From: Pseudomonadota bacterium
GTDB lineage: Bacteria > Pseudomonadota > Gammaproteobacteria > SURF-13
Reading direction: 5' to 3'
Length of the DNA stretch: 37,604 bases
NCBI GenBank assembly: GCA_027624315.1
Contig: JAQBXX010000013.1
Coordinates: 1-37,604 of the forward strand
Positions 1 through 37,604 of this stretch are shown here, piece by piece. The position numbers were made by a program, and so were the translations under genes. Numbering within the stretch: position 1 is the first letter of the stretch; each line of letters opens with the position of its first letter. Below the pieces are notes generated by a model. The model worked only from the letters and a program-made list of their open reading frames with translations. It was not told the origin of the DNA and made no database searches.

Positions 1-8
1 GGGGGGTG

Positions 9-884
9 TCAATCATGACTCCGATGTGTGGGTTTTACGTCAAGATTCAGATTCTTCCAAATCGCCACGGTGGGCCCGGCCTGGTTCATGGTGTAGAAAT
101 GCAGGCCCGGCGCGCCCGCGTCGAGCAGCTTGCGGCACAGTTCGGTGAGCACGTCGAGGCCGAAGGCGCGCAGCGAGACGGCATCGTCGCCAAAGGCCTC
201 CAGACGTTTGCGCAGACAGCGTGGTATCTCCGCGCCGCAACGGTCGGAAAAGCGCGCGAGCTGGACATAGTTGGTGATCGGCATGATGCCGGGCACGATG
301 GGCAGTGTCACGCCCATCTTTTCGCAGCTGTCCACAAAGCGGTAATAGGCATCGGCGTTGTAAAAATACTGCGTCATGGCGCTGTTTGCGCCCGCCTCGA
401 CCTTGCGCTTGAAGTTTTTCAAATCATGCGTGGCGTCACGCGCCTCCGGGTGAAACTCCGGATAGGCGGCCACCTCAATGTGAAAATGATCGCCGGTCTC
501 GGCGCGGATAAACTCGACCAGATCGCGCGCATAAGGCAGATCGCCGGGCTTGCTCGCTCCTGCGGGGAGGTCGCCGCGCAGGGCCACGATGTGGCGGATG
601 CCGTGTTGTTGGTAGGCACTCAGTAACGCACGCAGGTCTGCGCGTGAGGCGGCGATACAGGAGAGGTGGGGCGCGGCTTGCAGCCCCGCCTGTTGTATCT
701 CGACCACGGTTTCAAGGGTGCGGTCGCGCGTACTGCCGCCCGCGCCGAAGGTCACCGAGAAAAAGCGCGGGTTCAGCTTGGCGAGTGCGCTACGCGTTTC
801 GCGCAGCTTGACGGCGGCCTCTTCATTTTTGGTCGGAAAGAATTCAAAGCTGAAGACACGTTCGTGTTGTTTTTGGGAAATCAT
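9..884 (-). CDS. metF: 5,10-methylenetetrahydrofolate reductase
   Basis: Flavoenzyme that reduces 5,10-methylene-THF to 5-methyl-THF, the methyl donor for methionine synthesis. The 291-residue product has the usual family length and begins with the FSFEFFP strand, whose Glu14 matches the catalytic glutamate of E. coli MetF. It continues with SVTFGAGGS, the ALRGDLP loop, QYFYNADAYYRFVD and PGIMPI, all typical of the TIM-barrel MTHFR family. The stop codon lies 9 bases from the window edge, so the gene is complete. It is last in a minus-strand metK-ahcY-metF series, which closes the SAM cycle. The start ATG follows a family B inverted repeat by a few bases and has no recognisable Shine-Dalgarno sequence. 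Identity is secure. Confidence 0.97.
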   Translation of the reverse strand: MISQKQHERVFSFEFFPTKNEEAAVKLRETRSALAKLNPRFFSVTFGAGGSTRDRTLETVVEIQQAGLQAAPHLSCIAASRADLRALLSAYQQHGIRHIVALRGDLPAGASKPGDLPYARDLVEFIRAETGDHFHIEVAAYPEFHPEARDATHDLKNFKRKVEAGANSAMTQYFYNADAYYRFVDSCEKMGVTLPIVPGIMPITNYVQLARFSDRCGAEIPRCLRKRLEAFGDDAVSLRAFGLDVLTELCRKLLDAGAPGLHFYTMNQAGPTVAIWKNLNLDVKPTHRSHD

Positions 885-892
885 ATGAATGC

Positions 893-957
893 AGTGGCGA
901 GTAGCCAGGAGATAGAGTATTTTTTCTGGCTACTCGCCACTAGCTACTAGCCACTAG
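893..957. repeat. Family B heptamer-armed inverted repeat (copy B1)
   Basis: Hairpin between ahcY and metF. The inner arms pair over 15 bases (GTGGCGAGTAGCCAG with its complement). Read on the minus strand, the left arm is a chain of 7-mers (agtggct, agtagct, agtggcg, agtagcc) and the right arm is the complementary chain. The ahcY stop codon TAG lies inside the outer end of the element, and metF starts a few bases beyond the other end. Confidence 0.85.
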
Positions 958-2267
958 TACCTATAGTGTTCCGGCTTGTACGGGCCGTTGACGGAGATGC
1001 TCAGATACTCCGCCTGCTTCGGGGTAAGCTCGGTGAGTTTGACGCCGAGCTTTTTCAGATGCAGGCGCGCGACCTTTTCATCCAGTGTCTTTGGCAGCAC
1101 GTAGACCTTGCGCTCGTATTTATTGTAATTCTGCCATAACTCGATCTGCGCCATCACCTGATTGGTGAAGGAGCTGGACATCACGAAGCTGGGATGCCCG
1201 GTACCGCAGCCGAGATTTACCAGGCGGCCTTCGGCGAGCACGATGAGGCGCTTGCCGTCGGGGAAGATCACGTGATCGACCTGCGGCTTGATGTTTTCCC
1301 ACGGATATTGGCGCAGCGACGCAATGTCGATCTCGGAATCGAAGTGGCCGATGTTGCATACGATGGCCTGATTCTTCATGCGCCGCATGTGTTCGTGCGT
1401 AATCACGTTGACGTTGCCGGTGGCGGTGACGAAGATGTCACCCTGATCGGCCACGTCGTCCATGCGCATCACGCGATAGCCTTCCATCGCGGCCTGCAAC
1501 GCGCAGATCGGGTCGATCTCGGTGATCCACACCGTGGCGCCCAGCCCGCGCAGGGATTGCGCGCAGCCCTTGCCCACGTCGCCGTAGCCCAGCACCACGC
1601 AGATTTTCCCGGCGATCATCACGTCGGTGGCGCGCTTGATGCCGTCCACCAAGGATTCGCGGCAACCGTATAAATTGTCGAACTTGGATTTGGTGACCGA
1701 GTCGTTGATGTTGATGGCCGGGACTTTGAGCGTGCCGGCCTTCATCATTTCGTACAAACGATGCACGCCGGTGGTGGTTTCCTCGGACAGGCCGTGCACG
1801 TCCTTCAGCAGATCGGGATATTTTTCGTGCATCATCTGGGTGAGGTCGCCGCCGTCGTCCAGAATCATATTGGGACGCCAGCCGTTGGATCCGAAGATGG
1901 TTTGATCGATGCACCACCAGAATTCTTCTTCACTCTCGCCCTTCCAGGCGAAGGTGGGGATGCCTGCCGCCGCCATTGCGGCTGCGGCATGGTCTTGCGT
2001 GGAAAAGATATTGCACGACGACCAACGAATCTCGGCGCCAAGCGCAATCAATGTCTCCATCAGCACTGCGGTCTGGACGGTCATGTGCAAACAACCCGCA
2101 ATGCGCGCGCCCTTGAGCGGTTTTTGCGCGCCATACTCCTCGCGCAGCGCCATCAGGCCGGGCATTTCGGTCTCGGCGATGGCGATTTCCTTGCGTCCCC
2201 AGGCGGCGAGATTGATGTCGGCGACCTTGTGGTCGGGGGTGAGATTTTTAATCAATGGACTGCTCAT
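954..2267 (-). CDS. ahcY: Adenosylhomocysteinase (S-adenosylhomocysteine hydrolase)
   Basis: NAD-dependent cytosolic enzyme that hydrolyses S-adenosylhomocysteine to adenosine and homocysteine, removing the inhibitory product of SAM-dependent methylation. The 437-residue sequence contains the substrate-site block [20 protein letters not shown], the Rossmann motif GYGDVGKG, the [11 protein letters not shown] segment and the canonical C-terminus YKPEHYRY. It lacks the roughly 25-40 residue insertion seen in many proteobacterial homologues (Pseudomonas, about 469 aa) and so resembles the shorter form. An AAGGA ribosome-binding site precedes the ATG. It sits between metK and metF, separated from each by an inverted repeat (A1 and B1). 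Its TAG stop is the first codon of repeat B1, so no residues have been added to the conserved C-terminus. Confidence 0.97.
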
Positions 2268-2294
2268 AGGGTTTTCCTTAAAAAAATTAAAGCT

Positions 2295-2379
2295 TCAACG
2301 CAAAGACGCAAAGTCGCCAAGAAATGAATGTTTGAACAATGTCTTTGCGATCTTGGCGTCTCTGCGTCTTTGCGTTGAG
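2295..2379. repeat. Family A octamer-armed inverted repeat (copy A1)
   Basis: Hairpin between metK and ahcY. The left arm is caacgcaaagacgcaaag followed by tcgccaag, a chain of 8-mers on acgcaaag. The right arm is the complementary series (tcttggcg, tctctgcg, tctttgcg, ttgag). The loop of about 30 bases is AT-rich and not conserved between copies. There are seven copies in the window. Confidence 0.88.
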
Positions 2380-2393
2380 TGGTCTAGGCTGGG

Positions 2394-3563
2394 TTATGCC
2401 GCTTTAAGCCCCGCTGCATCGCGCAGCGCCTCGGCCTTGTCGGTGCGTTCCCAGGTGAAGTTCGCTTCCTCGCGCCCGAAATGGCCGTAGGCGGCGGTTT
2501 GCTGGTAGATGGGGCGCAGCAGGTTCAGCATCTTGATCAGGCCGCGCGGACGCAGATCGAAGTGCGCGCGCACCAGTTGCACGATGCGCTCGTCACTGAT
2601 CTTGCCGGTGCCGAAGGTGTCAACGCCGATCGAGGTGGGCTCGGCGACACCGATGGCGTAGGAGACCTGTATCTCGCAGCGGTCGGCCAGACCGGCGGCG
2701 ACGATGTTCTTCGCTACATAGCGCCCGGCGTAGGCCGCGGAGCGGTCTACCTTGGACGGGTCCTTGCCCGAAAATGCACCGCCGCCGTGACGCGCCATGC
2801 CGCCGTAGGTATCGACGATGATCTTGCGCCCGGTGAGGCCGCAGTCACCCATGGGGCCGCCGACCACAAAGCGTCCGGTGGGATTGATGAAAAAGCGCGT
2901 GTCCTTGTTGATCCATTCCGCAGGCAGCACGTGCAGAATGATCTCGTCCATAACTGCTTCCTTGAGCGCCTTGTAGGCGATATCAGGACTGTGCTGGGTG
3001 GACAGCACCACAGCGTCGATGCCCACCGGCTTGTGATTCTGATAGCGGAAGGTGACCTGGCTCTTTGCGTCCGGGCGCAGCCACGGCAGCGTGCCGTTCT
3101 TGCGCACCTCGGCCTGACGCTTGACCAGGCGGTGCGCGTAGGTGATGGGTGCCGGCATCAGCACGTCGGTCTCGTTGCTGGCGTAGCCGAACATCAGGCC
3201 TTGGTCGCCCGCGCCCTGCTCGTGCTCCTGGGCCTCGTCCACACCGAGTGCGATGTCCGCCGATTGCTTGTCTATCGAGACCAGCACCGCGCACGATTGC
3301 CAGTCGAAGCCCATCTCGGAGCTGTTGTAGCCGATGTTTTTCACCGTCTCGCGCACCACGGCGGGCATGTCCACCCACGCGCTGGTGGTGATTTCGCCCG
3401 CAATCACCACCATGCCGGTGGTGACCAGGGTTTCGCACGCCACACGCGCGCGCGCGTCCTGGGTCAGGATGGCGTCGAGAATGCCGTCTGAAATCTGGTC
3501 GGCGACCTTGTCGGGATGTCCCTCGGAGACCGATTCAGAGGTGAATACACTCATGGTGGCCAT
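2394..3563 (-). CDS. metK: S-adenosylmethionine synthetase
   Basis: Makes SAM from methionine and ATP in the cytosol. The protein matches the MetK family throughout: [13 protein letters not shown] at the N-terminus, [14 protein letters not shown], the ATP-binding [19 protein letters not shown], and [11 protein letters not shown] near the C-terminus. The start at 3563 ([11 protein letters not shown], 389 aa) is preferred because a GAGG ribosome-binding site lies 6 nt upstream. An in-frame TTG at 3575 lies on the far side of that site, and the ATG at 3554 is the other option. It is first gene of a metK-ahcY-metF series, divergent from a redoxin gene. I looked for a SAM or SAH riboswitch in the 130-bp divergent spacer and saw none. 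Confidence 0.97.
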
Positions 3564-3693
3564 GTCGTTCCTCAATGTTGTTGATATCTATAACTGCTAA
3601 CAGCACAGGGATGCGCTAGTTTAGCGTGGCGGCGGCAATTTTTCATGCCAAATGTGTAAAATAGCATGAGGATAATCGCGCGGAGGGTGTGTC

Positions 3694-4251
3694 ATGGTCA
3701 GGCTGGAGACGCCGGTGTGTGAATTTGGACGGCTTGCGCCGGATTTTTCCCTGCCGGGTGTGGATGGCAAGCGGTGGACGCTCGCGCAATGCCGTGGCGA
3801 AAAGGGGCTGCTGGTGATGTTCATCTGCAACCACTGCCCCTACGTGCAGGCGGTGCGTGAGCGCATGGTGCGGGATGCGCGCGAGTTGCTCGATTACGGC
3901 GTCAAGAGCGTGGCGATCATGTCCAATGACCCCGCCGATTACCCAGAGGACTCGTTCGAGAACATGCAGCAGGTGGCCACCGAGTTCGGCTTCCCGTTCC
4001 CCTACTTGTGGGACAAAACCCAGGCCATCGCCAAGGCCTACGGCGCCGTGTGCACCCCCGATTTCTTCGGCTATAACGCGCAGCTGGAACTGCAATACCG
4101 GGGACGCCTCGACGCGAGCCGCAAGGAGGCCGCTCCGCCAGACGCACGCCGCGACCTGTTCGAGGCGATGCGGCAGGTGGCGCTCACCGGAAATGGCCCG
4201 CGCGAGCAGATTCCGGGCATGGGCTGCTCGATAAAGTGGACGGAAGCCTGA
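3694..4251 (+). CDS. Redoxin/thioredoxin-like family protein (peroxiredoxin-like, CNHCPYV type)
   Basis: A 185-residue thioredoxin-fold protein of the AhpC-TSA/redoxin superfamily. APDFSLPGVDG is the usual redoxin opening. The redox motif is CNHCPYV (about residues 50-56), followed by SNDPADYPEDSFENM and YLWDKTQAIAKAYGAVCTP. The C-terminal GCSIKW signature is typical of this peroxiredoxin-like subgroup. It has no signal peptide, so it is probably cytosolic. The substrate is not known for this subgroup; a thiol-reductant or peroxide-related role is inference from the fold. A strong GGAGG site precedes the ATG, and a TAAAAT box at about 3656 may be its -10 element. It is divergent from metK and upstream of the phosphoribulokinase gene. 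Confidence 0.85.
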   Translation: MVRLETPVCEFGRLAPDFSLPGVDGKRWTLAQCRGEKGLLVMFICNHCPYVQAVRERMVRDARELLDYGVKSVAIMSNDPADYPEDSFENMQQVATEFGFPFPYLWDKTQAIAKAYGAVCTPDFFGYNAQLELQYRGRLDASRKEAAPPDARRDLFEAMRQVALTGNGPREQIPGMGCSIKWTEA

Positions 4252-4266
4252 TATGGGTGCCCATTA

Positions 4267-4500
4267 CTATTGCCGAAAGTCCGCGGGTAAGCCAAAATAA
4301 CGGTCTGGGTTGAAGCCGCCTGCGGGCGTAAGTCCCCAGAATAAAGCCCTGACCAGACAGGACAGCGACCCCGGGCCGATAACCTCAGGGAACAGGGCGC
4401 CGGGGAATTTTTTGCCATGGGTAACGATTTCCCCGTGCAGAACAATGGGTTGAGTGGCTGTGGGGTCTGCCAGCCGCTCGAGTGCTGCGAGGCGCCGCAC
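4267..4500 (-). CDS. Possible small hypothetical protein or gene remnant in the redoxin-prk gap
   Basis: The 280-bp gap before prk holds a 77-codon minus-strand reading frame whose C-terminal half looks protein-like (LFWGLTPAGGFNPDRYFG). I do not recognise the family. There is no convincing ribosome-binding site, and the frame opposes both neighbours. It could be a small real gene, a remnant of a longer one, or chance. Nothing else is evident in the gap: no terminator hairpin with a T-run and no known RNA signature. Confidence 0.25.
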   Translation of the reverse strand: MRRLAALERLADPTATQPIVLHGEIVTHGKKFPGALFPEVIGPGSLSCLVRALFWGLTPAGGFNPDRYFGLPADFRQ

Positions 4501-4533
4501 GGATACAGAATTTTAATTTTTAGGCGAGTGGAA

Positions 4534-5457
4534 ATGAAGCAACCTATCGTGCTGGGCATCGTCGGCGATTCTGCCGCTGGCAAGACCACCATCACCAAGG
4601 GTATCGCTAAGGTACTGGGCGAAGACCGCGTGACCACGGTTTGCACCGATGACTATCACAGATATAACCGCAAGGATCGCGCCCGCCTCGGCATTACCGC
4701 GCTGCATCCGGAGTGCAATTACCTCGACATCATCGAGCAGCACCTGCGGTTGCTGAAAGACGGCCAGCCCATCCTCAAGCCGCACTACAACCACTCCACC
4801 GGCGACTTTGACCCGCCTAACTATGTGGAGGCCAGGGAGTTCATCATCGTCGAAGGGCTGCTGGGTTATTCCACCAAGGCCATGCGCGACAGCTACGACG
4901 TCAAGCTCTACCTTGCGCCGCCCGAAGAGCTGCGCTTTCAGTGGAAGATGAAGCGTGACACGATCAAGCGCGGCCACACCATCGAGGATGTGCGCAAGGA
5001 GATGAAGGCGCGCGAGCCTGATTCCGAAGCCTTCATCCGTCCGCAGCGCAAGTGGGCGGACATGGTGATTTCGTTTTATCCGCCACCGGAGCACAAGGAA
5101 GAGACCGGAGGACATCTGAACGCCTCCATCGTGCTGCGCCCCACGCTGCCGACGCATCCCGACCTCTCGCAGGTACTGGAGGAGGGCGGCAATGGCCTGC
5201 GTCTGGTGCTGGACCGCGACATGGATCTGCCGGTGGACCGGCTCGAAATCTCCGGCGCGATCTCGGACAAGAAGGCCAGGCAACTGGAAGATTTGTTGTG
5301 GAGTTATATTCCCGGCGAGCATCATCACCTGCGTAACGATGGCATCGGCACCATCACCGGCACCACCGGCGAGACGCTGAAGTCACATCCACTTGCGCTC
5401 ACACAATTGCTGATTGCCTATCATCTGCTGACGGCAGCCTCCGGTGTCTTCAAATGA
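4534..5457 (+). CDS. prk: Phosphoribulokinase (cyanobacterial/plant-like class)
   Basis: Phosphorylates ribulose 5-phosphate to ribulose 1,5-bisphosphate, the RuBisCO substrate. The 307-residue sequence has a P-loop at residues 11-19 (GDSAAGKTT), the acidic CTDDYHRY motif (37-44), KPHYNHSTGDFDPP, the Walker B-like FIIVEGLLGY and RPQRKWADMVI. These resemble the PRK/uridine-kinase-like class II enzymes rather than the octameric class I PRK usual in proteobacteria (GSSGAGTT P-loop). The P-loop has Ala15 where the cyanobacterial enzyme has its regulatory Cys, although Cys37 is retained, so thioredoxin or CP12 disulfide control is unlikely. The ATG at 4534 (MKQPIVLGI) fits the family start; the weak site is GAGTGG. 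It is upstream of tkt. No RuBisCO gene is in the window. Confidence 0.88.
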   Translation: MKQPIVLGIVGDSAAGKTTITKGIAKVLGEDRVTTVCTDDYHRYNRKDRARLGITALHPECNYLDIIEQHLRLLKDGQPILKPHYNHSTGDFDPPNYVEAREFIIVEGLLGYSTKAMRDSYDVKLYLAPPEELRFQWKMKRDTIKRGHTIEDVRKEMKAREPDSEAFIRPQRKWADMVISFYPPPEHKEETGGHLNASIVLRPTLPTHPDLSQVLEEGGNGLRLVLDRDMDLPVDRLEISGAISDKKARQLEDLLWSYIPGEHHHLRNDGIGTITGTTGETLKSHPLALTQLLIAYHLLTAASGVFK

Positions 5458-5460
5458 TGC

Positions 5461-5529
5461 AAGTAGCGAGTGGCTAGTAGCTGGTAGCGAGGAGGGTTTG
5501 CTTTTTCCAGCCACTCGCCACTTGCCACG
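5461..5529. repeat. Family B heptamer-armed inverted repeat (copy B2)
   Basis: Hairpin just after the prk stop codon. The left arm is agtagcg, agtggct, agtagct, ggtagcg, agg; the right arm is agccact, cgccact, tgccacg. It is the only B copy that lies wholly between two genes and does not touch the downstream start codon. Confidence 0.85.
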
Positions 5530-5550
5530 CGAAATCCAATTAACTTAAAT
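5522..5550 (+). promoter_or_regulatory. Candidate sigma70 promoter for tkt
   Basis: TTGCCA (5522-5527) is separated by 17 nt from TTAAAT (5545-5550), 5/6 and 4/6 matches to the consensus, about 20 bp upstream of the tkt start. The -35 hexamer is contributed by the right arm of repeat B2. It is a weak prediction from sequence alone. Confidence 0.35.
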
Positions 5551-5570
5551 ATTATTTTCAGGAGACAACG

Positions 5571-7565
5571 ATGCCCTCTCGCAGAGAATTAGCCAACGCC
5601 ATCCGCGTGCTGTCGATGGATGCCGTAGAGAAGGCCAAATCCGGCCACCCCGGCATGCCGATGGGCATGGCCGATATCGCCGAGGTATTGTGGAACGATT
5701 TCCTGCGCCACAACCCGGCCAACCCCAAGTGGGCGGACCGCGACCGTTTCGTGCTGTCGAACGGCCACGGTTCGATGCTGCTGTATTCAATGCTGCACCT
5801 CACCGGTTACGACCTCCCCATGGAGGAGATCAAACGCTTCCGCCAACTGCATTCGAAAACGCCGGGCCACCCTGAATACGGCTACGCGCCGGGCATCGAG
5901 ACCACCACCGGCCCGCTCGGGCAGGGCATCGCCAACGCCGTCGGCATGGCGCTGGCCGAAAAGCTGCTTGCCGGCCAGTTTAACCGCGACGGCCACCACA
6001 TCATCGACCACTACACCTACGTGTTCCTGGGCGACGGCTGTTTGATGGAAGGCATTTCGCACGAGGCCTGCTCGCTTGCGGGCACGCTCGGTCTCGGCAA
6101 GATCATCGCGTTTTACGACGACAACGGCATCTCCATCGACGGCCACGTCGAAGGCTGGTTCACCGACGATACACCGAAGCGTTTCGAGGCCTATGGCTGG
6201 CACGTGGTGCCGGGCGTGGACGGCCACAACGCCGACGCGGTGAAGAAGGCGATACTCGAGGCGCGCTCCGTGAACGACAAACCGTCGCTCATCTGCTGCA
6301 AGACCGTGATCGGTTTCGGCGCGCCCAATCTGTGCGGCAGTCACGATTGCCACGGTGCTGCGCTGGGCGAAAAGGAGATTGCCGCCACGCGCGAGAATCT
6401 GGGCTGGAAGCACGAGCCGTTTGTAATGCCGGATGAATATTATGCGGGTTTCGATGCGCGCCCCAAAGGTGCCAAGCTGGAAGCGGACTGGAACCAGCGC
6501 TTTGCCGCCTATCAGAAGGCGCACCCGGAGCTGGCGGGCGAACTGGAACGCCGCCTGCGCGGTGAGCTGCCCACCGACTGGGCGGAAAAATCTGCGGCGT
6601 ATGTTGCAGCCGTGGCTGAAAAGGGCGAGACCATCGCCTCGCGCAAGGCCTCGCAGAATACACTGAACGGCTTCGGCCCGCTGTTGCCCGAACTGCTGGG
6701 CGGTTCGGCCGATCTCGCCGGCTCCAACCTGACCATCTGGAAGGGTTCGGTGGGTGTCAGCAATACCGTCTCCGACGGCAACTACATTTACTACGGCGTG
6801 CGCGAGTTCGCCATGTCCGCGATCATGAATGGCGTCGCGCTGCACGGCGGCTTCATTCCCTACGGCGCGACGTTCCTGATGTTCTCCGAATATGCGCGCA
6901 ACGCGTTGCGCATGGCGGCGTTGATGAAGCAGCGTGTGCTGTTCGTCTACACGCACGATTCCATCGGTCTCGGCGAAGACGGCCCCACGCATCAACCAGT
7001 TGAGCAGACCGCAACCCTGCGCCTGATTCCGAACATGCAGACCTGGCGTCCGTCCGATGCCGTGGAGTCCGCCGTCGCCTGGCAGGCCGCCATAGAGCAC
7101 AAGGACGGGCCGAGCATTCTCATCTTTTCGCGCCAGAACCTCAATCATCAGCTGCGCAATGCGCAGCAGGTTGCGAACATCAGACGCGGCGGTTATGTGT
7201 TGCTGGAGTACGAATATCTCGTGCAGGCGATCATCATCGCCACCGGCTCTGAAGTGGGCCTCGCCGTTGATGCCGCAAAGGAACTGAATAACCGCGGCTT
7301 CGGCATCCGCGTCGTGTCCATGCCGTGCACGCAATTATTCGACATGCAGGACGCGGCCTACCGCGAATCTGTGCTGCCCAGGGCCATCACCGCGCGCGTG
7401 GCGGTCGAGGCCGGCGTCACCGATGGCTGGATGAAGTACGTCGGATTCGATGGCAAGGTGGTCGGCATCAACCGCTTCGGCGAATCTGCCCCGGCGGGCG
7501 ATCTGTTCAAGCACTTCGGTTTCACCGTGGAAAAGGTGATCGACGCAGTGACGGACTTGCTCTAA
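5571..7565 (+). CDS. tkt: Transketolase
   Basis: Thiamine-diphosphate enzyme moving two-carbon units between sugar phosphates in the Calvin and pentose phosphate cycles. The 664-residue length is typical. Visible motifs are [10 protein letters not shown] (His26), [12 protein letters not shown], the ThDP-binding [14 protein letters not shown]...DDNGIS, GHD near 263 and the pyrimidine-domain block [19 protein letters not shown] good AGGAGA ribosome-binding site precedes the ATG. It begins the tkt-gap-pgk-pyk-fba block of five plus-strand genes, each separated from the next by an inverted repeat instead of being tightly coupled. With prk upstream, the set covers sugar regeneration and triose conversion. 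Confidence 0.97.
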
Positions 7566-7573
7566 TAAATTTT

Positions 7574-7668
7574 CAAAGACGCAACACAAAGTCGCAAAGA
7601 CGCAACGAAATGAAAAGCCATTGTAATTTTATCTTTGCGTACTTTGCGTCTCCGCGTCTTGGCGTTGA
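7574..7668. repeat. Family A octamer-armed inverted repeat (copy A2)
   Basis: Hairpin between tkt and gap. The left arm carries caaagacgcaac, caaagtcg, caaagacgcaac; the right arm carries atctttgcg, actttgcg, tctccgcg, tcttggcgttga. It begins about 8 bp after the tkt stop. Confidence 0.85.
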
Positions 7669-7704
7669 ATCAAGATTTTAATTATTAAATTTTGGAGATA
7701 TAAA

Positions 7705-8715
7705 ATGGCAATTAAAGTGGCAATTAACGGCTACGGCCGTATCGGGCGTAACGTGTTGCGTGCGGTGTACGAAAGCAAACGTAATCAAGATATCCAGATT
7801 GTCGCGGTGAATGATCTCGGTAACGCCGAGACCAACGCCCACCTCACGCAGTACGACACGGTGCACGGCAAGTTCCCCGGCACGGTGAGTGTGGAAGGCG
7901 ACTTCATGATCGTGAACGGCGACAAGATTCGCGTCTGCTCCGAGCGTGATCCGTCGAAGCTCCCGTGGGGCGAGCTTGGCGTCGACGTGGTGCACGAATG
8001 CACCGGCATCTTCACCACCAAAGAGAAGGCCAGCCTGCACCTCAAGGCGGGCGCGAAGAAGGTCATCATCTCCGCGCCGGCCACCGAGGTGGACGCGACC
8101 ATTGTATATGGGGTGAATCACAAGACACTGAAGGCCGCGCATACGGTGATCTCCAACGGCTCTTGCACCACCAATTGCCTGGCACCGCTGGTGGCGCCGT
8201 TGCATAAAAAGATCGGCCTCGTGCACGGCCTCATGACCACGATACACAGCTACACCAACGACCAGGTGCTGACCGACGTGTATCACTCCGACCTGCGCCG
8301 TGCGCGCTCCGCGACCATGTCGCAGATTCCTGCCAAGACCGGAGCGGCGGCGGCCATCGGCCTGGTGTTGCCGGAACTGGTAGGCAAGCTCGACGGCTTC
8401 GCGGTGCGCGTGCCGACTATCAATGTGTCACTGGTGGATTTGACCTTCGTCGCCGCGCGCGAGACCAGTGTGAATGAGATCAATGCCATTATGAAAGAGG
8501 CGGCCAACGGCGAACTGAAAGGCGTGTTAAACTACAACGACAAGCAGCTTGTCTCCGTGGATTTTAACCACGACCCGGCCTCCAGCACCTATGACTCCAC
8601 GCTCACCAAGGTCGTCGATGGCACGCTGGTCAAGGTGCTCGCCTGGTATGACAACGAGTGGGGCTTCTCCAACCGTATGCTGGATACCACCGTGGCGTTA
8701 ATGAGCGCCAAGTAA
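7705..8715 (+). CDS. gap: Type I glyceraldehyde-3-phosphate dehydrogenase
   Basis: Interconverts glyceraldehyde 3-phosphate and 1,3-bisphosphoglycerate. The 336-residue protein has the [14 protein letters not shown] nucleotide-binding start, VAVNDL after the second strand (Asp, suggesting NAD use, although Calvin-cycle Gap enzymes can be dual), the catalytic [12 protein letters not shown] with Cys154, and the C-terminal [12 protein letters not shown]. An upstream GGAG (ttggagatataaa) gives a plausible start. It lies between hairpins A2 and A3 in the tkt-fba block. Glycolytic or gluconeogenic/Calvin direction cannot be decided from the sequence. Confidence 0.96.
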
Positions 8716-8728
8716 AAAGTAAAAACTT

Positions 8729-8820
8729 CCAACGCCAAGACGCGAAGACGCAAAGGAATCATATGCAAAAGCCCATAGCCCATCCTGGCGTTCTTTGCGA
8801 CTTTGCGCCTTTGCGTTGAG
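8729..8820. repeat. Family A octamer-armed inverted repeat (copy A3)
   Basis: Hairpin between gap and pgk. Left arm: ccaacgccaag, acgcgaag, acgcaaag. Right arm: tggcgttc, tttgcgac, tttgcgcc, tttgcgttgag, then a T-run (tttttt). The arm plus T-run on the plus strand resembles an intrinsic terminator lying inside the operon. Confidence 0.87.
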
Positions 8821-8842
8821 TTTTTTACAGGGATTATATTTC

Positions 8843-10039
8843 ATGTCAATCATCAAGCTGGAAGAATGCAGAAATCTCACCGGTATCCACGTACTGATTC
8901 GCGCCGACCTCAACGTGCCGATGAAAAACGGCAAGATCACGGATGAAACACGCATCTATGCCACCGTCCCGACCATCGAGTTTTTGATGGCTACGGGCGC
9001 CAAGGTGATGGTGATGTCGCACCTGGGGCGGCCTGAGGAAGGCGTGTACGACGAGAAATATTCTCTGGCGCCGATTGCGGAAAAACTGTCCCAGCATCTG
9101 GGCACCAAGGTGCGCCTGGTCAAGGATTGGCTGAATGGCATGGAGGTGGCGAACGGCGAAGTGGTGCTGTTTGAAAACGTGCGCTTCAACAAGGGTGAAG
9201 AGGATAACGACGACGCGCTGGCCAAAAAGATGGCGGCGTTGTGCGAAGTGTTTGTGATGGATGCCTTTGGCACGGCGCATCGTGCGCAGGCCTCGACGCA
9301 CGGCGTGGCAAAATACGCGCCGGTGGCGTGTGCCGGTCCCCTGCTGTGGAAAGAGCTGAAAGCTCTGAACCTGGCGCTCAAGGATCCGAAGCGCCCCATG
9401 GTCGCCATCGTCGGTGGCTCCAAGGTTTCCACCAAACTCACCGTACTCGAATCGCTGGCCGGTATCGTGGATCAGTTGATTGTGGGTGGCGGTATCGCCA
9501 ACACGTTCATCGCAGCAGCAGGCTACAACGTCGGCAAGTCGTTGTACGAGCCTGACCTGATTCCTACAGCCAAGCGGCTCGCCGAAAGTGCCAAGGCGCG
9601 CGGTGCGGAGATTCCGGTACCGGTGGACGTGGTGTGCGGCAAGGAGTTTTCCGAAACGGCGAAGGCCACGCTGAAAAACGTCGATCAGGTGCAAGACGAT
9701 GACATGATCTTCGATATCGGGCCGAAGACTTCGGCGCGCTTGGCCGAGATACTGGGCAAGGCAGGCACTATCGTGTGGAACGGCCCGGTAGGCGTTTTCG
9801 AGTTCGACCAGTTCGGCGCTGGCACCGAGGCGCTTGCCAAGGCCATCGCTAAGAGCGCAGCCTTCTCGCTTGCAGGCGGCGGCGATACGCTGGCGGCCGT
9901 TTCCAAATACGGCGTCGAGAACCACATCACCTACATTTCCACCGGCGGCGGCGCGTTCCTCGAGTTCCTGGAGGGCAAGACCTTGCCCGCAGTCGCCATT
10001 CTGGAACAGCGTGGTAAACAGGCAGCGACCAGTGACTAG
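8843..10039 (+). CDS. pgk: Phosphoglycerate kinase
   Basis: Transfers phosphate between 1,3-bisphosphoglycerate and ADP, and is the ATP-consuming step after RuBisCO when run in reverse. The 398-residue protein has the family hallmarks [30 protein letters not shown], the [14 protein letters not shown] stretch, [13 protein letters not shown] and the C-terminal [14 protein letters not shown]. The start at 8843 ([12 protein letters not shown]) is chosen over a longer frame because the extra N-terminus is encoded by repeat A3 and an ACAGGGA site lies 10 nt upstream. The C-terminal extension after the conserved EQRGK (residues QAATSD) and the TAG stop fall in the left end of repeat B3. Confidence 0.96.
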
Positions 10040-10134
10040 CCAAAAACCATTCAGCACCCAACTGTGTGCAGGTTTGTTTTTGCCACTTGCCACTTGCCAC
10101 TTGTTACTTGCCACTGTAGTTATGCCACTGTAGT
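10024..10134. repeat. Family B heptamer-armed inverted repeat (copy B3)
   Basis: The element overlaps the 3' end of pgk and runs to the base before the pyk start. The short left arm (agtgact, agcc) includes the pgk TAG. The right arm is a run of 7-mers: tgccact three times, tgttact, tgccact. Two copies of a tgccactgtagt unit then end at the pyk ATG. The two arms are less symmetric than in other copies. Confidence 0.75.
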
Positions 10135-10135
10135 C

Positions 10136-11581
10136 ATGCAACGTCGAACTAAAATTGTCGCTACGCTCGGTCCTGCCACCGATGACCCCAAGGTACTGGA
10201 TCAGATGATCGAGGCCGGGCTGGACGTGGTGCGCCTCAATTTCTCGCACGGTAGCGCGGAAGAGCATCGCATGCGCGCCGAAAACGCCTCCAACCACGCC
10301 CGCGCCTACGGCCGCCACATCGGCGTGCTCGCCGACCTGCAGGGGCCGAAGATACGCATCGAGCGGTTCAAGAACACGCACGTGACACTGGAAGAAGGTG
10401 CGCAGTTTACCCTCAGTACCGAGTGGGACTCCGAGGGCGGTACCGAAGAGGGCGTGGGTATCAGTTACCGCGAACTCGTCAATGACGTGAAGCGCGGCGA
10501 CACCCTGCTGTTGGACGACGGGCGCATCGTGCTGTGGGTGGATCAGGTCACGGCCAGTGAAATCAAATGCCGCGTGGTAGTGGGCGGTGATTTGTCGAAC
10601 AACAAGGGCATCAATCGTCAGGGCGGTGGTCTGTCGGCGCGTGCGCTTACCAACAAAGACCGAGCAGATATCAAGACTGCCGCCGGCATGCAGGTGGATT
10701 ATCTCGCGGTGTCATTCCCGCGCAGCGCCGCCGACATCCACGAGGCGCGTCAGTTGTTGCGCGACGCGGGCGGGCAGGGCGGCATCGTGGCGAAGATCGA
10801 GCGCGCCGAAGCGGTGGCCGCCATCGAGGAAATCATCGAGGCCTCCGATGCGGTGATGATCGCGCGCGGCGATCTCGGTGTCGAGATTGGCGACGCTGGA
10901 CTGCCGCCGGTGCAGAAACACATCATCCGTCTCGCGCGCACCATGAACCGTGTGGTAATTACCGCGACGCAGATGATGGAGTCCATGATCGAGAACCAGA
11001 TTCCCACCCGCGCCGAGGTGTTTGATGTCGCCAATGCGGTGCTGGACGGCACCGACGCCGTGATGCTCTCCGCCGAGACTGCCTCCGGGAAATATCCCGC
11101 CAAGGCCGTGGCGGCGATGGATCGCGTCTGTCGCGAGGCCGAGAAGCAGCTTGCGGTGCGCATTTCCGACCATCGCATCAACACCGAGTTCAAGTACATC
11201 GACGAGGCCATTGCGATGGCCTCCATGTATACGGCGAACCACTTGGGTGCGAAGGCCATCATCGCGCTCACCGAATCCGGCTCCACGCCGCTGTGGATGT
11301 CGCGCATCAGTTCCGGCATTCCGATTTATGCCTTGACGAAACATGCCGCTACGCGCCGCAAGGTCACTCTCTATCGCGGGGTTTATCCCGTGAGCTTTGA
11401 CCTGCTCAGCACCAATCATGCCGAGGTCAACAAGGAGGCGGTGGATGAGCTGGTACGGCGCGGCGCAGTGCGTACCGGCGATCTCGTTATCATCACCAAG
11501 GGTGATCTCATGGGTGTGCATGGCGGCACCAACGCGATGAAGATCGTGCGCGTGGGGGATATGGTTGAGGTTGGCGCTTGA
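10136..11581 (+). CDS. pyk: Pyruvate kinase
   Basis: Converts phosphoenolpyruvate and ADP to pyruvate and ATP. The 481-residue product carries RRTKIVATLGPAT at the N-terminus, VVRLNFSHG, the active-site GGIVAKIERAEAV and the signature MIARGDLGVEIG, followed by the ITATQMMESMI helix and the C-terminal allosteric domain. The start at 10136 is set by homology (MQRRTKIVATLGP). No Shine-Dalgarno sequence precedes it, because repeat B3 occupies the leader up to the ATG. The frame is open upstream through the repeat to a GTG at 10064, which would add a hydrophobic, repeat-encoded leader. A glycolytic enzyme inside a Calvin-type block is usual in Chromatiales. Confidence 0.95.
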   Translation: MQRRTKIVATLGPATDDPKVLDQMIEAGLDVVRLNFSHGSAEEHRMRAENASNHARAYGRHIGVLADLQGPKIRIERFKNTHVTLEEGAQFTLSTEWDSEGGTEEGVGISYRELVNDVKRGDTLLLDDGRIVLWVDQVTASEIKCRVVVGGDLSNNKGINRQGGGLSARALTNKDRADIKTAAGMQVDYLAVSFPRSAADIHEARQLLRDAGGQGGIVAKIERAEAVAAIEEIIEASDAVMIARGDLGVEIGDAGLPPVQKHIIRLARTMNRVVITATQMMESMIENQIPTRAEVFDVANAVLDGTDAVMLSAETASGKYPAKAVAAMDRVCREAEKQLAVRISDHRINTEFKYIDEAIAMASMYTANHLGAKAIIALTESGSTPLWMSRISSGIPIYALTKHAATRRKVTLYRGVYPVSFDLLSTNHAEVNKEAVDELVRRGAVRTGDLVIITKGDLMGVHGGTNAMKIVRVGDMVEVGA

Positions 11582-11594
11582 TGAGTCTATAAAA

Positions 11595-11729
11595 TCCAAC
11601 GCAAAGACGCAAAGATGTAAAAATATGGTTAAAAAATTTCCCGATGCGGTCGTAAAACTATACGCATTACTTGATTAAATCAAAAATTTTGTCTGGCTGT
11701 TCTTTGCGTCTTCGCGTCTTTGCATTAGA
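11595..11729. repeat. Family A octamer-armed inverted repeat (copy A4)
   Basis: Hairpin between pyk and fba. Left arm: ccaacgcaaag, acgcaaag. Right arm: tctttgcg, tcttcgcg, tctttgcattag. The loop is the longest of the set (about 80 bases, AT-rich). Confidence 0.85.
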
Positions 11730-11747
11730 TTGCTAAAAGGGTACTAT
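11720..11747 (+). promoter_or_regulatory. Candidate sigma70 promoter for fba
   Basis: TTGCAT (11720-11725), a 16-nt spacer and TACTAT (11742-11747) lie 55 bp upstream of the fba start. Both hexamers match the consensus at 4/6. The -35 hexamer is the last unit of the right arm of repeat A4. The predicted transcript would have a leader of roughly 45 nt. Confidence 0.4.
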
Positions 11748-11801
11748 ATAAGACACTCAGCCCGCAGTTTACCGGATTACGAATAGCTTAAGGAGGTACC
11801 A

Positions 11802-12899
11802 ATGGCTCTTATCTCAATGCGTCAACTACTGGATCATGCTGCGGAACACGGCTACGGTGTGCCCGCGTACAACGTCAACAACATGGAGCAGATGCACTCC
11901 ATCATGCAGGCCGCCGATGCGGTCGGCGCACCGGTCATCATGCAGGCCTCGGCGGGCGCACGCTCTTACGCGGGCGAGCCGTTCCTGCGTCATCTGATGT
12001 GGGCGGCGGTCGAGATGTATCCGCACATTCCCGTCGTCATGCATCAGGATCACGGCGCCTCGGCGGCGGTGTGCATACGTTCGATCCAGAGCGGTTTCAC
12101 CTCGGTGATGATGGACGGTTCGCTGAAAGAAGACATGAAGACACCGGCCTCGTATGAGTACAACGCCGAGGTCACGCGCAAGGTGGTCGAAGTCGCCCAC
12201 GCCTGCGGCGTGTCGGTGGAGGGTGAACTGGGTTGCCTGGGTTCGCTGGAGAGCGGCAAGATGGGCGAGGAAGACGGCCACGGTTCCGACGAGACACTGG
12301 ATCACTCCATGTTGCTCACCGATCCGGAAGAAGCCGCACAGTTTGTCGCTGATACCAAAGTAGACAGCCTGGCCATTGCCATCGGCACCAGCCATGGCGC
12401 GTACAAATTCACGCGTCCGCCCACCGGCGATATTCTGGCCATTGAGCGCATCAAGGAAATCCATGCGCGCATTCCCGACACTCACCTCGTCATGCACGGT
12501 TCGTCCTCCGTGCCGCAGGAGTGGCTGGAGATCATCAACAAATACGGCGGCGACATCCGCGAGACCTACGGCGTGCCGGTGAAGGAAATTCAGGAAGGCA
12601 TCAAACACGGCGTGCGCAAGGTCAATATCGACACCGATCTGCGTCTTGCCGCCACCGGCGCGATGCGCAAGGCGATGGCGGAAGACCCGTCCGAGTTCGA
12701 TCCGCGCAAATTCTTCAAGGCCGCCACCAAGGCTATGATGGAAATCTGCAAGCTGCGCTACGAGGCGTTCGGCTGCGCGGGACAGGCGGCCAAGATCAAG
12801 CCCATCCACCTGGATACGATGGTGAAGCGTTACAGTAAAGGCGAACTCGACCCGCGCGTCACGGCGGGCAAGGCGCAAGCAGCAGCGGGCAAACGCTAA
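11802..12899 (+). CDS. fba: Fructose-bisphosphate aldolase, class II (CbbA/Calvin-cycle subtype)
   Basis: Zinc-dependent aldolase joining dihydroxyacetone phosphate to glyceraldehyde 3-phosphate or erythrose 4-phosphate. The 365-residue protein has the N-terminal [10 protein letters not shown], the HQDHG metal and substrate motif, the [17 protein letters not shown] block characteristic of the Calvin-cycle (CbbA-like) subfamily, GTSHGAYK, and [10 protein letters not shown] for phosphate and metal binding. A near-perfect AAGGAGGT ribosome-binding site precedes the ATG, the strongest in the window. It is the last gene of the tkt-gap-pgk-pyk-fba block and is followed by a clear terminator. Confidence 0.96.
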
Positions 12900-12930
12900 A
12901 CCTTCAGCAGAGGTTTTTGTGGCGCATTAA

Positions 12931-12964
12931 AAAAGCCCCGTGGAGAAATCCACGGGGCTTTTGT
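12931..12964. terminator. Rho-independent terminator after fba
   Basis: AAAAGCCCCGTGGA, a short loop (GAAA), then TCCACGGGGCTTTT form a 14-bp perfect stem flanked by an A-run and a T-run. It is symmetric, so it can also serve transcripts entering from the minus-strand side. Confidence 0.93.
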
Positions 12965-13015
12965 TTTCAGCCTGCGCTGAGAAAGGTTACCGTGGTAAAT
13001 TCGGGCTGGTTAAGT

Positions 13016-13097
13016 CGCGTAGGGTGGGCAGACAGGGTTTCGTCTGCCCACGCTGTTTTGAATCCGCGTGGGCACAAAAACGTGCCCACCCTACGTG
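13016..13097. repeat. REP-like inverted repeat with GTAG foot (family D)
   Basis: GTAGGGTGGGCAGAC pairs with GTCTGCCCACGC close by, and a second pair (CGTGGGCAC and GTGCCCACCCTACG) closes the outer stem. The element starts with GTAG and ends with its complement CTAC, the arrangement of REP elements processed by REP-associated tyrosine transposases. It fills the centre of a 330-bp gap between fba and the VKOR fusion; the rest of the gap (13098-13229) shows only a loose dyad around agacggt/accgtct. Confidence 0.75.
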
Positions 13098-13229
13098 GCT
13101 CAGGGGAGTTTTAGTAGTGTGACCTGATGCAGTTGTAGGTAGACGGTAAAGCCAATCCAGCTGGCCAAAAGCCGATTATATTGTATTCCGTCACCGTCTA
13201 GTCAAAAGTAAGTTAAGGCGCCTCCCGGG

Positions 13230-14558
13230 TTACAGGCGAGGTGTGCTGGGCGCCGGTAACACGAGGAAGCCCGGGTCGGTGTCCTTGCCCTCGGCCATGA
13301 TGAGCCCAAAGATGAAGGCGGGCACGGCGGTTCCTTTGCGTCCATTGATGACGACGAGGGGTGTGCCTTCGATCTGGTATTTTTCCGCAAGCTCGATGTC
13401 TTCCTTGAGCACGCTGGCAGTGGCGGGGGAGTTGACGCAGCCTTCGATTGCCTTGCGCCGTGCACTGTCGTCGTTCGCGGCAATGGTCCAGATGCGGTTT
13501 ATAGTGAGACTGGCCTGGTCCTTGAACATGGTTGAGCGCACGCGGCTGAACTCAGGCGTGCCGCGCAGGCATATCTGTATCTTGGCGGCGAGGCAACTGA
13601 CGCCGCCGGAGCTGCGCTGGATCGAGGGATTGCATTCGCTGTCGAGCGGGTAATGACGTGCCTCTTCGCTCCAGGTGCCCGGCGGTGTGATGCCGCGGAT
13701 CTCTTCCAGCGCGGCCTCAAGTTGCTGGCAGTGCGAACAGCGGATGTCGGTCCACTCGGTGATGTGTACCGGCGCGTTCACCGGGCCGAAGCTGGTGCGC
13801 TGGGCGTCTGCGGCGATGACCAGGGGTTTGGATTTGCGGTAGATGTCGAGCGAGTCGCTGGTGGCCTGCTGGACGCCGGCGGGCAGCGAGTTTAAAAATT
13901 TCACCAGCGGACTCACCGGCGCCTGTGCGTTTGCTTCTTTCAGCACGGTGGATATCTTGGCGGTGCTCAAGTCCTCGCGCGGGGTATGCAGGCCGGGATA
14001 GATCAGCGCCGAGAGCGTCACGATCAGCACGGCGCCGCTTTTGAGCGTAGCCTGCAACCAGTGCGGAGCGCCGGCGGAAAGTCGCGCATAGGCGAGCCAT
14101 GCGGCGGCGGCGACCAGCACGTAAAACAGCACGCAGGTGGGGCAGAAGGTCTGGATGGCAAAGCTGTAGCCGAGCAGCGAAAGCGCGATCAATGCGCCTG
14201 CTCCGGTGACGATGCGCAAGGCCTGCACGGTGTCGTTCATGGCGGTTCCCTTGGTGGTTTGGTAACGCAACATGCCCGCGAGCACCAGTACCACAATGCT
14301 CCACGCCAGGCCCCAGCCCGCGATAGGCAAGCCGCTCGTCTGGTGGACGGCGTGGGCCAGCGGCGAGTTCCACACCCCGGCGCAGTCGAAGGTGGCGCTG
14401 AACGAGCATAGCGGCGCGGTGCCGCGCACGCGCAATAAGTAGAGCTCGACCCATTGGTACGTCGTGAGCAGAACGCTGAGCGATGCTACGCCGATCAGAA
14501 GCAGTGCGCTCAGCGCCTCACGGACGCGCTGTGGTTGAATGGCAGAATGTGATGGCAT
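13230..14558 (-). CDS. VKOR-DsbA-like fusion, disulfide-bond-forming membrane protein
   Basis: A 442-residue fusion. Residues 1-190 are a VKOR (vitamin K epoxide reductase) membrane domain: about five hydrophobic helices, the loop cysteine pair Cys51 and Cys59 (CSFSATFDC), the following W-N-S-P, and the quinone-side CPTC motif at 139-142. Residues about 245-430 are a DsbA/thioredoxin-like domain with redox motif CSHC (274-277) and a cis-Pro loop (GTPLVV). The expected role is oxidation of cysteines in exported proteins, with electrons passed from the DsbA-like domain through VKOR to quinone, replacing separate DsbA and DsbB. The thioredoxin domain also contains extra cysteines (near 320-340 and 385). 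It stands alone, transcribed against both flanks. Confidence 0.88.
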   Translation of the reverse strand: MPSHSAIQPQRVREALSALLLIGVASLSVLLTTYQWVELYLLRVRGTAPLCSFSATFDCAGVWNSPLAHAVHQTSGLPIAGWGLAWSIVVLVLAGMLRYQTTKGTAMNDTVQALRIVTGAGALIALSLLGYSFAIQTFCPTCVLFYVLVAAAAWLAYARLSAGAPHWLQATLKSGAVLIVTLSALIYPGLHTPREDLSTAKISTVLKEANAQAPVSPLVKFLNSLPAGVQQATSDSLDIYRKSKPLVIAADAQRTSFGPVNAPVHITEWTDIRCSHCQQLEAALEEIRGITPPGTWSEEARHYPLDSECNPSIQRSSGGVSCLAAKIQICLRGTPEFSRVRSTMFKDQASLTINRIWTIAANDDSARRKAIEGCVNSPATASVLKEDIELAEKYQIEGTPLVVINGRKGTAVPAFIFGLIMAEGKDTDPGFLVLPAPSTPRL

Positions 14559-14714
14559 GGTGTCTCTCTTTAGCGGACAACCGTGTGACTCTAGCAGAGT
14601 TGTATCAGGTCAGACAAGACACGCATGGCGCGATGCAGGTGGTGGCGCAGATCAAAAGGGTGATACTCAGGGGTTACAAAGTAAGGCTACATTATTTTAC
14701 AGGTGACTTCCGGA

Positions 14715-14793
14715 GTAAAAACCCTGTTTACTCTACCCGCACCCTGTCCCGCCCCCTAAAAAAGGGGGGCGGAGACGCGGCGGAAAGTGTAGT
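14715..14793. repeat. Family E repeat (GC-rich inverted repeat, copy E1)
   Basis: Element with a shared core: ccctgtt-actct, caccctgtcccgccccct, aaa, a GGGGCGG-type complement and gcggaaagtgta. The pairing is CCGCCCC with GGGGCGG across a short A-rich loop. Three copies occur (E1-E3), each just upstream of a gene start. The preceding hairpin G present in copies 2 and 3 is decayed here. Confidence 0.75.
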
Positions 14794-14825
14794 CTTATTT
14801 ATTGATCTATCAGTAGCATTACGCC

Positions 14826-15221
14826 ATGTTCACCGCAGGCACTGTTATAGCCGCTACGGTCATTTACCTTCTCATGCTCGCCGCGTTTTTCTCGGCGCGT
14901 CAGCGCCGCTTTCATGTCCCGGTGATGGTAGGCGCGATGGTGTTTGATTTCATGATGCCGTTTTATCTTTACCTTACCAAGGACTGGTATAGAAGGCTGA
15001 TCACGGAGGGCGAGCTGACTTCATTCCTGCTCTGGACCCACCTGCTGCTGGTACTGACGCTCTATATGCTGTATGCCATGCAGATTCAAAGTGCGCGCCG
15101 CATCCTGCGAGGTGAGTTGAGTTTGCGCACTGATCATCGGGCCCAGGGCAAGGCCGTACTGCTGGTGCGTGCGCTGGTGATCGCAACCGGCGCGCTCATG
15201 GTGGAGACGCCGAAGCACTGA
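14826..15221 (+). CDS. Small integral membrane protein, unknown function
   Basis: A 131-residue protein with three or four predicted hydrophobic helices (about residues 3-22, 31-50, 64-86 and 108-124) and basic loops between them. It has no cysteine motif. The pattern of a short membrane bundle with conserved His (WTHLLLVLTLYMLY; DHRAQGK) faintly recalls the DUF420-type small membrane proteins, but I would not assign it. The translation start is uncertain: no clear ribosome-binding site precedes the ATG. It lies between the VKOR fusion and the rubrerythrin cluster and may belong to neither. Confidence 0.6.
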   Translation: MFTAGTVIAATVIYLLMLAAFFSARQRRFHVPVMVGAMVFDFMMPFYLYLTKDWYRRLITEGELTSFLLWTHLLLVLTLYMLYAMQIQSARRILRGELSLRTDHRAQGKAVLLVRALVIATGALMVETPKH

Positions 15222-15229
15222 GACGCCGG

Positions 15230-15346
15230 TCAGGTGTCGAGCAATCCATGCGGCACGGTGAGCTTGTGCTTGGCGATGCGCTGCGTAGCGCCGTGGTCGA
15301 GATAGTGACTATCCCCCAGCACTGCCGCATCGGCAGGTATCTTCAT
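15230..15346 (-). CDS. Possible 38-residue peptide or gene remnant
   Basis: Minus-strand frame of 38 codons from ATG (43 from an upstream GTG), ending 9 bp past the membrane-protein stop. The reading (MKIPADAAVLGDSHYLDHG...) has balanced composition and no low-complexity stretch, so it looks like real coding sequence, perhaps the 3' end of a lost gene. I do not recognise the family. It lies in the 400-bp gap between the membrane protein and rubrerythrin. Confidence 0.25.
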   Translation of the reverse strand: MKIPADAAVLGDSHYLDHGATQRIAKHKLTVPHGLLDT

Positions 15347-15457
15347 AGGCTCTATCTGCACAGATCTCCGTCTCTTGTTGGTCTGAGGCTGCTCCTGTTA
15401 TTATCGGTTTATCCCGCCTGTAACTTTAAAGACCGCACTAGGCTGGGGAAGCTATAG

Positions 15458-15472
15458 GGCCCTGTTGCAAAG
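15458..15472 (+). mobile_element. Solo IS6-family-like terminal inverted repeat
   Basis: GGCCCTGTTGCAAAG matches the left ends of IS6-family elements (IS26 GGCACTGTTGCAAA; IS6100 GGCTCTGTTGCAAAG) with a single difference. No transposase or second end is visible, so this would be a relic. A 15-base match to a remembered motif is suggestive only. Confidence 0.4.
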
Positions 15473-15506
15473 AGGTTGAGGCGCGGGGTTGCGGCTCTCA
15501 CCGGCT

Positions 15507-15535
15507 TTGACTTGCCGAATATCCGGGTGTAAACT
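15507..15535 (+). promoter_or_regulatory. Candidate sigma70 promoter of the rubrerythrin gene
   Basis: TTGACT (15507-15512), a 17-nt spacer and TAAACT (15530-15535) give 5/6 and 4/6 matches at optimal spacing, with predicted transcription start near 15542. It lies about 88 bp upstream of the rubrerythrin start. Confidence 0.6.
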
Positions 15536-15543
15536 GTCGCTAG

Positions 15544-15562
15544 ATTTAGACGTGGTCTAAAT
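15544..15562. promoter_or_regulatory. Palindromic operator at the rubrerythrin promoter
   Basis: ATTTAGAC, GTG, GTCTAAAT is a perfect 8-bp inverted repeat with a 3-bp centre, starting 9 bp after the -10 box and covering the predicted transcription start. That is a classic repressor position. The half-site recalls Rrf2-family (IscR-like) sites, which would suit an oxidative-stress gene, but the regulator is not in the window and the assignment is inference. Confidence 0.55.
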
Positions 15563-15622
15563 ACAGGAGGCCGTCACTAGTCTGCGGCTGCGTATTAATA
15601 TCAACTTGTGTGAGGAAGTGCT

Positions 15623-16042
15623 ATGCAACTCAAAGGCAGCAAAACCCATGACAATCTGAAGGCCGCCTTCGCGGGCGAGTCTCAAGCCAACCGCCGTTAT
15701 CTCTACTTCGCCGCCAAGGCCGATGTCGAGGGTTATAACGACGTGTCCGCCGTATTCCGCTCCACCGCCGAGGGTGAAACCGGCCATGCGCACGGCCATC
15801 TGGAGTATATGGAGGCCTGCGGCGACCCGGCCACCGATCTTCCCATCGGCCCCACCAGTGATAACCTGAAGGCCGCGATAGCGGGCGAGACCCACGAGTA
15901 CACCGATATGTACCCAGGCATGTCCCAGGCCGCGCGCGGTGAAGGTTTCGGCGAGATCGCCGACTGGTTCGAGACACTCGCCAAGGCCGAACGTTCGCAC
16001 GCCAACCGCTTCCAGAAGGCGCTCGACAGCTTAGACAAATAA
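15623..16042 (+). CDS. Rubrerythrin (ferritin-like domain only)
   Basis: A 139-residue diiron peroxidase that reduces hydrogen peroxide in the cytosol. The two half-ferritin repeats are visible: [11 protein letters not shown] with Glu19 and [10 protein letters not shown] (Glu52, His55), then [11 protein letters not shown] (Glu89, Glu92) and [11 protein letters not shown] (Glu123, His126), giving the full set of carboxylate and histidine ligands. The C-terminal rubredoxin domain (two CxxC) of classical rubrerythrin is absent, so electrons must come from another protein; the adjacent Fe-S protein is a candidate. A GAGGAA ribosome-binding site precedes the ATG. It is first gene of the cluster with Fe-S protein, EncFtn-like protein and DUF3501, and has its own promoter, operator and terminator. 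Confidence 0.93.
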
Positions 16043-16045
16043 GTT

Positions 16046-16204
16046 AAAGGCAGATACAAGATACAAGTTGCAAGATACAAGTAAAAGCGGGGCCGTCTTG
16101 TGCGGCCCCGTATTTGTTCAAAGGGAGTTACAAGAGTAAAGATGCCATGAGGTAAGGCAGGACAATAGTTTGTAACTTGTATCTTTACTCTTTTATCTTT
16201 TCTC
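16046..16204. repeat. Family F heptamer-armed inverted repeat
   Basis: The outer left arm is a run of 7-mers (gatacaa, gatacaa, gttgcaa, gatacaa, gtaaaag). The right arm is the complementary kind (cttgtat, ctttact, cttttat, ctttt) and ends 10 bp before the next start codon. An inner pair (gttacaa/ttgtaac and gagtaaagat/atctttactc) also forms. The rubrerythrin terminator is enclosed between the arms. Confidence 0.75.
16088..16118 (+). terminator. Rho-independent terminator after rubrerythrin
   Basis: CGGGGCCG and CGGCCCCG form a perfect 8-bp GC stem with a 7-nt loop, followed by the T-rich tatttgtt. Confidence 0.8.
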
Positions 16205-16213
16205 TGAGGTTAT

Positions 16214-17557
16214 ATGGCACCCACCGAAGGTCAACGTGAAGGCAGTCTGGAGGCGCCCACGCGTCACGACCTGGACTGGAAAAATCCCGAATTTTACAAC
16301 GAACCCGCGCTGCTGCATGAACTCGAGCGGGTGTTTGATATTTGCCATGGCTGCCGCCGTTGCTTCAATCTGTGCCAGTCGTTTCCGACGCTGTTCGATG
16401 CCATCGACGCGTCACCCACGATGGAACTCGACAGCGTGGATAAAAAAGTGTACTGGGAAGTGGTCGATCACTGCTACCTGTGCGACATGTGCTTCATGAC
16501 CAAGTGCCCCTATGTGCCGCCGCACCCGTTCAACGTCGACTTCCCTCATCTCATGTTGCGCGCCAAGGCGGTAAAGTATCAGAAGGGTGAGGTAAAGACG
16601 CGCGACAGGATTCTCACCAGCACCGACACCGTAGGCAAGCTCGCCGGCATCCCGGTAGTCGTTCAAATAGTCAACGCGGCGAATAAAAACAAGGCGGCGC
16701 GTAAAATTCTGGACAAGACACTGGGCGTGCATCCGGACGCCTTCGTGCCGGAATATCACAGTGACACGCTGCACAAGCGCGAACGTGCGCGCGAGCGTCT
16801 GGAAGCCACCGCCATGCCGACGGCCAGCACACGCGGCAAGGTGGCACTGTTCGCCACCTGTTACGGCAATTACAACGAGCCGCAACTGGGCCAGGATTTG
16901 ATTGCGATCTTCGAGCACAACGGCATCCCGGTGCGGCTGGCCGAAAAAGAACAGTGCTGCGGCATGCCCAAACTTGAGCTCGGCGATCTCGACGCGGTGG
17001 CGCGCGCCAAGGACGCCAATATCCCGGTGCTGGCGCAACTGGTGGACGCGGGCTGGGATATTGTCGCGCCGGTGCCGTCCTGCGTGCTGATGTTCAAGCA
17101 GGAACTGCCGCTCATGTTCCCCGGCGACAAGGATGTGCTGAAGGTGAAGAATGCCATCTATGATCCGTTTGAATATCTCATGCTGCGGCACAAGGACGGC
17201 GCGCTCAAGACCGATTTCAAGCAACCGCTGGGCAAGGTTGCCTATCATGTGGCGTGCCATGTGCGCGTGCAAAACATGGGGCTCAAGACGCGCGAGGTGC
17301 TGCAACTCGTGCCCGATACCCAGGTGGAGCCGATAGAGCGCTGCTCCGGCCACAACGGCACCTACGCGGCGAAGAGCGAATTTCATGCGCAGGCGATGAA
17401 GATCGGCAGGCCGGTGGTCGAGCGCATTGCGAAGTCCGGTGCTGACCACTATACGAGCGACTGCCCGATTGCCGGGCACCATCTGGGTGCGGGACTGGCG
17501 AACGGCACTCAGCCCACGCACCCGCTTACCCTGTTACGTACTGCTTACGGGATCTGA
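16214..17557 (+). CDS. Heterodisulfide reductase/GlpC-like Fe-S oxidoreductase subunit
   Basis: A 447-residue electron-transfer protein. The N-terminal third has two [4Fe-4S] sites: CHGCRRCFNLC (Cys44, 47, 50, 54) and CYLCDMCFMTKCPY (Cys87, 90, 93, 98). The C-terminal part has two CCG-type cysteine-rich domains: ATCYGNYNEP...CCGMP, and ACHVRVQNMG...CSGHNGTY, in which CCG reads CSG. There is no signal peptide or membrane helix. This family is commonly encoded beside rubrerythrin and DUF3501 proteins. Here it probably supplies electrons to the rubredoxin-less rubrerythrin, which is inference. The 4-bp gap to the following EncFtn-like gene indicates one transcript. No ribosome-binding site of note: the leader is taken by repeat F. 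Confidence 0.87.
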   Translation: MAPTEGQREGSLEAPTRHDLDWKNPEFYNEPALLHELERVFDICHGCRRCFNLCQSFPTLFDAIDASPTMELDSVDKKVYWEVVDHCYLCDMCFMTKCPYVPPHPFNVDFPHLMLRAKAVKYQKGEVKTRDRILTSTDTVGKLAGIPVVVQIVNAANKNKAARKILDKTLGVHPDAFVPEYHSDTLHKRERARERLEATAMPTASTRGKVALFATCYGNYNEPQLGQDLIAIFEHNGIPVRLAEKEQCCGMPKLELGDLDAVARAKDANIPVLAQLVDAGWDIVAPVPSCVLMFKQELPLMFPGDKDVLKVKNAIYDPFEYLMLRHKDGALKTDFKQPLGKVAYHVACHVRVQNMGLKTREVLQLVPDTQVEPIERCSGHNGTYAAKSEFHAQAMKIGRPVVERIAKSGADHYTSDCPIAGHHLGAGLANGTQPTHPLTLLRTAYGI

Positions 17558-17562
17558 ACGCC

Positions 17563-17868
17563 ATGGCCAATGAGGGTTATCACGAAGCGATTGAAAGTCT
17601 GAGCGACGCAACGCGCGACATGCACCGCGCCATCGTCTCGCTCATGGAGGAACTGGAGGCGGTGGACTGGTACAACCAGCGTGTGGACGCCTGCAAGGAC
17701 GACGAACTGCGCGCCGTGCTCGCGCACAATCGTGATGAGGAAAAGGAACACGCGGCGATGGTGCTGGAATGGATACGGCGCCGCGATCCTGTGTTTGACA
17801 AGGAATTGCGCGATTATCTCTTCACCGACAAGCCGCTGGCCGCGCTTGAAGCAAAGCATAAACCGTGA
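17563..17868 (+). CDS. Encapsulated-ferritin (EncFtn) family protein without cargo peptide
   Basis: A 101-residue helical hairpin protein. The core HRAIVSLMEELEAVDWY and LAHNRDEEKEHAAMVLEW closely resembles the encapsulated ferritin of Rhodospirillum rubrum, including the ferroxidase ligands (Glu30/Glu32, Glu60, His63) and Trp36. Known EncFtn proteins oxidise ferrous iron as ring-shaped decamers inside an encapsulin shell, to which they are targeted by a short C-terminal peptide. Here the protein stops at KHKP, soon after the conserved LFT segment, with no targeting peptide, and no encapsulin gene is present in the window. It is therefore a free-standing ferroxidase candidate. Its stop codon TGA is followed 14 bp later by the DUF3501 start. 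Confidence 0.88.
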   Translation: MANEGYHEAIESLSDATRDMHRAIVSLMEELEAVDWYNQRVDACKDDELRAVLAHNRDEEKEHAAMVLEWIRRRDPVFDKELRDYLFTDKPLAALEAKHKP

Positions 17869-17882
17869 CAGGATTCGTCGCC

Positions 17883-18467
17883 ATGAAAAAGCTCAGCCGT
17901 GACATGCTGTACCCGCTGGAGCAGTACGCACGCATGCGTAACGAATTCCGCGCCAAGGTCATGGAGCATAAAACCCACCGCCGTGTGCCGGTAGGGCCGC
18001 ACGCCACGCTGTATTTCGAAGACCAGCTCACCATGCACTACCAGGTGCAGGAGATGTTGCGCGTGGAACGCATCTTCGAGGAAGCAGGCATACTCGAAGA
18101 GATCGAGGCCTACAATCCGCTCGTTCCCGATGGTGCCAACTGGAAGGCGACCTTCATGATCCAGTACGACGACGAGGGTGAGCGCCGCGGCGCGCTTGCG
18201 CGCATGATCGGCATTGAAGACCGCGTGTGGGTGAAGGTGGGCGGCCATGAGCACGTGTGGGCGATTGCCGATGAGGATCTGGAGCGCGAGAATGAGCAAA
18301 AGACTTCCTCGGTGCATTTCCTGCGCTTCGAGCTGACGCCGGCGATGGTCGCCGCGGCCAAGGCCGGCGCCGCCATCGGTGTGGGCATCGAGCACCCGGC
18401 GTACTGCCACCAGGCCGACCCGGTGCCGGACGATGTGCGCGCGTCGCTGGTGCAGGACCTGGATTGA
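17883..18467 (+). CDS. DUF3501 family protein
   Basis: A 194-residue cytosolic protein of the DUF3501 family, recognised from YEDQLTMHYQVQEMLRVERIFEE-type sequence (here YFEDQLTMHYQ) and from WKATFMIQYDDEGER. The family has no established biochemical function but is repeatedly found next to rubrerythrin and a GlpC-like Fe-S protein, as here. The ATG at 17883 (MKKLSRDML) is preferred; an AGGA lies 9 nt upstream. A GTG at 17865 overlapping the previous stop would add six residues. It probably belongs to the same transcript as the two genes upstream. A role in peroxide or iron handling is inference from context alone. Confidence 0.85.
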   Translation: MKKLSRDMLYPLEQYARMRNEFRAKVMEHKTHRRVPVGPHATLYFEDQLTMHYQVQEMLRVERIFEEAGILEEIEAYNPLVPDGANWKATFMIQYDDEGERRGALARMIGIEDRVWVKVGGHEHVWAIADEDLERENEQKTSSVHFLRFELTPAMVAAAKAGAAIGVGIEHPAYCHQADPVPDDVRASLVQDLD

Positions 18468-18477
18468 TTCCGGCGTG

Positions 18478-19008
18478 ATGCACGTTCGCCTCCCTGCACT
18501 GTTGCTTCTGGTTGCACTGTTGCCTGGCCCGCTCGCCGCAGCACCCTACGAGCGCGAATATGACGAGCCCGCGCCGTGGACCGAAGATGTCAAGGCGCTG
18601 CCTGCGTTGCCGCAGGAAGACGACCTCATTGCGCTCGACGTGGATGGGCCGCAGCGCAACTTCAAGCACTACATCGACGCCAAATCCGTGGCGACGTATG
18701 GTGACGGCGTAGTCACCTACACCGTCACCATCGTCTCCGACAGCGGTGCAAAAAATATCTTCTTTGAAGGCATGCGCTGCGATATGGGGCGTTACAAGAC
18801 GTACGCCTACGGCACTGGTGATGGCGCATTTCAGCAGAGCCTGACGGCCTCGTGGCAGCGGGTGCGCACGCGTAACGGCCCGACCAACTACCGCAGCGAC
18901 CTGCTGCGTTACTACCTGTGTGATGCCAGCGGGTTTCCGCTCAAGCCGGGACAGATCATCGAACGCCTGAAGCACCCGCAGATCATTCCCTCGCGCAATA
19001 ACGGCTGA
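18478..19008 (+). CDS. CNP1-like family secreted protein
   Basis: A 176-residue protein with a clear Sec signal peptide (MHVRLPALLLLVALLPGPLAAA, cleavage predicted after about residue 22). The mature part resembles the CNP1-like family, first described as a conserved neisserial protein: AKSVATYGDGVVTYTVTIVSDSGAKNIFFEGMRC, then YKTYAYGTGDGAF. Two cysteines (MRCDMG and YYLCDASG) could form a disulfide in the periplasm. Function is unknown. The ATG at 18478 is 10 bp after the DUF3501 stop, so it may be co-transcribed with that gene, yet no strong ribosome-binding site is seen. Confidence 0.78.
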   Translation: MHVRLPALLLLVALLPGPLAAAPYEREYDEPAPWTEDVKALPALPQEDDLIALDVDGPQRNFKHYIDAKSVATYGDGVVTYTVTIVSDSGAKNIFFEGMRCDMGRYKTYAYGTGDGAFQQSLTASWQRVRTRNGPTNYRSDLLRYYLCDASGFPLKPGQIIERLKHPQIIPSRNNG

Positions 19009-19020
19009 CCATGGCCTCCA

Positions 19021-19144
19021 ACTCAGGAGACGCACGAATGACGGCGCCTTATATGGCGTGTCTCCTGAGTAAATACCGTATTCACACTACCCCCACCCTG
19101 TCCCGCCCCCTAAACAAGGGGCGGGGACGCAGCGGAAAGTGTCG
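19021..19144. repeat. Composite G+E repeat (copy 2)
   Basis: Hairpin G: ACTCAGGAGAC with GTCTCCTGAGT, 11-bp perfect arms enclosing a ggcgcc-ttata-tggcg inner fold. It is followed by family E: cacactaccc, ccaccctgtcccgccccct, aaacaa, ggggcggggac, gcagcggaaagtgtcg. The pair reappears in the same order and orientation upstream of the Gx gene (copy 3). Here it occupies the leader of parE. Confidence 0.8.
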
Positions 19145-19160
19145 TGGTACTTGCTGACTT

Positions 19161-21056
19161 ATGAGTAACTACAACGCCTCCGCCATCGAAGTGCTGAGCG
19201 GCCTCGATCCGGTGCGGCGCCGTCCGGGCATGTACACCGACACCACGCGTCCGAATCATCTCGCGCAGGAGGTGATCGACAACAGTGTGGACGAGGCGCT
19301 CGGCGGATACGCCGCACACATCGATGTGACGCTGTACAAGGACGGCTCGCTCGCGGTGAGCGATGACGGCCGCGGCATGCCGGTGGACATGCACCCCGGG
19401 GAAAAGATTTCCGGCGTCGAACTCATCCTCACACGGCTGCACGCGGGCGGAAAATTCAGCGGCAAGGCGTACCGTTTTTCGGGCGGCCTGCACGGCGTGG
19501 GCGTGTCGGTGGTGAACGCGCTGTCCAAAAAGCTGGAGGTCTGGATACGGCGCGGCGGCAATGAGCATCACATGAGCTTCGCCGACGGCGACCCGCGCTC
19601 GCAACTCAAGGTCAGCGGCACGGTGGCCAAAAGTAAAACCGGAAACAGCACCGGCACCACGCTGCGTTTCTGGCCGGACGAAAAATATTTCGATACGCCC
19701 AAATTTTCCGTGTCGCGTCTCAAGCACCTGCTGCGCGCCAAGGCAGTGCTCTGCCCCGGCCTGCACGTGAGTTTCAGCGATGAGGCGAGCGGCGAAAAGG
19801 AAAGCTGGCAGTACGATGACGGTATCAAGGCCTATTTGCACGAAGCGCTGCTGGGCGCGCCCACCCTGCCCGCCGAGCCTTACGCCGGGAGCCTCCAGGG
19901 CAACGACGAGGCGGCGGAGTGGGCGCTCGCGTGGGCACCGGAACACGATGAAATCATCGCCGAGAGCTACGTCAACCTGATTCCCACCGCGCAGGGCGGC
20001 ACCCATGTCAACGGCTTGCGCACCGGCCTGACCGACGCAGTGCGTGAATTCTGCGAATTTCACACTCTGCTGCCGCGCGGCGTGAAGCTCTCCCCGGAGG
20101 ACGTGTTCGACAAGTGCAGTTACGTACTGTCGGTCAAGCTGCTCGATCCGCAATTCTCCGGCCAGACCAAGGAGCGCCTCACTTCGCGCGAGTGCGCCGC
20201 CTTTGTCGGCGGCGTGGTGAAGGACGGTTTCAGTCTGTGGCTGAACCAGCATGTCGATGTGGCCGGAAGTATCGCGCAGCTCGCCATCGACAATGCACAG
20301 CGCCGTCTGCGCGAAAGCAAAAACGTGGTGCGCAAGAAAATCGTGAGTGGCCCGGCGTTGCCCGGCAAGCTCGCCGATTGCACCCTGCAGGACCTGAAGC
20401 GCACCGAGCTGTTTCTGGTGGAAGGCGATTCCGCAGGCGGCTCCGCCAAGCAGGCGCGTGATCGCGTGTTTCAGGCCATTCTGCCGCTGCGCGGCAAGAT
20501 ACTGAACACCTGGGAAGTGGAGTCAGGTGCAGTGCTCGCCTCGCAGGAGGTGCATGACATTGCAGTCGCGATTGGTGTCGATCCCGGCTCGGATGATCTC
20601 GAAGGCCTGCGCTACGGCAAGATTTGCATCCTCGCCGACGCCGACTCCGACGGTGCACACATCGCCACGCTGTTGTGCGCGCTGTTCGTGCGTCACTTTC
20701 GCCCGCTGGTGGATGCCGGCCATGTCTATGCCGCCATGCCGCCGCTGTACCGCATCGATGCCGGCAAAGAGGTGTATTACGCGCTGGACGAGGGCGAGAA
20801 GCAGGGCGTGCTGGATCGCATCGCGGCAGAAAACAAGAAAGGCAAGATCAACGTGCAGCGCTTCAAGGGGCTGGGCGAAATGAATCCGGCGCAACTGCGC
20901 GAAACCACCATCGCCCCCGAGACGCGGCGTCTGATTCAACTTACGATCCAGGCCGGCGATGATACGCCGCAGCTCATGGACATGCTGCTGGCGAAAAAGC
21001 GCGCCGCCGACCGCAAGATCTGGCTGGAAAAAAAAGGCGACCTCGCCGCAGTATAG
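19161..21056 (+). CDS. parE: DNA topoisomerase IV subunit B
   Basis: ATPase subunit of topoisomerase IV, which decatenates replicated chromosomes with ParC. The 631-residue product carries the GHKL ATPase motifs (EVIDNSVDEAL, DDGRGMPV, GGLHGVGVSVVNALS), the TOPRIM elements EGDSAGGSAKQARDR and DADSDGAHI, and the IQRFKGLGEMNP-type stretch (here VQRFKGLGEMNP). Length of about 630 aa and absence of the long TOPRIM insertion mark it as ParE and not GyrB (about 800 aa). The composite repeat G+E fills the leader, and no Shine-Dalgarno sequence is seen before the ATG. parC is not in the window. Confidence 0.96.
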   Translation: MSNYNASAIEVLSGLDPVRRRPGMYTDTTRPNHLAQEVIDNSVDEALGGYAAHIDVTLYKDGSLAVSDDGRGMPVDMHPGEKISGVELILTRLHAGGKFSGKAYRFSGGLHGVGVSVVNALSKKLEVWIRRGGNEHHMSFADGDPRSQLKVSGTVAKSKTGNSTGTTLRFWPDEKYFDTPKFSVSRLKHLLRAKAVLCPGLHVSFSDEASGEKESWQYDDGIKAYLHEALLGAPTLPAEPYAGSLQGNDEAAEWALAWAPEHDEIIAESYVNLIPTAQGGTHVNGLRTGLTDAVREFCEFHTLLPRGVKLSPEDVFDKCSYVLSVKLLDPQFSGQTKERLTSRECAAFVGGVVKDGFSLWLNQHVDVAGSIAQLAIDNAQRRLRESKNVVRKKIVSGPALPGKLADCTLQDLKRTELFLVEGDSAGGSAKQARDRVFQAILPLRGKILNTWEVESGAVLASQEVHDIAVAIGVDPGSDDLEGLRYGKICILADADSDGAHIATLLCALFVRHFRPLVDAGHVYAAMPPLYRIDAGKEVYYALDEGEKQGVLDRIAAENKKGKINVQRFKGLGEMNPAQLRETTIAPETRRLIQLTIQAGDDTPQLMDMLLAKKRAADRKIWLEKKGDLAAV

Positions 21057-21123
21057 AGAGCAGTCGTTACCCGTAGTACTCGTAAGTCACCGGTTTCCCT
21101 CACACTTAAAACAGCCACTGAAG

Positions 21124-21618
21124 GTTGGGAGAGCTATCACGTGGCGCTCAATCTTTTTGCCAAGGCGCAATCTTCAGAAACCGCAGCAGGCGAGCGTTAT
21201 GCCTGCCTGCAGGCCGCACACGGCATTCTTGCGATGCTGGTGAGTATTCACGACCCTGCCCAGACTGCTGTCTCTCGCGCGTATTCTCATCGACATCGGG
21301 AAGCGCGAACAAGCGGTGCAGGTGTTGAATCGTCTGCTGGATATTTTTGATACAGGTGAAGATATGGCACTGGACGAGCCCTTTCTTGCGCTGTCGGATC
21401 AGGCCGCTTCGATAAACCCCGGCGCACGAATGGCGGAATGGATTTTCGCGTCGGTGCTGGAGCAGCGTGAAATACTGCATGCCTTCTCGGCGTTCTTTCT
21501 GGGGCCGGAGCACATCGAGGCGCTACAGGCCGTCGAACGCACCGGATTCATGGATGCGACTATGGCGCGGCGTCTGCGCCTCGTCGAGACACACTGGCAG
21601 CCACTCGCCTCAGGTTAA
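21124..21618 (+). pseudogene. Frameshifted remnant of the C-terminal module of a glycosyltransferase/FkbM-methyltransferase-type protein
   Basis: Two reading frames joined by a frameshift at about 21260-21270. The first reads GWESYHVALNLFAKAQ...GERYACLQAAHGILAMLVSIHDP. The second reads LLSLARILIDIGKREQAVQVLNRLLDIFD...LDEPFLALS...EWIFASVLEQREILHAFSAFF and ends at TAA. Together they resemble the helical tail found behind glycosyltransferase and FkbM-type methyltransferase domains in large surface-polysaccharide enzymes. The catalytic part is missing. The fragment begins in parE's frame just downstream of the parE stop. It is a truncated, frameshifted relic. Family assignment is from memory of the tail. 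Confidence 0.6.
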
Positions 21619-21642
21619 CTATTTGGGGCTATGTGTATCTTG

Positions 21643-21937
21643 ATTTACAGCCGATACACCATTGCTGCTTGATGCGCTGCGCCAGGCATCGGTCCAGGGC
21701 GATGCACAGGTGGCGCATCGTACCGCGCACAGCCTGACATCCACCAGTGCGCATCTTGGGGCGACGGTACTTTCTGCATTGGCCCGGGAGATTGAGAAGC
21801 TGGGGCGCGAGGGCGATCTGGCACAGGTAAGCGCCAGGCTGCCTCTGATAGAGCGGAAATATCAGGCTGCGCACACGGCGCTTGAGGAGATACGCGCACA
21901 ACGCCCGCGCTACGGTTCAGGCGCGGTACAGCAGTAA
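21643..21937 (+). pseudogene. Remnant Hpt (histidine phosphotransfer) domain from a hybrid sensor kinase
   Basis: Open frame starting right after an in-frame TGA: ADTPLLLDALRQASVQGDAQVAHRTAHSLTSTSAHLGA, then a helix LAREIEKLGREGDL and a terminal helix. The pattern H-x-AHSL-K/T-S-x-SAxLGA is the Hpt phosphorylation site of phosphorelay proteins. The lysine usual after HSL is Thr here. No kinase or receiver domain is present and there is no start with a ribosome-binding site, so it is the C-terminal scrap of a lost hybrid histidine kinase. Confidence 0.6.
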
Positions 21938-21994
21938 AGCAAGACTGTCCCAGCACCGGATGGTTGGCCGAGACACATGGGGCGCTTAACTGCT

Positions 21995-22070
21995 TCAACG
22001 CAAAGACGCAAAGAATGCCAAAATTCAAGCCTTATTCAATAACTTTGCGTCTTAGCGTCTTTGCGTTGAG
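21995..22070. repeat. Family A octamer-armed inverted repeat (copy A5)
   Basis: Left arm: tcaacgcaaag, acgcaaag. Right arm: actttgcg, tcttagcg, tctttgcgttgag, followed by tttt. It lies between the Hpt remnant and the convergent yggT, so it may terminate transcripts from both sides. Confidence 0.88.
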
Positions 22071-22092
22071 TTTTCGCTGTTACTGATACCGA

Positions 22093-22674
22093 TTATCCCA
22101 GCGCGAACGCACGCCCCAGGTCGGACAGCGGCGCGACCACCAGCATCGACGCCAGTTGCAGCGCGACCAGCACCACTATGGGCGACAAGTCCAGCCCTGA
22201 AATCGGCGGCAGTATGCGGCGCGCCGGCGCCAGCAGCGGCTCATTGAGGTTGTATAACAGCGCGGTGAGCAGATTGGATTCGCCCGGGCGCACCCAGCTT
22301 AAAATCACCTGGATCAGAATCGAAAACAGAAACACGTTGAGCAGGAGCGAGAGCAGGTCGGCTGCGGCCAGCAGCAGCAGGCCGCTCAGGTGCCAGCCCT
22401 GATTGACCAGCAGTCCTATCAGTGCGAGCTTTACCATTTGCAGCGCCAGCAACAGTAGCACCGAGGCGAGATCAACGCCGAACAGTCCCGGTATCACGCG
22501 CCGCAGCGGTACGAGTACGGGGTTGGTGATCTTCACCAGAAATTGCGAGAATGGATTATAAAAATCGGCGCGCACGATCTGCAACAATAGCCGCAGCAGC
22601 ACCGCCAGGATGTACATGCCGAATACGGCCTGAATCAGAAACACACCGGCGTTGCTGAAATAACTGCCGCTCAT
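22093..22674 (-). CDS. yggT: YggT family integral membrane protein
   Basis: A 193-residue protein with two YggT repeats. Each has a hydrophobic helix, then a basic NPxLxPxRRxIPxxxGxDLxxxxxL stretch (NPVLVPLRRVIPGLFGVDLA; EPLLAPARRILPPISGLDLS) and another helix. About four helices span the inner membrane. The family is loosely linked to cell division and osmotic stress but has no established activity. It overlaps proC by 4 nt (ATGA), and the proC-yggT order next to yggS and pilT is the usual gammaproteobacterial arrangement. Confidence 0.93.
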   Translation of the reverse strand: MSGSYFSNAGVFLIQAVFGMYILAVLLRLLLQIVRADFYNPFSQFLVKITNPVLVPLRRVIPGLFGVDLASVLLLLALQMVKLALIGLLVNQGWHLSGLLLLAAADLLSLLLNVFLFSILIQVILSWVRPGESNLLTALLYNLNEPLLAPARRILPPISGLDLSPIVVLVALQLASMLVVAPLSDLGRAFALG

Positions 22675-23498
22675 GCTGCACCCCCCAATAACGTGGCCAG
22701 TTCCACCGAGCGCGCATGTGCCGCCCGCAGTGCGGTTTCAAATAATGCTTCGATACGGCCTTCCTGCAATACGCGCAGCGCCTGCTCGGTGGTGCCGCCC
22801 GGCGAGGTGACGCGCGCGCGCAGTGCACCGCAGCCCTCGCTGCTTTCGAGCGCCATCTTGGCCGCGCCGAAGGCCGTCTCCAGTGTGAGCAGGTGCGCGG
22901 TCTCGCGCGGTAGTCCGAGCCGCATGGCGGCCTCTTCGAGCGCTTCCATTACCAGAAAAAAATACGCCGGCCCGCTGCCGGAGAGCGCGGTGACCGCATC
23001 CATCTGCGATTCATCCGTGAGCCATAACGCGAGGCCCACGGCGCGCAGGATATTTTCCGCCTGACTGCGTTGCGCCTCCGACACCAGGGCGTTGGCATAC
23101 AGCGCGCTGGCGCCGCTGCCCACCAGCGCGGGGGTGTTGGGCATGGCGCGCACCAGCGCGAGATCGCCGCCGAGCCAGGCGGCAAGTGCGCCGGTGCGTA
23201 TCCCGGCGGCGATGGAGATGACGAGCGGCTTGCGCCGCTGTAGCAGCGGTGCAAGCTCATGCGCCACTTCCCTGAGCGCCTGCGGTTTTACCGCGAGCAC
23301 CAGTACATCGGCGTGCTGTGCGGCATCGAGATTGGCGGTGGCGGTGTGTACGGAAAAGTCGCGTTGCAGGCCGGAAAGTTTGTCCTGACTGGGGTCACTC
23401 ACCCACAGTCGTTTGGGCGCACAGCCGTCGGCAATCAGGCCGCCGATCAGGCTGCGCGCCATGTTGCCTCCGCCAATAAAAGCGATGGTGTTTTTCAT
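22671..23498 (-). CDS. proC: Pyrroline-5-carboxylate reductase
   Basis: Last step of proline synthesis, NAD(P)H-dependent reduction of pyrroline-5-carboxylate. The 275-residue sequence has the Rossmann start IAFIGGGNMARSLIGGL, LAVKPQAL, RAMPNTPALVGSGASAL and the C-terminal signature GSGPAYFFLVMEALEEAAMRLG followed by VTSPGGTTEQALRVL. It is followed by yggT with a 4-nt overlap. A family C repeat region of about 180 bp separates it from yggS upstream, so it may not share the yggS transcript. Confidence 0.96.
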   Translation of the reverse strand: MKNTIAFIGGGNMARSLIGGLIADGCAPKRLWVSDPSQDKLSGLQRDFSVHTATANLDAAQHADVLVLAVKPQALREVAHELAPLLQRRKPLVISIAAGIRTGALAAWLGGDLALVRAMPNTPALVGSGASALYANALVSEAQRSQAENILRAVGLALWLTDESQMDAVTALSGSGPAYFFLVMEALEEAAMRLGLPRETAHLLTLETAFGAAKMALESSEGCGALRARVTSPGGTTEQALRVLQEGRIEALFETALRAAHARSVELATLLGGAA

Positions 23499-23523
23499 TA
23501 TCTGAAGTGTAGCGCACTGGGAC

Positions 23524-23706
23524 TAGAGGGGCTAGGGGCTGGCGGACATGTAGGTTGGGTTAGGCGCGGTTTTTTGCGCCGTAACCCAACAAAATCAAAA
23601 GCCGGTGTTGATGTGTACTGCCCATCCGTCGATGTTGCAGATTGAGTGTGTTGGGTTACGCGATAAAATCGCTAACCCAACCTACGCGACTCAACCCCTA
23701 GCCCCT
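23524..23706. repeat. Nested REP-like region, two family C hairpins inside an outer stem
   Basis: Outer arms: gggctaggggct and agcccctag. Inside are two C hairpins. The first (23550-23590) is GTAGGTTGGGTTAGGCGC, a T-rich loop, then gcgccgtaacccaac. The second (23649-23685) is inverted: gttgggttacgcgat, aaa, atcgctaacccaacctac. They share the (G)TTGGGTTA/TAACCCAAC stem and have GTAG or CTAC at the outer feet, as in REP pairs of opposite orientation. The outer right arm contains the yggS TAG stop. Confidence 0.8.
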
Positions 23707-24399
23707 GTCGCCAAATACTCCCCTGCCTATTCTCACCAGTGTGGCGCCTTCGGCGATAGCGGCCTCGAAATCCTCCGACATGCCCATCGAAAGCGTGTCG
23801 AGCGCCACACCCTGCGAACGCAGGTACTCATATGCCTCGCGCAGGGCGTGAAACGGCAGGCGCTGTTGTTCAAATTCGTGACACGGTGCGGGTATGGCCA
23901 TGAGTCCGCGCAGGCGCAGCTGCGGCAGCGCGGCTACCGCCGTGGCGAGTTCCGCCAGGTGATCGAGATCGACGCCGGATTTGCCCGGCTCACGGCTGAT
24001 ATTGACCTGAATACAGATATTGAGCGGGGGCAGGTGCGGCGGGCGTTGCGCGCTCAGACGCTGCGCGATGCCGAGCCGGTCGACACTGTGCACCCAGGAA
24101 AAGTGGGCCGCGACGCCTTGCGTTTTATTGCTTTGCAGCGGCCCGATGAAGTGCCACTCGAGGGCGCACTCCTGCAGAAGCGCAGCGGTGATTTTGGGCA
24201 GGGCCTCTTGCAGATAATTTTCGCCGAAGCGAGTCTGCCCGCATTCGCGGCAGGCGTTGGCAATTGTCTCGACCGCTACCGTTTTGCTCACCGCCACGAG
24301 TTGCACCGAGCCCGGCGCGCGTCCGTAGCGTATCTCGGCGCGCGCAATCCGCTCGCGCACAGCCTTGATGCGGTCGGCCAGTGATCGGGTTGCATGCAT
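23698..24399 (-). CDS. yggS: YggS family pyridoxal-phosphate homeostasis protein
   Basis: A 233-residue PLP-binding TIM-barrel protein (PLPBP/YggS), a single-domain relative of alanine racemase thought to buffer PLP, not to catalyse a reaction. LVAVSKT contains the PLP lysine (Lys39). FGENYLQEA, WHFIGPLQSNK, the VNISREPGKSGV loop and SMGMSEDFEAAI-EGAT-VRIG complete the family pattern. The TAG stop falls in the arm of the flanking repeat. It is divergent from pilT, with a 56-bp spacer, as in Pseudomonas. Confidence 0.95.
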   Translation of the reverse strand: MHATRSLADRIKAVRERIARAEIRYGRAPGSVQLVAVSKTVAVETIANACRECGQTRFGENYLQEALPKITAALLQECALEWHFIGPLQSNKTQGVAAHFSWVHSVDRLGIAQRLSAQRPPHLPPLNICIQVNISREPGKSGVDLDHLAELATAVAALPQLRLRGLMAIPAPCHEFEQQRLPFHALREAYEYLRSQGVALDTLSMGMSEDFEAAIAEGATLVRIGRGVFGDRG

Positions 24400-24455
24400 G
24401 CGGTGTACGTTGTACCTTAGCCTTATATAGTCACATCATACCAGCAGGACGTTTT

Positions 24456-25493
24456 ATGGACATTGCCGAACTGCTTGCCTTCAGCGTAAAAAACAACGCC
24501 TCCGACCTCCATCTTTCTGCCGGTCTGCCGCCGATGATCCGCGTTGATGGCGACATCCGCCGCATCAACCTGCCGCCCCTGGAGCACAAGGAGGTGCACG
24601 CGCTGATCTACGACATCATGAACGACAAGCAGCGCAAGGATTATGAAGAATTTCTGGAGACCGATTTTTCGTTTGAAATCCCCGGCCTCGCGCGCTTCCG
24701 CGTCAACGCCTTCAATCACAACCGTGGCGCGGGTGGCGTGTTTCGCACCATTCCGTCCAAGATCAAAACACTGGATGAACTCAATTGTCCGCAGATATTC
24801 AAGGAGATCATCGACCAGCCGCGTGGCGTGGTACTGGTCACCGGCCCGACCGGCTCGGGAAAATCCACCACGCTCGCGGCGATGATCGACTACATCAACG
24901 ACCGGGAATTCGGCCGTATCCTCACGGTGGAAGACCCCATCGAGTTTGTGCACGAGAGCAAGAAGTGCCTCATCAACTAGCGTGAGGTGCATCGCGACAC
25001 GCTGGGCTTCAATGAGGCGTTGCGCTCGGCGCTGCGCGAAGACCCGGATATTGTTCTGGTAGGCGAGATGCGCAATCTGGAGACCATTCGCCTTGCGCTC
25101 ACCGCCGCCGAGACCGGGCACCTGGTGTTCGGTACGCTGCACACCAGCTCCGCGGCCAAGACCATCGACCGTATCATCGACGTGTTCCCGGCGGCGGAAA
25201 AGGACATGATGCGCGCGATGCTGTCGGAGAGCCTGCGCGCGGTGGTGTCGCAGGCGCTGTTGAAAAAGGTGGGCGGTGGGCGCATCGCGGCGCATGAGAT
25301 CATGATCGGCACGCCGGCGATCCGTAACCTGATCCGCGAAAACAAGGTGCCGCAGATATATTCGTCGATCCAGACCGGGCAGGCCGTGGGCATGCAGACG
25401 CTCGATCAGTGCATGCAAGGTATGGTGTCGCGCGGCCAGGTGGACAAGGCGGAGGCACGCGGTTACGCTATGAACAAGGACACCTTCAAGTAG
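24456..25493 (+). pseudogene. pilT: Twitching motility ATPase PilT, interrupted by an in-frame amber codon
   Basis: Hexameric ATPase that powers type IV pilus retraction at the cytoplasmic membrane. The frame encodes a full-length 345-codon PilT: MDIAELLAFSVKNNASDLHLSAG, Walker A GPTGSGKST at 130-138, ASP-box and LTVEDPIEFVH, then after the stop REVHRDTLGF, the Walker B VLVGEMRNLETI, TAAETGHLVFGTLHT and the conserved tail. Codon 175 (24978-24980) is TAG where the family has Gln (LINQREV; pilU in this window has IVTQREV), so one C-to-T change from CAG. The rest of the gene has no other lesion. It could be a recent nonsense mutation, a sequencing error or a suppressed codon. A GTG at 24987 could restart translation but would lack Walker A. 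An AGGA precedes the start. Confidence 0.9.
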
Positions 25494-25518
25494 CAGGGTG
25501 TCCTGATGGGAGCACGCA

Positions 25519-26646
25519 ATGGATTTCAGTGATCTGCTGAAGATGGTGGTGCAGAAGAATGCCTCGGATTTATTCGTCACCGCAGGCATTCCTCCCAGCA
25601 TCAAGGTGAATGGCGCAGTCGCCCCAGTGTCGCAGGCCGCGCTCAGCGCGGAGCAGACACGCGCCCTGGCCCTGAGCCTGATGGACGCAAGGCAGCGTGA
25701 GGAGTTCGAGCGCACGCGGGAGTGCAACTTCGCCATCAACCCAGAGGGCATCGGGCGTTTCCGCGTGAACGTGTTTGTGCAGCAGCAGCGCGTGGGCATG
25801 GTGCTGCGCAAGATCGAAACCGTGATTCCGAATTTCGAGCAGCTGCGCCTGCCGCCGATACTCAGGGACATCGCCATGACCAAGCGCGGGCTGGTGCTCT
25901 TTGTCGGCGCGACCGGCTCCGGCAAGTCCACTTCACTGGCCGCGATGGTGGGTTATCGCAATGAAAACAGCACCGGCCACATCATCACCATCGAAGACCC
26001 GATTGAGTTCGTGCACCAGCACAAGGGTTGCATCGTCACGCAACGCGAGGTGGGCGTGGATACCGAGAGCTTTGACGCGGCATTGAAAAACACCCTGCGC
26101 CAGGCGCCGGACGTGATACTGGTGGGCGAGATACGCGCGCGCGAAACCATGGACTATGCCATCGCCTTCGCCGAGACCGGCCACCTGTGCTTGTCCACCC
26201 TGCACGCGAACAACGCCAATCAGGCGATGGATCGCATCATCAACTTCTTTCCGGAAGAGCGCCGCGCGCAGTTGCTGATGGATTTGTCGCTCAACCTCAA
26301 GGCCGTGGTCGCGCAGCGTTTGATTCCCACCGCGAACGGCAAGGGCCGCTGTGCCGCTGTCGAAATATTGTTGAATACGCCGCTCGCCTCCGATTTCATC
26401 CTCAAGGGCGAGGTGCACGAGCTGAAGGCGCTGATGGCGCGCTCCAACGAGCTGGGCATGAAGACCTTCGATCAGGCGTTATACGATCTTTTTGCCGCAG
26501 GCGAGATCAGCTACGACGATGCGATCCGCAATGCCGACTCCGCCAACGAACTGCGCCTGATGATCAAGCTGAATGAGCAGGATGGTGTGCAGAAACTCGG
26601 CGCGGCGACGGCAGGATTGTCGCTGGTGGATGCGGACAAGCACTGA
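25519..26646 (+). CDS. pilU: Type IV pilus retraction ATPase PilU (PilT-like)
   Basis: PilT paralogue that helps PilT in retraction under load. The 375-residue sequence has the N-terminal DLLKMVVQKNASDLFVTAGIPPSIKVNG, Walker A GATGSGKSTS, ITIEDPIEFVHQHKGCIVTQREVG, Walker B VILVGEIRARETM and the AETGHLCLSTLHANNANQAMDRI signature typical of PilU. It is intact, 25 bp downstream of pilT. In known systems PilU depends on PilT, so the broken pilT upstream matters. GGGAG precedes the start by about 7 nt. Confidence 0.96.
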   Translation: MDFSDLLKMVVQKNASDLFVTAGIPPSIKVNGAVAPVSQAALSAEQTRALALSLMDARQREEFERTRECNFAINPEGIGRFRVNVFVQQQRVGMVLRKIETVIPNFEQLRLPPILRDIAMTKRGLVLFVGATGSGKSTSLAAMVGYRNENSTGHIITIEDPIEFVHQHKGCIVTQREVGVDTESFDAALKNTLRQAPDVILVGEIRARETMDYAIAFAETGHLCLSTLHANNANQAMDRIINFFPEERRAQLLMDLSLNLKAVVAQRLIPTANGKGRCAAVEILLNTPLASDFILKGEVHELKALMARSNELGMKTFDQALYDLFAAGEISYDDAIRNADSANELRLMIKLNEQDGVQKLGAATAGLSLVDADKH

Positions 26647-26663
26647 CAAGTAACAAGAGCAAT

Positions 26664-26741
26664 CTAACGCAAAGACGCCAAGACGCAAAGATTTTTATAG
26701 TTTAAATTTTTTACACTTTGCGACTTGGCGTCTTTGCGTTG
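26664..26741. repeat. Family A octamer-armed inverted repeat (copy A6)
   Basis: Left arm: taacgcaaag, acgccaag, acgcaaag. Right arm: actttgcg, acttggcg, tctttgcgtt. The arms match nearly base for base and the loop is AT-only. It lies between convergent pilU and pyrK and is well placed to terminate both. Confidence 0.88.
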
Positions 26742-26777
26742 GGATGCTAAGGAATCTCTGATTTGTTCAGGGCTTGC

Positions 26778-27653
26778 TCAGGTAAATCCCGTAATCACCG
26801 CAGCGTCAAACACCGGCCCGTCCACGCACACGCGTTTCATCGCCGGGCCCTGCGCGGTGGTTACCTCGACCACGCAACCCGCGCAACCGCCCACCGCGCA
26901 GGCCATGAACTCCTCCAGCGATACCTGACACGGCAGGCCATACTCGTGCGCGAGTTGCGCGCAGGCCTTGAGCATGGGGTGCGGGCCGCAGGCGAAGATC
27001 TCCACTTCATCGCGCTGCTGAGCGCTCAAGCTATCGAGCCAATGGCGCGCGAGTCCGGTGACGTAGCCATCAAAGCAGCCGGGATAGCCTTGCAGGCTGG
27101 CGAGACGGCTCGCGATGCCCCAGTCCTCCATCAGCGGCATGGCGGCGATGATGCCCTGCGGCATGCCCGGCACGATAATTTTTGACGGGCGTGCGGTGAA
27201 GGGGAAGGGAATCTCCGAACCCATAATCACCAACGGCTGATATTTTTTTTGAGACCGCAGGACTTCGGCGAGAAATATCATGGGCGGAATGCCCACCCCG
27301 CCGCCGAGCAGCAGCGCGCGTGGCCTGTTCTCGTGCGCCGTGAACGGCACGCCGATGGGCCCCATCACACTCAATGTTTCACCGGCCTTGCGCTGGGCCA
27401 GCAGGCGTGTGCCAAGGCCGGTGATCTTGTAGAGCAGCTCCACCCAGCCCGCCTTCGCATCGGCACGCATGAGCGAGAGCGGGCGGCGCATGGGCAGCAG
27501 CGGGTCGCAGGTCAGATGCACGAAACTTCCCGGCGTTGCGCGTGCGGCAATTTCAGGCGCGCGCACGCGCAAGATGTATTGAGCACCTGCGCAGGCCTGA
27601 TGTGACAGCACCTCTGCGTCCTCGACGAAGATCGTGTCGCGGTATTTCATCAT
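26778..27653 (-). CDS. pyrK: Dihydroorotate dehydrogenase electron-transfer subunit-like protein
   Basis: A 291-residue flavodoxin-reductase-like protein with an FAD-binding barrel (MRRPLSLMRAD, the RxxS motif), the NAD-binding LLLGGGVGIPPMIF and a C-terminal [2Fe-2S] cluster site, Cys-x4-Cys-x2-Cys-x15-Cys (CAVGGCAGC...C). This is the pattern of PyrK, which passes electrons from class 1B dihydroorotate dehydrogenase to NAD. No pyrD is adjacent. It follows pyrB and the pseudo-dihydroorotase in the pyr run. The start is two tandem ATGs at 27653 and 27650, directly against repeat B4, with no ribosome-binding site; the frame is open back through the repeat. Confidence 0.82.
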   Translation of the reverse strand: MMKYRDTIFVEDAEVLSHQACAGAQYILRVRAPEIAARATPGSFVHLTCDPLLPMRRPLSLMRADAKAGWVELLYKITGLGTRLLAQRKAGETLSVMGPIGVPFTAHENRPRALLLGGGVGIPPMIFLAEVLRSQKKYQPLVIMGSEIPFPFTARPSKIIVPGMPQGIIAAMPLMEDWGIASRLASLQGYPGCFDGYVTGLARHWLDSLSAQQRDEVEIFACGPHPMLKACAQLAHEYGLPCQVSLEEFMACAVGGCAGCVVEVTTAQGPAMKRVCVDGPVFDAAVITGFT

Positions 27654-27718
27654 AGTAGCGAGTAGCGAGTAGCGAGTGGCGAGGGCCAAGGAACGAAAGG
27701 CTTTTACCTCGCTACTTG
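27654..27718. repeat. Family B heptamer-armed inverted repeat (copy B4)
   Basis: On the minus strand the short left arm (agtagcg, agg) contains the TAG stop of the pyrC-like gene, and the right arm is cgccact followed by cgctact three times, ending exactly at the pyrK ATG. Arm lengths are unequal. Confidence 0.82.
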
Positions 27719-28992
27719 ATGAGTTCATACACCACTTCCCCATCTAATAGCGTATGCGTCACCTTACCCTTGAGTTCCCAGTTGAGGAACGGCGTATTGT
27801 GGCCGCGACTGACGAGCGTGTCTGTGCTGAGTGTCCAGTAGCGCTCGGGATCGAAGATGCAGATGTCCGCCGTCTTGCCGACGGCCAGCGTGCCTGCGTC
27901 AAGGCCGAGGATGTGCGCGGGTTTACAGGTGACGTGTGCGAGTGCGTCAGAAAGCGTCAGCACCTTTTCGTCGGTGAGGCGCAGCGTGAGCGGCAGCAGG
28001 GTTTCGAGCGCGGAGATGCCGGGTTCGGTTTGGGTAAACGGCACGAGCTTGGCATCGGATTCGTGCGGCTGATGGTCGGAGCAGATCGCGGCTAGCGTGC
28101 CGTCGCCGAGGCCCTGGCGCAGGCCGTCGCGGTCGCGCAGCGTGCGCAGCGGCGGCAGCACGTGGCACTGGCTGTTGAAATGGCCGATATCCATCTCGGT
28201 GAGATATAAATGGTGCGCGCTGGCATCCGCCGTCACGTTGATCCCGTCATGCTGTGCGCGTGCGATCATGCGTACCGCGCGTGCGCTGGAGAGGCGGCAG
28301 AAATGCGCGCGTACTCCGGTCTGTTCGATGAGCACAAGGTCGCGCGCGAGTGCCACGGTTTCGGCGGACTCCGGAATGCCGGGCAGGCCGAGGCGCGTGG
28401 CGACGGCACCTTCATGGGCGCAGCCGCGGTTGGCGAGTGCGCTGTCTTCGGCGTGCAGAAATACGGTGATGCCATGCGTGGCGGCGTACTCCATGGCGCG
28501 GCGCATCACCAGCGTGCTGGCGATGGGGCGCCGCGCGTTGGTCAGGCCCGCACATCCGGCCTGCTGTAATGCCGCCATTTCACTCAGTTCGTTACCGGCC
28601 AGTGCCTTGGTGAGCGCACCGAGCGGGACGACGTGCGCCAGCCCCGTTTGTTGCGCGCGGCTGCGTATCAACTCCACCACCGCCGGTGTGTCGGTGACCG
28701 GATCGGTGTCCGGCGGGCAGCATAGCGTGGTGATGCCCGCCGCCGCCGCCGCGCGCGTCTCGCTCGCAATGGTGGCCTTGTGTGCGGCGCCGGGTTCGCG
28801 CAGATGTGCGGAGAGGTCCACCAGTCCCGGGCACACGATGCGGTTGCGCGCGTCGATGCTGCGATCCGCGCTGAAGCCCTCCGGCTTTTTGCCGAGCGCC
28901 ACGATGCACCCGTCGGCGATATACACGTCCTGCACCTTGTCGATGCCGTGCGCGGGGTCGATGACGCGGCCGTTTTTAATGACGATGTGCAT
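27712..28992 (-). CDS. pyrX: Dihydroorotase-like protein, probably inactive (PyrC'/PyrX type)
   Basis: A 426-residue amidohydrolase of the type I dihydroorotase family, in which several zinc and catalytic ligands are altered. The HxHxR motif reads DLSAHLR (first His replaced by Ser). The residue corresponding to the bridging Asp of the FTDDG stretch is lost (LTNARRP). The HVST-type His is Arg (FCRLSSA). HAED and SDHQPH are retained. Pseudomonas encodes such a pseudo-dihydroorotase after pyrB, where it holds the aspartate transcarbamoylase dodecamer together without catalysing; the same order and overlap here suggest the same role. The start ATG overlaps the pyrB stop by one base (TGATG). Its TAG stop lies in repeat B4. 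An active PyrC must be encoded elsewhere. Confidence 0.9.
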   Translation of the reverse strand: MHIVIKNGRVIDPAHGIDKVQDVYIADGCIVALGKKPEGFSADRSIDARNRIVCPGLVDLSAHLREPGAAHKATIASETRAAAAAGITTLCCPPDTDPVTDTPAVVELIRSRAQQTGLAHVVPLGALTKALAGNELSEMAALQQAGCAGLTNARRPIASTLVMRRAMEYAATHGITVFLHAEDSALANRGCAHEGAVATRLGLPGIPESAETVALARDLVLIEQTGVRAHFCRLSSARAVRMIARAQHDGINVTADASAHHLYLTEMDIGHFNSQCHVLPPLRTLRDRDGLRQGLGDGTLAAICSDHQPHESDAKLVPFTQTEPGISALETLLPLTLRLTDEKVLTLSDALAHVTCKPAHILGLDAGTLAVGKTADICIFDPERYWTLSTDTLVSRGHNTPFLNWELKGKVTHTLLDGEVVYELIK

Positions 28993-29954
28993 CACTCTTC
29001 CTTTCCACTGCGCATGGCGAGTGTCATGATCGCCATGCGCAGCGCGATGCCGTGGGTGACCTGTTGCAGAATCACCGAGTGGCCACCGTCGGCGACGCGC
29101 GAGTCGATCTCGACGCCGCGGTTGATCGGCCCCGGATGCATGACGATGACATCGGGCTTGGCATAAGCCAGTTTTTCTTCGGTCAGGCCGTAGAGATGAA
29201 AATATTCGCGCTCGCTCGGCAGCATCGCGCCCAGCATGCGCTCGTGCTGCAGGCGCAGCGTCATGATGACATCCACGTCGCGCAACCCCGCGCGCAGGTC
29301 ATGATAAACGTGCACGCCGAGACTTTCGATCTGCGCCGGGAGCAGGGTCTTCGGCGCGATCACGCGCACCTCGGCCACGCCCAGCGTAGTGAGTGCGTGG
29401 ATCTGCGCGCGTGCCACGCGCGAGTGCATGATGTCGCCCACAATCGCCACGCACAACCTGCCGAAATCCGGTTTGTGCCGGCGCAGGGTGAACATGTCGA
29501 GCATGGCCTGCGTGGGATGCGCATGGCGCCCGTCGCCCGCGTTGATGACGCTCACGTGCGGCGCCACGTGGCTGGCGATGAAATGCGCCGCGCCGCTTTC
29601 GGAGTGACGCACGATGAACATGTCACAGTGCATCGCCTCCAGATTGCGCAACGTGTCGAGCAGCGTTTCACCCTTGGTGGCGGAGGAGGTCGACACGTTG
29701 ATGTTGAGCACGTCGGCGGACAGGCGTTTGGCGGCGAGCTCGAACGTGGTGCGCGTGCGCGTGCTCGGCTCGAAAAACAGATTGACGATGGTCTTGCCGC
29801 GCAGCAGAGGCACTTTTTTCACCGTCTGCTCGCCCACTGTGGCGAACGACTCGGCAGTGTCCAGGATTTCCGTGAGCAGCGCGCGATTGAGCCCCTCTAT
29901 CGTGAGGAAGTGGCGCAGGCGTCCGCTGCTGTCGATTTGTATATTGTTGCTCAT
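28992..29954 (-). CDS. pyrB: Aspartate carbamoyltransferase catalytic subunit
   Basis: Condenses carbamoyl phosphate with aspartate in pyrimidine synthesis. The 320-residue protein has the carbamoyl-phosphate motif [13 protein letters not shown], the HPTQAMLD stretch, [12 protein letters not shown] and the C-terminal [10 protein letters not shown]. The short N-terminal extension ([11 protein letters not shown]) fits the Pseudomonas-type class A enzyme that assembles with the pseudo-dihydroorotase. No pyrI (regulatory subunit) is present. It overlaps pyrR by 4 nt and the dihydroorotase-like gene by 1 nt, so the three are translationally coupled. Confidence 0.97.
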
Positions 29955-30457
29955 GTCTTGCGTTGCACCGTAAGGCGCAGATCATCCGGTCCGCTCAATT
30001 TTACATACTCGTTGTGCGCCAGCGCTAGGTGACAGCCCGCTACGCGCGCCTCTATCGGCAACTCCCGCCCGGGACGCTCGACCAGTACGGCGAGGGTTAC
30101 GCTCGCCGGACGGCCGTAGTCGAAGATTTCGTTGAGTGCGGCGCGGATCGTGCGCCCGGTATGGAGCACGTCATCCACCAGTATGATGTGCCGCTCATCC
30201 ACGTTGAACGGCAGATGCGAAGGTTTGATCTGCGGATGCATGCCGATACGCGTGAAGTCATCGCGGTAGAACGAGATATCCAGCGTGCCCAGCGGCTGAT
30301 TCATGTTCAGCAATGGATGCAGGCGTTTTGCTACCCACGCGCCGCCGCTGTGTATGCCGATCATCGCCGCGTCGGTCTTGTCTTCTTTAGTGAGTATGAC
30401 TTGCAGGGCTTGCGCCATGTCCGCGAGGAGTGTGTTCGTGTCAGGCAGGGCGTTCAT
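29951..30457 (-). CDS. pyrR: PyrR, uracil phosphoribosyltransferase-like pyr regulator
   Basis: A 168-residue PRTase-fold protein with the PRPP loop [32 protein letters not shown] and the DISFYRDDF hood segment typical of PyrR. In Bacillus it is an RNA-binding attenuation protein. In proteobacterial operons the gene precedes pyrB, and its regulatory role is less clear. I see no attenuator in front of it because it is joined to ruvX and pyrB by 4-nt overlaps. Confidence 0.95.
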
Positions 30458-30876
30458 GGATGCGGGCCAGGGTGGTTTAGCCAGGTTTGCAGAATGATCT
30501 GCGCTGCGAATTTATCGACATCGCCGCGCGCCTTTCGCGTAGGCGCATTTTCCATCAGCGCTGCGGCGGCGTGCGACGATAGCCGCTCATCGATGGTATG
30601 CACGGGAAGATGGTAGCGCCCGTGCAACTGGTGGCCAAAGCGGCGTGCCGCACGCGTGATGGAATTTTCGCTGCCGTCCCGGTTCAGCGGCACACCGACC
30701 ACGAAGGCCTGCGGTTGCCACTCGGAGACCAAACGCGTGATGGCGCTCCAGTCCGGCCGGTTGTGGCGCAGGGCCAGTGTTTCCAGCGCAGTGGCGGTGT
30801 GGGTGATCTGCTGTCCGACGGCAACGCCGATATGCTGGGTGCCGTAATCAAAGCCGAGTAGAGTGCGCGCCGTCAT
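30454..30876 (-). CDS. ruvX: Holliday-junction resolvase-like protein RuvX (YqgF)
   Basis: A 140-residue RNase H-fold nuclease (YqgF/RuvX), involved in 16S rRNA 5'-end maturation and proposed to act on Holliday junctions. LLGFDYGTQHIGVAVG carries the first catalytic Asp, DERLSS the conserved Glu, and DVDKFAAQIILQ the last acidic residue. The ATG at 30876 (MTARTLLGFDYG) is chosen because it overlaps the yqgE stop by 4 nt and fits family length; an in-frame start at 30942 would add 22 unrelated residues. The order yqgE-ruvX-pyrR-pyrB is conserved in gammaproteobacteria. Confidence 0.95.
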   Translation of the reverse strand: MTARTLLGFDYGTQHIGVAVGQQITHTATALETLALRHNRPDWSAITRLVSEWQPQAFVVGVPLNRDGSENSITRAARRFGHQLHGRYHLPVHTIDERLSSHAAAALMENAPTRKARGDVDKFAAQIILQTWLNHPGPHP

Positions 30877-31466
30877 GCGTGACCCACCTCGCCGGAGAGA
30901 CGGCTGATATCCACTCCCAGCAACGCCGCCGCCGCTGCCCACCGATCCTCGGCGGGTGTTTGAAACAGGATGCGCGTATCCGCCTTGCCGCTCAGCCAGG
31001 CGTTGTCGGCGATTTCCTGTTCGAGCTGGCCCGCGTCCCAGCCGGCATAGCCGAGCGCTATCAGGGTATCGCCGGGGAGTTCATCGGCGGCGAGCGCCTT
31101 GAGAATGTCGGGCGAGGTGGTTACGCCGACGCGGTCGGTGACGACCAGCGTGGATTCCCAGCGCTGCAGCGGCTCATGGATGACGAACAGCGCATCGCGC
31201 CGCACCGGTCCGCCGAGATATACGGGGCGCTGGCCGAGTTCCTGGCTGCTGGGTTTGATCTCGATGTGCTGCAACACCTCGCCCAGCGTGATCACCAGCG
31301 GCTGGTTGACGACGATGCCCATCGCGCCTTCCGCGCTGTGTTCGCAGAGGTAGACGACACTGTGAAAAAAGTTGGGATCCGCCAGCGTGGGCATGGCGAT
31401 GAGGAAGTGATTTTTCAGACTGCCGGGTTCCATGTCTCGAATGGGCGCCCTCGAATTGTTCGGCAT
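30873..31466 (-). CDS. yqgE: YqgE/AlgH family protein
   Basis: A 197-residue UPF0301 protein: LKNHFLIAMPTLADPNFFHSVVYLCEH at the start, GAMGIVVNQPL, VYLGGPVRRDALFVIH and the ALGYAGWDAGQLEQEIADNAWL signature. The molecular function is unknown (linked to alginate control in Pseudomonas). Starts at 31466 (MPNNS) and 31433 (MEPGS) are both possible; neither has a strong ribosome-binding site. It overlaps ruvX by 4 nt and follows tonB across a REP-like hairpin (C2). Confidence 0.94.
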   Translation of the reverse strand: MPNNSRAPIRDMEPGSLKNHFLIAMPTLADPNFFHSVVYLCEHSAEGAMGIVVNQPLVITLGEVLQHIEIKPSSQELGQRPVYLGGPVRRDALFVIHEPLQRWESTLVVTDRVGVTTSPDILKALAADELPGDTLIALGYAGWDAGQLEQEIADNAWLSGKADTRILFQTPAEDRWAAAAALLGVDISRLSGEVGHA

Positions 31467-31507
31467 TGTAGCATGCGCGCCTGCGGAGCGACACCGGCTA
31501 GAGTCAT

Positions 31508-31547
31508 GTAGGTTGGGTTAGGCGCGTTTTTTGCGCCGTAACCCAAC
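31508..31547. repeat. REP-like hairpin, family C (copy C2)
   Basis: GTAGGTTGGGTTAGGCGC, a T-rich loop and gcgccgtaacccaac. It is nearly identical to the first hairpin at 23550-23590 and likewise has GTAG at the foot. It lies between tonB and yqgE. Confidence 0.85.
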
Positions 31548-31553
31548 ATAAAG

Positions 31554-32429
31554 CTAGTTCGTGCTCGACAAGCGGTTTTCGCGCAGGAATTGCCATGTGC
31601 ACGTGATGTGCAGCACGTCGGCGTCCTTGCGGATGTTGTCCGGAAACGGGGCGTAGGGGGCGGCGAGCTTCACGATGGCGATGGCGGCGTCATCCAGCAC
31701 CTTGTGTCCGGACGAGCGGCGCAGGGCGATGCTGTGCACCTTGCCGTCGGGGTTGAGCGCGACATCGAGAATCAGGCTGCCGGAGAGATTGTTGCGCCTG
31801 GCCGCGTCGGGATAATTCAGATTGCCGATCTGCTCCACCTTTCTGCGCCAGGCTTCCATATAGCTGGCGTATTTGTACTCGCGCGTGGCGGCAGAGATGA
31901 AGGCCTGGCGCGGGCGTTTTGCATAGGCCTGGCGCGACTCATTGATCTCGGCGGAGAGGCTGGCAATCTGCAGGCTGCGTGCGATGAGATCGGCGGCGGA
32001 AGGCGCATCGGCAGGTGCTTCCTGCTGCTCCTTCTGATCGGCCTCGGTCTTGTGTGGTGACGGGGCCTGTGCCGTGAGTTTGTTTTTTATCTTTGGGCGG
32101 TCGGGCTCGGGCTGTAGCGTCGTCGTGGTTTCCTGCTGTGCGAATTCGGCGGCGGGCGGCGGCGTTACGGGGTGGCTGCGCTCGTCCGTATTGCCGCCGC
32201 CGCGCTGATGGGCCTGCGCGAGAAAATCGGCCTGGTCCGGCGCCTTGTCTGCGCGTGTCGTGACCAGCGTAATCTCCATCGCCGGGAAAGGATTCTCGAT
32301 CGGCAGCGTGATGATGTCAAAGCGCACGCCGAGAATGAAAATGGCATGCAGCACCACGGCGAAAAACAGCGTGAGACCGAGCCGGTCATTCGCGCCGATG
32401 GGCGTGGGCAAGGGCATTACGGCGGACAT
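31554..32429 (-). CDS. tonB: Energy transducer TonB
   Basis: Couples the inner-membrane proton motive force (ExbB/ExbD) to outer-membrane TonB-dependent receptors. The 291-residue protein has one N-terminal helix (about residues 17-37, LGLTLFFAVVLHAIFILGV), a Gln/Glu/Pro/Lys-rich periplasmic linker and a C-terminal TonB domain (NLNYPDAARRNNLSGSLILDVALNPDGKVHSIALRRSSG; about 198-291). It follows the position of tonB between gshB and yqgE in Pseudomonas. The ATG at 32429 is the first base outside hairpin G3 and has no ribosome-binding site; the ATG at 32417 is an alternative. No exbBD or receptor is in the window. Confidence 0.93.
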   Translation of the reverse strand: MSAVMPLPTPIGANDRLGLTLFFAVVLHAIFILGVRFDIITLPIENPFPAMEITLVTTRADKAPDQADFLAQAHQRGGGNTDERSHPVTPPPAAEFAQQETTTTLQPEPDRPKIKNKLTAQAPSPHKTEADQKEQQEAPADAPSAADLIARSLQIASLSAEINESRQAYAKRPRQAFISAATREYKYASYMEAWRRKVEQIGNLNYPDAARRNNLSGSLILDVALNPDGKVHSIALRRSSGHKVLDDAAIAIVKLAAPYAPFPDNIRKDADVLHITCTWQFLRENRLSSTN

Positions 32430-32555
32430 AATCAGGAGACACCAAGTAAGGAGTTACCGCTGACGGGGTGTCTCCTGATTAAAAACCCTGTTAACTCTGC
32501 CCCCACCCTGTCCCGCCCCCTAAATAAGGGGCGGGGACGTGGCGGAAAGTGTAGC
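32430..32555. repeat. Composite G+E repeat (copy 3)
   Basis: Hairpin G: AATCAGGAGACACC with GGTGTCTCCTGATT, 14-bp perfect arms. It is followed by family E: accctgttaactctgccc, ccaccctgtcccgccccct, aaataa, ggggcggggac, gtggcggaaagtgtagcc. The order is identical to the copy before parE. It lies between the Gx gene and tonB. Confidence 0.85.
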
Positions 32556-32579
32556 CTTAATAGTGAGCTCATGAGCAAT

Positions 32580-33101
32580 CTACGCGCCTGCTTTGGTCAA
32601 CATAGCCTGCGCAATTATACCGCTCACCGCGCCGAAGATCACGGCGGCGCTCATCAATACCGGTAGCAGGTGCAGCAGCGCCGGGTGCGGAATAAACAGC
32701 GCGTAGGCCACGGCGAACTGGCCCGCCATGTGCGCCAGCGCCGCGAGCACGCTGTAGCCCAGTGCGCTAAGACCAGCGCCGGGCAAGCGTTGTGCAACGA
32801 TGTACGTCAGTGCCAGCACCAACGCGCTGCATAACGCGCCGGACAGGCTCAGCACAAACGTGGGCGAGAGAAAGCTGCCGAGCAACAGGCTGCTCACCAG
32901 CACGCGCAACAGCGTCACCCACGCCGCCATGCGCCAGCCGTAGCGTATAAGCACCGCAATCGTGACCACGTTGGCGAGCCCCGGCTTGATGCCGGGTAGG
33001 GGAGAAGGCAACGCGCTCTCGGCAATGTGTATGGTGACAGCGAGCGCCGTGAGCCAGGCGATCAGATGGTCGTCACGCGTGGTGGTGAGTTTACGTGGCA
33101 T
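32580..33101 (-). CDS. Gx transporter family / heptaprenyl-diphosphate-synthase component I-like membrane protein (EetB-like)
   Basis: A 173-residue inner-membrane protein with about five hydrophobic helices. The SALPSPLPGIKPGLANVVTIAVL motif is typical of the Gx transporter/HepS component I family. In Firmicutes, members called EetB are encoded next to a NusG-domain-II protein (EetA-like) and an ApbE-type flavin transferase in loci for flavin-based extracellular electron transfer. The same three families are adjacent here. The start at 33101 (MPRKLTTTR) is preferred: an earlier TTG at 33134 lies inside repeat A7. Substrate is unknown. Confidence 0.82.
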   Translation of the reverse strand: MPRKLTTTRDDHLIAWLTALAVTIHIAESALPSPLPGIKPGLANVVTIAVLIRYGWRMAAWVTLLRVLVSSLLLGSFLSPTFVLSLSGALCSALVLALTYIVAQRLPGAGLSALGYSVLAALAHMAGQFAVAYALFIPHPALLHLLPVLMSAAVIFGAVSGIIAQAMLTKAGA

Positions 33102-33130
33102 ATTGAGCAGCAGTATGGCCAAGAAAAGAT

Positions 33131-33220
33131 TCAACGCAAAGGCGCAAAGACGCAGAGAGTTTGGAGTAATGCATAGTGAATTATTGCGTGTTCTTTGCGC
33201 CTTGGCGTCTTTGCATTGAG
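33131..33220. repeat. Family A octamer-armed inverted repeat (copy A7)
   Basis: Left arm: tcaacgcaaag, gcgcaaag, acgcagag. Right arm: tctttgcg, ccttggcg, tctttgcattgag. It lies between the NusG-II gene and the Gx gene and probably supplies part of the latter's leader. Confidence 0.87.
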
Positions 33221-33265
33221 CTGTTTGCTGCCTGACATTCCATAGGCCTGGTGAATTCGGCCCTG

Positions 33266-33637
33266 CTAAAAATTAATGGCATCGAAGCGCGGCTCGCGGC
33301 CGATCACCTGCACGCTGATGCGGTTCGGCAGGCAGGCCGCGACTTCGCCGCCGAGCGTTATCCAGCCCGTGTGCACGCACTGCTTGCCGTGACAGGGCGA
33401 GTCGGCGAAGCGAATCCTGCCAGCGTGAATTTCGAGCACGCTCACGCCGAGTGCACCGGGGATGTTGAGGTGCTGATCCTGGTGCAGCGAGATCACGCTG
33501 AATTCCTTGCCGCCGACCAGAATGCGCGCCTGCTCGCCGCGCGTCGCGTCACCCCAGAATTTTATATATAGAAATGCCAGCAACGCCAGCGCCGCGACCA
33601 GCACCACTGCATCGGCACGTGTTGCACTGAATTTCAT
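33266..33637 (-). CDS. NusG domain II-containing membrane-anchored protein (EetA-like)
   Basis: A 123-residue protein with an N-terminal helix (DAVVLVAALALLAFLYI, about 9-25) and a short extracytoplasmic domain of the NusG_II type: LEIHAGRIRFADSPCHGKQCVHTGWI and CLPNRISVQVIG. Cys82, Cys87 and Cys100 are conserved in related sequences. Despite the name it has nothing of NusG's transcription function. It overlaps the apbE stop by 4 nt, so it is translated with it, and precedes the Gx gene. In Listeria and Enterococcus this family pairs with Gx in electron-transfer loci; transfer of that role to this organism is inference. Confidence 0.88.
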   Translation of the reverse strand: MKFSATRADAVVLVAALALLAFLYIKFWGDATRGEQARILVGGKEFSVISLHQDQHLNIPGALGVSVLEIHAGRIRFADSPCHGKQCVHTGWITLGGEVAACLPNRISVQVIGREPRFDAINF

Positions 33638-34692
33638 AATGGCGGGCTCAGTTCGATCTTCGGTGCCGGTGTGGTCTCGAAACGGATACGTTTCGCCAGC
33701 ACCGGGTCGATATGCACGGTGCCGTGGTCGTCGATCAACATGGCCTGCTTGATGCCCATTGCGCGCGCGATGCGGTGCCAGTCTTTAGTACCCGCCACGA
33801 CCAGCGCAGTGCTGGCTGCGTCCGCCGTGGCGGTATCGGACGCGAGCACGGTGACTGACAGTGTGCCTTGCGCGGGATAGCCGGTGCGGGGGTCGATGAT
33901 GTGGTGGTAGCGTTTGCCCGCGTAATCGAAGTAGCGCTCGTAGGTGCCGGAGGTGACGATGCTCTCGTCACCTTGCAGCTCGATGGAGGCGAGGATGCCG
34001 CTGCCGCGCGGATCACGGATGCCGATGCGCCACGGACGGTTGCCGTGCCTGCCGATCACGCGGATGTCGCCGCTCGCGTTCACCATCGCATTCTCGACGC
34101 CGAGCTTGCGCAGGTGCGCGATGGCGACATCCACCGCGTAGCCCTGGCCGATGGCGCCAACGTCGAGTTGCACGGCGCGATTGGTGCTGCGCAAATGATC
34201 GCCCTCGATCACCACGTCGTCCAGGGTCGGGTGCTGTGAGATCAGTGCACTGATGACGGCGGGGTCGGGTGGCGGGCCTTTGGGTTCGTCGCCCTGAAAT
34301 CCCCAGCGCGCGAGCAACTGGCCGATGGCGGGGTTGAACAGGTGATCGCTGGCTTGCGACAACGCGTGCGCCCGCACGAGCAACGGAATCATTTCCGGAT
34401 TAACGGAAAAGGCATGGCCCGTGACGAGTTGCGCGTTGATGCGCGTGAGCTCACTGGGTTTCCACGCATGCCAGGTGGTGTGGATGCGATTGAAGTCCGC
34501 GGTGATCGCATCGGCGGCCTGGCGTGCGGCCTCGGGCTTCACGCCCCAGAGACTGATGTCTACTAACGCGCCGAGGGCGAGAATCTGTTCTTGGTAGAGA
34601 GGTGCTTCCTGTTTGCTGCATGACAAAGTAGCAAGTAGCAAGATGAGGCAGTAGCTAGTAGCTAGTGGCGAGTAGCGAGGAAAAGCGTACAT
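33634..34692 (-). CDS. apbE: FAD:protein FMN transferase (ApbE family), exported
   Basis: Covalently attaches FMN to Ser/Thr of exported redox proteins. The 352-residue product contains the ApbE signatures: TTWHAWKPSELTRIN, QLDVGAIGQGYAVD (metal and FAD site), NASGDIRVIG, HHIIDPRTGYPAQG and TADAASTALVV. The first 25 residues are MYAFPRYSPLATSYCLILLLATLSC, a signal peptide with a lipoprotein-like TLSC; most of it is encoded by the right arm of repeat B5. The ATG at 34692 has an AAAGG site 7 nt upstream, which also lies in the repeat. It is followed, with overlap, by the NusG-II gene. No FMN-carrying substrate protein is seen in the window. Confidence 0.9.
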   Translation of the reverse strand: MYAFPRYSPLATSYCLILLLATLSCSKQEAPLYQEQILALGALVDISLWGVKPEAARQAADAITADFNRIHTTWHAWKPSELTRINAQLVTGHAFSVNPEMIPLLVRAHALSQASDHLFNPAIGQLLARWGFQGDEPKGPPPDPAVISALISQHPTLDDVVIEGDHLRSTNRAVQLDVGAIGQGYAVDVAIAHLRKLGVENAMVNASGDIRVIGRHGNRPWRIGIRDPRGSGILASIELQGDESIVTSGTYERYFDYAGKRYHHIIDPRTGYPAQGTLSVTVLASDTATADAASTALVVAGTKDWHRIARAMGIKQAMLIDDHGTVHIDPVLAKRIRFETTPAPKIELSPPL

Positions 34693-34742
34693 AACCGGCC
34701 TTTGTTGTCCCTCGCCACTAGCCACTAGCTACTCACCACTTG
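34626..34742. repeat. Family B heptamer-armed inverted repeat (copy B5), overlaps gshB end and apbE start
   Basis: On the minus strand the left arm is agtggtg, agtagct, agtggct, agtggcg, agg. The loop holds acaacaaaggccggttATG. The right arm is cgctact, cgccact, agctact, agctact, then looser units. The left arm encodes the last residues and TAG of gshB; the loop and right arm encode the ribosome-binding site, start codon and signal peptide of apbE. Confidence 0.87.
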
Positions 34743-35717
34743 TTTCTCAACCACATCGAGAAAGGAATCCGCAATGTTTAATCCATACAACGCATCAAGT
34801 TCCCGTACACACGTCGGACTGGTGACATTGATCTCGGTGAGATAATCGCCGATCACATCGAGCCCCACGAACAGCAGGCCACGCGCGCGCAACTCCGGTC
34901 CCACCTCGGCGCAGATCCAGCGGTCGCGCGCGGACAGCGCTACACCCACGCCGCGCCCGCCCGCCGCGAGGTTGCCGCGAGTCTCGCCCGGCGCGGGGAT
35001 GCGCGCGAGCGCGTAGGGCACGGGTTCGCCGTCAATCATCAGAATGCGTTTGTCGCCCTCGCTGATCTCGGGAATAAAGCGCTGCGCCATGATGAAGCCG
35101 CCGCCGTGGTGGGTCAGTGTTTCAATCACCACGTTGAGGTTGGGGTCGCCGCTGCGCAGCCGGAACACGGAGGCGCCGCCCATGCCGTGCAGCGGTTTGA
35201 GAATGACGTCGCCGTGCTCGGCGAGAAAGGCGCGCAGGGCATAGGCATCGCGCGTCACCAGCGTCGGCGGCGTGCATTGCGGAAACCAGGCAGTGAATAA
35301 TTTTTCGTTGCAGTCGCGCAGCGCCTGCGGTTTGTTCACCACCCGCACGCCGGCCGCTTCGGCGCGTTCCAGCAGCAGGGTGGTGTAGAGATATTCCATG
35401 TCGAAGGGCGGATCCTTGCGCATGAGGATGACATCCAGCGTGTCCAGCGCCGCGGATTCCGCGCCGGTAAATTCAAACCATCGTTCAGCGTCGTCCTGCA
35501 CGCGCAGCGCGCGCATGCGCGCGCAGGCACGCCCATCGCGCAGCCACAGATCGCCCTGCTCCATATAGCTGAGCGACCAGCCGCGCTGCTGCGCCGCCAG
35601 CAGCATGGCGAAGGTGGTGTCCTTTTTGATGTTGATGCGGGCGATGGGGTCCATCACTACGCCGAGTTTGAGACAGTGGCGAGTCGCTAGTGGCGAGTGG
35701 CGAGGAAAGTCGTGCAT
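34725..35717 (-). CDS. gshB: Glutathione synthetase
   Basis: ATP-grasp enzyme adding glycine to gamma-glutamylcysteine. KLGVVMDPIARINIKKDTTFAMLLAAQ matches the E. coli N-terminus, and VILKPLHGMGGASVF, EGDKRILMIDGEPVPYALARIP and LTEINVTSPTCVREL are the ATP-grasp and Mg-binding blocks. The conserved KLGVVMDP strand begins right at the edge of repeat B6, and there is no native start before it. The nearest upstream start is the ATG at 35717 in the repeat loop, giving an N-terminal leader MHDFPRHSPLATRHC and 330 residues. The ATG at 35654 (MDPIARIN) would remove the first strand. Last residues VVSS and the TAG come from repeat B5. It follows gshA. Confidence 0.93.
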   Translation of the reverse strand: MHDFPRHSPLATRHCLKLGVVMDPIARINIKKDTTFAMLLAAQQRGWSLSYMEQGDLWLRDGRACARMRALRVQDDAERWFEFTGAESAALDTLDVILMRKDPPFDMEYLYTTLLLERAEAAGVRVVNKPQALRDCNEKLFTAWFPQCTPPTLVTRDAYALRAFLAEHGDVILKPLHGMGGASVFRLRSGDPNLNVVIETLTHHGGGFIMAQRFIPEISEGDKRILMIDGEPVPYALARIPAPGETRGNLAAGGRGVGVALSARDRWICAEVGPELRARGLLFVGLDVIGDYLTEINVTSPTCVRELDALYGLNIADSFLDVVEKQVVSS

Positions 35718-35767
35718 GGCCGGCTTCTTGTTGTTCCTAGCTACTAGCCACTAGCGACTCGCCACTG
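35674..35767. repeat. Family B heptamer-armed inverted repeat (copy B6), overlaps gshA end and gshB start
   Basis: On the minus strand the left arm is agtggcg, agtcgct, agtggct, agtagct, agg. The loop is aacaacaagaagccggccATG, and the right arm is cgccact, cgccact, agcgact, cgccact. The loop matches that of B5 (caacaa..ggcc..ATG), showing the two copies share one ancestor. It encodes the AVASR tail and TAG of gshA and the leader of gshB. Confidence 0.88.
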
Positions 35768-37058
35768 CCGTTAATTCCCGCGCGGCCGCGACCAGTGCCA
35801 GCCGCGCAATCACGCCATAGGCATAGAAGCGGTTGGGGCCGGCGTCCGGTGCCTGGCTGGGATCCGGCGCGGTGCAGGGCCCGGCGAAGGCGAGCGGTTC
35901 GAAGTGCATGCCGGGGGCGTTCAGATTTTCGTCCGGCCCGCGGTTTTTGTGCACGCGGTAAAAACCGCCCACGACAAAATGGTTGATCATGTACACCACC
36001 GGCTCGGCGACGGCCTCGTTGCCGTCCTCGCCCAGGGTCTCGAAGGTGTACACGCCTTCCTGCATGATGACCTTGCTCACCTCCTGGTCGCCCTTGATCG
36101 CCGCCATGCGCGTGCGCTCCTTGCGATTGAGTTCGCGCATCTCGTTGCCGCTGTACACGCTGATCACGCCCATGCCGTAGGTGCCGGCGTCGGCCTTCGC
36201 CACCACGAAGGGTCGTTTGTCGAGACAGTATTCGTCGTACTTGCGTTGAATGGCGACCAGCAGCGCATCGACGTTGGTGGCGAGGCAGTCTTCGCCCTCG
36301 CGCTTCATGAAGTTGATCTCGCCGCAGCGGCGGAACAGGGGGTCGATCAGCCACGGGTCGATGTCGATCAGTTCGGCGAATTCCTTCGCTACCTGTTTGT
36401 AATGCTCGAAGTGGTCAGACTTGAGCCGGTTGGACCAGCCGAGCGCCAGCGGCGGAATGACGGGCTGTTCCAAACCCTCCAGGAGGGCGGGGTGCCCGGA
36501 TGAGAGGTCGTTATTGAGCAACACCATGCAGGGTGTAAAGTCCTTGACACTGACGCGGTCGCCGCTGCGATGGATGGGCTCCAGCCGCAGGCTGCGTTTC
36601 GAGGGTAGCAGCACATCGAGCGGCTGCTCAAGATCGGGCAGCAATGAGCCGATGCGCACGTCGAAACCCGCCGCCTTGACGATGTCACGCAGGGTGGTCA
36701 GGCTTTCGAGATAAAACAGGTTGCGTGTATGGCTTTCCGGAACGATGAGCACGTTGGCCGCGCGCGGACAGGTGCGTTCGATGGCGGTCTGCACGGCGTG
36801 GATGCAAAGCGGCAGGAAGTCAGGATTAAGGTTGTTGAACCCGGCCGGGAACAGATTGGTGTCCACCGGCGCGAGCTTGAAGCCGCTGTTACGCAGGTCC
36901 ACCGAGGTGTAAAACGGCGCGGGTGTTTCCAGCCACTGCTGGCGCAGCCAGTGCTCGATGCGCACCTGGTGCGCCAGCAGATGGCGTTCGATCAGTTGCA
37001 GCGGGCCATTGAGGGCCGTGGTAAGGTGGGGAACAGTATGCAGCGCTTCACTATGCAT
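35751..37058 (-). CDS. gshA: Glutamate-cysteine ligase, Acidithiobacillus/ferrooxidans type
   Basis: First step of glutathione synthesis. The 435-residue sequence belongs to the GshA family typified by Acidithiobacillus ferrooxidans, not the E. coli GshA fold-family. Signature stretches are VDLRNSGFKLAPVDTNLFPAGFNNL, VLIVPESHTRN, KADAGTYGMGVISVYSG and MINHFVVGGFYRVHKNRG. The ATG at 37058 (MHSEALHTVPH) is preferred to an in-frame TTG at 37070. It is the first gene of the long minus-strand run and lies next to gshB, giving both steps of glutathione synthesis. The final AVASR and stop come from repeat B6, so the natural C-terminus is probably slightly shorter. Confidence 0.93.
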   Translation of the reverse strand: MHSEALHTVPHLTTALNGPLQLIERHLLAHQVRIEHWLRQQWLETPAPFYTSVDLRNSGFKLAPVDTNLFPAGFNNLNPDFLPLCIHAVQTAIERTCPRAANVLIVPESHTRNLFYLESLTTLRDIVKAAGFDVRIGSLLPDLEQPLDVLLPSKRSLRLEPIHRSGDRVSVKDFTPCMVLLNNDLSSGHPALLEGLEQPVIPPLALGWSNRLKSDHFEHYKQVAKEFAELIDIDPWLIDPLFRRCGEINFMKREGEDCLATNVDALLVAIQRKYDEYCLDKRPFVVAKADAGTYGMGVISVYSGNEMRELNRKERTRMAAIKGDQEVSKVIMQEGVYTFETLGEDGNEAVAEPVVYMINHFVVGGFYRVHKNRGPDENLNAPGMHFEPLAFAGPCTAPDPSQAPDAGPNRFYAYGVIARLALVAAARELTAVASR

Positions 37059-37313
37059 AGGGAATCTCAAAAAACCGGTCGGCTACAAACGCACCCGCCC
37101 TAAGGAGTCGCGGACGGTATGCACCATCGGCAGCAAGTATACAATAACACAAGGCCTTTCAGGCCGGCTGCCGCCTGGGGGCCCTCGATCTGCCAGGCCA
37201 TGAGAGCCTGGAACGAAGTTCATTGATGAACACCCCTGCCTATCACTAATCAGCGATGAGCCCATGATATTTTGTCGGTCATGCAGCTAAGCCGTCACAA
37301 TGGCGTTTATTAT
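37059..37313. other. Leader region of gshA, no gene
   Basis: About 250 bp with no convincing coding frame. On the minus strand a TATACT box at 37136-37141 could be the -10 of a gshA promoter, but no -35 at proper spacing is evident. Small dyads are present (ccaggc/gcctgg near 37193-37211; gttcat-tg-atgaac near 37218). Confidence 0.4.
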
Positions 37314-37317
37314 TTTA

Positions 37318-37484
37318 GGAAGCTCTGAATAATTCCATCCAGGAATTATCAGAGCACGAAAAGCAAAAATGTGATTTTTTCTTTTCTTCATTTTTCAAAT
37401 ACTTACGTATTTGAAAAAGGGCGCTAGAACCCTTCGCTTCGCTCTTCCCTGTAGCGCAGGAACCTCTGACACATCAGAGGTTCC
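37318..37484. mobile_element. MITE-like element made of serial hairpins, flanked by TTTA
   Basis: A 167-bp non-coding element. Left end GGAAGCTCTGA and right end TCAGAGGTTCC are inverted repeats matching at 10 of 11 positions. It is flanked on both sides by TTTA (37314-37317 and 37485-37488), a likely 4-bp target duplication. Inside, four inverted repeats follow one another: gctctgaataattcc/ggaattatcagagc; tttttcaaatac/gtatttgaaaaa (12 bp perfect); gcgcta/tagcgc; ggaacctctga/tcagaggttcc (11 bp perfect). The ends recall IS5-group termini (GGAAGGTGCGAATAAG), so mobilisation by an IS5-type transposase in trans is a reasonable guess. Confidence 0.7.
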
Positions 37485-37488
37485 TTTA

Positions 37489-37604
37489 CGAATTGTCGGC
37501 ATTCTCCAGCGCTTTACAGAGAAAACCAAACAGAACCGACGTCCCCCCACATTTGAGTAGCACCCCGATTTAGAGTCCAATCCCGCAATCAGCAGGAGAT
37601 TGGA
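37489..37604. other. Window-end non-coding stretch
   Basis: No supported gene. The last 30 bases hold a tccaatc/gattgga inverted pair, and the stretch before it (catttgagtagcacc) looks like sequence outside an insertion element, but the window ends before this can be judged. Confidence 0.3.

What the first reader, a model, noticed from the sequence alone, without database searches (positions are those of the whole stretch)
893..35767. Family B hairpins: 7-nt tandem arms that read the same in all three frames, stop codons in one arm, open in the other
Six elements (893-957, 5461-5529, 10024-10134, 27654-27718, 34626-34742, 35674-35767) have arms built from the degenerate 7-mer AGT(A/G)GC(G/T) on one side and its complement on the other. 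Because 7 = 1 mod 3, a 7-mer chain encodes the same heptapeptide, cyclically shifted, in every frame. The arm leading into the downstream gene reads (LATRHSP)n in all frames with no stop. The arm entered from the upstream gene contains units ending GCT followed by AGT, which place a TAG in each frame within about 21 nt. The element therefore ends translation from upstream in any phase and is translatable into the next gene in any phase. It also concentrates the tetranucleotide CTAG, normally rare in proteobacteria. Such an architecture would let an element insert at gene boundaries with little damage.
Basis: partly seen in the sequence, partly recalled or inferred. Interest (0 to 1): 0.85.

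Follow-up and report, generated by a model that had tools for sequence, protein, structure and literature searches.

The report
Swappable hairpin repeats at gene boundaries
Short hairpin repeats built from 7-letter words sit in the narrow gaps between genes of this bacterium, and in related bacteria the same gaps often hold hairpins built from quite different words, which suggests a little-understood class of small, fast-replaced DNA elements rather than purpose-built translation adapters.

Summary
Five of six elements fold as hairpins with period-7 arms; 10024-10134 does not. They belong to a dispersed family: 35 clusters in the stretches read of a 1.43 Mb genome, a lower bound. All 28 clean two-armed clusters put the purine-rich strand first.

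"Stop in one arm, open in the other" is not supported as a design. CTAG puts TAG on both strands. Of 67 arms, 22 stop all three frames on entry and 20 are fully open on exit; column-permuted heptamers often do as well.

What is new is the turnover. Where this genome has a period-7 or period-8 array, relatives have one in 37 of 90 cells, against 3 of 148 elsewhere (5 by raw count); 18 of the 37 are a clearly different unit family. Genomes differ widely in dominant family. Elements often abut start and stop codons, and gshB starts inside a hairpin loop.

Closest known: convergent GGGAATC heptamers of Xanthomonas. I call this a new variant of that unexplained kind, REPIN-like in behaviour, with no RAYT link found. 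The machinery is unknown.

The parts
893..957 (.). AGTRGCK hairpin between metF (minus) and ahcY (minus); ahcY ORF ends at TAG in the right arm, metF ATG about 8 nt from the left arm
   Evidence: z -8.7. Same junction: G001 degraded AGTRGCK-like, G003 AAAGGGG hairpin, G004 AAGATAC hairpin, G002/G005 another palindrome
5461..5529 (.). AGTRGCK hairpin between prk and tkt; among the genomes compared, present only here
   Evidence: z -4.5; plain spacers in G002, G003, G004, G005 (G001 could not be aligned here)
10024..10134 (.). degenerate element between pgk and pyk: right array of AAGTGGC-type units 10082-10129, weak left side
   Evidence: not a stable hairpin (z +2.0); G001 has no repeat here, G004 an AAAAGAG-type array
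27654..27718 (.). AGTRGCK hairpin between pyrC (minus, ends at TAG in the right arm) and a dihydroorotate-dehydrogenase-electron-transfer-like gene (minus)
   Evidence: (z -2.4); G001 without repeat; in G002 one arm is followed by another palindromic repeat (by eye)
34626..34742 (.). AGTRGCK hairpin between gshB and apbE (both minus); gshB ends at TAG in the right arm
   Evidence: (z -6.3)
34690..34692 (-). ATG in the loop; frame continues through the left arm (MYAFPRYSPLATSYCLILLLATLS-C) into ApbE, probably as its lipoprotein signal peptide
   Evidence: in G003 the corresponding ATG is the only start before the lipobox, in G000 a GTG and two TTG also exist; the loop is inverted in G001 and still gives an ATG in frame
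35674..35767 (.). AGTRGCK hairpin upstream of gshB; the incoming ORF from each side ends at TAG inside it
   Evidence: z -9.5
35715..35717 (-). ATG in the loop: the only ATG/GTG/TTG before the GshB core, giving N-terminal extension MHDFPRHSPLATRHC
   Evidence: ATG at the same distance (-17 aa) in G001, G002 and G003; G004 without element starts at -4
16051..16206 (.). sister family C: AAGATAC/AAGTTGC arms around a GC-rich stem, same convergent layout, end motif TTAAAGGCAG
2295..2378 (.). sister family A, period 8 (ACGCAAAG) hairpin; other copies at about 7587-7650, 8732-8816, 11593-11731, 21995-22069, 26658-26748, 33134-33208

Best explanation
These are copies of a dispersed family of small (mostly 60-120 bp) hairpin repeats. 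Each has two arrays of about four degenerate heptamers in convergent orientation (purine-rich strand first on both strands) around a variable loop, placed in or at the gap between a stop codon and the next start codon. The family is one of several interchangeable unit families (AGTRGCK, AAGTRGC, AAGATAC, AAAGGGG, AAAAGAG, AGTGAGG, GGGGCTA, and the octamer ACGCAAAG). Shown: dispersal, convergent polarity, absence at some orthologous junctions, different unit families at one junction in different relatives, large differences of family abundance between genomes, and capture of a loop ATG as the start of gshB (probably also of apbE). Inferred: that they spread as miniature mobile DNA, in the manner of REPINs but with tandem-heptamer arms; that a resident hairpin or the stop-start gap is the preferred landing site; that arms vary by slippage and point change; and that stops and open frames are by-products filtered by selection. 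The enzyme that moves or makes them is unknown.
For: Dispersal: 35 clusters in the stretches read, reversed-pattern control 0. Polarity: 28 of 28 clean two-armed clusters in G000 and 20 of 20 in G048 (12 further G048 clusters are one-armed); of 87 arrays from many phyla a pyrimidine-rich period-7 array lies within 300 bp downstream in 43 and upstream in 2, a purine-rich one downstream in 6 and upstream in 5. Empty sites: prk-tkt in four relatives, gap-pgk in G003 and G005. Same-junction occupancy 37/90 against 3/148 (odds ratio 34, p 3e-15; raw automatic count 5/148); restricted to G000 spacers of at least 25 bp, 37/90 against 2/59 (p 8e-8). Of the 37, 14 same family, 5 sister (K to A), 18 different; 12 junctions with two or more clearly different families. 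Example, the junction before lpxB: AGTRGCK in G000, AAAGAGG-type in G002 and G004, GGGCAAA-type in G003, an AGAAAAT-type stretch seen by eye in G001, within a few bases of the same stop codon. Pattern totals (AGTRGCK / AAGATAC / ACGCVAAG): G000 70/5/64, G003 39/11/0, G004 2/109/8, G048 79/23/0. Outer-end motif TTAANNRCAG is followed by a period-7 array at 13 of 21 occurrences, across at least three unit families (some are orthologous copies; about six junctions), against 0-2 hits for each of eight altered motifs (at best 2 of 13). TAA lies exactly 7 or 6 nt outside 24 of 63 G000 ends, background 0.4 per position.
Against: No target-site duplication: mean longest direct repeat between flanks 3.55 against 3.46 when shuffled, p 0.24, 69 elements. 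No transposase is linked: 0 of 14 RAYT neighbourhoods hold AGTRGCK arrays (two hold another period-7 array) and G002 has no detected RAYT. Loops look mostly different between copies by eye, so most copies are not evident duplicates of one element, although G048 has near-identical ones. The end motif is not paired: 13 of 69 elements have TAA/TTA at both ends, about 12 expected by chance. Slot memory could also mean selection for a hairpin at that place. In 53 of 90 cells the relative has no detected array. Rehm 2015 reports that loci near Xanthomonas repeats are more stable than controls (abstract).
Confidence: 0.58

Rival explanations
1. Selected RNA or DNA hairpins: each junction needs a stem (mRNA processing or stabilisation, insulation, termination), and any hairpin family can fill the need, so slots persist while sequences change.
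For: Slot occupancy is strongly shared while family often is not; five of six elements fold better than nearly all shuffles.
Against: Many slots have no detected array in relatives (53 of 90 cells). The R and K states of the two arms are not matched: 53 arm pairs, 0.439 observed against 0.439 expected aligned from outside, 0.407 against 0.439 from inside, so stems are not kept perfect. The terminator scan is not evidence either way, since it allows loops of 3-8 only.
Confidence: 0.2
2. In-place origin by polymerase slippage in 7-nt steps plus strand switching, without mobility (the slippage idea of Mrazek 2007, as cited in Rehm 2015).
For: Some arrays are long and homogeneous, e.g. 8 AGTGGCT units in one G048 arm; heptamer over-representation is reported in many bacteria (PMC4692102, passages seen).
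Against: Arms are not mirror copies of each other. Tens of loci in one genome share one degenerate unit while relatives use another at the same places, which needs exchange of sequence between loci.
Confidence: 0.13
3. One reading: an element that ends incoming translation in any phase and passes outgoing translation in any phase, letting it insert at gene boundaries harmlessly.
For: Stop density 9.4 against 3.9 per 100 nt between strands; entry stops exceed base shuffles, 22 against a mean of 2.2; 21 incoming ORFs end in the entering arm; gshB and apbE frames run out through the far arm; some sister units share the pattern.
Against: Rule fulfilled by 22/67 and 20/67 arms only; exit openness is below base shuffles (mean 34.8); not better than column-permuted heptamers; other sister families in the same slots have no stops on either strand.
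Confidence: 0.06
4. Ordinary REPINs moved by a resident RAYT.
For: Singlets plus convergent doublets, intergenic, hairpin forming, patchy: 8 of 56 genomes, this one included.
Against: Arms are tandem heptamers, not the palindromic REP unit; 0 of 14 RAYT neighbourhoods carry AGTRGCK arrays; a different palindrome (CCTTGACCGCGA) lies beside a G048 RAYT.
Confidence: 0.03

Closest known systems
Convergent GGGAATC heptamer repeats of Xanthomonas (Rehm et al. 2015, PMC4692102; abstract, section 10 and passages seen)
   Same: Tandem heptamers, mostly intergenic, G-rich strand on the coding side near or over stop codons and on the non-coding side upstream of starts, preference for four units, 70-75 convergent pairs per genome, mostly between the same genes in two species with varying length and sequence.
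   Different: AGTRGCK arms rarely hold GGG (6 of 75; 9 of 75 have four or more GG), so a three-tetrad quadruplex cannot explain the four-unit arm here (35 of 75 arms); unit families differ at one junction between relatives; several families coexist per genome.
Cyanobacterial STRR heptamers (Mazel et al. 1990, recalled and cited in PMC4692102) and Nostoc GGGGA(C/T)T repeats (passage of PMC4692102)
   Same: Tandem heptamers scattered between genes.
   Different: In Nostoc few inverted pairs were reported; unit sequences differ.
TAACTGA direct repeats of marine Beggiatoaceae (MacGregor 2015, PMC4679880; abstract, sections 9 and 13 read)
   Same: Heptamer arrays just upstream of starts that mostly lack Shine-Dalgarno sites; stop-bearing on one strand and open on the other; patchy across phyla.
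   Different: Direct repeats with one indirect set; related heptamers rarely repeated, so the unit is fixed rather than degenerate.
REPINs / RAYT (Bertels and Rainey 2011, PMC3116915; abstract and outline seen)
   Same: Singlets and inverted doublets, hairpin, extragenic, dispersed.
   Different: REP units are palindromic and RAYT-linked; these are tandem heptamers with no RAYT link found.

Membership tests
Convergent intergenic heptamer repeats (Rehm 2015 kind) | tandem heptamer arrays in intergenic space | tested here: met
   the 8 period-7 and 9 period-8 arrays of the window lie on a junction or within 51 nt of one
Convergent intergenic heptamer repeats (Rehm 2015 kind) | pairs always convergent | tested here: met
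   28/28 and 20/20 clean two-armed clusters
Convergent intergenic heptamer repeats (Rehm 2015 kind) | close to stop on coding strand, close to start on non-coding strand | tested here: met
Convergent intergenic heptamer repeats (Rehm 2015 kind) | preference for four units | tested here: met
   of 75 arms, 35 have 4 units, 19 have 5, 10 have 3, 8 have 2, 3 have 6
Convergent intergenic heptamer repeats (Rehm 2015 kind) | G-tracts able to form a three-tetrad quadruplex | tested here: not met
   GGG in 6 of 75 arms
REPIN | two inverted units forming a hairpin, plus singlets | tested here: met
REPIN | linked RAYT gene flanked by the same unit | tested here: not met
   0 of 14 neighbourhoods (14 of the 21 hits in G000, G001, G003, G004, G005 and G048 were taken)
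REPIN | GTAG/CGTC-tagged palindromic unit | tested here: inconclusive
   arms read as tandem heptamers; no separate palindrome test was run on single arms
MITE | target-site duplication | tested here: not met
   69 elements, p 0.24
MITE | terminal inverted repeats shared with a transposase-bearing element | tested here: inconclusive
   TTAANNRCAG end motif but not paired; no autonomous partner searched
Intrinsic terminator | GC stem followed by T-run | tested here: inconclusive
   one site, inside a loop, among three elements in 26000-37604; the scan allows loops of 3-8 only, shorter than these loops
Known Rfam RNA | match at gathering score | tested here: not met
   0 matches in the window

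The most novel reading that the evidence does not exclude
Convergent heptamer and octamer hairpins are one cross-phylum class of miniature mobile DNA with an unrecognised mobilising machinery. It homes to the stop-start gap (or to a resident hairpin there) and swaps repeat units between species, so that the slot is inherited while the element is not. Cyanobacterial STRRs, Xanthomonas GGGAATC repeats and Beggiatoaceae TAACTGA repeats would be its local families.
Probability: 0.33. Interest if true: 0.85.

Novelty: new variant of a known kind. Interest (0 to 1): 0.63.

Why it matters
Heptamer repeats have been known in bacteria for decades; in the papers I saw, slippage and quadruplex formation were offered for the seven-nt step and the four-unit arm, without an established origin. 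Here the four-unit convergent layout appears with units that rarely hold GGG, and the same gene junction holds hairpins made of different units in related genomes. That turns the origin question into something measurable: rate of gain, loss and unit exchange per junction. It also shows a repeat becoming part of a gene (start codon and N-terminal extension of gshB, probably the signal peptide of apbE).

Tried and rejected
Mirror-image arms (birth by hairpin copying): rejected, R/K states of the two arms agree no better than arms of different elements in 53 pairs. Target-site duplication: none. RAYT link: none to AGTRGCK; two of 14 neighbourhoods hold some other period-7 array and three a period-8 one. 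TTAA as a duplicated target: the motif is real but its two ends occur independently. Rfam: no match. Terminators: undecided. Virus-borne: 36 stretches in IMG/VR match; the six I read come from one 40.7-kb contig and hold mostly four-unit AGTGGCG arrays; whether that contig is viral was not tested. Literature: unit strings found no paper for AGTRGCK (0 papers) and two papers for the other units, on a peony gene and on Staphylococcus typing (listing only); absence in print rests only.

G048 is probably ES_Gamma_034: one contig has the same length and the same element. Gene calls are by ORF length and GC3, not by a gene finder. The occupancy test uses junctions of the window and of two 13-kb stretches chosen because they hold elements; the empty junctions are their neighbours; arrays were sought by one threshold, so short or degenerate ones count as absent. 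Array orientation is by purine fraction; 32 arrays near contig ends were set aside there, and a few elements were counted from both arms.

Full report
OBSERVATION. The six stretches were read and measured. In the window lags 7, 14 and 8 stand well above locally shuffled sequence, the other lags from 4 to 15 do not go beyond 2 arrays. Five elements fold better than nearly all their shuffles; 10024-10134 does not. CTAG is scarce (29, about 135 expected) and 13 of the 29 lie in the six elements. In the whole genome the 20-nt pattern has 70 overlapping matches against 0 for its reversed control; the stretches read hold 35 clusters, a lower bound because the list was capped.

ANATOMY. All 28 clean two-armed clusters in G000 and all 20 in G048 run AGTRGCK then GCYACT, never the other way; 6 and 12 further clusters are one-armed and one has a stray unit. 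Because an inverted repeat looks the same from both strands, this is a true rule: a gene entering from either side meets the purine-rich strand first. In the pairs I counted by eye from the capped lists the AAGATAC and ACGCAAAG families follow the same order. Of 75 arms, 35 have four units. The two arms are statistically independent in their variable positions. Weak outer motif: TAA lies 7 or 6 nt outside 24 of 63 G000 ends; TTAANNRCAG is followed by a period-7 array in 13 of 21 cases and in at least three unit families, some of these cases being orthologous copies.

GENE BOUNDARIES. Incoming ORFs end before (33), in (21) or beyond (5) the entering arm, 59 ORFs including spurious ones. Outgoing ORFs: in 16 of 47 listed, an ATG lies 6-10 nt from the element end, and none of these 16 has one of five Shine-Dalgarno-like tetramers upstream; whether this lineage uses such sites elsewhere was not tested. 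MacGregor reports the same lack for TAACTGA repeats (PMC4679880, section 13). For gshB the only start codon before the conserved core in G000 and G001 is the loop ATG, and it is the only ATG in G002 and G003 (each also has one GTG further upstream); the distance is 17 codons in all four, 4 codons in element-free G004; G005, with another unit family, has an ATG at 10 and a TTG at 17. In apbE the loop ATG opens a frame that runs through heptamer code into the lipobox; in G003 it is the only start, in G000 TTG and GTG alternatives exist.

Counted on 67 arms, full three-frame stop on entry holds for 22 and full openness on exit for 20. Base shuffles give means of 2.2 and 34.8: entry stops exceed that control, exit openness is below it. 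Keeping the period but permuting columns gives 15.5 and 40.7, with 23% and 75% of permutations at least as high. Of the sister units tried, some share the stop/open pattern (AAGTAGC, AGTGAGG, AATAGCG, AATAGGG, TAACTGA), one stops both ways (AGGGGCT), and others found at the same junctions have no stops on either strand (AAGATAC, AAAGGGG, AAAAGAG, ACGCAAAG). The stop pattern is therefore a property of particular words, not the purpose of the class.

TURNOVER. Relatives at roughly 65-95% identity were aligned by flanking genes. prk-tkt: only G000. gap-pgk (names): octamer in G000 and G001, GGGGCTA heptamers in G002, AGTGAGG in G004, nothing in G003 and G005. metF-ahcY: four kinds in six genomes. 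Two junctions of L271, one of them before lpxB, hold three and four kinds. Over 63 junctions, relatives are occupied in 37 of 90 cells where G000 is, and in 3 of 148 (5 by the raw automatic count) where it is not; 14 same, 5 sister, 18 different. Family totals differ by an order of magnitude between genomes. Other palindromic repeats share the slots: in G002 one follows a single heptamer arm at the 27654 junction, and in G048 several heptamer hairpins sit between halves of a TTGGCCGCGAT palindrome (by eye).

BREADTH. Of 87 usable arrays 43 have a convergent partner, sometimes of another unit, and 2 a divergent one. In 398 genomes of the phylum 12, this one included, have the 20-nt pattern, against 3 for the reversed control: patchy, as in 8 of 56 relatives against 1 for the control.

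MECHANISM. Best reading: miniature dispersed hairpin elements, REPIN-like in behaviour, with an unknown agent; slot reuse is either target preference or selection for a hairpin. Shown: dispersal, polarity, absence at some orthologues, different families at one junction, gene capture. Inferred: mobility, homing, slippage within arms. Against: no target duplication, no linked transposase, mostly different loops.

KNOWN KINDS. The Xanthomonas GGGAATC repeats (PMC4692102) share layout, position and four-unit preference; they were read as quadruplexes, which cannot be the general reason since AGTRGCK arms rarely hold GGG (6 of 75). I file this as a new variant of that kind. I found no printed account of different units at one junction in searches.

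Noticed in passing
window 2295-2378, about 7587-7650, 8732-8816, 11593-11731, 21995-22069, 26658-26748, 33134-33208: A second, period-8 family (ACGCAAAG) with the same convergent hairpin layout; 64 pattern matches in this genome, 30 in G019 of another family, none in G003 or G005.
   Followed up: partly
window 14664-14815, 19021-19170, 32429-32579, 37314-37490: Dispersed repeats of about 150 bp, found at many places in the related genomes; not characterised.
   Followed up: no
G001 locus L152, junction orthologous to 34626-34742: The hairpin loop is inverted relative to G000 and G003, as expected from recombination between the arms, and still offers an in-frame ATG.
   Followed up: partly
L177, L187, L189, L192, L193, L194 (G048): Heptamer hairpins lying between halves of a TTGGCCGCGAT...ATCGCGGCCAA palindrome, several of them 90 bp and near-identical: nested or composite elements.
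   Followed up: no
L282, L286, L293, L310, L312, L314 (one IMG/VR contig of 40,658 bases): A contig classed as viral with at least seven places holding AGTGGCG arrays, mostly of exactly four units; may be a host fragment.
   Followed up: partly
window 10110-10137: A 14-bp tandem duplication (GCCACTGTAGT[T/C]AT) that runs into the pyk start codon.
   Followed up: no

What the first reader, a model, noticed from the sequence alone, without database searches (positions are those of the whole stretch)
17563..17868. EncFtn-family ferritin without encapsulin or targeting peptide, in a rubrerythrin cluster
The protein has the EncFtn core and ferroxidase ligands, but ends soon after the conserved LFT segment, and neither shell gene nor cargo peptide is present. 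It is instead embedded in a rubrerythrin, HdrD/GlpC-like Fe-S protein, DUF3501, CNP1-like series. EncFtn needs a shell to store iron, so a free form may act as a cytosolic ferroxidase feeding iron or scavenging peroxide with rubrerythrin. The five-gene combination is a candidate new iron/peroxide module.
Basis: partly seen in the sequence, partly recalled or inferred. Interest (0 to 1): 0.72.

Follow-up and report, generated by a model that had tools for sequence, protein, structure and literature searches.

The report
Shell-free EncFtn ferroxidase beside rubrerythrin
A small iron-oxidising protein, known mainly as cargo of a virus-like protein shell, is encoded here with no shell and no docking tag, inside a peroxide-defence gene cluster, and a survey of 369 related genomes shows that most copies of it live without any shell.

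Summary
Window 17563-17868 encodes a 101-aa EncFtn protein (PF22277; closest solved structure 3K6C, N. europaea NE0167) with all iron ligands and a 13-residue tail without a targeting peptide. The 1.43-Mb genome, listed as 100% complete, has no encapsulin. The gene lies between the Fe-S oxidoreductase and DUF3501 genes of the "aerobic-type" rubrerythrin cluster. Both parts are known: the rubrerythrin/RFO/DUF3501 trio (Cardenas 2016) and short EncFtn ("s-FLP"), for which a 2024 review left encapsulation open and proposed the tail as a putative targeting peptide.
What I found no report of is the survey. Of 369 class genomes, 98 carry full-length EncFtn. All 19 genomes with a shell have a long-tailed or shell-fused copy at the shell. 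The other 79 have no shell. None of 178 copies away from a shell carries the targeting motif, yet Glu30, Glu60 and His63 are invariant. In 24 genomes of 19 families the gene sits in the rubrerythrin cluster; three genomes carry both a shell copy and a cluster copy. CNP1 follows DUF3501 regardless of EncFtn, so "five-gene module" overstates it.
Most likely a free cytosolic ferroxidase removing Fe(II) alongside the peroxide reductase; the coupling is inferred. New variant of a known kind.

The parts
15623..16042 (+). aerobic-type rubrerythrin (RBR), 139 aa, no rubredoxin domain
   Evidence: PF02915 102 bits, no CxxC motif; type as described in PMC5114695
16043..16213 (+). RBR-RFO spacer with GC-rich hairpin 16087-16111 and three copies of AAGATACAAGT
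   Evidence: the terminator scan as a whole found no more sites than shuffles do
16214..17557 (+). [quoted passage not shown]
   Evidence: PF02754 58.7 bits; GlpC models match below their cut-offs; motifs
17563..17868 (+). short EncFtn-type ferritin-like protein, 101 aa, without targeting peptide
   Evidence: PF22277 150 bits, 3K6C 159 bits, ligands invariant in relatives
17883..18467 (+). DUF3501 protein; GTG at 17865 overlapping the EncFtn stop is an alternative start
   Evidence: PF12007 248.6 bits; model pLDDT 90 matches 3FJV, unknown function
18478..19008 (+). CNP1-like protein with predicted signal peptide; optional neighbour
   Evidence: PF08750 124 bits; N-terminus; neighbour of DUF3501 in 41 of 65 CNP1 genomes

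Best explanation
The gene makes a free EncFtn: a small two-helix ferroxidase, expected to form the decamer seen in 3K6C, that works in the cytosol without an encapsulin. It serves as an optional accessory of the aerobic rubrerythrin module. It would bind Fe(II) at the dimer-interface di-iron centre and oxidise it with O2 or H2O2, draining the Fenton-reactive pool. Rubrerythrin would reduce H2O2, with RFO replacing the missing rubredoxin as electron donor. Fe(III) would not be stored in EncFtn but passed on, for example to the genome's bacterioferritin-like protein, or re-reduced. Shown here: no shell, no tag, conserved ligands, recurrent gene linkage, coexistence with a separate shell-type paralogue. 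Inferred: decamer in this species, ferroxidase activity, fate of Fe(III), coupling to rubrerythrin/RFO.
For: No encapsulin in the genome. In the class, 19 of 19 shell genomes have EncFtn at the shell, while 79 EncFtn genomes have no shell, 70 of them at least 90% complete and 8 on one or two contigs. Targeting motif in 0 of 178 copies away from a shell against 19 of 21 at a shell; of the two others, one is shell-fused and one (NIGSLR) my pattern missed. Glu30, Glu60 and His63 invariant in all 178. EncFtn inside the RBR/RFO/DUF3501 cluster in 24 genomes of 19 families. G014, G196 and G247 carry a shell-associated copy and a separate short copy in the cluster. Copies away from shells are more conserved between families (78% against 62% identity; 75% against 60% in six families having both). 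Model matches 3K6C. A 158-aa ferritin-family (PF00210) protein, bacterioferritin-like by my reading, exists elsewhere in the genome. Literature: EncFtn alone is a ferroxidase but cannot store iron (PMC5012862); a rubrerythrin of this type is a peroxidase essential for aerobic growth in Hydrogenobacter (PMC3317640).
Against: About three quarters of the short EncFtn genes in the class are not near rubrerythrin, so the partnership is not obligatory. No biochemistry exists for any short EncFtn that I could find. Isolated R. rubrum EncFtn precipitates iron in vitro at high load (PMC5012862), which is awkward for a free ferroxidase. Co-occurrence statistics are not corrected for shared ancestry.
Confidence: 0.62

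Rival explanations
1. EncFtn here is a second peroxide (or O2) reductase rather than an iron handler: its di-iron centre cycles between Fe(II) and Fe(III) with electrons from RFO, like rubrerythrin, and no net iron is moved.
For: The gene lies directly between RFO and DUF3501 in 18 of 24 cluster genomes, and the di-iron ligands are invariant. A cycling enzyme would need no storage compartment. A few stand-alone copies lie next to AhpC/TSA and pyridine-nucleotide oxidoreductase genes.
Against: No EncFtn is known to be reduced by a protein partner. Its centre is symmetric and sits at a dimer interface, unlike rubrerythrin's. Most copies lack RFO nearby.
Confidence: 0.2
2. Short EncFtn is encapsulated after all, through an uncharacterised short tail (LFTDKPIAHE was proposed as a putative targeting peptide in PMC11202242).
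For: 3K6C is decameric like the known cargoes, and fusion-type EncFtn is joined to its shell by only 8 residues (PMC11202242).
Against: 79 class genomes with EncFtn, including 8 on one or two contigs, have no PF04454 shell to load. In G014, G196 and G247, where a shell exists, it has its own tagged or fused EncFtn.
Confidence: 0.05
3. EncFtn acts as an iron donor or metallation factor that loads the di-iron centre of rubrerythrin or the Fe-S clusters of RFO.
For: Tight gene linkage with iron proteins; a small open decamer that cannot retain mineral (PMC5012862).
Against: Most aerobic-type rubrerythrin clusters have no EncFtn: 160 class genomes have DUF3501, but only 23 have EncFtn next to it.
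Confidence: 0.1

Closest known systems
NE0167 of Nitrosomonas europaea (PDB 3K6C), short EncFtn or s-FLP class
   Same: About 78% identical over the core, same two-helix fold and ligands, short tail, no targeting peptide
   Different: Window protein has a 13-residue LExxHK-type tail and lies in a rubrerythrin cluster; the genomic setting of NE0167 was not examined here
R. rubrum and H. ochraceum EncFtn (5DA5, 5N5F), cargo of encapsulins
   Same: Same PF22277 core, same ferroxidase and entry-site residues
   Different: No 26-46 residue tail with targeting peptide, no shell gene
Aerobic-type rubrerythrin module RBR-RFO-DUF3501 (Cardenas, Quatrini, Holmes 2016, PMC5114695)
   Same: All three genes present, RBR without rubredoxin domain
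   Different: EncFtn inserted between RFO and DUF3501. A search of that paper's main text for 'encapsul' found nothing and 'ferritin' five times, none of the passages shown linking a ferritin gene to the cluster; its supplements were not readable
Archaeal EncFtn-shell fusions in operons with rubrerythrin (PMC8346489)
   Same: EncFtn next to rubrerythrin genes
   Different: There the EncFtn is fused to an encapsulin; here no shell exists
Dps and bacterioferritin
   Same: Possible role in removing Fe(II) under peroxide stress (established knowledge)
   Different: Those are four-helix subunits that form storage cages; EncFtn is a two-helix open decamer

Membership tests
EncFtn-like (PF22277 / TIGR04535) | Profile score over the curated cut-off | tested here: met
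   150.3 bits vs 27; 140.4 vs 125
EncFtn-like (PF22277 / TIGR04535) | Ferroxidase residues Glu32, Tyr39, Glu62, His65 and entry site Glu31/Glu34 (R. rubrum numbering) | tested here: met
   E30, Y37, E60, H63, E29, E32 in the window protein; ferroxidase Glu/His invariant in 178 relatives
EncFtn-like (PF22277 / TIGR04535) | Annular decamer of two-helix subunits | not testable with these tools
   Monomer model matches 3K6C; oligomer not modelled
Encapsulated EncFtn (cargo of encapsulin) | C-terminal targeting peptide | tested here: not met
   Tail DKPLAALEAKHKP; motif absent
Encapsulated EncFtn (cargo of encapsulin) | Encapsulin shell gene in the genome | tested here: not met
   PF04454 and PF19307 absent
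Short EncFtn (s-FLP, type 3K6C) | EncFtn core with short C-terminus and no apparent targeting peptide | tested here: met
   class defined in PMC11202242
Aerobic-type rubrerythrin module | RBR without rubredoxin domain, with adjacent RFO and DUF3501 | tested here: met
   definition PMC5114695
Cage ferritin / bacterioferritin / Dps | Ferritin profile PF00210 | tested here: not met
   EncFtn frame not hit by PF00210; the only strong genome hit is elsewhere, at C34
Ferroxidase (activity) | Catalysed Fe(II) oxidation | not testable with these tools
   Inferred from ligands; needs an assay

The most novel reading that the evidence does not exclude
The shell-free EncFtn is the common working form of the family in this class. 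It acts as a free di-iron enzyme, coupled in many lineages to rubrerythrin and RFO, that detoxifies iron and peroxide without storing iron, and the encapsulin-bound form is a specialisation of it.
Probability: 0.35. Interest if true: 0.7.

Novelty: new variant of a known kind. Interest (0 to 1): 0.5.

Why it matters
EncFtn is described as needing an encapsulin to store iron, and NCBI's family model names such proteins "encapsulin-associated". A 2024 review left open whether the short forms are encapsulated. The survey answers this for one large bacterial class: 79 of 98 genomes with the protein have no shell to put it in. That points to a second, storage-free job for the family, gives a specific partner module to test, and warns that the automatic name is misleading for most carriers in this class.

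Tried and rejected
A common partner for the stand-alone short EncFtn genes: neighbour clustering gave only antisense or alternative-frame artefacts and generic families. CNP1 as a fixed fifth member: it follows DUF3501 in 41 genomes, only 7 of them with EncFtn in the cluster. Placing cluster and stand-alone copies as separate clades: 88 columns cannot resolve it. Most shell copies fall in one group of 24 rows (99/93 support) that also holds 7 shell-free copies, and cluster copies are scattered. Function of DUF3501 by fold: strong match only to 3FJV, itself of unknown function; weaker beta-sandwich matches are below the reliable range. Promoter and terminator scan: counts no higher than in shuffles. 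Literature: of the 5 papers in the held library that name DUF3501, none was found to link it to EncFtn, but only some were opened and subscription journals are not held.

Full report
Observation. ORF 17563-17868 (+) encodes 101 residues that score 150 bits to PF22277 and 140 bits to TIGR04535, whose cut-off is 125. The best solved relative is 3K6C, protein NE0167 of Nitrosomonas europaea, at 159 bits. An AlphaFold model (pLDDT 81, high over residues 11-80) retrieves 3K6C and the R. rubrum and H. ochraceum EncFtn structures. The residues shown to bind iron in R. rubrum EncFtn (Glu32, Glu62, His65, with Tyr39 and the Glu31/Glu34 entry site; PMC5012862) are present as E30, E60, H63, Y37, E29 and E32. 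After the LFT segment only 13 residues remain, with no targeting motif.

Shell. The genome (1.43 Mb, 53 contigs, listed as 100% complete) has no family-1 encapsulin and no SrpI-like family-2 shell. Family 1 is also missing from the sampled genus-mate and two family-mates. The genome does hold a 158-aa ferritin-family (PF00210) protein on another contig, bacterioferritin-like by my reading.

Surroundings. Order on the + strand: rubrerythrin without CxxC motif (15623-16042), a 171-bp spacer with a GC-rich hairpin, a GlpC-like Fe-S oxidoreductase (16214-17557), EncFtn, DUF3501 (17883-18467), CNP1-like with a signal peptide (18478-19008), then parE. From the oxidoreductase to CNP1 the gaps are 5, 14 and 10 bases, which suggests one transcript. 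Rubrerythrin + RFO + DUF3501 is the aerobic-type module described by Cardenas and colleagues (PMC5114695), also reported in Acidihalobacter and in protists. A search of the 2016 paper's main text for 'encapsul' found nothing.

Survey for shells. In 369 class genomes, 98 carry a full-length EncFtn and 19 carry an encapsulin. All 19 encapsulin genomes carry EncFtn at the shell: adjacent in nearly all, fused in G196, and cut by a contig end in G260. The other 79 have no shell; 70 of these are at least 90% complete and 8 are on one or two contigs. I aligned 199 EncFtn copies from the class, from a phylum sample and from 80 named loci. The targeting motif occurs in 19 of 21 copies at a shell and in 0 of 178 elsewhere; of the two shell copies without it, one is fused and the other carries NIGSLR, which my pattern missed. 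Tails are 26 residues or longer at shells, with medians of 13 (cluster) and 7 (stand-alone) elsewhere. Only one copy away from a shell has a long tail (L126, G074), and it has no motif. The Glu and His ferroxidase residues are invariant in all. Whole genomes of the 80 named loci were not searched for shells, so the shell-free count rests on the 79 class genomes, plus 15 of 18 further genomes from the phylum sample.

Cluster. EncFtn lies next to genes of the rubrerythrin module in 24 of the 98 genomes, from 19 families: between RFO and DUF3501 in 18, after DUF3501 in 4, with part of the set missing in the rest, some at contig ends. One phylum-level genome outside the class (G456) and nine named loci, including Thioalkalivibrio denitrificans, show it too. 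Of 67 genomes that have both EncFtn and DUF3501, 23 have them adjacent; random placement would give essentially none. G014, G196 and G247 have a tagged or fused copy at a shell and a separate untagged copy in the cluster; G236 has a shell copy and an untagged copy elsewhere. So within one genome the two forms are kept apart.

CNP1. This family follows DUF3501 within 4 kb in 41 of 65 genomes that have it, only 7 of them with EncFtn in the cluster. The best description is a three-gene core with EncFtn and CNP1 as separate optional additions.

Evolution. Copies away from shells are more alike between families than shell copies (78% against 62%; 75% against 60% in the six families that have both), which suggests stronger constraint. 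In a tree of 88 columns most shell copies group together with seven shell-free ones among them, and cluster copies are scattered; resolution is poor.

Mechanism. Free EncFtn is known to oxidise Fe(II) but not to store it (PMC5012862). A rubrerythrin of the same type is an NADPH- and FNR-dependent peroxidase needed for aerobic growth in Hydrogenobacter (PMC3317640). The simplest reading is that EncFtn lowers free Fe(II) while rubrerythrin lowers peroxide, with RFO supplying electrons to the latter. Whether EncFtn itself receives electrons from RFO is open. These steps are inference.

Position relative to the literature. A 2024 review (PMC11202242) lists the short form among encapsulated ferritin-like proteins, says its encapsulation is unclear and proposes LFTD(E/N)KPIAHE as a putative targeting peptide. 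The survey argues against that in this class. I found no paper linking EncFtn to the rubrerythrin module without a shell; the library lacks most subscription journals.

Limits. Genomes are partly drafts; counts are not phylogeny-corrected; the class was sampled, not exhausted; no assay supports the activity.

Noticed in passing
window 16043-16213: AAGATACAAGT occurs three times in the whole genome, all in this spacer, two on + and one on -, flanking a GC-rich hairpin after rubrerythrin; a hairpin-like GC stretch after rubrerythrin is also seen in many relatives.
   Followed up: partly
window 18478-19008: CNP1-like protein with signal peptide follows DUF3501 in 41 of 65 CNP1-bearing class genomes, an association I found no report of.
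   Followed up: partly
window 24381-25493: A pilT-like ATPase reads as two ORFs in one frame, interrupted by an in-frame TAG at 24978-24980; decay or a sequence error.
   Followed up: no
window 13230-14558, - strand: VKOR domain fused to a DsbA-like thioredoxin domain.
   Followed up: no
L259-L262 (G428, G408, G475, G624): Divergent EncFtn-like proteins in one genus outside the class, not next to a shell; two of the four genomes have an encapsulin elsewhere.
   Followed up: partly
L126 (G074): The only long-tailed EncFtn away from a shell: a Lys/Ala/Pro-rich tail of about 34 residues without targeting motif, with an AhpC/TSA gene nearby.
   Followed up: no
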